A stretch of DNA of 64,000 bases from Primulina eburnea (lineage: Eukaryota; Streptophyta; Magnoliopsida; Lamiales; Gesneriaceae): NCBI RefSeq assembly GCF_022965805.1, contig NC_133104.1:26780069-26844068 (forward strand), read 5' to 3'. Position 1 is the first letter of the stretch. Each line of letters begins with the position of its first letter. The notes beneath the pieces were generated by a model, which worked only from the letters and a program-made list of their open reading frames with translations, made no database searches and had not been told where the DNA came from. A program made the translations under genes and the position numbers. Positions 1-64,000 of the stretch are shown piece after piece.

Positions 1-401
1 ATTAGAACAATAGAACACCAAGAATGCTAACTTTAAAAATTTTAAACTCTTAATTCACAAAATACAAGATTAGGCTTTAAAAATGCTACCAACCTAATAA
101 ATTAGTTAAAATACCCCAACCTCAACTTAAGATAAAATACCACATTTTAAAATCGCCTAAATTTGTCGTCGGTCTCTTTCCCTCGATCCCGCCTCGAATA
201 ATCGCCTGAAATATAAAGCTCGAGGAAAACGTTTTAACGTGCATCATATAATAATTTAACATAATGCAAATTCATAGATCATGAATTAAAACGCAAATTA
301 ATGAAATTAACATGCATTAAAACCATTTAATAAAATACATGAGAAATTTAATAACTTGCACGAACGTGGTTCATGTGGAACTCAATTTTCGGGACGTCAC
401 A
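1..401 (-). mobile_element. Partial Tekay-like LTR (element X), 5' end of LTR
   Basis: Read on the minus strand this begins TGTGACGTCCCG at 401 and runs off the left edge of the window. It resembles the LTR that begins at 50700: both share a segment with TTTCAGGCGAT followed by a CGAGGC block. It cuts the integrase of Athila A just after a KERTKR-like motif, so it is a later insertion in A. Whether it is a solo LTR or a full element cannot be seen. Confidence 0.75.
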
Positions 402-1659
402 GCTCGTTTGGTGCGTTCCTTGTAAGATAGTGCAAGATCATAAGCTTTTCCTCGAAACTCATCTAACTGATTCAACTGCAGCAATCGTTTTTCCCCTGCA
501 AGAGAAAAATCAAAGTTTAGTGCTTTGTCGCCCAATATGCTCTATGTTCTAATTCTACTGGTAGATGACATGTTTTACCAAAAAGCAACCTATATGGTGT
601 AGTGCCTATAGGTGTTTTAAAAGCAGTACGATAAGCCCACAAAGCATCATCTAACCGAATGGACCAGTCCTTTCTATTCACATTAAGCGTCTTCTCTAGA
701 ATCCTCTTAATTTCTCGATTGGATACTTCAACTTGTCCACTACTTTCGGGATGGTATGGAGTGGAAACCTTGTGGATGACACCATATTTTCCCAAACAGT
801 TTATCAAAAATTTTGTTACAAAAATGGGTGCCACCATCACTTATGATTGCACGTGGTGCACCAAATCGATTAAAAATATGTTTCTTCAAAAATTTTAACA
901 CCACTTGTGCATCATTAGTGGCACAAGCCTCTGCCTCCACCCATTTAGATACATACTCCACTGCCACCAAAATAAATTTCTTTGCAAAAGACGCAGGAAA
1001 AGGACCCATAAAATCAATCCCCCACACATCAAATATTTCACACTCAACAATGTTATTTAAAGGCATCTCATGACGGTTGGAAATATTATCTGTGCGTTGG
1101 CATCTATCACAATTGAGAACATACAAACGAGCATCCTTAAAAAGAGTTGGCCAATAGAAGCCACATTCAAGTACCTTAGATGCCGTCCGTATGGGTCCAA
1201 AGTGACCACCTACCTCACGGTCATGACAATGGTTCAGAATTTGATTGGTTTCCTCCTCCGCCATACATCTTCTTATCATGGAATCTGCACAAATCTTAAA
1301 CAAAAACGGTTCCTCCCAAAAATAATATTTCACGTCTGAAAAGAATTTCTTTCTTTGGTGAAACAATAAATTAGGTGGAGGTGTGCCAGTGACAAGAAAA
1401 TTTGCAAAATCGGCATACCAAGGGTACGCATTTACCTCAAGCAATTGTTCATCGGGAAACCAGTCATCTATATCATCGTTAATGCCCTTAATTCTAACAT
1501 TGTCAAGCCTAGACAGATGATCAGCAACTACATTTTCCACACCCTTTTTATCTCGAATCTCGAGATCAAATTCTTGCAATAATAAAATCCACCTAATTAA
1601 CCTAGGTTTCGCATCTTTCTTAGCAAGCAAGTACTTTAGGGCAGAATGATCTGTATACA
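402..1659 (-). pseudogene. Element A pol, C-terminal part: RNase H end and integrase
   Basis: On the minus strand the reading begins at [18 protein letters not shown], the end of RNase H, exactly where element B interrupts the gene. It continues into an integrase with an HHCC finger ([12 protein letters not shown], then CDRCQR), the first catalytic D in [11 protein letters not shown] and the second in [11 protein letters not shown] frameshift near 800-840 moves the reading into the frame with [18 protein letters not shown], which holds the catalytic E. A second frameshift near 520 leads to a tail cut by LTR X at 401. The part upstream of B lies at 13740 and above. This is a dead copy of a DNA-integrating enzyme. 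Confidence 0.9.
1655..1659. repeat. Target site duplication ATACA, left copy, of element B
   Basis: ATACA directly precedes the TG start of the 5' LTR and recurs at 13735-13739 directly after the CA end of the 3' LTR. Five bases is the usual duplication for Ty3/gypsy integration. It proves that 1660-13734 is one insertion. Confidence 0.95.
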
Positions 1660-3097
1660 TGATAAGTGCATTTTATGCACTTATATTAGTCCTATATTTC
1701 ATATAGATTGTTAGTTTTTTCGGGCGGAATTACGCTTTTTTTGTTATTTCTGGTGTGATTGCAGGAATCTAGGTGCGGATACAACATGTGCGTGAAAACG
1801 AGCTAAAATGGCGCCTAGGAGAAGAAGTGTGAGCAATACTCCGAAAGGTGGAATGCTGAAAGATCCGCGCACATGCGCGACATATTCCCGCGCACATACG
1901 CACAACTAGCAGGGAGAACGGCGCATATGCGCCCCAAAATCCGCGCATATGCGCGACCCATACAGAGAGTTCAGCGCATATGCGCCACTCAAGGCGCGCA
2001 TGTGAGCAAGAAAGAACAGATGACAACCCGAGAGCGACGCGCATATGCGCCGCTTATGGCGCGCATATGCGCGCAAGAAGAAGATCAGCACCCGAAGCAC
2101 ACGCGCATATGCGCGAGTTTGTGCCGCGCTTATGCGCGCGACGCGAGATTCAGAAATAAAAAGGGTTCGGCGTGGATCTTAAAAGGGTTCCGAAATATTA
2201 TTGCACAGCCGTCATACCACTCAAAAGAAAGGAGAAAAAGTGAGAGCGCACGGAGCACGGGACGCGAAGAACGGAGATAGAAGACGCTGAATCCGGACAC
2301 GGAGACGCACTTCCATCTCTCGCCAACACGTTCTTAATTCGGTTTCTTACTTTTACGTTTTTAATGATTACAAACAGGTTTTGTATTGATTTAATTACGA
2401 GTATGAACTAATTCTATGTTCTAGAGATTGATGTAGTCTTGGTTGAACCTATGTTATTGAATTTTTAACTTTTCATCTAATTAATTCGTCGTGTTTATTT
2501 GTGATTTCTTGTGATTAATGATTTTGGATTACTGGCCATAATTCGATTGATTGAATAATTAAAATCTAACACTCGAAAGAGGGGATTGAAATTAGGACAG
2601 GAGAAATCACATCGTTAGATATTTATAACGTGTAAAAGATGTATAACTCTGACGAATCCATAAGAGAACCTTGGTTGCATTTATTACGTGTTGCTATATT
2701 TTGAATAGACATATTAAAATCGGTAATAGGTAATACAGTTCTATTTATCACTCGACAGAGGGAGTAGAAACATTGCGAGTTCTTGGTTATAAATGCGATG
2801 CAATTTAATAACATGTTAGTTAATGCCGATTTAGCATAGGGGAAGCCAGACGAAATCATATCTCTAGATTTATTTCTTCAGTGAATTCTATACTGCGTGC
2901 TAGAATTACAGTAATTGCTATTTTATTTGAATTTATTACAAACCAACCATTCGATTTGTCTAAATAAAGTTGAGCTATGTCAATTATGGTAATTAATATA
3001 CAAACTTTGAATAATTACTCCTCGTGGGATCGATATCTGTACTCATACAGTACTAAAACTTGACACCGTATACTTGCGGTAGTGAAAACACGCAACA
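1660..3097 (+). repeat. 5' LTR of element B (1438 bp)
   Basis: Starts TGATAAGTGC and ends CGCAACA, just before the primer site. U3 holds the palindrome array 1867-2137. Downstream, a segment TTGCACAGCCGTC near 2200 lies in the likely transcription-start region. The 3' LTR (12307-13734) is 10 bp shorter because part of one array unit is missing. Confidence 0.93.
1867..2137. repeat. Array of ten GCGCATATGCGC-type palindromes in U3 of 5' LTR B
   Basis: Unit centres are near 1872.5, 1895.5, 1926.5, 1948.5, 1979.5, 2001.5, 2044.5, 2066.5, 2108.5 and 2131.5. Spacings are 23, 31, 22, 31, 22, 43, 22, 42 and 23 bp. The core is GCGCATATGCGC, with variants such as GCGCACATGCGC and GCGCTTATGCGC. The spacers are not repeated. 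The array lies 200-480 bp from the LTR start, upstream of the likely transcription start. Confidence 0.9.
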
Positions 3098-3103
3098 AGT
3101 TTT

Positions 3104-3121
3104 TTGCGCCGTTGCCGGGGA
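3104..3121 (+). other. Primer binding site of B, tRNA-Asp type
   Basis: TTGCGCCGTTGCCGGGGA, six bases after the LTR end, is complementary to the 3' end of plant tRNA-Asp (CCCCGGCAACGGCGCCA) with one mismatch at its second base. Element A has the perfect version at 17598-17615. This primer site is typical of Athila elements. Confidence 0.85.
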
Positions 3122-3238
3122 GTAAACTATTTAATTGCATATTGATATAATTACTAAGTAGTATTGATCTTAATTTAGACTTCATTTTATTTTGTTTTCT
3201 TTATTTTGTTAATCTATAGTCTTTTTGTTTTGCAGTGC

Positions 3239-6200
3239 ATGCGAAAATATCAAAATCCCGACTTGCTAATTTTTGATCCGGAGATCGAAAGAACTGCCAG
3301 GAGATTAAGGAAAGCAAGGAGAGACGAAATTAAAGCAATGGCTGAAAACAGAGACAACCAGAATGAGCTCCCTAGAGAGGTGCCAATCCGAGAACATTTC
3401 CGCCCTATCATCAACGCCCACTACTCTGGAATAGCTCGTGGAACTATTGCTGCTAATAATTTCGAGCTAAAGCCCGCACTCATCAACATGGTTCAACAGA
3501 ACCAATTTGGAGGAGCAGCCACCGCAGATCCCCATCTTCACCTCAGAACTTTTCTGGAGATCACGGATACGGTAAAAATGAATGGTGTTTCTGACGAACT
3601 TATTCGATTGCGCCTGTTTCCGTTTTCTCTTAGGGATCACGCAAGGAGTTGGCTCCAATCTCTACCGCTGGGAAGTGTTACTACTTGGGCGGATTTGGTT
3701 ACGAAGTTCTTGTCAAAATATTTTCCTCCTGCTAAATCTGCTCAGCTGAAAATAGATATCACCAACTTTAGGCAGAGAGAATTTGAGGTATTATATGAGG
3801 CGTGGGAGCGATACAAAGAGTTACTCAGGAAGTGTCCGAATCATGGATATGCAGATTGGGTACAAATCGAGCTATTTTACAATGGTTTGGATGGGCCGAC
3901 TAGAGGGAATGTGGATGCTGCTGCTGGAGGTACTGTTTTTTCTAAAACACCTGATGAGGCCTATGAATTGCTTGAACAGATGACCATAAACAGTGATCAG
4001 TGGCCGAGTGAAAGATCTGGATCAGAGAAACCTGCTGGAGTGTATGCTGTAGACCCGATCACATCACTTACTGCACAAGTTTCGGCATTGACCGCACAGA
4101 TTGTAGCGATGAACAAGCCAGGCCAATCTACGTCTGAGGTAGCATTGGTGACTGCTGAGGAAGAGCCAGTTATGGAGGAAGCTCAGTACATCAACAACCG
4201 TGGCTTTGGAGGCTATAGAGGTAATCCTCCCCTTAATACTTATCATCCAAGTTTGAGGAATCACGAGAATTTCTCTTATGCGAACAACAAGAACGTGTTG
4301 AATCCTCCACCGGGGTTCAATACACAGAAAGGGGAAGGAAAGCCATCTTTTGAAGATCTAGTTGGCACATTTGTGACTGAGTCTGGGAAGAGAATGGCGA
4401 GAACTGAGTCTCGTCTTGATAACATGGAGACACACATGGGTAATATGGGTGCCACGATGAAATCCTTGGAAACACAGATTGGGCAACTAGCCAATGCTTT
4501 AAAGGATCAGAATCGAGGACAGTTTCCCAGTAATACCGAGGTGAATCCTAGGGAACAGTGCAAAGCTGTCACACTGAGGAGTGGCAAAGAAATTGGGATC
4601 CCAGAGTCTACTGAAGAAAGTGTAGAGATCACAGTTGAGGAAGATGAGGAGAAGAGTGCAAGTGTTAGAGAAGAGGAGCCTGAGAAAGTACTTAAACAGC
4701 AGCCTTTACCGAAGGTAAATCTTCCATATCCACAGAGGTTCAAGAAGAAGGGGTTAGATGATCAGTTTGCGAAATTTCTGGAAATTTTCAAGAAAATACA
4801 CATCAACATCCCATTTGCCGATGCATTGGAGCAAATGCCCAATTATGCTAAGTTCATCAAGGATGTGATGTCCAAAAAGAGAAAACTTCAAGAATTTGAG
4901 ACCGTAAAGCTGACTGAAGAGTGCAGTGCAATACTCCAAAGGAAACTACCCCAGAAACTCAAAGATCCAGGGAGTTTTACTATTCCTTGTGTTATTGGTG
5001 GTTCTAGAGTAAATAGAGCTTTATGCGATTTAGGTGCTAGTATAAATTTAATGTCTTTTTCTATTTACAGGACTTTGGAGCTTGGCGAGGTGAAACCTAG
5101 CACTATCACTTTGCAGCTGGCGGACAGATCACTTACCTATCCACGAGGGATAGTAGAGGATGTACTGGTAAAGGTAGACAAATTCATATTTCCTGCTGAT
5201 TTTGTCATCTTAGATATGGAAGAAGATCAGGAGACGCCACTTATCTTTGGAAGGCCATTCCTAGCTACCGGAAAAGCCTTGATTGATGTGCACAAGGGCG
5301 ATCTCACTTTGAGAGTAGGTGAAGATGAAGTCGTGTTCAACATCTACAACACCATCAAGGGACCAAATGAGGTAAGTACTTGTAATAGCATTGATATAAT
5401 TGATTCATGTGTATCTCATGTTGGTGCAGGTAGGATGACAAAGGACTCTTTGGAGAGATGCTTGTTGGAATCAGCTTCTACACTGGATGAAGATGATTGG
5501 GATGTACAAGAGGAGTTACTTGCTCTCAATACACTACCTAAGGAAAAGAGTGATACCCAACTTGATGAGTTACTTGAGGATGCAAGTAAAGAGGTACCAA
5601 AAGCATCTCCTGTATTGAAGGATTTACCGAGTCACTTGTGCTATGCTTTCCTTGACGAGGGGTCATCACATCCGGTAATTATATCTTCTGCTCTTACTAG
5701 TGATGAAAAGGATAAGTTGTTGAGGGTGTTGCGAGAATTTAAATCTGCGTTGGGATGGACAATTGCTGATATAAAGGGGATTAGCCCCACTGTTTGCATG
5801 CATAAAATATTGATGCAGGAGTCCTATTCACCCTATGTTGATCATCAGAGGAGGCTTAATCCAGCCATGAAGGAGGTTGTGAGATCTGAGGTATTAAAAT
5901 TGTTAAATGCTGGTGTTATTTATGCTATATCTGATAGTTCATGGGTTTCACCAGTACAAGTAGTGCCCAAGAAAGGGGGAATAACTGTAGTAAAAAATGA
6001 GAATAACGAATTGATTTCAACTCGTCCAGTGACTGGTTGGCGAGTGTGTATAGACTACAGAAAATTGAATGATGCTACTAGGAAAGATCACTTCCCTCTT
6101 CCCTTTATTGACCAAATTCTTGATAGAGTAGGTGGTTATCATTATTATTGCTTTCTAGATGGTTATTCAGGTTACAATCAGATTGTTATAGCACCGGAGG

Positions 6201-6916
6201 ATCAAGACAAGACTACCTTCACTTGTCCCTACGGTACATTTGCCTTTAGGAGAATGCCATTTGGACTTTGCAATGCACCTGCTACGTTTCAGAGGTGTAT
6301 GATGGCTATATTTTCTGACATGGTTGAGGAGATAATGGAGGTTTTCATGGATGATATAATTGTCTTTGGTTCATCCTTTGATCACTGTTTGCAGAATTTG
6401 ACCCTTGTTTTGCAGAGATGTCAGGAGAAGAATCTAGTGTTGAATTGGGAGAAATGTCACTTCATGGTGCAAGAAGGTATTGTGCTTGGGCACAAAATTT
6501 CAGCGAGAGGAATGGAAGTGGACAGAGCCAAAGTTGTGGCAATTGAAAATCTCCCACCACCAAAGAATGTGAAAGGGATCAGAAGTTTCTTGGGACATGC
6601 TGGGTTCTATCGTCGTTTTATTAAAGATTTCTCTAAAATTACTAGACCTTTATGTAATCTGTTAGAGAAAGATTCTACATTTATTTTTGACGATGATTGT
6701 TTGCAGGCGTTTAACAAGATCAAGACAGCTCTGACTTCCGAACCTATCATGATAGTGCCTGACTGGAAGGAGCCCTTTGAGCTCATGTACGATGCGAGCG
6801 ACTATGCTGTAGGAGCAGTATTGGGACAAAGGCGAGACAAGATGTTCAAGACTATCTACTATGCTAGTCGTACACTTAACGCAGCCCAACAGAATTACAC
6901 CACTACTGAGAAATAG
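3239..6916 (+). CDS. Element B gag-protease-reverse transcriptase (gag-pol, first part)
   Basis: Polyprotein start. I chose the ATG at 3239 because upstream in-frame codons are leader sequence and the family pattern FDPEIERTARR follows shortly after. Gag core lies at about 3540-3990 (FPFSLRDHARSWL, LSKYFPP). Protease is at about 5010-5260 with CDLGAS in place of the usual DSGA. Reverse transcriptase is at about 5900-6450 with VCIDYRKLND, RMPFGLCNAPATFQ and the catalytic FMDDII. RNase H begins near 6775 (MYDASDYAVGAVLGQ). The frame ends at TAG 6914-6916, where relatives read TTEKELL, so this is a single nonsense change; the frame continues unchanged to 8503. Gag has no CCHC zinc knuckle. The product would copy element RNA to DNA in cytoplasmic particles. 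Confidence 0.92.
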   Translation: MRKYQNPDLLIFDPEIERTARRLRKARRDEIKAMAENRDNQNELPREVPIREHFRPIINAHYSGIARGTIAANNFELKPALINMVQQNQFGGAATADPHLHLRTFLEITDTVKMNGVSDELIRLRLFPFSLRDHARSWLQSLPLGSVTTWADLVTKFLSKYFPPAKSAQLKIDITNFRQREFEVLYEAWERYKELLRKCPNHGYADWVQIELFYNGLDGPTRGNVDAAAGGTVFSKTPDEAYELLEQMTINSDQWPSERSGSEKPAGVYAVDPITSLTAQVSALTAQIVAMNKPGQSTSEVALVTAEEEPVMEEAQYINNRGFGGYRGNPPLNTYHPSLRNHENFSYANNKNVLNPPPGFNTQKGEGKPSFEDLVGTFVTESGKRMARTESRLDNMETHMGNMGATMKSLETQIGQLANALKDQNRGQFPSNTEVNPREQCKAVTLRSGKEIGIPESTEESVEITVEEDEEKSASVREEEPEKVLKQQPLPKVNLPYPQRFKKKGLDDQFAKFLEIFKKIHINIPFADALEQMPNYAKFIKDVMSKKRKLQEFETVKLTEECSAILQRKLPQKLKDPGSFTIPCVIGGSRVNRALCDLGASINLMSFSIYRTLELGEVKPSTITLQLADRSLTYPRGIVEDVLVKVDKFIFPADFVILDMEEDQETPLIFGRPFLATGKALIDVHKGDLTLRVGEDEVVFNIYNTIKGPNEVSTCNSIDIIDSCVSHVGAGRMTKDSLERCLLESASTLDEDDWDVQEELLALNTLPKEKSDTQLDELLEDASKEVPKASPVLKDLPSHLCYAFLDEGSSHPVIISSALTSDEKDKLLRVLREFKSALGWTIADIKGISPTVCMHKILMQESYSPYVDHQRRLNPAMKEVVRSEVLKLLNAGVIYAISDSSWVSPVQVVPKKGGITVVKNENNELISTRPVTGWRVCIDYRKLNDATRKDHFPLPFIDQILDRVGGYHYYCFLDGYSGYNQIVIAPEDQDKTTFTCPYGTFAFRRMPFGLCNAPATFQRCMMAIFSDMVEEIMEVFMDDIIVFGSSFDHCLQNLTLVLQRCQEKNLVLNWEKCHFMVQEGIVLGHKISARGMEVDRAKVVAIENLPPPKNVKGIRSFLGHAGFYRRFIKDFSKITRPLCNLLEKDSTFIFDDDCLQAFNKIKTALTSEPIMIVPDWKEPFELMYDASDYAVGAVLGQRRDKMFKTIYYASRTLNAAQQNYTTTEK

Positions 6917-8503
6917 ATGCTAACAGTGGTGTTTGCATTCGACAAATTTAGAACATATCTCATTGGCACAAAGGTAACGGTTTTTACTGACCATGCAGCT
7001 CTTCGTTACTTGTTTGCCAAAAAGGATGCAAAGCCCAGGTTGATACGATGGATACTCCTACTTCAAGAATTTGACTTTGAGGTCAAAGACAAGAAAGGTT
7101 GTGTGAACCAGGTGGCTGATCACCTGTCACGACTAGAGGTGGAAGAAAGAACTGAGGGTGGAGCTATCAACGAGTCGTTCCCAGATGAACAACTTTTCAA
7201 GGTAAGTGTTACACATCCGTGGTTTGCAGATATAGCTAATTTCCTTGCTGCAGGAGAATTACCTTCAGATTTAACTTATCATCAAAAGAAGAAATTTCTT
7301 CATGATGCCAAGTTTTATCTGTGGGACGATCCGTTCTTGTTCAAGAGATGCGCTGATCAGATAATCAGACGATGTGTAGCAGAGGAAGAGGCGGGTATGA
7401 TTCTAGAGCAGTGTCATTCCTCACCCTACGGTGGACACTTTGGAGCATCTAGAATAGCAGCTAAGGTATTACAGTCGTCAGGTTTCTATGGGCCTAATTT
7501 ATTTAAAGACAGTTATACTTTAGTCAAGTCATGTGATAAATGCCAAAGAGTTGGCAATATTTCTAGACGACATGAATTACCACTAACAAATATTTTGGAA
7601 GTGGAACTCTTTGATGTCTGGGGTATTGACTTTATGAGTCCTTTCCCATCTTCTTTTGGTCAATCTTACATTTTACTTGCTGTCGATTATGTGTCAAAAT
7701 GGGTGGAAGCAATCGCCACCAGTACTAATGATGCTCGAGTTGTTGTTAAGTTTGTCCAATGGAACATCTTCACAAGATTCAGAACGCCTAGAGCCATTAT
7801 CAGTGATGAAGGTACGCATTTCTGTAACAAAATTTTTAACTCACTATTGGCCAAATATGATGTGAAGCACAGGGTGACACTGGCATACCACCCGCAAGCC
7901 AATGGGCAAGCAGAGATATCCAACCGGGAGATCAAACAATTCTTAGAAAAGACAGTGAAGACAAACCGGAAGGATTGGGCGATCAAGCTAGATGATGCAT
8001 TATGGGCGTACAGGACTGCATACAAGATACCTATCGGAATGTCTCCTTATAGGTTGGTCTTTGGAAAAGCTTGTCATCTCCCTGTGGAACTGGAGCACAA
8101 AGCATATTGGGCTGTGAAAAAGCTAAATTTTGATAAGGGAGCATCGGGCGAACAACGACTGCTGCAGCTGAATGAGATGGAGGAGTTTAGGAATGATGCA
8201 TACGAAAATGCCAAGATATACAAGGAAAATACCAAGAGATGGCATGACAAGCAGATTCTTCGACGACTTTTCGAACTGGGGCAACAGGTGTTACAATTCA
8301 ATTCTCGACTGAGGCTGTTTCCTGGTAAGTTAAAATCACGATGGTCTGGACCGTTCACAGTGGAAGCAGTGTACCCACATGGGGAAATTGAGCTAAAATG
8401 CAAAAATGGTGAGACATTCAAAGTCAATGGTCAGAGGGTCAAGCATTACTTTGAAAATGAAGTGAGACACATGGACAACATCCCACTGGGAGAACCAAAG
8501 TAG
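6917..8503 (+). CDS. Element B RNase H end and integrase (gag-pol, second part)
   Basis: Continues the gag-pol frame directly after the TAG at 6914. It opens with the rest of RNase H ([31 protein letters not shown]). Integrase follows: an HHCC finger ([11 protein letters not shown] near 7410, CDKCQR near 7535), first D in [11 protein letters not shown] near 7620, second D in [10 protein letters not shown] near 7800 (usually ISDGG), and E in [18 protein letters not shown] near 7890-7940. The C-terminal part ([23 protein letters not shown]) is the usual DNA-binding end, and no chromodomain is visible, as in Athila. Ends TAG at 8501. It would not be made as part of the polyprotein without readthrough of the upstream stop. 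Confidence 0.9.
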
Positions 8504-9373
8504 ACTAAAGCAAGTCAGGCTGATGACGTTAAACCAAGCGCTGTGTGGGAGGCAACCCACATTTATTTATTTTTGCATTCAATTTATTTAATTTTTATTT
8601 CGATTCCTTCGCTTATTAATTTTAAATTTCTCGATTCAAGTATTAATTTGCATTTTGTTATTCTTTTGTAGGTATTTTATTTAAAAAAAAATGCGAAGGA
8701 CAGTTTGCCACGCGCACATGTCAACGAATTTCCGCGCACATGCGCATAATTGGCCGAGGGCTCAGCGCATATGCGCCATTCCGAGCGCGCACATGCGCGA
8801 AATTTCCAGTAGCTTTGGCGCATATGCGCCACTCCGGGCGCGCATCTGCGCCATATTTCCAGAAAGGTCGTGCATATGCGCCAATCTGGGCGCGCATATG
8901 CCCTAACTTCCAGCATGCCGGCCAGTAGCTTTCGCGCAGTATTTAAAAAAAAAAAAGAGGACATCGCGATTTCACAGCCGAACATCACTCCCCTTTTCAG
9001 AAACCCTCATCACCGCCGCCGCCTCCTAGAAACGCCGCCGCCGCCTCCTTCAAAAGCTGCTGCCGCCGTCAATCGCCGCCGTGAAACTCCAACCACACTC
9101 CAACTTTTGGTATTTTTTTTGAACTCAAGGATTTATTCAGATTTTTGACTCAAAACTTGAAATTGGTGTAAATCTATATGGGAAATTGGTGAGATTGTGT
9201 AGTGGATGCTCTAAATTGAAGTATTTTATGAGTGGGGTGTACGTGCATTGCTTGTTGGATTAGTGGTTAGTGAAATTTTATTGTTCAAGTTTGGGAAGTC
9301 CGATTGTCTTCGATTTTGGTCTATTGTGGGTTGAATTTGGTGTTGATTGTGATATTTTGATTATTGAATTGAG
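8504..9373 (+). promoter_or_regulatory. Spacer between pol and extra ORF of B: palindrome array plus promoter-like segment
   Basis: No coding signal. It holds a palindrome array (8712-8903), then TATTTAAAAA at 8940-8949, then TTTCACAGCCGAACATCACTCC near 8970-8991, which resembles TTGCACAGCCGTCATACCACTC near 2200 of the element's own LTR. A CCG-rich leader follows (9010-9080). The order array, TATA-like box, start-like segment, leader and ORF suggests an internal promoter for the ORF at 9374. This is inference; no transcript evidence is available. Confidence 0.6.
8712..8903. repeat. Internal array of eight GCGCATATGCGC-type palindromes in element B
   Basis: Centres are near 8717.5, 8739.5, 8770.5, 8792.5, 8823.5, 8845.5, 8875.5 and 8897.5. 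Spacings are 22, 31, 22, 31, 22, 30 and 22 bp, a strict alternation with a 53-bp period. The short spacers resemble each other (CACTCCGGGC, CATTCCGAGC, CAATCTGGGC), so this array looks like a decayed 53-bp tandem repeat with two palindromes per unit. Confidence 0.9.
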
Positions 9374-10537
9374 ATGGCACCGAAGAAAAAATCAAAGAAA
9401 GGCGCATCATCTTCCGCAAGTTATGATTCACACCGATTTTGGAATGAAGAAGCACAACAGGTATATGAGAATTCGATGACTCGGTCGATTATCCCAGAGA
9501 GGGGATTTAATTTATCGACATTACGTGGTTTTATTGAGCGAGAATTGGAAAGAAGACAGTGGGTTGAATTTGCTCAACCACCTTTTGACGCTGTGATTTC
9601 TGTCGTCAGAGAGTTCTATGCCAATCTGCGGATACGGCATGATGACTCAAAGGTACATGTGAGAGGAAAATTGGTATCGTTTGATTCTCAGACGATAAAT
9701 ACGATATATCAGATGCCGAGCCTTGAAGAGGACGAGTACAGTGCATTCTTAGACGATGGGGTCGATTATTCAGAGGTAATCCGGACTGTGTGTCAGGCAG
9801 GCGCCATATGGAAGATGAGCGCGAGTGGTCCAATCTCACTGAAGAAATCCGAGATGACTCCTAATGCAAGTGCGTGGACGTCATTCGTGTTGGCTCGAGT
9901 TCTCCCATCCTCACATTACCACGACGTAACCAAAGACAAAGTTGCGCTTGTCTTTGCGATTTTGATGGGCAAATTTGTGAACTTGGGAAGACTAATATAT
10001 GGCTCGATCATGAGAGCCGGCATTGGATTAACCACGGTCGCCCTGCCATGCCCCCACATTGTTACCGAACTCTGCAGACAGGCCGGCGTCTCTTGGTCGC
10101 CTGATGAGCAAGTACTTAAGCCGAAGGCTTCCATTGTTGCTCCCTACATGCCTCCTGTTGATTCAGATGACGAGGACCTGCCACAGGCACCGCTTCAACC
10201 ACTACCACCACCGGCAGCAGCCAGAGAGCGCAGGGGAGACAGATTGAGGCGATTAGAGATTGAGATGCAGGAGCAGAGGATATTACTAGTTGAGCAGCGC
10301 CAGGTGCTGGATTCGCTTCAGTACCGCACGGACTATGCCATGGGGTATATGATGGACTTCACGTCCGTTCTTGCTCAGCGGTTCCCACCTTTAGGTCCAG
10401 ATGATCCCATGTTTCCCCAGACACCTGTTTGGCCACCACATTATCCACCACCACCACCACAGTATCCAGGACCTCCTCCGCAGGCCCCACCCCAGCACAT
10501 GGATGAGGACGTTGATGATGATGACGGCGAGCACTGA
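9374..10537 (+). CDS. Extra ORF of Athila element B, plant-transposon-protein type
   Basis: An intact 387-codon ORF downstream of pol, in the place where Athila elements carry their env-like or extra gene. The N-terminus is basic (MAPKKKSKKG), like a nuclear localisation signal. The middle (FWNEEAQQVYENSM, SASGPISLKKSEMTPNASAW, VFAILMGKFVNLGRLIYGSI) matches my memory of the 'putative plant transposon protein' domain. A charged helical stretch near residues 283-320 could form a coiled coil. The tail is proline-rich and then acidic (DEDVDDDDGEH). I see no signal peptide and no clear membrane anchor, so nothing supports an envelope protein here; function unknown. The start ATG follows a CCG-rich leader and a promoter-like region. 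Confidence 0.8.
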   Translation: MAPKKKSKKGASSSASYDSHRFWNEEAQQVYENSMTRSIIPERGFNLSTLRGFIERELERRQWVEFAQPPFDAVISVVREFYANLRIRHDDSKVHVRGKLVSFDSQTINTIYQMPSLEEDEYSAFLDDGVDYSEVIRTVCQAGAIWKMSASGPISLKKSEMTPNASAWTSFVLARVLPSSHYHDVTKDKVALVFAILMGKFVNLGRLIYGSIMRAGIGLTTVALPCPHIVTELCRQAGVSWSPDEQVLKPKASIVAPYMPPVDSDDEDLPQAPLQPLPPPAAARERRGDRLRRLEIEMQEQRILLVEQRQVLDSLQYRTDYAMGYMMDFTSVLAQRFPPLGPDDPMFPQTPVWPPHYPPPPPQYPGPPPQAPPQHMDEDVDDDDGEH

Positions 10538-10605
10538 CGCTCGTCCTGTGAGGTATGCTTGTCTCGTTTATTTCTTGTTTATACATTGAGGACAATGCAT
10601 ATTTT

Positions 10606-10617
10606 AAGTTTGGGGGG
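10606..10617 (+). other. Internal polypurine-tract-like copy AAGTTTGGGGGG
   Basis: Identical over 12 bases to the tract next to the 3' LTR (12292-12303), but located 1.7 kb upstream, just after the extra ORF. It could act as a second plus-strand primer. This is inference from sequence identity only. Confidence 0.6.
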
Positions 10618-12291
10618 TTGATTTTATCTGATAATCTGAGTAGATTATTTGCTTTAGTTTTTAACTTTGATGTTATTTGCTTTGTTATTTTTTTTTATGT
10701 TTATTTAATTTAAAAATAAAAAATAAAAAATTTAATTCAGTCGTTATTTTTATTTTCGTAGTCGTGAATTGTTTTTTTTTAGAGTTGTGGAATTTAGGTG
10801 ATAACCAAACAATGATGAGAGTTGACCCGAAATTCATGCTATTCCTTGATTACGAATCCGAACGCATGCAATCTTTACTTAACTGTTTACACATTGACTC
10901 ACGATTGCTATGATTGTTGATACACACGATGTCGAGAGAGTGTTCATGTGGTTGTGATTTGAAATGAATGAATGGACTCCAAAACCTGCATGTTGATTAC
11001 TTGTTGTTGAGTTGCATGTTCACTAACACCAAAATGATTCAGGCAGTCTTTGATTTATGTTGGGCCTGTTTTTCCTTGAATAATTTGTCGATTGTTAACC
11101 CTTTGAGCCTAAATGAGAATGGGATGTGATTTGTTCTGTTTGAATACCCGAAAACATGATCTGTCTATGTTTGTTGATTGGTTAATTGAAAGTAGTCTAG
11201 AACTTGGCTTGGCACTCTTCGAGGCGAGATACGGGTATTGTGTGACTTAGGGTTGATTTAGGCGATTTTTGGAACGTTTGAGCCTTTCAAGCCTACCCAT
11301 AACATCATATTATGCCCTAGTGTCCCATGTTTGAGCTTAATGAAAATCGAATGGAGTGTGCCAAGGCACACAACAGCCCCCATTCGTATCAATTCTAAAC
11401 TCCTACGTCAACTACCAACTTTTGAGCACATACACTAATGCCTACCGAAAACTGAGAGAAAACGAACATGTGTATCACTACAAAAGTTCTTCTCCCTTGT
11501 GTGCATATAAGAATATCATGAAAAGGTGAAAAGAAAGAAAGAAATGTTTATTAAAAAAAAAGGAGAAGTTGAATAAAGAGGAAAAGAGTATGACATGTGA
11601 TGTAAAACAAAAAAGAGGGCAAAATGATGAAACTGTTGTGGCAAGACAAGTGGAAGTGAAACAAAAGGAAGGAGACGCGTGTTGAAAAATGAATTTGTTT
11701 GTTTTCTCTCACTTTTGACTCCCTACCTTCATTTGAAGCCATTAGCCATAGCCTAACGTTATAAGCTTAAAAGACCTATTAACCGAGTCACACGTACCCA
11801 ATATACTAGTGGAGAAGAGTTTTCAAGGTTAAGCCTATGGACACTTGAAAAATACCGTTGATAGACACAAGATGTGATTGTTTACATGTGCGCATCTCAT
11901 GATATTGGATTTTGTTTGGTTAATTGTTGTCTTCACAATACCACTTTGTTTAGCCAAATGTTACCCTACAAGTCCTGTTGATTTATGAAGGTAAATGTGT
12001 GCTTCAATGATTTTGCTAATTACATGTGTGTCGAGGAGTCCAGAACTTTATGAGATGAACAGCTATGAACTTATCTTGGCATTTGGAGTGGGTAAACGAG
12101 AATAGCAGAACACACACGCACGTGAACTTGAGTAATTTGGCATGTGTTCGATTCAAAATCATGGAAACTGTAATCTCTGAGGCTAGAGGTTATTCTTTTA
12201 TTCCACAATTCTTGTTCGTTTAGTTTAGTTTAGTCTAGTTAATGTTTTATTTATTTTTAGTTTTATTTTTGCTCGGGACTAGCAAAAGTTT

Positions 12292-12303
12292 AAGTTTGGG
12301 GGG
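12292..12303 (+). other. Polypurine tract of element B
   Basis: AAGTTTGGGGGG lies four bases before the TG of the 3' LTR. This is the expected place and type of plus-strand primer for Athila elements. Confidence 0.8.
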
Positions 12304-12306
12304 ATT

Positions 12307-13734
12307 TGATAAGCGCATTTTATGCAATTATATTAGTCCTATATTTCATATAGATTGTTAGTCTTTTCGGGCGGAATTACGCGTTTTTTGTTATTTCTGG
12401 TGCGATTGTAGGAATCTAGGTGTGGATACAACATGTGTGTGAAAACGAGCTAAAATGGCGCCTAGGAGAAGAAGTGTGAGCAATACTCCGAAGGGTGGAA
12501 TGCTGAAAGATCCGCGCACATGCGCGACATATTCCCGCGCACATGTGCACAACTGGCAGAGAGAACGGCGCATATGCGCCCCAAAATCCGCGCATATGCG
12601 CGACCCATACAGAGAGTTGAGCGCATATGCGCCACTCAAGGCGCGCATGTGCACGAGAAAGAACAGATGACAACCCGAGAGCGACGCGCATATGCGCCGC
12701 TTATGGCGCGCAAGAAGAAGATCAGCACCCGAAGCACCCGCACATATGCGCGAGTTTGTGCCGCACGTAAGCGCGCGACGCGAGATTCAGAAATAAAAAG
12801 GGTTCGGCGTGGATCTTAAAAGGGTTCCGAAATATTATTGCACAGCCGTCATACCACTCGAGAGAAAGGAGAAAAAGTGAGAGCGCACGGAGCACGGGAC
12901 GCGAAGAACGGAGATAGAAGACGCTGAATCCGGACACGGAGACGCACTTCCATCTCTCGCCAACACGTTCTTAATTCGGTTTCTTACTTTTACGTTTTTA
13001 ATGATTACAAACAGGTTTTGTATTGATTTAATTACGAGTATGAACTAATTCTATGTTCTAGAGATTGATGTAGTCTTGGTTGAACCTATGTTATTGACTT
13101 TTTAACTTTTCATCTAATTAATTCGTCGTGTTTATTTGTGATTTCTTGTGATTAATGATTTTGGATTACTGGCCATAATTCGATTGATTGAATAATTAAA
13201 ATCTAACACTCGAAAGAGGGGATTGAAATTAGGACAGGAGAAATCACATCGTTAGATATTTATAACGTGCAAAAGACGTATAACTCTGACGAATCCATAA
13301 GAGAACCTTGGTTGCATTTATTACGTGTTGCTATATTTTGAATAGACATATCAAAATCGGTAATAGGTAATACAGTTCTATTTGTCACTCGACAGAGGGA
13401 GTAGAAACATTGCGAGTTCTTGGTTATAAATGCGATGCAATTTAATAACATGTTAGTTAATGCCGATTTAGCATAGGGGAAGCCAGACGAAATCATATCT
13501 CTAGATTTATTTCTTCAGTGAATTCTATACTGCGTGCTAGAATTACAGTAATTGCTATTTTATTTGAATTGATTACAAACCAACCATTCGATTTGTCTAA
13601 ATAAAGTTGAGCTATGTCAATTATGGTAATTAATATACAAACTTTGAATAATTACTCCTCGTGGGATCGATATCTGTACTCATACAGTACTAAAACTTGA
13701 CACCGTATATTTGCGGTAGTGAAAACACACAACA
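12307..13734 (+). repeat. 3' LTR of element B (1428 bp)
   Basis: Starts TGATAAGCGC and ends CACACAACA, followed by ATACA (13735-13739), the right-hand target duplication. It is closely similar to 1660-3097. The 10-bp length difference falls inside the palindrome array, where the sequence around 12705-12715 lacks the core of one unit. Confidence 0.93.
12514..12776. repeat. GCGCATATGCGC-type palindrome array in 3' LTR of B
   Basis: Counterpart of 1867-2137. Units follow the same order and spacing up to the seventh; the eighth has lost ten bases (GGCGCGCAAGAAG instead of a full palindrome). Some CG steps differ, for example ATGTGCAC for ATACGCAC and CGCACGTAAGCGC for CGCGCTTATGCGC. Confidence 0.85.
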
Positions 13735-16700
13735 ATACACAGTTACTTTCGACAGAACAAGGTATGAATGAAATTTGTCGAAAGCAAATACTATAGCAAG
13801 TAATTCCTTTTCAGTAGTAGCGTAATTCAATTGAGCATAATTTAAAGTCTTACTTGCATAGTAGATGGTATGAAATACCTTGTTCTTCCTTTGACCCAGC
13901 ACCACACCAACAGCTGTATCACTAGCATCGCACATCACCTCAAACGGTAACTCCCAATCAGGGACAGTCAGAACAGGTGATGTCACAAAGCTTTCCTTGA
14001 GTATCTCGACTGCATGCAGACAAGTATAATCAAAATTAAATTCAACATCTTTCATCAACAAAGAGGATAAAGGTTTGGCAATTTTAGAAAAATCTTTAAT
14101 AAAACTCCTATAAAAACCAGCATGCCCTAGGAAACTTCTAACTCCTTTTATTGATGAAGGTGGTGGTAGGTTTTTGATTACTTCCACCTTGCCTTGTCGA
14201 CCTCAATCCCATTCTCTGATACCTTGTGTCCTAACACAATCCCCTCTTGAACCATAAAATGACACTTCTCCCAATTTAACACCAAATTGCTCTCTTCACA
14301 TCTAATTAACACCAAGTTCAAATTCTCTAAACATTCATTAAATGAGGAGCCAAAAATAGAGAAATCATCCATAAAAATTTCAAGGAAATTTTCAATCATG
14401 TCATGAAAGATAGCGGTCATGCATCTTTGAAATGTTGCAGGTGCATTGCATAAACCAAAGGGCATACGCCTAAACGCAAAAGTACCATAAGGGCAAGTGA
14501 AAGTAGTTTTCTCTTGGTCCTCAGGTGCAATTGTGATTTGATTGTATCCCGAATATCCATCTAAAAAGCATTAAAATTCATGACCTGCTAATCGTTCAAT
14601 CATTTGATCGATAAATGGCAAGGGAAAGTGATCTTTACGGGTTGCATCATTCAATTTCCTATAATCTATGCACACACGCCAACCCATAACAGTTCTAGCG
14701 GGAATCAACTCATTTTTTTCATTAGTAATAACAGTAATCCCACCCTTTTTAGGCACACATTGTACAGGACTTACCCACGCACTATCAGAGATAGGATAGA
14801 TAATACCTGCATCCAGAAGTTTAATTGTTTCAGCTTTTACTACCTCTTGCATCTTTGGATTGAGTCTCCTTTGTGGTTGTGCTAGAGGTGAGTATTTATC
14901 TTCCATCAGAATTTTGTGCATGCAGATCGAAGGACTTATCCCTTTTATGTCCGAAACCTTCCAAGCGAATGCTCCTTTATGCTCCTTAAGGACTCCCAAG
15001 AGCTTACTCTCCATATCATCTGTCAAAGAAGAGGAGATAATAACAGGCAATTTAGTATTTTCTCCTAAATATACGTACTTGAGATGTGGAGGTAGTGGTT
15101 TGAGCTCCAAAGTAGGTGGCTCCTCTAGGCTTGACTTTTGAGGCATTAAATCTCTGTCACCCAATTCCTCTAGTCTAAGCCTCACTTGCTTTCTCCAAGG
15201 TGGAATGGCATTCAAGTGAGCTACCATCTCCATATTTTCCTCGTCTAGCTCGTCCTCCGGCTTTTCAGAAGTGAGAGTGGCCTCCAATGGTTCTTTCAAT
15301 CCATCCTACATAAAATCACAAACGAGAGAATCCAAGACATCAATACGAAAACAACTATCATTGTGCATTGTGTGCTTGAGAGTATTGAAGACATCAAAAA
15401 TAATTTCTTCTTCTCCAACAATCAGTCTCAGTTTCCCCTCTTCAACATCAATCAGTGCTTTCCCTGTAGCCAGAAATGGTCTCCCTAGGATTAAAGGCAT
15501 CTCTAAATCTTCCTCCATGTCAAGTACCACAAAATCTGCAGGAAAAATAAACTTATCCACTTTCACCAAAACATCTTCGATAATCCCACGTGGATACTTG
15601 ACAGATCTGTCAGCCAGCTGCAACGACATCCTAGTTGGCTTGGGTTCACCTAATCCCAGTCTCCTAAACACAGAAAAAGGCATCAGATTAATACTCGCAC
15701 CAAGATCACATAGAGCTTTATGAAAATTAATGTCACCAATAATGCAAGGTATAGAGAAACTCCCTGGATCTTTTTGCTTAGGAGGCATTTTGTTTTGACC
15801 TAAAGCGGAGCAATTTTCAGTCAAATTCACCGTCATATGATCTTCTAGCTTCCGCTTATTTGCTAAGATATCTTTCAAGAATTTTGCATAACTTGGCATA
15901 TTCAATAAAGCATCAGCAAAAGGAATGTTAATATGCAATTTTTTAAATATCTAAAGAAATTTACCAAATTGTTCATTTAATTTAGCTTTCTTCATTGCTG
16001 CAGGAAAAGGTCGAGGGATAAAAATTTTATTCTGTGCAATAGGTGTAGATCTAGATTTTGAAGACTTACCTCCTCGATTTTCCACCTCATCCTCACTATG
16101 CTTGGTCTTTTCCTCATTAGACTCGAGTTCTTTTCCACTACGCAATTTCTCAGCCTTCACATGTTCTCTTGGGTTAGTTTCCGTGTTGCTTGGCAAAGCT
16201 CCTTGCTCCCTATTAGCAATCAACTTAGCCAATTGTCCAATTTGATTCTCTAACCCCTTTATGGATGCATCTTGGTTCTGAAATCTCGTCTCTGTTGCAG
16301 AAATAAATTTAGTCATCATTTGCTCTAAATTGGACTTCTCCTCCCGAGGCGGTTCTGGCTTGAATCCTTGGTGCATCCCATATGGTGGACCTCTTTGTTG
16401 GCAATTTTGGTTGTTTTGACCTCCCCATGAAAATTTTGGGTGATTCCTCCATCCCGGATTATATGTGTTCGAATAAGGGTCATTTCTAGGACGGTTCTGG
16501 AATCCCACTTGTTTTACCGGTGCTCCCTCATGCACATAGAATGGATTGCCATCTTGGCAATCCTGCACGTCATGCTCACCCCCACACTTATCACAGAAAA
16601 TTTCTTGCAGACGCATAGCCTACCCACTCATGCTCATCCCATCAATCTTTCTATTCAAAGCCTCTAACTGTGCTGAAACCGCCGACAAATCATTAACTTG

Positions 16701-17534
16701 ATTAACTCCAGCACCTCGTCTCTGCCTATCAGACTGAGGATGATAGCTACTAGCAGCCATCTCCTCCAATAACTCATATCCTTCCTCAGCCGTTTTTCTC
16801 AGTAAGTTACCACAGGCAGCAGCATCTATCATAGTACGGTTAGGAGTAAGCAGACCGTAGTAGAAAGTTTGAACAACTAACCCAAGAGGCAGCTCATGGT
16901 GTGGACATCTCCTCAACAAGTCCTTGTAGAGCTCCCATGCCTCGTAAAGTGACTCTTGCTCATATTGAGCAAAAGTAGTAATGTCGGCTCTAAGCTGCAT
17001 AGTTTTCGACGAAGGAAAGTACTTGATCAGGAATGCCTTTGCCATAACCTCCCATGTAGTAATAGACCCTACAGGCAAACAGTTTAACCACGACTTAGCT
17101 TTATCTCTCAGTGAAAATGGAAATAAACGCAAACGAACAGCATCATCAGACACGCCATTAAACTTAAAAGTATCACAAATTTCAAGAAAGTCAGCTATAT
17201 GGGAATTAGGGTCATCAAGTGCACTTCCCCCAAATTGGACAGTGTTCTGAATCATCTGAATGATAGCTGGCTTGATCTCAAACTGATTAGCTCAGATGAC
17301 TGGTCTTACGATGCTTGGACGTGCTCCATCAAGAGACGGCTGTGCATAATCCATCATCGGTATACGCCTTGGCTCCTCTCTGTGTTGATCGTCTTCCATT
17401 CTTTCCTTTGCTCTTTGCTGTTGTAGTCGACGTCTAGATGTGCGTTCAATCTCGGGGTCAAAAGGCTCAAGCTTAAACTCGAGTGATCTTCGCATGCACC
17501 ACAAGAAAAATCTGCAACACAATGAGAGTATCAA
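13735..17534 (-). pseudogene. Element A gag, protease, reverse transcriptase and start of RNase H
   Basis: Minus-strand Athila gag-pol, broken by stops near 17290, 16618, 15950, 15305 and 14570 and by a frameshift near 14185. In order: gag N-terminus with FDPEIERTSRRR (17450), gag core with FPFSLRDKAKSWL (about 17110), a zinc knuckle CDKCGGEHDVQDC (about 16580), protease with CDLGASINLMPFS (about 15700), RT with VCIDYRKLND (about 14660), MPFGLCNAPATFQRC and FMDDFSIFG (about 14370), and RNase H beginning (EVMCDASDTAVGVVLGQ). It ends at KVTVY, where B is inserted; the gene resumes at 1659. Unlike B it keeps the zinc knuckle. Not functional. Confidence 0.9.
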
Positions 17535-17597
17535 ATAACAATAAAATAAATAATACTAGAGAATTTAAATGAAAAATAAAAAATTGTGAATCAACAG

Positions 17598-17615
17598 TCC
17601 CCGGCAACGGCGCCA
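17598..17615 (-). other. Primer binding site of element A, tRNA-Asp type
   Basis: The minus strand reads TGGCGCCGTTGCCGGGGA, a perfect complement to the 3' end of plant tRNA-Asp, six bases inside the LTR. It fixes the orientation and family of element A. Confidence 0.9.
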
Positions 17616-17621
17616 AAAACT

Positions 17622-18299
17622 TGATCGAGCAAACTTGCACAGTGAATAGTCCCAAAATTTATTTTATAAATGAAAGCTCGATTTAAATATCGCAAGTACA
17701 CGATAGTCAAGTTATAATAAACGTAAGTGAATACGAATATCGTTCCACAAGGACTGCGTTACACTATTTTTTTATTTTCAAGTAAAATTTCTTTAGCAAC
17801 GATAAAATGAGTTGATGATTAAACTAACGTAAATTAAACAACTAAAATAATTAAAATGCAAAGAAAATGTATTCAAGAAAGCAATGATTAATTTGGATTA
17901 AATCAATTGAGAAATGAATTTGTTGGGAATTAGCAGTTCACCTACCACTCGTGTTTAAATAATTACACTCGACTTTTACTCGTGCATTCGACGGAATTCC
18001 CTAGACTAATTAATATACTCTGTCGAGCTATATTAATACTAATCATAAACATGCAGTACTCAAGTGTCCTCAATTATTTAACAGTTCAAGATTGCATTAC
18101 ATTCTATGGAATCCACTAGCTTTCATCCGGGTAAACTATCACTATTGACACGTACCCAATTCCGTATATCTACTAAAATTGTAAATCCGTGGTTTATACT
18201 ATTTGATCCTATTGTTAATTGTTCTAGCGAAATCATCAACAACATGAAATAATCAAAGGAAGTTAGTTAGGCTTCGATTGAAACAAGAAAGAACAATAG
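17622..18299 (-). repeat. 5' LTR of element A, inner part (split by C)
   Basis: Minus-strand LTR end; the plus strand starts TGATCGAGC next to the primer site. The LTR is interrupted at 18299 by element C, whose target duplication AATAG is 18295-18299 and 27072-27076, and resumes at 27077. The combined LTR is about 1.41 kb, similar to that of B. Confidence 0.85.
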
Positions 18300-18408
18300 T
18301 GTAAGGTCCGAGATTTATTAGTATTCATTAATATAAGACTCGGAAGATATGAGAATGCATGACGTGCAAGGAAAGGAGAAAAGACATGAGAAATTAGAAG
18401 ATTGCAAG

Positions 18409-18712
18409 ACCGCACCCGCGCCCAAAACAGGAGTGCACCCGCGGTCATGCAATTAGGGATTTTAGCAAGAAAAGCCGAAGCCATACCGCACCCGCGGTGC
18501 AATCCAGACCGCACCCGTGGTGCATGGACAGTAAGTTGGCAAATTTTATTCGTAGCATCACCGCACCCACGGTGTAGAACGACCGCACTCGCGGTGACAA
18601 GACCGCACCCGCGGTGCTGAGGAGACCGCACCCGCGGTCGTCAATGTTGGAAAATAAAAACCATGCCGAAGCATGAGCGCACCCGCGGTCTGGACATGAG
18701 TGCACCTGCGGT
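18409..18712. repeat. Array of ten ACCGCACCCGCGGT dyads in 5' LTR C
   Basis: Each unit is an inverted repeat ACCGC/GCGGT around ACCC. Centres are near 18415.5, 18438.5, 18491.5, 18514.5, 18566.5, 18588.5, 18608.5, 18631.5, 18682.5 and 18705.5. Spacings are 23, 53, 23, 52, 22, 20, 23, 51 and 23 bp. The motif is unrelated to the GCGCATATGCGC of B, E, F and G, but the spacing pattern is the same. Confidence 0.9.
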
Positions 18713-18758
18713 GCTGCATGCGAGAAATCCACCATCTTTTCTTGTTGTGACACATGGC

Positions 18759-18762
18759 ATAT

Positions 18763-18806
<44 letters not shown>
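18759..18806. repeat. (AT)n microsatellite in LTR C, TATA-like
   Basis: An alternating AT tract just downstream of the dyad array in the 5' LTR, reduced to a short TATATATATAT in the 3' LTR (about 25596-25608). Its place between array and transcribed region suggests it supplies the TATA element. Length differs between the two LTRs through ordinary slippage. Confidence 0.75.
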
Positions 18807-18809
<3 letters not shown>

Positions 18810-20275
18810 GTGCATGACTCAGCCATTTTCTCATTACAGCAGCTGAGAACCGAGCTTCCTCCAAGAATTCCTCAAATTTCTTCAAGAGTTTGGGGTAAGA
18901 TTTCTTAAGATTTAGCCATCCGATTTTTATTCCGAATAGAGAATCTTGTTCCTTGCTTCAAGGGCTACAAGGGGATGTAAGTTTCACTCAGTTTCTACAT
19001 GATTTGAGATATTGATATTGAGGAAACTGTATTATGCTTGTTGATATATGTTCTTGACATATTGAGCATTGTAGAATTTCAATCGGATTGAGTTTCGGAT
19101 GTCGAATGAATAGGTTTCGATTTCCAGCATGTATTATATGGGAATTATACAGATTTCAGGATATATATGTATGTTCCGATACGAGTATGAATTGATAGCA
19201 CTTAATAAGGTTGTTGTTGAGATATCGATATCAAGAAACTACGCCGTTATGCCGTCGATGGTTACTGAGATTGAATGTGAATTGTATATGAGTTGCTTTG
19301 AGTTGTATATTGATAGAAGGCATCTCTACATTGCCATTTCAGATTCATCATACCGCACTTTGACATCGAGACCTCGACATCAATAAAGGTTTAGCAACGA
19401 AAGGTATAATGCATGTTTTGTTTGGGGAGATACAACTCAAATGAGATCACATTTGAGTTTCCCAACCAAAATCACATACTAGATTTATTGATTATATTGT
19501 AATATGATTGTGATTTGTTTATAGACTTGTATTCAAATCTTTTGAGATGATTATGCTTTGTTTACACATTGTTATTCATTGCATTTAAGATAGGGAGTCT
19601 TGACAGAACAGTCAAACTTCTAGATGTTCGGTGATATCACAGCTTAGGGGAAGATCGTTCTCCTATTGTAGATGTGGATACAGATCAGGCCGAAGTGTAG
19701 GAATAAGACGTACCGTCACCCCGATTGGGAGGGTAGGTGATATATCGTCTTATTCACACCGGGATCCCTAGAGTTATAGTCGAGTCAAGTCTAGACATGA
19801 TTTGATTCGCATTGCATGTTTATATGAATGTCATTCATAATAGCATGTTTCATGTTTGTGATTGATTATATGCATGTATACATGTTTATACTGGGATTTG
19901 TTCTCACCGGAGTTTCCGGCTGTTTTTATGTCTGTATGTGTGCATAACAACATGTGGGGCAGGATCTGGGTCAAGACAGAGATGAGAGATGGACATAGCG
20001 TGGTGATCACGGGCATGGCAGATGACTAGTAGCTGTATTTAGACTTGGACTACTTGTACTTTGGTATTATGTATTAAACACTAGTTTTTAAAGATGTTGT
20101 AGAACAAATCTTGTTTATTACATTGTACATTGTGTATGTTGTAAATTAATAAAGAAAGATTATGCTTAGTAATAACATTTGATTTAATGTTAAAAAGCGA
20201 AAATTTGACCCACATTTTCTAATAGATCCATGTAATCCCAAAGAAAAGAATTATAGCCCGGGTCCCCACAACAGG

Positions 20276-20289
20276 TGGTATCAGAGCCA
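20276..20289 (+). other. Primer binding site of element C, tRNA-iMet type
   Basis: TGGTATCAGAGCCA lies five bases after the LTR end. TGGTATCAGAGC is complementary to the 3' end of initiator tRNA-Met, the usual primer of these chromoviruses. Confidence 0.88.
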
Positions 20290-20526
20290 TAGGTCCTTTA
20301 GAGTAAGATAAGATAGAATGAGCGGGGTAGATCGAGTCATCTTCCTTGCTTTATGATGTGATAGCATGCTTTATTGTTTTTCTTATTACATGTTGTGTGT
20401 TATCTGATGTGATTATGGCATGTAATTGACTGAATCAGAACCGATTCTGGATCAGAGGTAAATGATCAGAGGAGGGCTGAGACAGTTTGTATAGCTTGTA
20501 CACTAACTTGTTTGAATATCAGATAC

Positions 20527-21606
20527 ATGCCTCCTAGAAGAGCAGCCGTACCTGTGCGACCCACAACACCAGAACAAGGTAGCACATCCGGGGATCCAAT
20601 GGATGTTACTGCTACACCCATGGAGACTCTGTTAAACCGATTCCAGTCCTTCAGACAACCTACCTTAAAAGGTACAGAAAACGCAATCGAATGCGAAAGC
20701 TGGTTGGAGGATATTGAGATGTTATTCGAGTCTCTAGAATACAGTGATGAGAAAAGAGTGAAACTCATTGGCCATCAATTGCAAGACGTAGCTAAGAATT
20801 GGTGGTTGAACATCAAAAGAGCATTCGAGCAGCGTGGCACGGAGATTACATGGAAAGTGTTCAAGACAGAGTTTTATCAGCGATTCTTTCCTGTATCCTA
20901 CCGTAAAGATAAAGGCGCTGAATTTGCAAACCTGAGGCAAGGGCAATTGAACATTGAAGAGTACGTCGCTAAATTTTCTTCCTTGCTTCGCTTTGCACCT
21001 CATGTGTCAAGTAGTGATGAGGCCGTAGCAGATCAGTTTATAAACGGCTTAAACCCCGATATCTTTACCTTGGTAAATACTGGGAGACCCAACAATTTCG
21101 CCGATGCATTGAACCGTGCCAAAGGAGCAGAAGCAGGATTGCTTAGACGACAGAGTGTTCCGTATGTTGCCCCGAGTCCGAGACCGCCACAACCTCCAGT
21201 GCAACCTCCCCCTAGATTCGATAGTGGCGGTAGTAGCAGCGGGCGGAAAGATCAGTTGAAAGTGAAAGGAAAGCAGTTTAATTGACCCGGGAGCAGTTCG
21301 TCGAGCTCCAATGGATCGAGACAGAGTGGTTTTGATCAGAGTGCAAGGTATACAGGAGTTTACTGCAATTCTTGTGGGGGTAGACATGCGACTGAACAAT
21401 TCCAGGGAGTGACAGGGAGATGCAACATATGTAGGCAACAAGGACATTTTTCCAAAGTCTGTCCTCAGAGGAGTGGTGTACCGAGATTTCAGGGTGCAGG
21501 GTCATCTGCATCAGTGACTCAGCCTGAGAGGCAAGCTTCATCGGTTCACTCCTTTCAGCCGCCACCAACACAGACGCAGCCAGAGCCAGAGGTAGCCAGA
21601 CTGTGA
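20527..21606 (+). pseudogene. Element C gag
   Basis: Starts ATG at 20527 (MPPRRAAVPVRP). The capsid-like core includes CESWLEDIEMLFESLEY, AKNWWLNIKRAFEQRG and [18 protein letters not shown], about 20690-20920. A TGA at 21283-21285 interrupts the frame (KQFN then stop), where the close relative in E reads KQFKKSG. After it the same frame continues to a CCHC zinc knuckle CNICRQQGHFSKVC (about 21424-21465) and a stop at 21604-21606. Pol follows in another frame, so a frameshift separates gag from protease. The homologous E copy is shifted in the same area. Confidence 0.9.
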
Positions 21607-22451
21607 TTCAACCTCCTCGACAACAGGCTCAAGTATTTGCATTGACGGAAGAGCAAGCACAAGATGCACCAGACGATGTCATTGCAGGTAACTGTTATCT
21701 TTGCGGTTATCCTGCTTATATATTGATAGATACAGGTGCATCGCATACATTCATCTCAGAACGATTCGCGTTACTGCATTCCTTGCCTGTTGAATCTTTG
21801 TTGGATGTAGTGTCTATTAATTCTCCGTTGGGAAGTGGTTTGATATCTGTAACTACGGTTAGACATTGCATTTTACAGTTTGAGGGTCATGAAATTGATC
21901 TAGATTGCATAGTACTTGGGCTAGCTTATTTTGATTGCATTGTTGGGATTGACATGTTAACAAAGTACAGAGCCACCGTGGATTGTTTCCACAAGATTGT
22001 CAGATTCAGACCAGAAATGACAGAAGAGTGGAAATTCTACGGTAAGGGCTCCAGATCTCGGATTCCCTTGATTTCGGCTTTGACTATGAATAAGTTGTTG
22101 CAGAAAGGAGCAGATGGGTTCCTTGTGTATGCTGTAGATGTACAGAAATCGAGTCCGGCATTGGCAGACTTGTCAATAGTACGAGAATTTGCAGATGTGT
22201 TCCAAGATGAAATCCCCGGGTTACCACCAGTTCGAGAGGTATATTTTAGCATATATCTTATGCCAGGTACTGTTCCTATATCTCGAGTTCCGTATAGGAT
22301 GGCGCTTGTTGAACTGAAAGAACTGAAGGCACAATTGGAAGATCTTCTAGCCAAGGGATATATCCAACCTAGTGTATCTCCTTGGGGCGCACCAGTGCTC
22401 TTTGTGCGAAAGAAAGATGGATCGATGCGATTGTGTATAGACTATCGGTAA
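21603..22451 (+). CDS. Element C protease and start of reverse transcriptase
   Basis: Open frame with the protease active site [15 protein letters not shown] (about 21724-21770), the linker and the start of RT ([24 protein letters not shown]). It has no clear ATG of its own and would be reached from gag by fusion. It ends in TAA at 22449-22451, where relatives read [15 protein letters not shown] has become TAA. The frame continues unchanged in the next ORF. Confidence 0.88.
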
Positions 22452-25034
22452 TTGAACAAAGCGACAGTGAAGAACAAATATCCATTGCCGCGTATCGACG
22501 ATTTATTTGATCAATTGCAGGGATCGTCGATTTATTCTAAGATCGATTTGCGATCCGGATATCATCAACTCAGAGTTCGAGATGTAGACATACCAAAAAA
22601 AGCATTTCGAACCAGGTATGGACATTACGAATTTATTGTCATGCCTTTTGGTTTAACAAATGCTCCAGCAGTATTTATGAGTTTGATGAACCGCATTTTT
22701 CAGAAGTACTTGGATGAGTTTGTGATTGTGTTTATTGATGATATTTTGGTATACTCAAAGAATCTGAATGAGCATGCCAATCATTTGAGAATTGTATTGC
22801 AAACACTGAGAAATGAAAGATTATATGCCAAACTGTCCAAATGCGAGTTTTGGTTGAGACAGGTTGTCTTCTTGGGTCATATCATATCTGGAGATGGTAT
22901 TTCTGTGGTTCCGAGTAAAGTTGAAGCTGTGATCAGTTGGCCGAGACCGACTTCTGTGCCAGAGCTACGCAGTTTCATGGGTCTGGCAGGATACTATAGA
23001 AGATTCATCAAAGATTTTTCCATTATTGCGAGGCCAATTACCCAGTTGACACAAAAGAATGCGCCATTTGTATGGTCCGAGGATTGTGAGTCTAGCTTTA
23101 TGGAATTGAAGAAGAAGCTGACCAGTGCTCCAGTACTGACGATACCTTCAGGTACGGGTGATTTCGTTGTATATTGTGATGCCTCTCACCGAGGGTTGGG
23201 ATGTGTTCTTATGCAGCGAGGTCATGTGGTCGAATACGCCTCGAGACAATTGAAGCCACATGAAGTCCGATACCCCATTCATGATCTTGAATTGGCAGAT
23301 ATCGTATTTGCATTAAAGATCTGGCGTCACTATCTCTACGGCGAGAAATTTGAGATTTACTCCGATCACAAAAGCCTGAAGTACCTATTTTCTCAATCAG
23401 AACTGAATATGCGGCAGTGTAGATGGCTTGACCTACTGAAAGATTTTGACTGCGAGATCAAATACTATCCAGGGAAGTCAAATGCAGCAGCGGACGCCTT
23501 GAGCCGAAAGGTTTGTTCCCTATCCTTATCGACGATAGGTGTTACAAAGTTAGTTGAGAATTGCTGTCTATCTAGATTAGAATTTGATACAGATAGTAGG
23601 CCAATACGACTTGCTACTATTCGTGTTGAACCTGATTTGATTTGGAAGATTAAAGAAGCACAAAGAAGGGATCAGAATGTGCAGAGATCGATTCAGATGG
23701 TTAGATCAGGGCATTTGTCAGAATACCAGGTACGTGATCATGTGTTGTATGTGAATAACCGTCTTGTCGTGCCAGATGTTTCAGACTTGAAACATCAGAT
23801 TCTATCAGGAGCACATTGTAGTCGGTTTAGCATTCATCCTGGTGGCCGTAAGATGTACAACGACTTGAAGACACGATTCTGGTGGAAACAAATGAAGTCA
23901 GATATTGCAGAATTTGTGTCTAAATGTCTGAACTGCCAACAGGTGAAAGCCGAGAGGAAGAAGCCCGGAGGGTTACTTCAGAGTTTAGCCATTCCAGAAT
24001 GGAAATGGGATAAAATTTCCATGGATTTCGTGACGAAGTTACCTCGATCATCTAGAGGCTATGATGCGATTTGGGTCATTACTGACAGATTGACCAAATC
24101 AGCTTGTTTTATTCCGTACAGAATGACGTATCGGCATGATCAGATGGTGGAGATATATGTCCGAGAGGTAGTCAGATTACATGGTGTGCCGAAGTCTATC
24201 GTATCAGATCGTGATCCACGATTCACTTCAAACTTCTGGCACAGTTTACAGCAGGCTTTAGGTACGACATTACACCTGAGTAATGCTTATCATCCTCAGA
24301 CAGACAGACAGTCAGAGCGGACTATCCAGACTTTAGAGGATATGTTGAGAGCCGTAGTTCTGGAATTTGGCACTAATTGGCAAGATTCTCTACCTCTTTG
24401 TGAATTCTTTTATAATAATAGCTATCAGACGAGGATTGAGATGGCACCGTTTGAAGCTTTATATGGCAAGAAGTTCAGATCTCCGTTGTACTGGGATGAC
24501 GTCTCAGAAGTTCCAGAACTTGGGCCTGATATGATACGTGACATGACTGAGAAGGTGAAGATTATTCAGAACAGAATGAAAACGGCACAGGATAGGCAAG
24601 CCAAATACGCCAATACCAGACGTAGACCGTTGATATTCGAGCAAGGAGACAGAGTATTTTTGAAGATTTCTCCATTCAGAGGCGTTGTCAGATTTGGCAA
24701 GCGTGGAAAGCTGTCTCCTAGATACGTCGGTCCTTACGAGATCTTAGAGAAGATTGGTGATCGAGCCTATCGACTTGCTCTTCCTCTTTCGTTATACGGA
24801 ATACATGATGTTTTTCATGTGTCGATGTTACGAAGATATATGCCAGATATTTCCCATGTCATTCAACCTGACGAAGCCGAACTTGATCAGACCTTGAGCT
24901 ATGTTGAGCAACCGATACAAATTCTTGATCGGAAAGAAAAGAAGCTCAGGACAAAGACTATTCCGCTAGTGAAAGTCCAATGGAGTCGTCATGGCATCGA
25001 AGAAGCAACTCGGGAAACAGAAGCAGATATATGA
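22452..25034 (+). CDS. Element C reverse transcriptase, RNase H, integrase, chromodomain-like end
   Basis: Continues the frame after the [36 protein letters not shown], catalytic [10 protein letters not shown] (about 22730). RNase [30 protein letters not shown]. Integrase: [27 protein letters not shown], first D in [11 protein letters not shown], second D in [11 protein letters not shown] in [11 protein letters not shown]. The C-terminus ([22 protein letters not shown], then [15 protein letters not shown]) is the GPY/F and degenerate chromodomain region of the Tekay lineage. The last codons are shifted (EADI then stop) relative to E, which reads ETESDMRQEF. Confidence 0.9.
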
Positions 25035-25146
25035 CAGAAACATCCCGAATTATTTACATGAGGTAAGTAAATTTTCAGTATTGATTATATTACTTGTCAT
25101 GTATGTTTGATAATTGCCTACGATTTCAAGGGCGAAATCACTTCTT

Positions 25147-25159
25147 AGAGGGAGAGAAA
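25147..25159 (+). other. Polypurine tract of element C
   Basis: AGAGGGAGAGAAA lies immediately before the 3' LTR start TGTAAGGTCC, the plus-strand primer position. E has AGAGGGGGAGAAA in the same place. Confidence 0.8.
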
Positions 25160-27071
25160 TGTAAGGTCCGAGATTTATTAGTATTCATTAATATAAGACT
25201 CGGAAGAAATGAGAATGCATGATGTGCAAGGAAAGGAGAAAAGACATGAGAAATTAGAAGATTGCAAGACCGCACCCGCGCCCAAAACAGGAGTGCACCC
25301 GCGGTCATGCAATTAGGGATTTTAGCAAGAAAAGCCGAAGCCATACCGCACCCGCGGTGCATGGACAGTAAGTTGGCAAATTTTATTCGTAGCATCACCA
25401 CACCCGCGGTGTAGAACGACCGCACTCGCGGTGACAAGACCGCACCCGCGGTGCTGAGGAGACCGCACCCGCGGTCGTCAATGTTGGAAAATAAAAACCA
25501 TGCCGAAGCATGAGCGCACCCGCGGTCTGGACATGAGCGCACCCGCGGTGCTGCATGCGAGAAATCCACCATCTTTTCTTGTTGTGACACATGGCATATA
25601 TATATATTTGTTGCATGACTCAGCCATTTTCTCATTCCAGCAGCTGAGAACCGAGCTTCCTCCAAGAATTCCTCAAATTTCTTCAAGAGTTTGGGGTAGG
25701 ATTTCTTAAGATTTAGCCATCCGATTTTTATTCCGAATAGAGAATCTTGTTCCTTGCTTCTAGGGCTACAAGGGGATGTAAGTTTCACTCAGTTTCTACA
25801 TGATTTGAGATATTGATATTGAGGAAACTGTATTATGCTTGTTGATATATGTTCTTGACATATTGAGCATTGTAGAATTTCAATCGGATTGAGTTTCGAA
25901 TGTCGTATGAATAGGTTTCGATTTCCAGCAGGTATTATGTGGGAATTATATAGATTTCAGGATATATATGTATGTTCTGATAAGAGTATGAATTGATAGC
26001 ACTTAATAAGGTTGTTGTTGAGATATCGATATCAAGAAACTACGCCGTTATGCCGTCGATGGTTACTGAGATTGAATGTGAATTGTATATGAGTTGCTTT
26101 GAGTTGTATATTGATAGAAGGCATCTCTACATTGCCATTTCAGATTCATCATACCGCACTTTGACATCGAGACCTCGACATCGATAAAGGTTTAGCAACG
26201 AAAGGTATAATGCATGTTTTGTTTGGGGAGATACAACTCAAATGAGATCACATTTGAGTTTCCCAACCAAAATCACATACTAGATTTATTGATTATATTG
26301 TAATATGATTGTGATTTGTTTATAGACTTGTATTCAAATCTTTTGAGATGATTATGCTTTGTTTACAGATTGTTATTCATTGCATTTAATATAGGGAGTC
26401 TTGACAGAACACTCAAACTTCTAGATGTTCGGTGATATCACAGCTTAGGGGAAGATCGTTATCCTATTGTAGACGTGGATACAGATCAGGCCGAAGTGTA
26501 GGAATAAGACGTACCGTCACCCCGATTGGGAGGGTAGGTGATATATCGTCTTATTCACACCGGGATCCCTAGAGTTATAGTCGAGTCAAGTCTAGACATG
26601 ATTTGATTCGCATTTCATGTTTATATGAATGTCATTCATAATAGCATGTTTCATGTTTGTGATTGATTATATGCATGTATACATGTTTATACTGGGATTT
26701 GTTCTCACCGGAGTTTCCGGTTGTTGTTATGTCTGTATGTGTGCATAACAACAGGTGGGGCAGGATCTGGGTCGAGACAGAGATGAGAGATGGACATAGC
26801 GTGGTGATCACGGGCATGGCAGATGACTAGTAGCTGTATTTAGACTTGGACTACTTGTACTTTGGTATTATGTATTAAACACTAGTTTGAAAAGTTGTTG
26901 TAGAACAAATCTTGTTTATTACATTGTACATTGTGTATGTTGTAAATTAATAAAGAAAGATTATGCTTAGTAATAACATTTGATTTAATGTTAAAAAGCG
27001 AAAATTTGACCCACATTTTCTAATAGATCCATGTAATCCCAAAGAAAAGAATTAGAGCCCGGGTCCCCACA
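25160..27071 (+). repeat. 3' LTR of element C (1912 bp), with nine-unit dyad array
   Basis: Same ends as the 5' LTR. The dyad array at 25269-25549 has nine units. The unit present at 18508-18521 of the 5' LTR is absent, a loss of 23 bp equal to one unit period. The (AT)n tract is also shorter. Confidence 0.93.
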
Positions 27072-27076
27072 AATAG

Positions 27077-27808
27077 CATAAACAAATCACTAATAAAAAC
27101 GTCGAGAAATAATGTTAAACACCGAGTACGGGGTAGGATCCCCTCAAATCCCAACAAATCTAAAGTTTAGCTGCTGAAATTCATGATAAAAACCAACAAT
27201 CAATGTAAGAAATAAAATACTGAATAATGAAAATACTAAAGATGACGATGGATGACGGCCACGACGCGTGAAAATCTCGAGGTCTTCGAAATCTCCTTTT
27301 TCTAGCCTCTCCCCCAAGAAAAGTGATGAAAAATATTATATCTCCCCAAAAAAAGGTCGCTGATCTCGTATATTAGGTTTAGGTGTAGGATAGAGTCCAT
27401 AAAAAGTTGGAAACAAATCTTCCAGAATCTCGCTTCTTGCTAGGGCGGTATATTTTGGCCGTCCTAGCGAGAGGTCCTCGCATAAACTTCCTCGAGCATA
27501 TCCCTGGTTTTGCTGGGGCGATCACTTTTGACCGCCCTAGCGAGACACTTGCGCATAAAATCCTCGGCCAGACCAAAATGCTCGCTGGGGCGGTCAAAGT
27601 GACCGCCCTAGCGAATCCTCTTCGATATTTTGACAAATTTTCTCCCACTTTTTGGTTCAATTCCTACAAAATAACCACAAAATACACGAGATCAATCACA
27701 TGCTAAATAATGCTAAAAAAACTGTAAAATTGAACTAAAACAAACTAATATGATGCATGAATGCGACTCAAAACCAACACTAAAAACACGTAAAAACGAG
27801 TCCTATCA
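27077..27808 (-). repeat. 5' LTR of element A, outer part (U3 side)
   Basis: Continuation of the LTR split by C. The minus strand starts TGATAGGACTCG at 27808, a typical Athila LTR start. It contains three long GC-rich dyads (27439-27613) about 200-370 bp from the LTR start, the same relative place as the arrays in the other LTRs. Confidence 0.85.
27439..27613. repeat. Three GCTAGGGCGGTC inverted dyads in U3 of LTR A
   Basis: Each dyad pairs GCTNGGGCGGT with its reverse complement ACCGCCCTAGC. Centres are near 27453.5, 27526.5 and 27598, so they are 73 and 72 bp apart; half-sites lie 18-19 bp apart. The best copy reads GCTGGGGCGGTC-AAAGT-GACCGCCCTAGC. Confidence 0.8.
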
Positions 27809-27810
27809 AT

Positions 27811-29455
27811 ATGCGTCAGAGACAGTGGTTAGAACTTGTCAAAGATTATGATGTGACGATTAGTTATCACCCAGGGAAAGCGAATGTTGTAGCAGATACA
27901 TTGAGCCGTAAGTCGAGTTCTTCTTTGAGTTCGATGATCCAGAAGCCATTGTTGTTAGATTTGCAGCGAGAGGAGATAGCTTTGGTGGTTCCGGGAACCT
28001 TTGCTCGCTTTTCAGCGTTGGTCATTCGAGCTACTTTGACCGACAGAATCCGTAGAGAGCAGGTTGATGATGTTCAGTTGTTAGAATTGAGAGCCAGAGC
28101 AGAGGAGAGAGGTAATTCAGAGTTTGGGTTGAATGGAGATGGTTTGATGACATTCAGAGGCCGTATTTGTGTTCCTACTGGTGATGATATTCGACGAGAC
28201 GTCTTGACAGAGCCACATACCGCGCCATACTCGATATATCCAGGCAGCACCAAGATGTATCAGGATCTTCGTAGACTCTATTGGTGGCCAGGTATGAAGA
28301 AAGATATTGCCATGTTTATTTCTCAGTGCCTAACTTGTCAGCAGGTGAAGATCAAGCACCAGAGACCTGCTGGGACATTGCTATCATTGCCGAATCCTCA
28401 ATGGAAATGGGAGCATATTACGATGGACTTCGTGACTGGTCTTCCCAGAACGCAGAAATTTTTTAACTCTATTTGGGTTATTGTTGATCGGTTGACCAAG
28501 TCAGCGCATTTTCTTCAAGTCAAGACGACGTATTCCATGAACCAGTATGCCGAAGAGTACATAGCAGAGATTGTAAGACTTCATGGTGTTACTCTGTCGA
28601 TCGTATCTGATCGTGACCCTAGATTTACTTCAGAGTTTGCACAGAGCTACGGGTTCACGGTTGGCATTCAGTACAGCATATCATCCCCAGAGCGACGGTC
28701 AACCAGAGAGAGTTATTCAGATTATAGAGGATATGCTCAGAGCTTGTACTATCGATTATCCAGGTAGCTGGGATTTCAAATTACCTCTTGTTGAGTTCAC
28801 GTACAATAATAGCTACCAGGCGACGATTGGCATGGCACCGTATGAAGCACTTTATGGCAGGAAGTGTAGATCGCCCTTGTATTGGGATGAAATTGGCGAG
28901 AGGAAGATTTTGGGTCCAGAGTTGGTCCAACAGACAGCTAATGTTGTTGCTGTTATTTGAGAGAGGATGAAGACAGCACAGTCGAGATAGAAGAGTTATG
29001 TTGATGTCAGACGTAGGCCATTGCAGTTTGAGGGTGGAGACCATGTTTTTTTGAAGATTGCACCTCTTAAGGGTGTGATGCGGTTTGGCAAAAAGGGAAA
29101 GTTGAGTCCGAGATTCATTGGCCCATTTGAGATCTTGGATAGTGTTGGTGATCGAGCTTACAGGTTAGCCCTACCGCCAGATCTTGACAGAGTTCATAAT
29201 GTTTTTCATGTCTCCATGCTCAGGAAGTATATTGCGAATCCTTCCCATGTTCTTCGCCACGAGCCATTGGATTTGACGCCGAATTTGACGTACCAAGAGA
29301 TTCCAGTCCAGATTCTGGATCGCAAAGTTAAAGTGTTGAGAAACAAAGAAATCGGAATTGTTAAAGTTCTTTGGAGGAATCATTTGATTGAAGAAGCCAC
29401 GTGGGAACCAGATGATGAAATGAAAGAGAAGTATCCTGAGTTGTTTGCGCAGTGA
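27811..29455 (+). pseudogene. Element D integrase and chromodomain
   Basis: Starts with the RNase H/integrase linker (RQWLELVKDYDVTISYHPGKANVVADTLSRK). Integrase: IYPGSTKMYQDLRRLYWWPGM, CLTCQQVKIKHQRPAG, first D in ITMDFVTGLPR, second D in [11 protein letters not shown] frameshift near 28640-28680 moves to the frame with YHPQSDGQPERVIQIIEDML, which holds the catalytic E. In-frame stops lie at 28958 (TGA) and 28988 (TAG). The end keeps the GPY/F-type module (GVMRFGKKGKLSPRFIGPFE) and a chromodomain-like tail, KVLWRNHLIEEATWEPDDEM, with the Trp intact. Not functional. Confidence 0.9.
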
Positions 29456-29494
29456 CGTCAATTTCGAGGACGAAATTCCTTTAAGGAGGGCAGA

Positions 29495-31282
29495 TCGTAA
29501 TAGCTAAGCCTGGTAAATGGTACGGTGTAAGATTTTATATGATTATTGACTATTTGGTTGAGTTTAGTATGGTTTGGATGTTAAGGATCTTGATTTATGG
29601 TTTATAGTATTGTTGTTATTAGTTGTTGTGTAGTGGTGTTGTAGCGTCGTTACGATTTAATTCATGGTAATTTGTATGTTGAGTTGATTGGTATGAGGCC
29701 AATTGGGGTGGTTAGATAAGTTATAGATGTGCAATTTTCTGGTTGAGTTTGTAGCCGAATTATGAGGAGAAGAGGCATTGCGATTCAATTTTTGTTGCAT
29801 AGAGTTTGTTGTTGGCTCCAGGTGTCAGTGCACCCGTGGTCGGTAAGCCACCGCACCCGCGGTGTTTTTGTCGAGACCAGACCGCACCCGCGGTAGAGAA
29901 GGCACCGCACCTGCGTTCGACGTTTTCAGATTTTTTTGATGTTGTCCAGTAGCCTCAGCGCACCCGCGGTGCAAGCTGTAGCGCACCAGCGGTGTTCGGG
30001 CAGAGACCAGAGCGCACCCGCGGTCGTCATTTTGGGATTTTTGGATGAGTTGCCGAGAGCATAGCGCACCCGCAGTCGGAGAGGCAGCGCACCTGCGGTC
30101 GATGAACAGTAGAAGCGTGTTTTCGAGATTAAGTGATTTAAATGGAAGAGTTGGCTCATTTCTCTCATTTTTTATTCACTCTTCTCGATTCTTCTCTTCA
30201 AGGGAGAGCTAGGGTTCCATTCTTTTCATTTCCTATCTTTGATTCAAGCTTGTTGTTGGTTATTTGTGGTGAGAACAAGGTTCTTGTTGGTTCTAGAAGC
30301 TAAGGTAAGCTTGTGGCTTTGATTATTTCTTGGTTTTGGTGTTGGGGGAAGTATTGGGTTTGTTGATGGTGTTGGTTTTATGGATTAATTGATATGGGTT
30401 TATGATTATTGAGATGTTGATGGTACAATATATGGTTTATTGTTGTAGGTATTCAACCAAGAGTATAGAATCAATGTTTCTATTGGTTGTAAGTGAAATT
30501 TCATTCCTTGTGCTCACATGATATTATATGTATGGTGTTTCAATGGTTTTAATGTGCTATTCCCTTCATTTGATTCATGTTATGTATTGATACACTTTGT
30601 TGTATATTATGGAGGCATTTTATGTCTCAATTGTGAAAAAGGGAATACAAGAAAAAAGAGTCTTCAAAGTGTTTGATGTAATGCCAAAGAGAGAATTCAA
30701 ATTGATTTATTGGATTGATAGATACATAGTCAGAGATTGCATGTAATTAGTTGATCAACAACCATAGGCTTATATCCCTCAGAGTTATCGATTTATATCG
30801 ATGGGATATAGGTACAGAGACAGAGATACTATATAGATATCAATCCAATAGAGAAAAGAGAAATACCATCTTTTTTTTTTATATTATGCTATGATATTTA
30901 TATTTCAGAGTTGATGGTATTTAATGCTTTCAAAGTTATGATTTTCAGAGTATGATATGTATCCATTGCTATGTAAGAGTTCCACTTGCTGAGTTATATA
31001 CTCATTTCAGTTATTTAATGTGATGCAGATAAGAGTGGCGAGCCGGGACGTTGATTGGAGCCGAGGTCATATGCATACTAAGATGGAAGGAGGAAGAAGA
31101 TATTTTGATAGCATTTTGGACATGATCATAGAAATGATATTTTGTATTTTGGTTGTATCATTTGATTGATCATGTATATACTTTTGATTATATATGGAAA
31201 TGTATTTTTAAATCCTTCTTTTCTTCGAGAAAAAATTTTAAATTCCGCTGTTATTTTATTAAAACCGGTCAGAAGTGTCACA
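29495..31282 (+). repeat. 3' LTR of element D
   Basis: Starts near 29495 (TCGTAATAGC, probably a mutated TGTAATAGC) after the polypurine tract, and ends GTGTCACA at 31282. It carries a dyad array (29827-30099), then a likely transcribed region. The exact start is uncertain by a few bases because the terminal TG is mutated. Confidence 0.75.
29827..30099. repeat. Array of nine ACCGCACCCGCGGT-type dyads in LTR D
   Basis: Centres are near 29833.5, 29856.5, 29887.5, 29910.5, 29963.5, 29986.5, 30017.5, 30069.5 and 30092.5. Spacings are 23, 31, 23, 53, 23, 31, 52 and 23 bp. Variants include AGCGCACCCGCGGT and AGCGCACCAGCGGT. The motif is shared with C, although the remaining LTR sequence looks unrelated to C. 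Confidence 0.9.
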
Positions 31283-31662
31283 AAATTAGTAAGATTTTAA
31301 GTTAAAAGTAGTGGATATATGTTTGATTCCAATATATCCATGCTTCAAGAAACAATAATAAAAAAAAAAATTACCTCATCAACTGAATGATTGAGATCAC
31401 TTCACAACAAATTCAGACACTTTCAGGCCACGAATCTTGCGTACATAGATAAGATTCACATATATAATTAATATATCAACTCACACTCGTAAGTCGTATG
31501 AATCACTTCCATTCAAAGGGCCGAGCATTTTGCACCCGTGACCCAAAACCTTCCAAAATTCTGAATCACGGGTCTCCATTCGAACACTTTATTCCCCCTA
31601 CATATACCCTAAACACATAAATCATCGAACATAGAACATATTTATCTAATTATTATCACAAG
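31283..31662 (+). promoter_or_regulatory. Upstream region of the lipid-transfer protein gene
   Basis: 380 bp of AT-rich single-copy-looking sequence between the end of LTR D and the gene. CATATACC at 31601-31608, about 55 bp before the ATG, is the best TATA-like element and implies a short leader. I see no upstream ORF. With an LTR ending at 31282, the gene's regulatory DNA is only a few hundred bases unless the LTR contributes. Confidence 0.5.
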
Positions 31663-31980
31663 ATGGAGTGTGTTATGTATAGAAAAATGGTGGTGCTATT
31701 CGCTATAACTTCAGTGGTTCTAAGCAGTGGGGCAAGGGTTGCTGGTCTGTGTAACGTGACTGAGGAGGGAATGAATGCGTGTAGGCCATCCGTAACGCCC
31801 CCTAACCCGGTGGTACCATCGCCGGAATGTTGTGATGCTGTGTCGGGGGCCGATTTCAAGTGTCTATGTTCGTATAGGAATTCATTTATGCTGCCTTCTC
31901 TAGGGATTGATCCGGATCTTGTACTGATTCTTCCGGCCAAGTGCAACCTCTCGGCTCTGGACAAATGTGAAGGTTCCTAG
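31663..31980 (+). CDS. DIR1-like non-specific lipid-transfer protein
   Basis: Intact, intronless 105-codon gene. A hydrophobic signal peptide covers about residues 1-28, so the protein should be secreted to the cell wall space. The mature part has the eight-cysteine motif at residues 30, 40, 56, 57, 67, 69, 94 and 102 (C-X9-C-X15-CC-X9-C-X1-C-X24-C-X7-C), which in this family forms four disulfides around a lipid-binding cavity. The motifs SPECCDAVSGADFKCLC and GIDPDLVLILPAKC and a PVVP (PxxP) match the DIR1 group. DIR1 itself carries a long-distance signal in systemic acquired resistance; the same role here is only inferred. The ATG at 31663 is the first; another at 31678 would shorten the signal peptide. 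This is the only convincing host gene in the window. Confidence 0.92.
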   Translation: MECVMYRKMVVLFAITSVVLSSGARVAGLCNVTEEGMNACRPSVTPPNPVVPSPECCDAVSGADFKCLCSYRNSFMLPSLGIDPDLVLILPAKCNLSALDKCEGS

Positions 31981-32528
31981 TTGAATACGATGAGAAAATA
32001 GTTCGGTGTGCTTTGATTTTGCTAATGTTTTTAACGTGTTAGATTTTTATTTGTGTGTTATTATCTATGTATTTCCTAAGATATTGCTAATATTATTAGC
32101 AATATTGGTGTAATTTGGACAAACATGATGTATGTATTATTGGTCAAGAAATTATGGATTTGATTCATATATATCAAGCGGTCTCTTAATATTTCAAGCT
32201 GAAGTTTCACCACATTTGAACATCCTTGTTGCGCAATACAACAAAAATTCTTTTCTAGTACGAGGAATTACGAGAAATGTCAAATTCGATGTCATAGTAG
32301 AATATAACAAAGTCGTTATAGGACTTTTAAAGTTGGGATTTCGCAAATAAGAATTTTGATTGGCAATTCAATTAAGATTGAGGAGACTTAAGGATTGCTT
32401 AACACTTATTTTATGTGAGTAGTGCAGCGGAAGCGTGGATTATTGAGTTACTAGAATTAAGAATCTTAATTTTGATTATCTAGGATAAGCGAATTTTGTG
32501 GACGAAATTCAATTTAAGAGGGATAGAT
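31981..32528 (+). other. 3' flank of the lipid-transfer gene grading into a retroelement 3' end
   Basis: The first part is the probable 3' UTR (T-rich, with TATTATTAGCAATATT near 32090). The last part (about 32480-32528) reads GTGGACGAAATTC, then TTTAAGAGGGATAGA. This is the typical tail of a chromovirus internal region, with a polypurine tract, immediately before the LTR at 32529. No gene is visible; a 72-codon ORF at 32132-32350 has no recognisable feature. Confidence 0.55.
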
Positions 32529-35133
32529 TGTAACGTCCCGAAAATTTAAAGTTCCACGTGAACCATATGCATGAAAGTTACCAAATTCTTTATGTATTTT
32601 GATGAAATAGTCTTAATTTATTAAATTCATGTTTATTGCATAAATATGGGTTTTAATTTATTGGGTATTTAAATTTTCATACATTAGGGTATTAAGTTGT
32701 ATTTCGCGCTCGAATGAATAACGAAAATCGGGGGATAATCAGGAAAATTATTTTTGTTGAATAATTAATTTTAATTATTTAATTTAAGGTGTATTTAAAT
32801 GAGAATTTAAAAAATGGACCTTGGTTAGGTATTTTTACTCGCCGGGCTATATTTTAAACCGGTACGCAAATTTCAGCGAATCAGAGGACTTTTTGAGAGC
32901 TCGAACAATATTTTCAAAAACGTACCTAAACGAAAAATTTTTGGACAGTGTGTTTGAGATTGATGGGTTTGTTTTAAAGATTAACGGGCTTAAAACCCTT
33001 TTAGTCCATTTAAACTTTTAATTAGGGCCCATTAGTAACTTAATTACCATCTAAACTAAACCCTAAACTTTTTTTTAATGATTGGCAGCCCACTTCAATT
33101 TTCATCTGCGATTCTTACGTAAAAAAATTAGCATCTCCTCTCCTCTTTTCAGCAGCTAGTCACAGGCCCTCGTATTTTTAAGAAAACTTCTTCCCCGCCT
33201 CTTCGGTTCACGTCACTCGCGTAGATCATCGAGTTTTCAATCATCTAAACGTCAAGGCACGCTTTGTATCATTCTTTTTCTCATCATTCAAGCTATATAA
33301 GTTGATTTATATGTAATTGCATGTAAAATTCGTAGATCCACCCTATAACAACGTTTATGCATCGTTTTGTCACGAAATATGTTCATTCATGCATGTAACT
33401 CACGTTTTGCTGCGTTTTGTGCAAGGGGGCTGCTAGATATAGCGTGTTAGGGGCTGTATACGTGCAGATCGATGGATTCTAGGGCTGAGAGGAAATTGAA
33501 ACATGGTTGGTCGAGGGCGGTGAGCGCATGGGTTGAGTGGTGCACGCGAAGGGTAGATCGAGTTGTGTCTCGAGTATTCTAGAGCGTGGTTTCAAGGATC
33601 ATGGTTAGGGCTAAGCGTGGAAGGTCTGGTTGTGGTATAGGATGAGTTGGTTCAATCCTAGTTGGGTCAGGTGAAAATAGAGTCGAGTTGGATCTGCAGC
33701 ATTTTTGGGATTTTGGTTCGACGGGGCTAGCCAGCGCCACAGCGCTTAAGGCACGGCTTTGGCAGATCCGCAGTGCTGAACAACTAGCGCCTAGGCGCTT
33801 GTCCAATGCTTGAGTTTTTTCGATTTCAACGATTCTTCCTCGGGTTGGCTATTCCAGTAAGCTAGGCCGGGTGTTCCAAGATTATGGGAGGTATAAGTTG
33901 GGTTGTATGTAGTACAATTAAGAATCATCGAACTATGGTTAAGGATTAGATCAAGTCGCATGTTAAACGAGACCTCGGTCCAAGTTTAAGAAGAATTGAA
34001 AAATTTATGGGACGGGCTCGAGGTTACATTTATGAAATGATTATAATGATGTTTCGAGGTGTTTTTGAGGAGTTAGTTGGCTTATGATCAAAATTTAGAG
34101 GTCGAAGGGTAAAACAGTCATTTCGAGTTTCTAGAGGCAAAATATTCATTTTGCACTCGAGTCGAGATTTTTGTCCTGGCAGCACCCCGATCACAATTTA
34201 ACATGTTTTTAAATGTTTATGTATCACGAACATGATTTTTATGAAATTACAAAAAATACGTTGCATGCTTGATTTTAAGGAAAAATTTACGTATATGCAT
34301 GTTTTATAAGTGATGAATATGATGACACATTTTTGAATGATGAGAGTTGGTTGTGACTAATATGATTATATGAGATACTATGAGCTGAGGCCAAGGCTCA
34401 ATGGACGGGTAATGCTGTCGCTGATGTCCACGCCACCGGGTACGCGGTTATTTGTAGATGGATCCATCGAGTATGTTGATACAATAGAGCTAATACCCTA
34501 TAGCTGATACGAAAGTCACAACTAATGAACTGAATTCAATTAAGAAAATGTGTACGTATATGATGATATGATGAGACATGTTTTGACACATTATGCTATG
34601 TTACGACACATTTACGTTTATGCTTTTAAGATCATGTATATATGTTGATTATAGTACCTTTCACTGTTACATGTTATATATATTTATTTTATATAACGTT
34701 ACAGGTTTGTTGAGTCTTTAGACCCACTAGGTGTGAATGATTCAGGTGAGCTTTACGATGAGGAGACTGGAGGTGATGATGACTGAACGGGCGGAGCTTG
34801 TGGCACACGTTAACCCGAAGACCTTGTATTCTTCCGCAAGAATATGATTTTATGGTAACATGTTTAAAAAACTTTTTAAGTGGTTGATGATTTAATTTCG
34901 TTGAGGGTTTTGAAAGATTTTTATATGCATGACGTTTTATATTTTTAAACGGTAAATTTTTTAGGTTGGTTGCTCTTTTCATAATTTTAACTATAGTTAT
35001 TTTATTCAGTTGTGGGATGATTTCACAAAATGTATGTTTTGATTTTATGGATTTATGTAGGCATGCTTTCGGCCATTGCATTTTTAGAAAAAAAAAAATG
35101 TTCAATAGAATTTTAAAATGAGCAGACATTTCA
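32529..35133 (+). repeat. Long Tekay-type LTR
   Basis: Starts TGTAACGTCCCG and ends near CAGACATTTCA, followed by a tRNA-Met primer site. About 2.6 kb. It is preceded by a polypurine tract and followed by a primer site, so it has internal sequence on both sides. It carries a three-unit dyad cluster (33733-33799). Its 3' half recurs inverted at 51.5-53.4 kb. Confidence 0.72.
33733..33799. repeat. Three AGCGCCNNNGCGCT-type dyads in the Tekay LTR
   Basis: AGCGCCACAGCGCT (33733-33746), a decayed copy AGATCCGCAGTGCT (33764-33777) and AGCGCCTAGGCGCT (33786-33799). Centres are 31 and 22 bp apart, the same two distances as in the other arrays, with yet another core sequence. Confidence 0.65.
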
Positions 35134-35135
35134 GT

Positions 35136-35149
35136 TGGTATCAGAGCCA
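35136..35149 (+). other. tRNA-Met primer binding site after the Tekay LTR
   Basis: TGGTATCAGAGCCA, two bases after the presumed LTR end at 35133. It is followed by only about 55 bp of leader before the Cassandra-like LTR. Confidence 0.7.
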
Positions 35150-35203
35150 ACCTCTACTAGTACGGTGTGGTTCGGGGACGAACCAAGCGGAAGCTGGTGG
35201 GCA

Positions 35204-35600
35204 TGTGAGGCCCGGGGCCAAAAAGGGCGGGGGGTGATCGCCGGTGCCATGAGGTTGCATGGACAATGAGCGGCTTCTGGCAGGATTCAAGGCGGGGGAA
35301 CATGAAAGAACCGATCTTACACCGGAAGGCGAGTGATTTCAAAACTGTTCAGGTATGAGACTGTGTAGTTGAGGAGGGATTAAAAGATTTGATATGTAGT
35401 ATTTATATCAAGAAGGTGCATCTTCTTTTCGTTAGCTCATCACATTAGAACAACATAGTTAAGAGTGCTTGTCTTGGGGCAATTTTGGGATGATTGAACC
35501 CCTGAAAAGTTTTCTAGGGTGCGTGTGAGTGAGGACGTAAGCACGTTGAAAAGACTCTTCTTGGTACAGTGGGGACAGTCGTCGAATCTGGGGCGTTACA
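35204..35600 (+). mobile_element. Cassandra-like LTR with 5S rRNA-derived core (plus copy)
   Basis: 397 bp from TGTGAGGCCCGGGG to GGGCGTTACA, followed by a tRNA-Met primer site (TGGTATCAGAGC at 35603-35614). The segment 35447-35510 aligns with plant 5S rRNA: AGTTAAGAGTGCTTG corresponds to the box A region (AGTTAAGCGTGCTTG) and GGATGATTGAACCCCTG to the box C region. LTRs with embedded 5S sequence and a tRNA-Met site are the hallmark of the Cassandra TRIM family, which is non-coding. This copy is more decayed than the one at 36476. Confidence 0.78.
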
Positions 35601-36475
35601 ATTGGTATCAGAGCAAGGGTCCTGTGCAGGATTGTGCCACTGCCAATTTATGCAGCTCAGTCTGTAAGCCTCAAGTCTCGAAGTTTACATGATTTTAAAT
35701 GATTTAATGCTATCACCTGCATTTTTACGCGATACATGTTTTCTACGATTTTCAGTTACATGTCTAGCTATTTTTTTTTAATTAAAGAGTATATGTTTTG
35801 AAAAGTAGATTTGATTGCATGTTGGTTACGTTTGGAATTGGACATGTCTAAATATTCGAATATTGGGCATTAGGAGAGGTTGAAAATGATTAAATATATT
35901 TTTGGTTAGTAGTACTTATGTTCTACTTATGGTTCATAAGTTAATCTCGAAGATTAGAAATGCTTTTGGAGCATGTAGATTTTCTAATAAAATACCGATG
36001 ATTCGTGGTTACTAGTTGAGATGAATTTTGAGGATTCCATATAAGGAATAATGATTCAAAGACTGTGACGATCTTTAGAAGTATGAAAATGTATAATTTG
36101 ATATTTTAGGTATTGATGTAAACGTAAGATTGGTTATGAGAATTGATCGTGGATTAATAAGCTTAAGATGACTGAACTTTATGTTACGGAAAACCTATAA
36201 AATGGAATTGAAAACGCCAAGAACTTATGGGTAATTGTGAAATTTACGAAATTTAGGGCCAATTGGATAATTTTCGAGGAAATTAGGAATTTATCTTGCA
36301 ATGGTTACGAAATTTGGGACTGGTTTAGCAATAAATGAAATTGAATAGTTTAAGTGATAGGAATTTTATGATTTAGGCTTGAAGAGATATTTAGAACATT
36401 GAATTATTGGGATTATAATGTTGTAAGGATTGATAATTAAGGTTATTACGGGATGAATCAATATTGGGCTTAAAA
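35601..36475 (+). other. Leader-like and LTR-like filler between the two Cassandra LTRs
   Basis: Begins with a tRNA-Met primer site and a leader that resembles the one at 37037 onward (CTGCCA near 35639, CCTCAAG near 35671). From about 36066 it matches, in inverse orientation, 52250-52650. No coding sequence. It appears to be a mosaic of chromovirus leader and Tekay LTR. Confidence 0.5.
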
Positions 36476-36872
36476 TGTAACGTCCCAGATTCGACGACTG
36501 TTCTCACTGTATCAAGACGAGTCTTTCCAGCGTGCTTATGTCCTCACTCACACGCACCCTAGGAAACTTCCCAGGAGGTCACCCATCCCAAAATTGCCCC
36601 AAGTCAAGCACGTTTAATTTTGGAGTTCTTATGTGATGAGCTACCGAAAAGAAGATGCACGTTCGTGATATGAGTAGTACCAATCAAATCTTTTAAGCCC
36701 TCTTCAACTGTACAGTCCATTACATTGAACAGTCTCGGAATCCCTCTCATTCCCGTGTGGGTCGGTTCATTCATGTTCCCTCCACCTAGAAGCCTGCCAG
36801 GAGCCGCTCATTGTCCGTGCAACTGATGGCACCGGCGATCACCCCCCACCCTCTTCGGCCCCGGGCCTCACA
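36476..36872 (-). mobile_element. Cassandra-like LTR with 5S rRNA-derived core (minus copy)
   Basis: 397 bp, the same length as 35204-35600 and its inverted homologue. On the minus strand it runs from TGTGAGGCCCGGGG (36872) to GGGACGTTACA (36476). The 5S-derived core is 36566-36629: the minus strand reads AGAACTCCAAAATTAAACGT and GGATGGGTGACCTCCTGG, close to 5S boxes A and C. No primer site follows on its 3' side, so it looks like a solo LTR. I see no clean target duplication (TAAAA before, TTAAG after). Confidence 0.8.
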
Positions 36873-37036
36873 TTAAGTCTTTATGAAAATGTTCAAATAC
36901 TTTTGTCAAACTCTATTTTTAGATCTTTGTTGAGACGTACAGTTTATTTTATCGAATTTTGAATGCTCACGTTTTTATTTAAGAAAATTTTTAATTCTTC
37001 CGCAAATTTTAGTAGTAAAAAGTACGGTACGTTACA
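36873..37036 (+). repeat. End of the 5' LTR of chromovirus I
   Basis: AT-rich sequence ending GTACGTTACA at 37036, followed directly by a tRNA-Met primer site (TGGTATCAGAGCC, 37039-37051). Together with 36066-36475 it appears to be the tail of the 5' LTR of element I, into which the minus Cassandra LTR was inserted. Confidence 0.6.
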
Positions 37037-37272
37037 GTTGGTATCAGAGCCGTGTTCTTGTAAATGGTTATGCCTACTGCCAGTCGCAAGAAGCTCACGA
37101 AGTCACACCTCAAGTATGTAAGTTTTAAGGTTTCAAATTTATGTTATGTAGTAAGCATTAAGTTCTGATTTCAGCATATACATATTTTAAAGTTCAAGTA
37201 CGTGCATCTTATGTTGTCTATATCATGTTCATGCATGTTGGGTTTAAGGGTTGGGTAAATTATTGGAACACT

Positions 37273-38986
37273 ATGCCTCCTAGACGTGTGATCGACCTTA
37301 AAGCAAGGGATGAGGACGGAGAGCCTCGAGAGGAGAGAAGAGACGCTTCTCCACCTCCACCAACAGATATGCAGGCACAGATGCTTGCAGGAATGACTCA
37401 GTTCTTCGCACAGTTTGCGGGGAACCAGGCTGCAGTGGACGCTGGGACGAGGCCCAGGCCAGAGGTAGTATATGAGAGGTTCAGAAGGATGAACCCAAAG
37501 GAGTTTTCGGGCACCACTGACCCGATGATAGCTGAGGGATGAATTAAGTCCATCGAGGTAATTTTTGACTTTATGGAACTGACCGATGCAGATAGGGTCA
37601 GGTGTGCCACGTTCCTTCTGACAGGGGACGCAGGACTGTGGTGGGAGAGCGCATCAGTGGCAGTCAACTTGCAGGTGTTGCCTTGGAATTGTTTCAAGGA
37701 GGTCTTTTACTCCAAGTACTTCACTGAGGAAGTATGCTCTCACCTAACCAGGGAGTTTATGACGTTGCGGCAGGGAGACAGCAGCGTGACAGACTTTGTG
37801 AGTAAGTTTGAGAGGTGGTGTCATTTCATACCCCTGATAGCTAATGATGCCCAGAGCAAGTTGAGGCATTTTATGGATGGGTTATGGCCGGTCTAATGCC
37901 ATGACGTCCGAGTTGCTGGTCCTACTACCTACACGATTGCCGTGTCAAGAGCTTTGGCAGCAGAACAGGATCAGAGAGATATTGAGGCAGACAGGCAGAG
38001 CAAGAGGCCCTATCAGGCTCCAGTGCAGCAACAGCAACAACGACCTCAGTTTAAGAGGCCGTTTCAGGGGCCGCCAGGGAAGAAGCCATATAAGGGAACG
38101 CCAAAGGGAAAAGGTCCAATTCAGCAGCAAGGGGCGCCACAGAGGCCAGTTGTTTTCCCGGTATGCCCTAAGTGCAACCGCCAGCATCCGGGGCAGTGCC
38201 TATATGGGTCAGGCAAATGTTTAAATGTGCAGTTATTGACCACATGCTAAAAGAGTGCCACAGTGGAAGCAGCAAACTTAGGGCAGAGTGTTCGCCATAC
38301 ACGCACAAGAGACGAATCTAGACATGACATTAATGACTGGTACAATTTTCTACCTAAGCTCAGAATTATTGTTGCCTTGCATGTTTTGAATTTTATTTGG
38401 GATTATTAAGGTGCTAGTAATATTTTGAGTGATTTGGGATAGTAATTTTCTGCTATGTTGGAGGTTAATGTTAGAATTTTGGGATATAAGTTTTTGTTGT
38501 GCTAACGTCTCTCAGAAAATATTTTCATTAAAAAATTAGCCACTCAGGCCTTGATAGATTCAGGCGCCACCCATTCTTTTATTTCGGAAACATTTGCTAG
38601 TCACTTGGATATCAAGACTATTGGACTCGACTTGAATTATTCAGTAACAGTCCAATCCGGGGAAGAATTATCAGCTACTAGTGTGGTCAGGGACATCGAT
38701 CTAGAATTGCACGGCCACATAATGTATGCCGACTTCATCGTCTTGCCGATGCCAAAATTCGACATTATTTTTGGACTGGACTGGCTAACAAAGAACAGAG
38801 TCCTTAGTGACTTCCACAAGAGATCAGTGTGAATAAGACCTTTGGGTACGGAGCAGTTTCTCTTCGAGCCAGCTAGATGGAGGAGTTTTTCTCGCATGAT
38901 TTCTTGCATGCAGGCGCGGAGAATCATTTCCAAAAGGTGTCAAGCTTTCTTGGCCAGCATCATTTCAAGACCTGGCGTACCCACTC
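37273..38986 (+). pseudogene. Element I gag and protease
   Basis: Begins MPPRRVIDLKARDEDGEPRE at ATG 37273. Capsid-like part: FSGTTDPMIAEG, a stop at 37540, then ELTDADRVRCATFLLTGDAG and WWES, and FKEVFYSKYFTEE. A frameshift near 37890 leads to a Q- and P-rich linker and a zinc-knuckle-like CPKCNRQHPGQC (about 38163-38198). A region with several stops (38250-38510) follows. Protease is recognised by ALIDSGATHSFISETF (about 38548-38595) and IIFGLDWLTKNRVLSDF. The sequence is cut at 38986 by element E and resumes at 47782 (target duplication CACTC). Confidence 0.87.
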
Positions 38987-39519
38987 TGTGGGGACCCGGA
39001 CGCTAATCAAGTTCTTAATCATCATTGGGACCAATTAATCAATAATAAAACAGGGTCTAAATTTTTTTTTTTTAAACTGCGGAACGTAGTGATATACAAC
39101 ATATATACATATCAGTATATAAAATACAAATCCTGTATTTCAACATTTATGCAAACTAGGGTTTAAAACTAAAGTCAAGTGTTTAACCCTATATCTAGTC
39201 CAAGTCCGGTGCCACCACTCTAATCACGATTTAGCTCTTCATCTCCTTGACCCTGGACCTGTCCCACCTGTTGTCAAGTACACATACAGACAAGACAACA
39301 GCCGGATATACCGGTGAGAATATAATCCCCAGTATAAATCAATGAAACATGCAATCATATAAATCATATAAAGCATGTAATCAGGTAACATGAATACGTA
39401 TCAAAATCTGAAACATAAACAATATCAAATCAAACTGTCGACATCAATCATAATTCAGACTAGACTCAATCCTAGTCTAGGGATCCCGGTTTCCAGATGT
39501 GGTATTACTATAACGAATT

Positions 39520-39690
39520 CCGTTAAGGATGGAACCATAATATCTATTACTCGATATAACCAGTGCCCTGGTATTCCTATATCGAATTCCGTAATAGAAG
39601 AATTCCAATACCCTTTACTCGATATAACCAAATATGGTGTTCCTATTTCGAATTCCGTAATAGATTCCATTACTCGATATAACCAAACAT
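39520..39690. repeat. Imperfect tandem repeat in the R/U5 part of LTR E
   Basis: About three copies of a roughly 57-bp unit built from CCTATATCGAATTCCGTAAT and ATTACTCGATATAACC. The same block lies at 46313-46505 in the other LTR, with point differences in the first copy. In LTR H the corresponding region holds a different, shorter tandem repeat. Confidence 0.75.
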
Positions 39691-40603
39691 CCAGTGTCCT
39701 GACCTAACCGTCAAGGACTGTAGCTCTATCACTAGCATCCTATCTTGAGACATAGTGCAATGTGCCGTGGCGATACCACCACTATCCGGCACTTCTGTCA
39801 CAAATAACTTGTCTAATACCTGTCATCTAAATACAAGAGAACAAGTACATTAATCAATGTAATGCAAATATCCATGCAATAAAATAAAGTATGTGATTTA
39901 GGAAAACCCAAGTCTAAACCGACTCAAGTCCATCTCCCAATACCACATTGACTTATACCTTTCTTTCGTCGGTTTCTGGCTCAGTCGAAGTCCTGAACTC
40001 ACAATCTGTCTGGTACTGACAATATCAATAATCTCATGTCAATATACCATTCAATTCCATAATAATCTGATCAATCTGGAATTAATTCAAAATCAACAGT
40101 ATAACGGTACAATTCCAATATCCCCGTCTATACCAATTCACCAGATAATAGTTACAATCTATAACCCATATCCAATACTTTCTATAATCAATCCATAATC
40201 CAAATCTGTCCGGTATTAACTGATTATAATCAGAAAATCATAACAATTCCATAATCAGTCTATTTCTTAATCTGACTTCGATTCTATGATGTCTAACATA
40301 TCAAGAACATCATATCTGAATCCTATTCAATTCTGACAATAGCATAAATTCAAAGCATGTCAAAACGTAGCAAAACTTACGTCAAAGTGTAGCCTACGTC
40401 GATAGGAACTCACTACCGAAGTCGGATTACAATTCGGACGGACGGATTGATCACACGATTGAAATTGAAATCGAATTCCAAAATTTCCTCTCAATTTCCC
40501 TTTTCCGTTTCTGAAGAAATGTTTGCATGTTTATATATATATATATATATACAACTCCCGCATGCACAAGGGCAAATGGCGAACTCTCAGCCAAACACGT
40601 TTC

Positions 40604-40837
40604 GCGCATATGCGCGACTTCCTCGGCGCATATGCGCGAGACATTCTGTCTCGGCGCGTGACTGGCACCTCGCCTCGCGCATATGCGCGCACGCTATCGG
40701 CGCATATGCGCGAGGTCCAATCGAAATTTAGGGGGGCTACTGTCCCCTTCGCGCATATGCGCGCAATCACTCGCGCATATGCGCGAACCCTTCTGTTTAA
40801 TGCGCGCATGTGCGCGCATTGTCCGCGCATGTGCGTG
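40604..40837. repeat. GCGCATATGCGC palindrome array in left LTR of E
   Basis: The same units as at 47417-47649, shifted by 6813 bp. It lies 130-365 bp inside the LTR start (minus orientation), directly upstream of an (AT)n run at 40534-40552 that could serve as TATA box. Confidence 0.9.
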
Positions 40838-41114
40838 CTGTCTCCTTTGCACATACACACACTTTTCACACATACGTGTATTTCGTGTCCCGATGAATCC
40901 TTTCATAATCATATCAAATTATAATTCAATAATTACCGATTACTGGGATTAATTTTCCGAGCATTATATTTCTCCCCCTCTAAGATACGATTTCGTCCTC
41001 GAAATCACAGGCAATCAAATCATATCATTAAGAAGGAATGTAATCACAAACTAGTACATATTTACATCAGTGAAATAATGCTGGGAATTCCTGTCTCATA
41101 TCAGATTCAGTCTC

Positions 41115-42236
41115 CTATGTAGCTTCTTCAGTGCCATGACGAGTCCATTGAACTTTCACCAAAGGAATCATCTTTGTTCTGAGTTGTTTTTCTTTACGAT
41201 CGATAATCCGGATCGGCTTTTCAATATAACTCAGATTTTCATCAAGTTCTGCCTCGTCTGGTTGAATCACGTGTGAATCATCAGGGAGATATTTCCGCAG
41301 CATCGATACATGAAAAACATCATGTATTCCAGATAATGAAGGCGGCAATGCTAGTCGATAGGCACGATCTCCTATCTTTTCTAGAATTTCATATGGACCG
41401 ACGTATCGTGGAGACAACTTCCCTTTCTTGCCAAATCTGACAACTCCTCTGAAAGGTGAAATTTTCAGGAACACTCGGTCTCCAGCCTCAAATACCAACG
41501 GTCGTCTTCTGAGGTTGGCATATTTGGCTTGTCTGTCCTGAGCTGCCTTCATTTTCTTCTGAATCAGCTTTACTTTCTCAGTCATATCTCTGATCATATC
41601 CGGTCCAGTCTCAGGAACTTCAGAGATATCATCCCAGTAAAGAGGGGATCGACATTTCTTTCCGTACAACGCTTCAAATGGTGCCATCTCAATACTCGTT
41701 TGATAGCTATTGTTGTACGAAAATTCACAAAGTGGCAATGCATCCTGCCAACCAGTGCTAAAATCAAGTACTACAGATCTCAGCATATCTTCCGATGTCT
41801 GAATCGTACGCTCTGACTGTCCATCAGTCTGTGGATGATATGCGGTACTAAGATGTAACTTCGTACCAAGAGCTTGCTGCAGACTCTGCCAGAAGTGCGA
41901 TGTAAACCGAGGGTCACGGTCTGAAACAATCGACTTCGGCACTCCGTGCAATCTTACCACTTCCTTGACATAAATCTCAGCCATATGATCATATCGGTAC
42001 GTCATCTTGTATGGAATAAAACATGCAGATTTGGTCAATCGATCAATCACGACCCAAATCGCATCACAACCTCGGGAGGATCTCGGTAACTGTGTCACAA
42101 AATCCATGGAAATGTGATCCCATTTCCATTCAAGAATGGACAAACTCTGTAATAATCCTCCTGGTTTCTTTCTTTCAGCCTTCACCTGTTGGCAATTCAG
42201 ACACTTGGCTACAAATTCAGTCACATCAGATTTCAT
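41115..42236 (-). CDS. Element E integrase and chromodomain-like C-terminus
   Basis: Minus-strand continuation of pol after a single TAG at 42246-42248 (TQY-stop-WKQ, where C reads RFWWKQ, so a Trp codon became TAG). It contains [16 protein letters not shown], first D in HISMDFVTQLPR, second D in [10 protein letters not shown] and E in [20 protein letters not shown]. The end has [20 protein letters not shown] and KVQWTRHGTEEAT, then another Trp-to-TAG stop, after which ETESDMRQEFPALFH continues to a natural stop near 41060. Otherwise well preserved. Confidence 0.9.
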   Translation of the reverse strand: MKSDVTEFVAKCLNCQQVKAERKKPGGLLQSLSILEWKWDHISMDFVTQLPRSSRGCDAIWVVIDRLTKSACFIPYKMTYRYDHMAEIYVKEVVRLHGVPKSIVSDRDPRFTSHFWQSLQQALGTKLHLSTAYHPQTDGQSERTIQTSEDMLRSVVLDFSTGWQDALPLCEFSYNNSYQTSIEMAPFEALYGKKCRSPLYWDDISEVPETGPDMIRDMTEKVKLIQKKMKAAQDRQAKYANLRRRPLVFEAGDRVFLKISPFRGVVRFGKKGKLSPRYVGPYEILEKIGDRAYRLALPPSLSGIHDVFHVSMLRKYLPDDSHVIQPDEAELDENLSYIEKPIRIIDRKEKQLRTKMIPLVKVQWTRHGTEEAT

Positions 42237-42245
42237 TTGTTTCCA

Positions 42246-44486
42246 CTAATACTGTGTCTTTAAATCATTATACATTTTCCTACCACCAGGATGAATGCTA
42301 AAACGACTGTTGTGCGCTTCTGTCAGTATTCGCTGTCTCAATTCTGAAACATTTGGCACAACAATACGATTATTCACATACAAGACATTATCACGAACCT
42401 GATATTCCGATCGATGTCCAGCTCTGACCATCGCAATCGAATTCTGTACATTCTGATCAACTTTCTGAGCTGTTTTAATTTCCAAAAGCAGCTCTGGTTC
42501 AGCCCGAACAGCACGCAATCTCAGAGGCTGACGATTTGTCTCAAATATTAATCCAGACAAACAGCAGTCTTCAATCAAATTCGATACACCAATCGTCGAT
42601 AAGGATAGTGCACATACTTTTCGACTCAGCGCATCTGCTGCTGCATTGGATTTCCCTGGATAATATTTGATTTCACAGTCAAAGTCTTTCAGTAAATCCA
42701 GCCATCTCCGCTGTCTCATATTCAGCTCTGATTGCGAAAACAGATATTTCAAGCTTTTATGATCAGAATATATTTCGAATTTCTCACCGTACAGGTAATG
42801 TCGCCATATCTTCAATGCAAAGACTATGGCTGCCAATTCAAGATCATGAATTGGGTAACGAGTTTCATGGGGTTTCAGCTGTCTTGAGGCATAAGCAATC
42901 ACATGCCCCCACTGCATTAAAACACAACCCAATCCTCGGTGAGATGCATCACAATAAACGACAAATCCACCAATGCCTGAAGGAATCGTCAACACAGGCG
43001 CACTGGTCAGTCTCTTTTTCAGTTCAATAAAACTGGTCTCACAGTCTTCAGACCAATTAAACGGAGCATTCTTCTGAGTCAACTGCGTAATTGGTTTGGC
43101 AATACTTGAAAAATCTTTAATGAATCGACGATAATATCCTGCCAAACCCATAAAACTGCGGATTTCCGGCACAGATGTAGGTCTCGGCCAAGAAATCACT
43201 GCTTCAACCTTACTGGGATCAACTGATATACCGTTTCCCGATATAATGTGACCCGAAAACACAACCTGTTTCAGCCAAAACTCGCATTTTGACAATTTAG
43301 CATACAGTTTCTCTGCCCTCAAAATTCTCAACACCATCCTCAGATGATTAGCATGCTCAATCATATTCTTCGAATAAATCAATATATCATCAATGAATAT
43401 GATAACAAAATCATCCAAGTATTTCTGAAAGACGCGGTTCATCAATCCCATAAATACCGCCGGGGCATTCGTCAAACCAAATGGCATGACAATAAATTCA
43501 TAATGTCCATACCTGGTTCTGAATGCTGTCATTGAGATATCAGAATCCCTGACTCTCAGTTGATGGTATCCAGATCTCAAGTCGATCTTGGAATACACAG
43601 ATGAACCTTGCAACTGATCAAACAGATCATCAATACGAGGCAATGGATATTTATTCTTTACCGTTGCCTTGTTCAGTTGCCGGTAGTCGATACAAAGTCT
43701 CATCGACCCATCTTTCTTCCTCACAAACAGTACTGGAGCACCCCAAGGAGATACACTCGGTCTGATATATCCCTTGGCCAGTAAATCCTCCAACTGTTCT
43801 TTCAATTCTTTCAATTCGATCGGTGCCATCCTGTAAGGAGCTCTCGAAATAGGAACGGTTCGTGGCATCAATTCAATGCTGAAGTCTATCTCTCGAATCG
43901 GAGGCAATCCAGGAATCTCGTCTGGAAAGACATCAGTAAACTCGCACACCACTGGCAAATCCGCCAATGTTGGGCTCGTTTTCAGTAAGTCAACTGAATA
44001 TACCAGGAATCCATCCGCTCCCTTCTGCAATAATCGAGTCATATTTATTGCAGATATCAAAGGAATTCTAGGCCTAGAACCCTTACCATAAAATTTCCAC
44101 TCCTTAGCCATCTCAGGTCTGAATCGAACTATCTTGTGGAAACAATCGACTGTAGCCCGGTACTTGGTCAACATGTCGATACCGACAATACAATCAAACT
44201 CAGATAAACCAAGCACAATACAGTCTAACTCAATCGTATGCCCATCGTACTGCAGTATACACGATTTCACAGATTTCACCGATATCAAACCTGTTCCTAA
44301 CGGAGACGTGACAGATACTACAGTAGCTAAGGACTCAACAGGCAATGAATGCATTAAAGCAAATCGCTCAGACATAAAAGTATGTGATGCAGCAGTATCA
44401 ATCAGTACATAAGCAGGATAACCAGAAATAAAACAGTTATCTGCAACTACATCATCAGGTGCATCTTGTGCCTGCTCCTCGGTCAA
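42246..44486 (-). CDS. Element E protease, reverse transcriptase and RNase H
   Basis: Minus-strand frame of 746 codons, no interruptions. Protease: [15 protein letters not shown], where the usual DTGA is DTAA; this Gly-to-Ala change in the active-site loop could impair activity. [37 protein letters not shown], catalytic [10 protein letters not shown]. RNase [31 protein letters not shown]. The linker [14 protein letters not shown] and the start of the integrase finger ([14 protein letters not shown]) lead to the TAG at 42246. It is joined to gag only through a frameshift near 44510-44640. Confidence 0.92.
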
Positions 44487-44509
44487 AGCAAAAACTCTGG
44501 CCTGCTGTC

Positions 44510-45559
44510 TCAGAGGCTGGCTCGCGATCTGGCCCCCTCCTGGCCTCTGCTGTGACAGAGTAGACGGTGCTGGCTGAAAGGAATGAATGGCAGAAGATCG
44601 TCTCCCTGTCTGAGCCGCTGATCCGACGACTCAGCAGCCTGTGATCCCTGGGCACTCCTCTGGGGACACACTCGGGCAAAGTGTCCCTGCTGTTTACAGA
44701 TACGACAGCTGCCAACTACTCCTCGGCACTGATCTGTGGAATGTCTCCCTCCACAAGTACCACAGTATGGTCCTGCATAGCTCTGGCTCTGACCGGTCTG
44801 TCTAGAGCCACTCGAACTGGACGAGGTAGTCCCTGATTTCTTGAATTGCTTTCCTCTAGCCTTCAAGAAATCCTTCTTCCCGGTACTACCGCTGCTGCCA
44901 CCTTCAAATCGAGGAGGTGGTTGTTGTCCCGGTGCTGGAAGCACAAACGAAGCCTCTCTCTGCCTCATCAGGCCTGCCTCAGCTCCCTTGGCTCTGTTTA
45001 GGGCATCGGTGAAGTTGTTGGGCCTCCCAGTATTCACCAGAGTAAAAATTTCAGGATTTAGGCCATTTATGAACTGGTCTGCTACGGCCTCATCACTTCC
45101 TGCCACATGAGGGGCAAATCGGAGCAGAGTAGAAAACTTAGCCACATAATCCTCAATGTTCAACTGGCCTTGTTTCAGGTTCGCAAACTCGGCTCCCTTG
45201 TCCTTCCTATAAGAAACTGGAAAGAACCGTAGATAGAATTCAGTCTTAAACACATTCCAGGTAATGGCCATACCTCTCTGTTCCAATGCCCTTCTATTCG
45301 TGATCCACCAGTGTTTAGCAACGTCATGCAACTGGTGTATTATCAGTTTCGCCCTCTTTTCCTCAGTATACTCCAAAGAGTCAAACAGTGATTCAATATC
45401 GTCCAACCAACTTTCACATTCCACGGAGTTCTCCGTTCCTTTCAAAGTCGGTGGATGAAATGACTGAAACCGTTTTAGCAATTTCTCCATTGCTGTAGGT
45501 GTCACATCCATGGGAGGATTCGAGGTACTCCCCTGTTCTGGCATTCTCCTCGAAGGCAT
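44510..45559 (-). CDS. Element E gag
   Basis: Starts ATG at 45559 ([19 protein letters not shown]). Capsid-like core: [55 protein letters not shown] Ser/Gly-rich linker precedes two Cys clusters: [13 protein letters not shown] and the CCHC knuckle [14 protein letters not shown] (about 44673-44715). After [11 protein letters not shown] the frame drifts and ends at 44510, while the correct frame into protease is overlapped by a neighbouring one, so at least one small indel lies near 44630. The product would package element RNA. Confidence 0.88.
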
Positions 45560-45781
45560 ATCTGATAACCAAAAGGGTTAGCAGTTCCAACAATAATCCT
45601 ATTTCAAGCCTCCCTGGATCATCTTACAGCTGATCCATTCCAATAATACACAATACCATATCAATAGCAGATAAGTCAGGTAACATGTATTAAAACAGGA
45701 ATCATGCTAGCAATCAAAAGCAGGAAAGAAAACACATTCTACCCCGCTCACTATCTCCTATCTCAATCTCAAGGATCTATC

Positions 45782-45793
45782 GCTCTGATACCA
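45782..45793 (-). other. Primer binding site of element E, tRNA-iMet type
   Basis: The minus strand reads TGGTATCAGAGC, five bases inside the 5' LTR end at 45799. Same type as in C and F. Confidence 0.88.
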
Positions 45794-45798
45794 CCTGT

Positions 45799-47781
45799 TG
45801 TGGGGACCCGGACGCTAATCAAGTTCTTAATCATCATTGGGACCAATTAATCAATAATAAAACAGGGTCTAAATTTTTTTTTTTTAAACTGCGGAACGTA
45901 GTGATATACAACATATATACATATCAGTATATAAAATACAAATCCTGTATTTCAACATTTATGCAAACTAGGGTTTAAAACTAAAGTTAAGTGTTTAACC
46001 CTATATCTAGTCCAAGTCCGGTGCCACCACTCTAATCACGATTTAGCTCTTCATCTCCTCGACCCTGGACCTGTCCCACCTGTTGTCAAGTACACATACA
46101 GACAAGACAACAGCCGGATATACCGGTGAGAATATAATCCCCAGTATAAATCAATGAAACATGCAATCATATAAATCATATAAAGCATGTAATCAGGTAA
46201 CATGAATACGTATCAAAATCTGAAACATAAACAATATCAAATCAAACTATCGACATCAATCATAATTCAGACTAGACTCAATCCTAGTCTAGGGATCCCG
46301 GTTTCCATATGTGGTAATCCTATATCGAATTCCGTAAAGGATGGAACCATAATATCTATTACTCGATATAACCAGTGCCCTGGTATTCCTATATCGAATT
46401 CCGTAATAGAAGAATTCCAATACCCTTTACTCGATATAACCAAATATGGTGTTCCTATATCGAATTCCGTAATAGATTCCATTACTCGATATAACCAAAC
46501 ATCCAGTGTCTTGACCTAACCGTCAAGGACTGTAGCTCTATCACTAGCATCCTATCTTGAGACATAGTGCAATGTGCCGTGGCGATACCACCACTATCCG
46601 GCACTTCTGTCACAAGATAACTTGTCTAATACCTGTCATCTAAATACAAGAGAACAAGTACATTAATCAATGTAATGCAAATATCCATGCAATAAAATAA
46701 AGTATGTGATTTAGGGAAACCCAAGTCTAAACCGACTCAAGTCCATCTCCCAATACCACATTGACTTATACCTTTCTTTCGTCGGTTTCTGGCTCAGTCG
46801 AAGTCCTGAACTCACAATCTGTCTGGTACTGACAATATCAATAATCTCATGTCAATATACCATTCAATTCCATAATAATCTGATCAATCTGGAATTAATT
46901 CAAAATCAACAGTATAACGGTACAATTCCAATATCCCCGTCTATACCAATTCACCAGATAATAGTTACAATCTATAACCCATATCCAATACATTCTATAG
47001 TCAATCCATAATCCAAATCTGTCCGGTATTAACTGATTATAATCAGAAAATCATAACAATTCCATAATCAGTCTATTTCTTAATCTGACTTCGATTCTAT
47101 GATGTCTAACATATCAAGAACATCATATCTGAATCCTATTCAATTCTGACAATAGCATAAATTCAAAGCATGTCAAAACGTAGCAAAACTTATGTCAAAG
47201 TGTAGCCTACGTCGATAGGAACTCACTACCGAAGTCGGATTACAATTCGGACGGACCGATTGATCACACGATTGAAATTGAAATCGAATTCCAAAATTTC
47301 CTCTCAATTTCCCTTTTCCGTTTCTGAAGAAATGTTTGCATGTTTATATATATATATATATATACAACTCCCGCATGCACAAGGGCAAATGGCGAACTCT
47401 CAGCCAAACACGTCTCGCGCATATGCGCGACTTCCTCGGCGCATATGCGCGAGACATTCTGTCTCGGCGCGTGACTGGCACCTCGCCTCGCGCATATGCG
47501 CGCACGCTATCGGCGCATATGCGCGAGGTCCAATCGAAATTTAGGGGGGCTACTGTCCCCTTCGCGCATATGCGCGCAATCACTCGCGCATATGCGCGAA
47601 CCCTTCTGTTTAATGCGCGCATGTGCGCGCATTGTCCGCGCATGTGCGTGCTGTCTCCTTTGCACATACACACACTTTTCACACATACGTGTATTTCGTG
47701 TCCCGATGAATCCTTTCATAATCATATCAAATTATAATTCAATAATTACCGATTACTGGGATTAATTTTCCGAGCATTACA
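45799..47781 (-). repeat. 5' LTR of element E
   Basis: The minus strand begins TGTAATGCTCGG at 47781 and ends GGGTCCCCACA at 45799. It is nearly identical to 38987-40968. U3 order on the minus strand: about 130 bp, the palindrome array, an (AT)n TATA-like run at 47347-47365, then the transcribed region. Confidence 0.95.
47417..47649. repeat. GCGCATATGCGC palindrome array in right LTR of E
   Basis: Clear centres near 47422.5, 47444.5, 47495.5, 47518.5, 47569.5, 47591.5, 47622.5 and 47643.5. Spacings are 22, 51, 23, 51, 22, 31 and 21 bp. A decayed unit (GGCGCGTGACTGG) sits in the first 51-bp gap, about 23 bp from its right neighbour. Confidence 0.9.
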
Positions 47782-50662
47782 CACTCCATCCGTATCAGAT
47801 GTGCCAGTAGTCAGAGACTTCCCAGACGTTTTTCCTGATGACGTCATGGGTCTTTCACCAGAGAGAGAGGTGGAGTTTGCAATTGATCTTATGCCAGGAA
47901 CTGTGCCAATCTCTAAGGCACCGTACTGATCAGCTCCAGCTGAGATGTTAGAGCTAAAACAACAGATTCAGGAGCTTCTAGACAAGGAATTCATTCGCCC
48001 TAGTTTCTCACCGTGGGGCACACCAGTACTTTTTGTAAAGAAGAAGGATGGGAGTATGAGACTGTGCATCGATTAACAAGTACCCTCTTCCTAGGATCGA
48101 AGACTTGTTTGATCAGCTGCAGGGAGCCACACTGTTCTCTAAGATAGATCTTCGATCAGGGTATCACCCGCTGAAGGTGAAAGGTACAGATATGCACAAG
48201 ACAGCCTTCAGAAGCAGATATGGGCATTACGAGTTCTTAGTGATGCCATTCGGACTGACGAACGCTCCAGCTATTTTCATGGACTTGATGAATCGAGTAT
48301 TCAAGCCCTACTTAGACCAATTCGTCATAGTATTTATTGACGACATTCTTATTTACTCGAAGAGTCATGAGGAGCACAGGCAGCACTTGAAGACATTTTT
48401 GCAGACCTTGCAGAGTTGCAAGTTATTTATGAAGTTTGGTAAGTGCGAGTTTTGGTTGGAGAAGGTAGCGTTTCTGGGTCATATTATATCTAGCAGTGGG
48501 ATTGAAGTGGATCCAGCCAAGGTGGCAGCGGTTAGAGATTGGGTTGAGCCTAAGAATGCATCTGAGATCCGCAGTTTTCTGGGTTTAGTCGGTTACTACC
48601 GTAAGTTTATTCAGGGATTCTCGTCCATAGCTGTGCCACTCACTTCACTGACCAAGAAGAATGCTAAGTTCGTGTGGAGTGGCGAGTGTCAGAAGAGATT
48701 TGATACTTTGAAGCAAGATCTTATTTCAGCACCAGTGTTAGCAATGCCGACAGAGCAAGGTGATTTTATGCTATACACCGATGCATCTAAGCTCGGGTTA
48801 GGCGCAGTGGTGATGCAGCAGGGTCGGGTTATAGCTTATGCTTCCAGGCAGTTGAAGGTGCATGAAAAGAATTACCTGATGCATGACTTAGAATTAGCCG
48901 CCGTCTTCGCTTTGAAGATTTGGAGACATTACTTGTACGGCAAGAAATGTCAGATATTTACCGAGCACAAGAGTCTCAATTATTTCTTCACGCAGAAGGA
49001 TCTGAACATGAGATAGAGACGGTGGTTAGAGTTGGTGAAAGATTACGACTGCGAGATTAGCTATCATCCGGAAAAGGCTAATGTTCTCGCAGACGCCTGG
49101 AGCAGGAAATTCGCAGTTGTAGCACAGTTTTTAGTGCAGAAACCTCTTCAGTCTGAGATTCAGAGGTTTGATTTAGAAGTTTATCGCAAGGGAAGAGCTC
49201 CAAGGATGTCTAATTTGACAGTCCAATCTTCTTTGCTAGACCGTATTCGTGCGGGCCAGCCTTCAGACGAGCAGTTGCAGAAGTGGAGGTTGAAGGATGA
49301 AGCCAAGGGTAGTGTACTCTACACAATTTCAGATGGTATTGTGAGATACAGAGGTAGAATGTGGGTGCCTAGTGTTGATTCGATCAGAGAGGATATTCTG
49401 ACAGAGGCACACGCATCTCCGTATTCTATCCACCCCGGAGGTACCAAGATGTACAAGGACCTACAGATTTTGTATTGGTGGCCAGGAATGAAGAGGGACA
49501 TCCACAGAGTTGTGTCTGAATGCCTCAATTGTCAGCAGGTGAAAGCAGAGTATCAGAGGCCAGCAGGATTGGTTATGCCACTCCCCATCTTAGAGTGGAA
49601 ATGGGAGAATGTTACAATGGACCTTGTGGTTGGTTTGCCAAGGTCAGTCAAGGGATCCGATTCTATTTGGTTTATAGTGGATTGACTCACGAAGTCGGCA
49701 CACTTCTTGCCAGTTAAGATGACTTTCTCCGTGATGCAGTATGCAGAGCTCTATATCAAGGAGATAGTTCGATTGCATGGAATCCTAGTTTGTATTGTGT
49801 TCGACGGGGAACAGAGTTTTACATCGTCCTTTTGGAAGAGCTTACACGCAGTCATGGGGTCGAAATTACTTTTCAGTACAGCTTTTCACCCGCAGACAGA
49901 TGGCCAGTCTGAGCGAGTGATCCAAATTTTGGAGGACTTATTGCGATCATGTATGATCGATTTCTAGTGGACTTGGGAATCAAATTTACCTCTAGTGAAT
50001 TTTACCTACGACAACAGTTTCCAATCATCTATAGGTATGGCTCCCTACGAGGCGTTGTATGGAAGGAAGTGCAGATCGCCGATGCATTGGGATGAAGTCG
50101 GTGAAAGAGCAGAACTTTGTCCGGAGATAGTTCAGCAGACTGCAGATGTGGTGGTCAAGATTCGAGACAGAATGAAGACCTCCCAGAGTCTCCAAAAGAG
50201 CTATGATGATAAGAGAAGGAGAGATCTCGAGTTTGCCGTAGACGACCACGTTTTTGTCAAGATAGCACCTATGAAAGGTGTTATGAGATTTGGGAAGAGA
50301 GGCAAGCTCAGTCCAAGGTTTATTGGACCGTTTGAGATCCTTGACAGAGTTGGGACACTAGCTTATCATGCTGCTCTTCCGTCGAATCTGGCCGGGGTAC
50401 ACAATGTGTTCCACGTCTCGATGCTGAGAAAGTATCTAGCTAATCCTTCGCATCGGTTGAGCTATGAGCCGTTGCAGTTGACTCCAGACCTGTCTTATGA
50501 GGAAAGACTTGTCCAAATCCTAGACAGACAGGAGCGGAGACTACGAAACAAAGTGACCAAGTTGGTCAAAGTCCGGTGGCTAAATCAGTCAGTGGAGGAA
50601 TCCACTTGGGAAGCAGAAGCAGATATGAGGTTTCACTACCCGGAGTTATTCGATAAGACTTA
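47782..50662 (+). pseudogene. Element I reverse transcriptase, RNase H, integrase, chromodomain
   Basis: Resumes at the CACTC duplication. The start ([20 protein letters not shown], stop at 47927, LCID then stop near 48073) shows a roughly 30-base deletion where other copies read YRELNK or YRQLNK before KYPLPR. RT then continues ([30 protein letters not shown] near 48330). RNase [31 protein letters not shown] stop at 49014 precedes integrase: [27 protein letters not shown], first D in VTMDLVVGLPR. The second-D motif is changed to VFDGEQSFTS, and E lies in QSERVIQILEDLL. Stops lie at 49682 and 49964. The C-terminus ([41 protein letters not shown]) is intact to 50662. Confidence 0.9.
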
Positions 50663-50699
50663 ATTTCGAGGATGAAATTTTTATAAATGGGGGAGGAAC

Positions 50700-51520
50700 T
50701 GTAGTTCCCAAAGTCAGTACACGTATAACCCATGCATTTATTTAATTATTTAACCATTTCATTAATTTTAAATTGATTTTTGGCAGTTAATGATTTATGA
50801 AAATACATTATTTTAAATTATTCATGTTTATGTGATGCACGTTAAAATATTTTTCGAGCTTCATGTTTCAGGCGATTTTTCGAGGCCGGAACAAGGAAAA
50901 AACCGGTGACGATTTTTAGCAATTTAAAGTGTGGTATTTTATTTTAAGTTAAGGATGCGGCATTTTAAATAATTTATTTAGTTTTATCATTTTAAAGCCT
51001 TATTTAAGTATTTAGTAATTTAAGAGTTTAGAACTTTTAAAATTAGTGAGTAATTATTTTAAATGAGGAGTTTGATTAAATTAGTGTGTGTTAACCTTTA
51101 ATTAGTATTTTAATTAGTTAATTTAGCTATAAGTTCTCCTAATTAAAAAAACACACACACGTTTTATACACTCACACACATTACATGTTTTTACACACAC
51201 TAGAATTCCCCTAACACACACACACACTATGACTATTCGGATTTTTATTTATTTTGAGAGAGTGAAAACCTAGGGTTCTTGTGAAACTCAGCAGCCGTCC
51301 CTCCCATCATAGAATTTCAGCACTTTTCGATGAGTTTTATTTCAAGAAAGTTGAGCCGCAAGTCGTCCCGGATCAACCTCGCTTCTTTCCCGCGTCGGTG
51401 TCGTCGTTACGGTATTTTCAAATATCAAAAGGCTCGTATAACCTGTTATTTCTGCATCGATCTTGTCATATTATGCATTGTGGGATGTTTATGCGTAAAA
51501 ACTTTTCATTAATGCTTAAT
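50700..51520 (+). repeat. 3' LTR of element I, truncated
   Basis: Starts TGTAGTTCCCAAAG after the polypurine tract. It has AT-rich U3 sequence, an (AC)n-rich stretch (51151-51227) and a GAGAGAGTGAAAACCTAGGG leader-like segment near 51258. It resembles LTR X (1-401). It is replaced near 51520 by the inverted Tekay LTR fragment. No palindrome array is visible in it. Confidence 0.72.
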
Positions 51521-53400
51521 TAATACTAGCATATAAATCTTAATAAGATATCCCATGTTAGCATTAGAATAACTCTAATAATTCAACTTCACTTAAAATC
51601 CGTAGAATTCTAGAATCCACATATCAAGATTTTAGATTTTTTACTTGATAAAAATATCTTAATATTGTTCATTGGGAACCTATGTGCAACACAACTAATT
51701 GCTTTTTTTTATTTCACCCAAAATTTTCATATTTACGCCTATCTCATAAACTTGAAATTCAAACTTACCCAACCTACGTAGTCTTAGATAACATAATTCC
51801 AACACACATATCCGCTTATTCTCAAGTTTCTTAATGACTTTCAAAAATTCCTCAAGTGCATTTATTCCATATAATGCATAACATCTAAATATTCATGAGT
51901 ATACAATATATATTTACTTCCAAAATCATGATATTACTAGAGTTTTAAGAACAAACATTTTTAATTTCCCCAAGATATGGTGTCTATCTCACTTCTTACA
52001 TACGTCACTCAAGTAATCTAACCATATATCATACCAAACTTTTTTTAAAACAAAAATATCCCTAACAAAGGTATAATTTTAACTGTTAAGATCATGACTA
52101 AAACTTATGATACATCAAACTTAAGTTCTCAAAAATATGTTAACTTAATTTCTAATCATATAACTTACCTAATTGATCAACTTTGCCTTAATTTTTCATC
52201 ACTCTAAATCTTTAATTTGTCATAGCATTATTCCACTAACATTTAAATTTTTGCAAGCCTAATATTGGATCATCCTACAATACCCTTGATTACCATCTCT
52301 TATAACATTATAACTCAAATATTTCAAGGTTCTAATTATCCTTTCAAGCCGAAATCATCGAAAATTCCTATCATTTAAACCATTCAGTTCTCACTTATTG
52401 CTAAATCAATCCACGAATTTCTTAACAAATTGCAAAATTAATTCCTAATTTCCTCGAAAATTATCCAATTGGTCATAAATTACGAAAATTCAACAATTAC
52501 CCATAAGTTTTTGGCGTTCCTAATTATATTTTATATGTTTTCCGTAACATAAAGTTCAATAATATTAATCTTATTAAACCCAAAATCAATTTTCATAACC
52601 AATCATACATTTCCATCAATACCTAAAATCACATACTATACATTTTTATACTTCTAAAAGTCGTTATAACGTCTGCTCATTTTAAAATTTTACTGAACAT
52701 TTTTTCGAAAAATGAAATGGCCGAAATTATGCCTACATAAATTCATAACATTCGAAACATGCATTTTGTGAAATCATCGCACATCTGAATAAAATAAATA
52801 TAGTTAAGATTATGAAAAGAGCAACCAACCTAAACAATTTACAATTTGAAAATATAAAACATCAAATATATCAAAATCTGTCCAAACCATCAACAAAATA
52901 AAATCATCAACCACTTAAAAATCTGTTTAAATGTGTTCCCATAAAATCATATTCTTGCGGAAGAATACAAGGTCCTCAGGTTAATGTCCGGCACCAACTC
53001 CGCCCGTTCAGTCATCATCACCTCTAGTCTCCTCACCGAAAAGCTCACCTGCATCATTTACACCTAGTGAGTCTAAAAACTCAACACACCTGTAACGTTA
53101 TATCAAATACATATGCATAACATGCAACAGTGAAAAGTATTGTAATCAACGTACATTTCACGATTTTAAAAGCATAAACGTTAACGTGTGGTAACATTGC
53201 ATTACGTGTCAAAACATGTCTCATCATATCATAATATACGTATATATTTTCTTAATTGAATGCAGTTCATTAGTTATGACTTTCGTATCAGCTATATCAT
53301 ATCAGCTTTATTCGATGGATCCATCTACATATAACCATAATACCTGACGGCGAGACATCAGCGACAACATTACATGTCCATTGAGCCTTGGCCTCAGCGG
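51521..53400 (-). repeat. Inverted, rearranged Tekay LTR fragment
   Basis: The minus strand matches the Tekay LTR: 53400 down to about 52665 corresponds to 34375-35125, and about 52655 down to 52250 corresponds to 36066-36475. The block 35134-36065 of the plus copy, which holds the first Cassandra LTR, is absent here, and there is no Cassandra LTR at the point matching 36476. No coding sequence. It ends abruptly at 53400, where MULE-associated sequence begins. Confidence 0.65.
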
Positions 53401-53482
53401 GTTTTTTTAAAAAATAATTTAAAATTTAAAATTTATTTCAAAAATAATTAAAAAAATATTTGCAATTTTACAGCAATCCCTA

Positions 53483-53571
53483 CTTACGAAGCACGGACCG
53501 TGCAGACGTGGAGGAGCGTCTGTGCTTAAGCGTGGACGTCCGGATCCGTGCTTACAAAGCACGGACTCTGT
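53483..53571. repeat. GC-rich dyad cluster upstream of the MULE transposase
   Basis: Related pieces AAGCACGGACCGTGCAG, AGCGTCTGTGCTTAAG, TCCGTGCTTACAAAGCACGG and AAGCACGGACTCTG lie roughly 22-24 bp apart. They form interlocking inverted repeats of GCACGGA. The exact units are harder to define than in the LTR arrays. Confidence 0.5.
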
Positions 53572-53792
53572 ATATCTTTTTTCAGTTTTTTTTATCCATT
53601 CGTTTTCTTCGTCCTATCCATTCCTTTTCAGAAGTAACTTTTTTTGGTCCATTGTCCATTCCTTTTCAGAATTTCACGTTAACGTTAAGTTCAATTATGG
53701 CAATGAAAATCGGCTTCAATATATAGATCATAAATTCGACGAATGAGTTATCAATTTCCTACTCATTTTTCTCTCAGATTTTCATTGACAAA

Positions 53793-56336
53793 ATGTCTAA
53801 CATCGATATATTCTTATATTTTGGTGGTCATGTGGTTATCGATAATGGATTGGTTGAATATAGCATTCCATTTGTTAGACCGTTACGAGTATTATGGTCT
53901 ATTAATTTGTTGGAGTTGGTTGAAGTTATGCATAAAATGTTAGGAATCGATCCAACTAATTTTTCTCTGAAGTCGACAAAAAAATATTCATTCATGGAGA
54001 TATCATCTTGGCATGAAATTCAAGTTAATCTCGTTGATGATGATGCTCTACAGTTTATAATGCAATGTGACAATATACATATGTCACATTTATACATGGA
54101 AGCAAATTCAATTGAGCATGCTGCTGGATATGATCCTGAATCCTACGTTCGACATCCATCTGATTCAGGTTTCAATAATCAACCTGGTACATCTACAAAT
54201 GGTGGTTTCTAGAATGTAGAATCTTATGTTTAACAGGTTACTAAAGGACTCGGTGATATGAGTTTCGATGATGTAAGTGGGTCTTGGGATCAATATATCA
54301 ATGTCTCGTCCGAACAAAATAATGCTCCATATTGGCCGAATACAACATTAGATACGAGTACTCGTTGTTCAGATTAGGCCAATAATGATGATATTTGGAG
54401 GACTGATTCTGAACCCGATTTGTCATATAGCGAGTCTGAAGAAGAATTGAATGTTGATGATTAAGTGAATACTTTTACAAATCTTAATGTGGGGACATCA
54501 TCTCGACAACCACCTCGTGACACATTATAGAGGCATAACGTACCATATGGGGAAGAGCCTCCTGATTCTGTCGATGTACCTTCTGGAGTGCAATCAAGCT
54601 ATTACAATCCGGATAGAGGTGAATTATGCATTAATATGTTATTTAAAGATATGAATGATCTTATTGAATCTGTGAAGGATTATTAAGTCAGAGTTGTCAG
54701 GCGTGAGTACCGTGTCGTGGAAAGCACACGCAGTTTTTGGAAGTTACTTTGTAAAAATAATTCTTCTACGGTCATTTGTCGATGGGGACTTCGCACTTCT
54801 TTGAAGGCCAAGACCGGTTATTGGAAAGTAACAAAATATGGCGGGCCTCACACATGTATATCTACCTCTATTGGTATAGACCATAAGAATTTGAACAGTG
54901 ATATAGTGGCAGATACGCTATTGGGAGTTGTTCGTTGTGATCCTTCTTACGAGATTAAGTATATCATCGAAAATGTGAAAGATAAATATGGATATCAAAT
55001 CTCGTACAAGAAGGCATGGCGCAGTTTGAAATGTGCTGTGGAAATTGCTTATGGTACATGGGAGAGCTCCGTTCAATTACTTCCAAAATATATATGTGCG
55101 TTCTGCAAATATAATAAGGGAACATCTGTGGAGTAAAAGCATCTCAGAGCCAACACTGAAATGAGTAAGACACTGAACTAAGTTTTTTGGGCATTCAGGC
55201 CGTGTGTTGATGGGTTTCGCCACTGTCGGAAAATAATTAGTGTCGATGGTACACACTTGTATACCAAATACAAGTACAAAATGTTGATGTGTCAGTCTGG
55301 ATGCGAACAATAAGTTTCTACCGCTAGCATTTGCTATTGTGGATGAAGAGACAACTGATTCTTGGAAATGGTTCTTGGAGAACCTAGGAAGACATGTTGT
55401 TCGTGATGAAAATGATGTGTGTCTTATTTCTGATAGGCATAAGGGAATCGTTCGAGCGACTGAAGATCTACCATATTTTCAACCTCCTTACGGTGTGCAT
55501 CATTTTTGTTTGAGACATGTGTGTTCAAACTTTAACGCTAAATTCAAAGACGTGCATTTGAAACATTTATGCTGGGCTGCAGGCACACAGAATCAAATTT
55601 GTAAGTTTGAAGCAATAATGGAGGCTATCAAACAAAATAACATTTTGGCACACCGATATTTGGATGGAATTGCGAAAGAAAAGTGGAGCTTGGCTCATGA
55701 CGGTGGTTGACGTCGTGGGGTGATGACAAATAATATGTCGGAGTGTTTAAACAGTGTGTTGAAGGGAGCTCGTAGACTTCCAATATTTGCCATAGTACAC
55801 CTGACACTTCTGAGTTGCGTACAATATTTTATTGAACGTGTGACTAGAGGTGGTCGTATGGTTCAAGAAAATCAGTTTTGGTCAGATTATGCATGTCAGA
55901 ATTATGAGAAACGAGCGAGAAAATCTAGTGAACATCGTGTTGCCAAATACGATGTACGTGAGCAAACTGCGTCGGTTGCAACTGTAGGAAGGCCAAGTCG
56001 TGGCCAACATATGCAGGTCGTTAAGTTATCAACGAGTGATTGTTCATGTGGTAAATGGACGATTTTTGGCATCCCATGTTCCCATTCTATTTGCACCGCT
56101 AAGTGGCACTCACTGGATCCCACGACACTTGTGCAGCCCTGGTACAACATATTTGAGTACTTAGCAATGTAGGAGGGCAGATTTCAACCTCTTGCAGATG
56201 AGTGATACTGGGATCCTCCAACTTTCGACTTGCACCACAATCTGGTTAGATGTTAAAGAAGAAGAGTCGGTAGAGACAAAACAACTAGACTGAGAAATGA
56301 GATGGACACAGCGGTTTCTAGACATAGACAACATTG
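53793..56336 (+). pseudogene. MuDR-type transposase, degenerate
   Basis: The N-terminal part (MSNIDIFLYFGGHVV, ISSWHEIQVNLVDDDALQF) is the PB1-like head of plant MuDR proteins, followed by an acidic linker with stops at 54211, 54376, 54463, 54529 and 54684. The MuDR DNA-binding domain is at about 54690-54870 (RREYRVVESTRSFWKLLCKN, GPHTC). The catalytic domain has the first D in SVDGTHLYTKYKYKML (about 55240), a frameshift near 55290, PLAFAIVDEETTDSWKWFL, the second D in LISDRHKGI and MTNNMSECLNSVLKGAR. A SWIM zinc finger (CSCGKWTIFGIPCSH) lies at about 56044-56085. The tail reads RRRVGRDKTTRLRNEMD. It would cut and paste the element if intact, but at least nine stops or frame breaks rule that out. 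Confidence 0.88.
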
Positions 56337-56544
56337 ATGAACTATTTTGTTAAATTGTACTAACGCTTGATATGTAAACTGAGTAATAATTTCTTTACCT
56401 CCTTTTTATTTGTAAAATTTTTTTTTTTTGAAAAAAAATGGTAAATGTGTGATCCTGAGCTGTAAAATTGTATTTCTTGAGCGCGAAATTATTTTCATTT
56501 TTGATTTTTTTTCCCATTGCAACCGTGATTGATTTGTGAAAAAT

Positions 56545-56633
56545 TACCGCCCGAGCACAGCCTAAATTAAAAAACAAACTTCTCCAGCAAGGGCCGCGTT
56601 CGAGCGGTACTTTTTTACCGCTCGAGCGCGGCC
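56545..56633. repeat. Three CCGCTCGAGCG-type dyads downstream of the transposase
   Basis: Units ACCGCCCGAGCACAGCC, GGCCGCGTTCGAGCGGT and ACCGCTCGAGCGCGGCC; the second is inverted. Core centres are near 56552.5, 56601.5 and 56623.5, spaced 49 and 22 bp. The second and third also form a hairpin with arms of about 20 bases around TACTTTTTTA. Confidence 0.65.
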
Positions 56634-57190
56634 TGTACTGGAGAAATTCTACAGAACATTTGTAACCATGTTGACGGAATAATAGTATAGCTTCCTACAA
56701 ACCCAGTTGATTGCGCAACCATGTCACCTTCCCACCCGAATGACGACTGATGTGAAAATGGAGAAGGCGTACTGAAATTTTGCTGAACATTAATTGTCCA
56801 ACATATCATATTGTACGGATATGGTTGAAAACCAACGACAGAAATAGCAGGTGATATGGTGCGCATAGTTATTCGATTATACCATTAGAAGTAATATTCG
56901 TCAGTCTGGATCGATCGCCCGTGTCGCACACCTTTAGCAACATATCTCAACCTATTATTCCACAACTCAATTGAATTTCTATGATACTCCCTCCAATCGG
57001 TGTTTCGATGTCCTATTCTTGTGATATTATGCATATCATCATTGTCGACGACATACCCTGGAATTGATTTCCGCCTTCTAAATTCTTGCATCACCCGATT
57101 AGGACGGTGCATCTCCACAATGTCAAAGCATATAAAAGGACAAACACATCGCCATATTTTGTTGTCGTATGAATCAATAATCGTCTTCAC
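56615..57190 (-). pseudogene. Plant mobile domain (PMD/MAIN-like) protein, C-terminal part
   Basis: Minus-strand frame with CPFICFDIVEMHRPNRVMQE, RRKSIPGYVVDNDDMHNI, TDWREYHRNSIELWNNRL. This is the conserved end of plant mobile domain proteins, often annotated as 'serine/threonine phosphatase 7 long form homolog' or aminotransferase-like. A stop near 56882 precedes WYNRITMRTISPAI, the usual final motif of the domain, so the frame continued there originally. The N-terminal two thirds are missing. PMD genes are frequent passengers of MULEs, which fits the adjacent convergent transposase. Function unknown; clearly a remnant. Confidence 0.75.
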
Positions 57191-57332
57191 TTATATGTCA
57201 TTCTTCTGATAAACGACCAATTCAACAGTAAAAAAATAAAATGTTCAAATTAGAAATTCATATACTCAAAACAAAACAATCTTCATTTAATCACTATTAA
57301 GTATTAAAATTATATAATACCTCGTTATTATT

Positions 57333-59106
57333 TGTAATGCCCGAGATTTTTACTTTGTTAATCTAAGATTATTGATTCAAGAATTGTTGCGATTAAAAGG
57401 ACCATTCCGAGGCATGAGTTGAGTTGGCATGTGATATTGATATGTGCGAGGGCAGAACACCTCGCGCATATGCGCGAGAAGAGACGCGCTTATGCGCGAG
57501 ACAAACATGGAACCTCGTGCATATGCTCGGAGACAGGGCGCGCATATGCGCGAGCATGGAAGAGGACCTCGCGCATATGCGCGAGTACTTGAAGTGTGAG
57601 GCGTAGAGACCAGCAGGTCTCGCTCATATGCGCCGAGGGAGGTCGCGCATATGCGCGAGATGTGCTGCCCCAAAGAATGAGCCACATTTCTCCACCATAC
57701 ATGATATATATGTATAATACATTCATTCCATCAGATTCAGTAGCAAGGAAAACCGAGGAAAGCTTCAGAGAGGTTTCAAGTTTTCTCCTATCTTAGAATT
57801 TGATTTGTGCAAGATCCGTCCATTCAAATTTCAATCCTAGTGTAGTACCGTATTCCTCTCGACAAAGGCTTCACAAGGACGCAAGTTTTCTTATGTTTTG
57901 TTATGGTTCGGCATTTATGTATTGAAGGAATCATGATATGATTAATATATGGTGTTCTTGAGTTATTAGACATCGTATAATCGAAACCGGATTGAAGAAC
58001 GGATACCGTATGATATTATTATAATTTTTCAGATTTGATTTGATTGAGATTAAACAGATTTGGTATCAGATTGTGTTTATTGATTGATTATGAGTTGTTG
58101 AGATTGGCGGTCTGTTATTTATATCGCCGGTGTATCGAGATTGTGATGTTATGTCGTCGAAACAGAATTAGATTGAGTTCTGATTATATTTGGTATTGAT
58201 TGGGGTATATGTTGATATTGTATTCCTTGAATATGTCATTCCAAATTTATATTGAAGATTCAAAGACAGAACATAGCCAATCCCCAACAAAAGAAAGGTA
58301 TAAATCAATGTTAACCGGGAGATACGACTCGAGTTATATTCGACTTGAGTTTCCCAAAACCACATACTTGTTTGTTATTGTTTTAATACCTTTGATTTAC
58401 TTGAATGTATATGCTTATTCTATTGATTTAGCAGAGAAAAGAAGATAGATATTGAGAACGAGTCATTGGCAGAGGTGCCAAGTCTTGGACAGAGGTGCCT
58501 AGACATTGGATGTTTGGTTATATCAATATTGCTTAGAAGTAGATCGACTTCTATTGCAGAGATTTAATATAATATACCAAAATCCATGAACCGGGATCCC
58601 TAGACTAGACTAGATCAGAGTCAATTCATAGATATGAGTGTGATTTACAGGTTTATATCGTTCATAGTTTCAGACTTGATACAAGTTATTGATAATTGTT
58701 ATACGCTTTTATATATGTTTATATAATTGCATGTATACGTTGTTTATACTGGGAATTATATTCTCACCGGAGTTATCCGGCTGTTGTTGTGTTTGTATGT
58801 GTGCATGACAACAGGTGGGACATGATCAAGGTCAAAAAGAGGATGAACAATCAAAATCAGCGTGGAGATCCGGACCCAGAAGTAGAGTTTGTTTCAGCAC
58901 TACATTTGTAGTTGTTGAACCTTAGTTTGAATTGAATGTATTTTGTAGAAGACTTGTACTTTTACTTTTGATGTTTATATCAGATTGATTATGATATGTT
59001 CCGCACTTGTATTTTAAAAAGAAAAAAAAATTAGACCCAATCTATTTAATTGATCCATTTATTCCCAAAGATGATTAAGAAATGAATTAGCGTCTGGGTC
59101 CCCACA
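57333..59106 (+). repeat. LTR F (5' LTR of a truncated chromovirus)
   Basis: Starts TGTAATGCCCGAG, ends GGGTCCCCACA, and is followed by a tRNA-Met primer site (TGGTATTAGAGC, 59112-59123, one mismatch). 1774 bp. U3 holds a palindrome array (57464-57656) and then TGATATATATGTATAATA (about 57701-57718) as TATA-like element. Confidence 0.88.
57464..57656. repeat. GCGCATATGCGC palindrome array in LTR F
   Basis: Centres near 57469.5, 57491.5, 57522.5, 57545.5, 57576.5, 57627.5 and 57650.5. Spacings are 22, 31, 23, 31, 51 and 23 bp. Variants include GCGCTTATGCGC and GTGCATATGCTC. Confidence 0.9.
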
Positions 59107-59557
59107 ACAGGTGGTATTAGAGCAGTAGGTTCTTTAGACTGAGATAGAAGCTAGTGAGCGGAGTAGATTGAGTTTTCTTCCTTGCTTTTTTATGCTAGCA
59201 TGTTTTAATGCTTTAATACATGTTTACCTGATTATCTGATTTGATTGAAAATATGTATTGTTTGAGAAGGAATTTGAACCGATTCTTGAGCAGAGGTAAG
59301 TTGATCAGAGGAGGACTGAGACAGATTTGTCAGTTTTATCGAAGAATCCCAGAACAGGGTAGTACCTCTGATAATCTGATGGATGTCACAGCAACCCCGA
59401 TGGAAACACTACTGAAGAGATTTCAGTCGTTTAAACCGCCGACTCTGAAAGGAACTGAGACGTCAGTTAACTGTGAGAGCTGGCTTGATGATATTGAAAT
59501 GTTGTTTGATTCATTGGATTATACAGATGCACGAAGAGTCAGATTGATTTGGCTCCT
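59107..59557 (+). pseudogene. Leader and truncated gag of element F
   Basis: After the primer site a gag start is recognisable: PEQGSTSDNLMDVTATPMET, then [13 protein letters not shown], then [20 protein letters not shown], closely related to the gag of E and C. No initiator ATG is preserved in the MPPRR position. The sequence breaks off near 59557 (RVRLI) and unrelated sequence follows. No protease or pol is present. Confidence 0.82.
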
Positions 59558-60031
59558 CTGTTCTAAACCTTCTGTATGTATATAGGAATTCAATTCATAA
59601 CACTTCATTTATGAATTGAATTCCCCCGACTTAACTTTTTAATTTTTTAAAATTTTTAAATAATATTATATTAATATAATATATACTATTTAATATTTTA
59701 ACATCGGTATGTCCCTTCGGACCAGTCAAACAATCAAATTTTCCAAAACTCAAAACATGAAACTTCTATATCTTTGAGTTTTCTACCGCTGGGATTTTGA
59801 CAGACAAAATTTTACGAAGTCAAATTTTTGCAAAAGCCTAGTGCGTTCGTAGTTGAAACAAAACTTCCATCCTTCCATAATCTTCTTTGAGAAATTCGAA
59901 TTCCATATCTTCCATTCATTCTGAAAAATTCTTAGTATCAAAAATTCCACCACAACTGTGTGCCCATTCAAATTTTTTGCCTTCTATCCTTTGTTACTGT
60001 TATGATATTTCACCTAGATTTATTCTAGGGA
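59558..60031. other. AT-rich sequence of unknown origin
   Basis: Starts at the gag breakpoint. It contains an inverted repeat ATGAATTGAATTC/GAATTCAATTCAT (59584-59623) and an AT-only stretch (59635-59700). I see no gene; it may be the 5' flank of the ORF at 60032. Confidence 0.5.
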
Positions 60032-60514
60032 ATGGCTGCTCCACATACTCGTGCTCAAGCGGTCCTTCATATTTGCCGGCTCACGCTAGATAATCAAGCT
60101 ATGGAAATTGTGACTTTGAAGGTGCAACTTGCTAGAGAGAAACTAGAGAAACAAGTACTTATCGAGGTCAGAAACATACTTGAGACGGACGTGCAGCAAC
60201 TCACTCATCATCTGGACTTGGCTGAGAGCCAACTTCTTCAGATACCTACTAAGTCAGCCCATATCGAGTGCCTAGCTACACTGAACAGGGACTTGCAAGA
60301 GAGAGTGGAGACAGAGAGAGACCGTGCTACTTGGGCTCGTCAGCATCAAGAAGGGTTCAAAAACAAGCAAGAACGATACATAGCGAAGATTCATAGCGCC
60401 ATGGATAGGCTTTAAGACCAGAATAATTATTTGCATCTGGTGGTAGAGAATGTGGAAGAGGAAAAGGAAGCACCGATGGAAGTGGTCAACGACGACAGCG
60501 AAAATGACGATTGA
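60032..60514 (+). CDS. Unidentified coiled-coil ORF, probably a remnant
   Basis: 127 codons from ATG 60032 to TAA 60413-60415. After the stop the same frame continues (DQNNYLHLVVENVEEEKEAP, then an acidic end DDSENDD and TGA near 60512), so an original frame of about 160 codons seems broken once. The protein is rich in charged residues with heptad-like leucines (VTLKVQLAREKLEKQVLIEV, LNRDLQERVETERDRATWAR), so it probably forms a coiled coil. No family recognised. A similar charged fragment (EIIILKDKNDKLERDNYQLD) lies at 60763-60880, just before LTR G, so both may be pieces of one gene or of an element's accessory ORF. Confidence 0.45.
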
Positions 60515-60875
60515 GACATGATAAACTAGACTATTTCGATATTATGATTGTAATAAAAATTATGATTTGAAAATTATTAAGTGTAATGACTTATTTCTAA
60601 ATAAAGACTTTATTATTATCCTTAAATTATCGCCTTTACATAGCAAAATTTATGAGAATTTTATAAACCTGTCAAAAAAAATTATTTTCTTTTAATCTTT
60701 ATAGGAAACAATCATAGATCCTCAAAGCGTTATAATTGACTCCAAAAACAGCTCCAAGAAAGGAAGCAGAAATCATAATATTGAAGGATAAAAATGACAA
60801 ACTCGAGAGGGATAATTATCAACTAGACAGAAATAACGTATGCATGATGGAGGACCTTCATCAGGCTAGAGAAGA
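60515..60875. other. Spacer with a second coiled-coil fragment
   Basis: AT-rich, then a short frame (60736-60880) with a heptad-like charged protein segment, cut by LTR G. No start or stop can be assigned with confidence. Confidence 0.4.
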
Positions 60876-62530
60876 TGTAATGCCAGAGATTTTATATCTG
60901 TTATTCTGCGATTATTGATTTATGAATTGATATGATTATGAAGGATCGTTCCGAGACTTGAATTGAGTTTGCTTGTGAGATATGAGGTGTGAGGACAGTA
61001 CCCCTCACGCATGTGCGCGACATGATGCGCGCACATGCGTGAAATGGGCAGAAGACCTCGCGAATATGCACGCACTCATATGGGAAGTCAAGTACAATTC
61101 CAGAGAACCTCGCGCATATGCGCGGAAGGAGGGCGTGCATATGCACGAGCTGCCGAGAAGAAAATTTCCGAGACCAGTAAGTCTCGCGCATATGCACCGA
61201 GGAGGGTCGCGCATATGCGCGAGACGTGCTGCGTGAAGAAGTGGCCACTTGGCCTTAGACATGCAATATATATATATATATATATATATCCTTCTCTTCT
61301 CAGAATGAAAGAAAGAAAGAATCGAGAAAAGGAACGAGACAAGTTGTAGAAAATCCTTACGCCTTTTATTTTAGAAATTTGAAGTTTGTGAAAGATCCGT
61401 CCGTCAGATTTTCGATCCAACTTCAGTACTGTGTTCCTATCGACGCAGGCTTCACATGGACGTAAGTTTTCTTAAGTTTTGATATGATTTGAAATTATGG
61501 TATTACCAGAATCGGATATGATTTATATATGGTGTTTCTGATATGTTAAACATCGTATAATTGAAACTGGATTAAAGAACGACTATCGTATGAAATTGTT
61601 ATGATTTTCAGAATGGATTTGATTGAGATTCGATATCTGATTGTGTTGTTATTGATTATGGGAAATAGATATTAATCTCTGACTGATATGGTATTGCTGG
61701 GTATATTGAGATTATGCCGTTGAAACAGGATTTGATTTGTTGTGATTATATCCAGTATTGATTAAGTAGGGTATTGATATTGTATTCCTCGCTATTGTCA
61801 TTGCCAGATTGAGCATTGGCAGACTTTGAATCGAGACTTCGATTTCAGGAGATCGACAGAACGAAAGGTATAAATCAATGTTGAATTGGGATTGCACAAC
61901 TCGAGTTTGATTTAACTTGAGTTTCCCAAAATCACATACTGAATTGTCATTGCCTTGATATGTTGCAATGTGTGATATTGATATGCTTATTCTATTGAAT
62001 TATAGGAAAGCATGAGTTAGAGTCTTGGGCAGATATGCCTAGTATTTGGCAGAACCGCCAAGTCACTCGAATTTTGTATATATATCGATGTGCTTAGGAG
62101 TATATCGACTTCTATTGCAGTTATTCGATATAGATAGCCAAAGTCTGGGAATAAGAACGTACCACCATCTAGTTGAGGAAAGTAGGTGGGAGAACGTTGA
62201 GTTCTTATTCAACCGGGATCCCTAGATTAGAAATGAGTCGAGTCTGAAGTGACGAGTCCAGAGTTTTATTTATTACTTTATATCGATACAGGCCTTTCAG
62301 ATTTGATACATGCTATTGATATGTGTTTCATGCTTTTATATATGCTTTTTATGAATGCATGTTTACATTGTTTATACTGAGATATAATTCTCATCGGAGT
62401 TTCCGGCTGTTGTCTTGTTTGTATGTGTACCTGAAAACAGGTGGCGCAGGGTCAGGATCAGGAAGAGGATGAGAGATTCAGAAATAGCATGGAGATCCGG
62501 ACTTAGAGTAGATTGATTTTCAGTACTTTA
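60876..62530 (+). repeat. LTR G, interrupted by LTR H
   Basis: Starts TGTAATGCCAGAG, related to but diverged from F. It has a palindrome array (61007-61221), then an (AT)n run (61267-61290) as TATA-like element. It is cut at 62530 by LTR H in inverse orientation, before the expected GGTCCCCACA end. Confidence 0.82.
61007..61221. repeat. GCGCATATGCGC palindrome array in LTR G
   Basis: Centres near 61012.5, 61034.5, 61065.5, 61117.5, 61140.5, 61191.5 and 61214.5. Spacings are 22, 31, 52, 23, 51 and 23 bp. Variants such as GTGCATATGCAC and ACGCATGTGCGC keep the dyad symmetry. Confidence 0.88.
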
Positions 62531-64000
62531 TGTGGGGATCCGGACGCTAATCAAGTTCTTAATCATGTTTGGGACTAATTAATCAATTATAAAACAGGGT
62601 CTAAATTTTTTTTCAAATACAAAGCGGAAACGTAATGTAATTTACTCAAATTACATATTAAACATGAACATACAAATCTTGCGTTATCTACAAGAATCCA
62701 ACTAGGTTCAACTACATATCAGTGCTGAATCCTATGTTGCTCCGAAGCCCGGATCTCCATGTTATCTAATCTTCTCTCATCCTCTTCTTGACCCTGATCC
62801 AGCCCCACCTGTTGTCATGCACACATACAAAACAAGACAACAGCCGGATAACTCCGGTGAGATATAAATATCCCAGTATAAACAATGTAAACATGCAGTC
62901 ATATAAAAGCATATACGAAAGCATATAAGAATTATTCATAACATGTCTCCAATCAGAATCATAAATCCATAGCAAACATTCAATAATCATGAATGGTATA
63001 AACAATGTAAATCAACATGTCATATCAGATTCAACTCAACCGACACGTCGTCTCAGACTCGACTCCACTGACGCGTCGTGTCAGACACGACTCAACTCTA
63101 ACCTAGGGATCCCGATGTCTGGATATAGGTAATTATATCGAATCTCAGTCGATAGGAATGAATCAATTCCTAAACGACATCGATATAATTAATATCTCCA
63201 GTGTCTGGGCGAATCAGCCGCAGAATTGACGACTCAGTCAATAACCTGACGAATCAGCCGGTATAATCAGACAACTCAGCCTGTAATTAAGCGAATCAGC
63301 TTAAGTTTAGACGAATCAATCAATCACCAGATGAATCAGCCGGTGACTAGGCGAATCAGCCTATAATAAGACGAATCAGTCAATAACCCGACGAATCAGC
63401 CGGTGACAGCGAATCAGCCTACGACTTAACGACTCAGTAATCAATACATACAGTCAGTATCTAAGCAACTCAATCAATGATTAGCGAATCAGCAGTCATT
63501 ACATGCAGTGGCTATAAATCAATAGACTACAATCATCAATCTCATCAATCACAAGAATCAATGTAATAAACTAAGTATGTGATTTAGGGAAACTCGAGTC
63601 AAACCTTCCTCGAGTTGTGCAATCCCAACTCAACATTAATTTATACTTTTCTTTCTGATAATTTGATTCTGTCGAAGTCTCGAACTCAAATCTGTTAATA
63701 CTCAATCTGACAATAACAATATCAAGGAGTATACTATCAATACCCGTTCAAATCAATACTGGATATAAACAGAATTCAACCAAATTCTGTTTCAACAACA
63801 TAACAGCATAATCTCAATATATCCAGCACAATCATATCAGTCAGATATTAATTCCAACATCTCATAATCAATAACAACTCAATTCTGATATCAATTCTCA
63901 TTCAACTCAACTCTAAAAACCATAACAATTTCATATGGTATCTGTTCCTCAATCCAGTTCCGATTATACGATGTCTAACATGCCAAGAACATCATATAAG
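62531..64000 (-). mobile_element. LTR H (minus), partial, inserted into LTR G
   Basis: The plus strand starts TGTGGGGATCCGG, the inverted end of the E/F/G-type LTR, and runs off the window. It matches G in reverse (for example ACCTGTTGTCATGCACACAT against the CAGGTGGCGCAGG region of G), so G and H form a long imperfect inverted repeat. The left flank is CTTTA; the matching duplication would lie beyond 64000. Confidence 0.8.
63200..63500. repeat. Minisatellite in LTR H (GACGAATCAGCCGGT-type unit)
   Basis: About a dozen imperfect copies of a unit of roughly 20 bp, reading GACGAATCAGCCGGTAAC or GCGAATCAGCCTATAATA and similar. It lies in the R/U5 part of the LTR, where E has a roughly 57-bp tandem and F and G have only a few GGCAGAGGTGCC-type copies. 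Confidence 0.8.

Follow-up and report, generated by a model that had tools for sequence, protein, structure and literature searches.

The window analyzed here, a stretch of 64,000 nucleotides of Primulina eburnea (GCF_022965805.1, NC_133104.1, positions 26,780,069 to 26,844,068, forward strand), contains several LTR retrotransposons and remnants of others that carry arrays of short dyads (Table 1). Element A shows the domain order of Ty3 elements (RT-RH before integrase), a long LTR, and an additional open reading frame (ORF) between the integrase and the 3' LTR, and we take it to be Athila-like. Elements C and D, which gave RVP_2 and SH3_Tf2-1 matches in Pfam and agree in 81 to 86% of most pol residues, are presumably Tekay-like; among sense-strand ORFs of at least 200 aa, neither was found to have one in addition to gag-pol.

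Table 1. Retrotransposon features and dyad arrays of the window
Feature	Position	Strand	Remarks
Element A, Ty3 element	1660..13734	+	LTRs 1660-3098 and 12307-13735, 97% identical; TSD ATACA
M1 array, 5' LTR of A, 10 dyads	1866..2138	+	gaps 23,31,22,31,22,43,22,42,23
M1 array, internal in A after integrase, 8 dyads	8711..8904	+	gaps 22,31,22,31,22,30,22
TATTTAA run, putative internal TATA box	8940..8956	+	starts 36 bp past last full dyad
Accessory ORF of A, 387 aa	9374..10537	+	Pfam PF20167 (putative plant transposon protein)
M1 array, 3' LTR of A, 9 dyads	12513..12775	+	
Element D, Tekay-like chromovirus	18300..27071	+	LTRs 18300-20271 and 25160-27072; TSD AATAG
M2 array, 5' LTR of D, 10 dyads	18409..18712	+	TATA run starts 47 bp downstream
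M2 array, 3' LTR of D, 9 dyads	25269..25549	+	one 23-bp unit less than 5' LTR
Element E, pol end (integrase), more distant chromovirus-like remnant	27784..29422	+	
M2 array downstream of E pol, 9 dyads	29827..30099	+	probable 3' LTR
Element C	38987..47781	-	LTRs 38987-40966 and 45799-47781, 99% identical; TSD CACTC
M1 array, 3' LTR of C, 8 dyads	40603..40837	-	TATA run starts 52 bp downstream
M1 array, 5' LTR of C, 8 dyads	47416..47650	-	TATA run 52 bp downstream
Aligned part of G1, an old LTR related to C	57333..58581	+	
M1 array in LTR G1, 7 dyads	57463..57657	+	TATA-like run 47 bp downstream
Aligned part of G2, an old LTR related to C and G1	60876..62142	+	
M1 array in LTR G2, 7 dyads	61006..61221	+	TATA-like run 45 bp downstream

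All ten palindrome arrays reported by the first-pass annotation were found in the window. Each consists of copies of a single dyad, either M1 (CGCGCATATGCGCG) or M2 (ACCGCACCCGCGGT), of which the genome (812 Mb) contains 24,002 and 52,056 exact copies, respectively, together more than 76,000, while the reversed M1 and M2 used as controls had no exact copy genome-wide. In Markov-shuffled versions of the window (five shuffles each), 6 to 15 M1 and 3 to 15 M2 scattered matches appeared when up to 4 mismatches were allowed, and 0 to 3 when up to 3 were allowed. When clusters of similar GC-rich dyads were sought without reference to the motifs, nine of the ten arrays were recovered, all but the internal one (8712-8903), with no cluster beyond the known arrays in the window and none in five shuffles. 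M1 is palindromic, with a TA step at its centre. M2, contrary to the first-pass annotation, is an incomplete palindrome with an asymmetric 4-bp core and without the TA step; its dyads all point in the same direction in each of the three M2 arrays of the window, and only one opposite-strand match was seen across 13 further loci. M1 is common to Tekay-like and Athila-like elements, and M2 is present in Tekay-like elements and, tentatively, in one Athila-like remnant. A text search of the literature for GCGCATATGCGC gave no match, and neither motif could be tied to a known site.

The arrays had been described as lying in the promoters of unrelated elements, but three of them belong to element A, C is closely related to D, and the G1 and G2 LTRs are related to C. 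Nine are indeed located in LTRs, that of E probably so, as clusters about 110 to 480 bp into LTRs of 1.4 to 2 kb, but the tenth is internal to element A. The observed/expected CpG ratio was 1.14 to 1.68 in seven arrays versus 0.84 for the whole window.

The proposal that neighboring dyads are separated by only a few distances (22-23, 30-31, 42-43, and 51-53 bp) held both in the window and outside it. The 52 gaps of seven window arrays, second LTR copies left out, measured 20 to 23 bp (29 gaps), 30 to 31 bp (11), 42 to 43 bp (2), or 51 to 53 bp (10). Seventeen fresh arrays, taken from other places in the genome (22 rows, of which 5 were dropped), contained 120 gaps in the 15- to 56-bp range, of which 116 fell into the classes 21-23, 30-32, 40-43, and 49-54 bp, and two more gaps measured 68 and 71 bp. 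Exact pairs of the M1 core, counted genome-wide at spacings of 22 to 39 bp, numbered 14,186 at 22 to 23 bp and 4,095 at 30 to 32 bp (exactly 31 bp in 50/50 among the matches listed) but only 99 at 24 to 29 bp and 106 at 33 to 39 bp. The peaks at 22-23 and 31 bp thus appear genome-wide, while those at 42 and 51-52 bp were seen only in the sampled arrays.

Two features absent from the first-pass annotation define a module: the dyads occur as pairs, with a CAG or CCG box at a distance of exactly 7 nt upstream of the pair. The order is box, 7 nt, 14-bp dyad, 8 to 9 nt, and second 14-bp dyad, and most arrays consist of three to five such modules in a row, joined by linkers of a few fixed lengths. 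In the fresh arrays, that is, out of sample, CAG stood at the box offset of 41 of 72 leading dyads, compared to a mean of 1.6 and a maximum of 7 in shuffles, where any trinucleotide at any offset reached 12 at most. The module is polar, and the box gives M1 arrays their direction: among 31 linkers of 40 to 54 bp, 18 had CAG ahead of the dyad that follows, and none had the mirror CTG at the opposite end. Boxed M2 modules mostly carry CCG instead of CAG, and many modules have no box. The earlier view that spacing rather than sequence is conserved therefore has to be amended, since a linker box at a fixed offset is conserved as well.

The dyads had been proposed to face the same side of the DNA, and the spacing classes do lie near multiples of 10.4 bp, the commonest gap of 22 to 23 bp corresponding to 2.1 to 2.2 helical turns. 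However, the class-level fit to a period of 10 to 11 bp was weak when compared to random classes (P = 0.03 with four classes and 0.47 with three), and the best period was 9.8 for neighboring gaps and 10.7 for all distances. Because independent spacing classes are few, these values argue only weakly for a common face. A nucleosome-positioning or DNA-bending signal with helical period would agree with the near-multiples of 10.4 bp and with the TA step at the M1 centre, but such a signal needs neither a strict 14-bp sequence nor a box at an exact 7-nt offset; given also the weak helical fit and the lack of the TA step in M2, we regard this explanation as very improbable.

Comparison between families showed 79 to 90% identity in dyad columns, 34 to 54% in spacers, and 42 to 63% in the aligned LTR part outside the array, the dyad columns having been chosen by motif likeness in either row, which biases the comparison toward dyads. 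Within the Tekay-like families linkers could be aligned, as could those of E (M2) with those of G2 (M1), whereas those of Athila-like and Tekay-like elements showed no likeness beyond the box (P = 0.06). Although alignable spacers had been named by the first-pass annotation as a sign of common descent, these comparisons do not demonstrate that all arrays derive from a single 53-bp repeat. That the arrays are functionless tandem repeats produced by slippage, with a spacing inherited from a 53-bp unit, is very improbable: the near-tandem units of 53 to 54 or 23 bp in some arrays, the single 23-bp unit by which the two LTRs of D differ, and the alignable Tekay-like linkers would fit, but dyads are far more alike than spacers, the box goes with the pair downstream whatever the linker class and is all that linkers of the two lineages share, and pairs at intermediate distances are rare. 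Slippage between dyads could still keep the spacing in part, rather than selection. CpGs between the LTRs of A, C, and D had decayed at 8 of 83 sites in dyads versus 14 of 151 elsewhere (with three more likely pairs of LTRs included, 15 of 180 versus 20 of 282). Dyad CpGs of integrated copies thus decay at the ordinary rate, as fast as others, so that the conservation of the dyads suggests selection acting while lineages are active rather than low mutation.

In most Tekay-like LTRs, the array ends 45 to 58 bp before a TATA run. Among 11 fresh Tekay-like arrays, TATA was found at 47 to 58 bp in nine, at 77 bp in one, and not at all in one; among 13 M2 loci, second LTRs included, it was found at 46 to 50 bp in six and was missing from seven. 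No TATATA, TATAAA, or ATATAT was found within 90 to 100 bp in Athila-like LTRs (0/2 in element A of the window and 0/4 fresh ones, one of which has TTTAAA at 40), and the same search detected none in the E-like M2 arrays (E itself, L031, L032, and L044) and none for L036, L040, and the M1 array of L019. In the window and in two further Athila-like loci (L013 and L023, where the frame is broken), the internal array is followed by TATA-like letters and then by the PF20167 ORF, as if it were a promoter for this accessory ORF.

Close relatives may carry different arrays. From position 519 on, the LTR of C (M1) matches that of another element, L024 (M2), at 93.8% identity across 1,322 bp, but the two are only 48 to 54% identical over positions 101 to 500; the reverse swap, D (M2) versus L020 (M1), is less clean, with divergence reaching about position 1000. 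Since the entire array varies between close relatives, promoter cassettes seem to have been swapped, and we infer exchange as the cause from these alignments. A broader idea, a common Ty3 promoter language with M1 and M2 as dialects read by two related dimeric factors and with cassettes passed between elements, is doubtful.

Motif sets that differ between relatives are also found in the VANDAL transposons of Arabidopsis, whose VANC proteins target a nonpalindromic 9-bp motif, YAGTATTAY (Hosaka et al. 2017, PMC5735166); the parts of this literature available to us describe motifs that are dense, in one orientation, located in noncoding DNA, and changing together (PMC5735166, PMC10398659). The arrays share with them the dense motifs in noncoding DNA, the near unipolarity of M2 and the polarity of M1 through its box, the single motif per array, and the presence of M1 or M2 in close relatives; VANDALs differ in being transposons with their own binding protein, and no TATA-proximal geometry was found in the accessible part of PMC5735166. 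A similar antisilencing system, in which an element-encoded protein such as PF20167 would lift silencing in cis and in trans while Tekay-like elements ride along, would also suit a protein with a basic stretch at its start, a proline-rich and acidic tail, and an array upstream of its own ORF. It is nevertheless unlikely: the ordinary decay of dyad CpGs gives no sign of stable methylation protection, C and D showed no additional ORF among sense-strand ORFs of at least 200 aa, PF20167 had no relative in the PDB by sequence and a structure model too poor to use (mean pLDDT, 38), and the distance to TATA suits a promoter better.

The claim that no such system had been described does not hold for the overall architecture. 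In Sireviruses (Ty1/copia), the number of dyad copies in RM-bearing elements ranges from 8 to 32; the copies lie mainly in the LTR's upper half, ahead of a TATA box, and form CpG islands in most elements, and ENV-bearing members have a second cluster upstream of ENV (Bousios et al. 2010, PMC2829016). According to the same source, in the part accessible to us, the dyads are near-identical across very divergent elements, and a regulatory role was proposed without experimental test in that paper (PMC2829016). The arrays studied here likewise lie in the upper LTR half, are followed by TATA in most of the Tekay-like LTRs but not in Athila-like or E-like ones, are CpG-rich by observed/expected ratio rather than by island calls, and in Athila-like elements include one ahead of an ORF in the ENV position. 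Unlike Sireviruses, which are Copia elements, those described here are Ty3; Sirevirus membership was rejected, as A, D, and C have integrase after RT-RNase H and Ty3-type Pfam matches. The Sirevirus core is CGG-CCG (except in Tnd-1), while M1 has neither CGG nor CCG and M2 has the reverse order, CCG-CGG, and no spacing rule, pairing, linker box, or cassette swap was found in the accessible part of PMC2829016. What is added is the occurrence of this architecture in two Ty3 lineages, together with the exact spacing, the polar box, and the alternative arrays of close relatives. In maize Sireviruses, palindrome-rich LTR regions are described as mapping hot spots of small RNAs (PMC5311732), and the arrays might accordingly be small-RNA hot spots or sites at which a silencing or chromatin factor of the host binds and marks elements for repression. 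Elements would then be expected to lose the sites, yet no part of the promoter is better conserved than the dyads, of which close relatives carry one version or the other, making repression quite improbable.

We favor, with a probability of roughly 60%, the reading that these are proximal promoter arrays, that is, upstream activating sequences, for a dimeric and probably host-encoded activator. The platform for a dimeric DNA-binding protein suggested at first pass agrees with the geometry, with the higher conservation of dyads than of spacers, and with the place before TATA in most Tekay-like LTRs. Each dyad would be occupied by such a protein, the fixed 22- to 23-bp step would let the two dimers on one module touch, and a partner would sit at the box. 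Once occupied, the modules would activate the LTR and, where the element is Athila-like, also an additional promoter inside it that serves the PF20167 ORF, M1 and M2 being alternative specificities within one architecture. The factor most likely belongs to the host, since Tekay-like and Athila-like elements, which have different genes, use the same M1 sites. Repeated host-factor sites in the LTR or leader drive or shape expression in single families, as do the U3 repeat boxes of Tnt1 and Tto1, the heat-shock elements of ONSEN, and the Su(Hw) array of Drosophila gypsy; to our knowledge, none of these forms a site set across lineages or has paired dyads spaced this strictly.

The recurrence of this layout in two Ty3 lineages and in Sireviruses points to a general regulatory design, and a 46-bp probe could serve to fish out the factor that reads it. 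The findings also support, for a Ty3 element, the proposed internal promoter for an ORF downstream of pol. Should the factor that recognizes the module be element-encoded, or have been so in the past, for instance as PF20167, competing retrotransposon lineages would share a trans-acting regulator; should it be a host factor, tens of thousands of ready LTR sites dispersed across this genome could rewire adjoining genes.

All ten arrays of short GC-rich dyads listed by the first-pass annotation were recovered when the window was rescanned with two 14-mers, M1 (CGCGCATATGCGCG) and M2 (ACCGCACCCGCGGT). When the window was searched for groups of similar GC-rich dyads with no motif specified, nine of the ten arrays and zero other clusters emerged; five shuffled sequences gave 0 clusters. 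M1 is a true palindrome; M2 consists of matching arms around an asymmetric core. M2 dyads kept a single orientation within each window array, and 13 further M2 loci yielded one opposite-strand match. Genome-wide (812,487,562 bases, 1,224 contigs), we counted at least 24,002 exact copies of M1 and at least 52,056 of M2, counts of repeats being possibly lower bounds, and 0 copies of either reversed control. Neither similar pair arrays nor confirmed relatives of the Tekay-like pol were found in the viral collection, and pair-array matches in three prokaryote contigs were taken as chance.

The window (C4:26780069-26844068) is a nest of Ty3 LTR retrotransposons in a plant genome, as indicated by a match to a plant snoRNA and by an accessory ORF of element A that belongs to the plant transposon protein family PF20167. 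Self-comparison and target-site duplications (TSDs) delimit three complete elements in it. Integrase follows RT-RNase H in A, D and C, indicating that these elements are Ty3 and not Copia; we take A to be Athila-like and C and D to be Tekay-like. Over most of pol, C and D share 81 to 86% of residues, dropping to 76% for the protease, and the pol regions of A and D share 24 to 38%. M1 is carried by A (two LTRs and an internal site), C, G1 and G2, and M2 by D and E. A match to the plant snoRNA snoR71 at 16890-16997 (score 40.2; Rfam gathering threshold 40) lies inside a minus-strand Athila-like gag-pol remnant.

Retrotransposon features of the window
Feature	Position	Strand	Description
Element A	1660-13734		LTRs 97% alike, TSD ATACA
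Element D	18300-27071		LTRs 98% alike, TSD AATAG
Element E, pol end	27784-29422		More distant chromovirus-like remnant
Element C	38987-47781	minus	LTRs 99% alike, TSD CACTC
G1	from 57333		Old LTR related to C
G2	from 60876		Old LTR related to C
Further LTR	62531-64000, runs off window	minus	Related to C, G1 and G2; any array would be outside

The 52 centre-to-centre gaps of seven window arrays (second LTR copies left out) fell at 20-23 bp (29 gaps), 30-31 bp (11), 42-43 bp (2) and 51-53 bp (10). For comparison outside the window, we sampled 16 regions around the first M1 sites of contig 1, which gave 17 usable arrays after 5 of 22 rows were dropped (the second LTRs in L011 and L012; L018, a copy of L017; L016, unclassified; and a short remnant in L020). 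Among their 122 gaps, 120 lay within 15-56 bp, and 116 of these 120 fell into the spacing classes of the window; gaps outside the classes measured 20, 25, 28, 48, 68 and 71 bp. M2 arrays showed occasional extra gaps of 17, 19, 20, 47 and 60 bp. Short and long gaps alternated in 96 of 105 neighbouring gap pairs, showing that the dyads come in pairs. Distance peaks near 22, 31 and 52 bp had been predicted genome-wide, and the first two were borne out: exact M1 cores 22-23 bp apart (at least 14,186) and 30-32 bp apart (at least 4,095, with 50 of 50 among the matches listed at exactly 31) were abundant compared with those at 24-29 bp (at least 99) and 33-39 bp (at least 106). These counts span 22-39 bp; spacings of about 42 and 52 bp were seen in the sampled arrays, from which the 40-43 and 49-54 classes derive.

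The first-pass annotation had concluded from the spacing that all dyads face one side of the DNA. Four spacing classes did fit a period of 10-11 bp (P = 0.03 against random classes), but three classes did not (P = 0.47). The best period was 9.8 for neighbouring gaps and 10.7 for all distances, and 22-23 bp corresponds to 2.1-2.2 turns. Helical phasing is thus possible, but it is too weak across independent spacing classes to be the main rule. The second LTR of L012 (contig 1, 5332047-5332106) carries three exact M1 dyads at 23 and 23 bp that are absent from its other LTR, which shows growth by slippage.

A further constraint, overlooked in the first-pass annotation, is a trinucleotide box at a fixed offset before the paired dyads. 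In the window, CAG stood exactly 7 nt before 14 of 30 pair-leading dyads, against at most 7 for any trinucleotide at any offset across 5,000 shuffles. The 17 sampled M1 arrays had CAG at this offset before 41 of 72 leading dyads (shuffles at that offset: mean 1.6, maximum 7; over all trinucleotides and offsets: maximum 12). M2 loci, sampled as one locus per M2 place cluster (13 of 30), more often had CCG at the same offset (before 17 of 36 leading dyads, against 5 of 36 for CAG), a count that still includes second LTRs of one element. Within M1 linkers, CAG preceded the downstream pair in 26 of 34 of 31 bp, 9 of 15 of 40-43 bp and 9 of 16 of 49-54 bp; M2 linkers of 49-54 bp, taken from 8 of the 13 loci, had CCG in 11 of 18 and CAG in 3 of 18. 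Among the matches listed for 31-bp pairs, CAG or CTG occupied the exact linker centre in 47 of 50 (counted by eye). The box was tied to the downstream pair in all three linker classes, and a mirror-image CTG at the opposite linker end was found in 0 of 87 linkers, indicating that the module, box-N7-dyad-N8/9-dyad, is polar. The earlier statement that spacing alone is conserved, and not sequence, therefore needs correcting.

In C, G1 and G2 (arrays at 40603-40837, 57463-57657 and 61006-61221), an AGAC...GTCT-type inverted repeat surrounds the CAG box in the linker before the last pair; on either side, the inner pair of this repeat in C differs from that in G1. A small M1 array at L016:4458-4544 comprises three clear dyads and a correctly placed CAG box. 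TATAAATA follows some 155 bp downstream, and the region contains an F-box-like ORF (read from the letters) but no recognisable retrotransposon; the array may belong to a solo LTR remnant or to a host promoter.

We then compared conservation with mutation. Between families, dyad columns were 79-90% identical, spacers 34-54% and aligned LTR outside the array 42-63%, where D versus E contributes 33 outside columns and choosing dyads by motif likeness favours dyads. CpG-rich sites are expected to decay fastest, and between the LTRs of single elements CpG sites did decay faster than other C/G sites, of which about 1% had changed. TSDs support the ends of A, C and D; in the LTR pairs of these three elements, CpG had become TG or CA in 8 of 83 sites within dyads and 14 of 151 outside. 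Adding three likely pairs (L011, L012, L017/L018) gave 15 of 180 and 20 of 282, and three less sure pairs brought this to 17 of 216 and 22 of 404 (Fisher P = 0.30). Dyad CpGs thus decay like other CpGs, a pattern that gives no hint of the dyads being stably shielded from methylation. Since dyads are kept in active lineages yet lost from integrated copies as fast as CpGs ordinarily decay, their conservation points to selection in active lineages.

Close relatives carried different motifs. From position 519 onwards, the LTR of C (M1) matched that of L024 (M2) at 93.8% identity across 1,322 bp; by 100-bp blocks, identity was 48-54% at 101-500, 80% at 501-600 and 84-99% beyond 600 (three blocks at 84-88%, the others at least 94%). 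In the same-motif control, C versus L017, the blocks over 1-400 were 87, 83, 85 and 69% alike, and 401-500 was 51% alike. L036 likewise joins a C-type integrase (92-94%) to M2 dyads. The reverse case is L020, with a D-type integrase end (94%, 140 aa) and LTR (86%, 1,068 bp) and an M1 array in place of the M2 array of D; here divergence from D reaches about position 1000. The likeliest explanation would be a swap of promoter cassettes, for which template switching in reverse transcription is a possible mechanism.

M2 also occurs in a remnant (L029, L030, L054) with a PF20167 relative (33% identity); short stretches of this remnant match the LTR of A, and we tentatively regard it as Athila-like. 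L054 (contig 1, 2214000-2222600) contains a large inverted duplication, apparently of Athila-like 3' halves, whose arms measure about 1.5-1.6 kb and are 95-97% identical; its M2 arrays face outwards, and a PF20167 relative is located within and next to the loop. Descent of all arrays from one 53-bp tandem repeat, which alignable spacers would have indicated, was weighed against the dyad-masked linkers. These were alike for D-E, E-G2, C-G1, C-G2 and G1-G2 (0 of 300 shuffles as high), but Athila-like and Tekay-like linkers showed no likeness beyond the box (P = 0.06), so that a single ancestral repeat was rejected. Array sharing between the two lineages is either old or convergent. As E has an M2 array and G2 an M1 array, an old linker frame may have persisted while its dyads changed.

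The position of the arrays relative to TATA runs differed between lineages. In the Tekay-like LTRs of the window, the last dyad precedes a TATA run by 52 (C), 47 (D), 47 (G1) and 45 bp (G2), and in the sampled Tekay-like arrays by 47-58 bp in 9 of 11, with one at 77 and one without. M2 loci had TATA at 46-50 bp in 6 of 13 and none in 7 of 13. No TATA run was found after the M2 array of E or after the arrays of Athila-like LTRs (0 of 2 in the window; 0 of 4 sampled, one with TTTAAA at 40). The internal array of A (8711-8904) is followed 36 bp on by TATTTAA, a GCCGCC-rich leader and the PF20167 ORF at 9374. Both L013 (minus) and L023 (plus) repeat this arrangement, but their TATA-like letters come 9 bp past the last dyad and their PF20167 ORFs are broken. 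On the plain reading of the sequence, the array is a putative internal promoter. The PF20167 protein had zero solved relatives at E up to 1 and no NCBIfam match, and an AlphaFold model from four alignment rows (mean pLDDT 38) was discarded.

The first-pass annotation knew of no comparable system, yet Sireviruses (Copia) have the same architecture. The parts of PMC2829016 covered here describe 13 Sirevirus elements with palindromic motifs, 12 with a CGG-CCG core, in at least eight copies each; the motifs form CpG islands in most elements, a TATA box follows the island at a mean distance of 37 bp, and ENV-bearing members have further copies before the ENV gene, for which an internal promoter is discussed. 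Those parts describe neither a rule of spacing nor paired dyads nor a box in the linkers, whereas the present arrays have all three. An excerpt of PMC5311732 cites later work on palindromes in maize Sirevirus LTRs. VANC targets, as described in excerpts of PMC5735166 and PMC10398659, are the nearest functional rival. None of the matches listed from open-licence PubMed Central, including PMC11963269, came nearer in motif letters or LTR palindromes in the parts covered.

Taken together, our analysis confirmed and extended the observation of the arrays, and partly supported their interpretation as a promoter platform for a dimeric DNA-binding protein, a function that we infer throughout from sequence. 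Arrays of this kind are known from Sireviruses; new here are their presence in Ty3 elements, a stricter grammar and two dialects, and the promoter cassettes have probably been exchanged between Ty3 elements.
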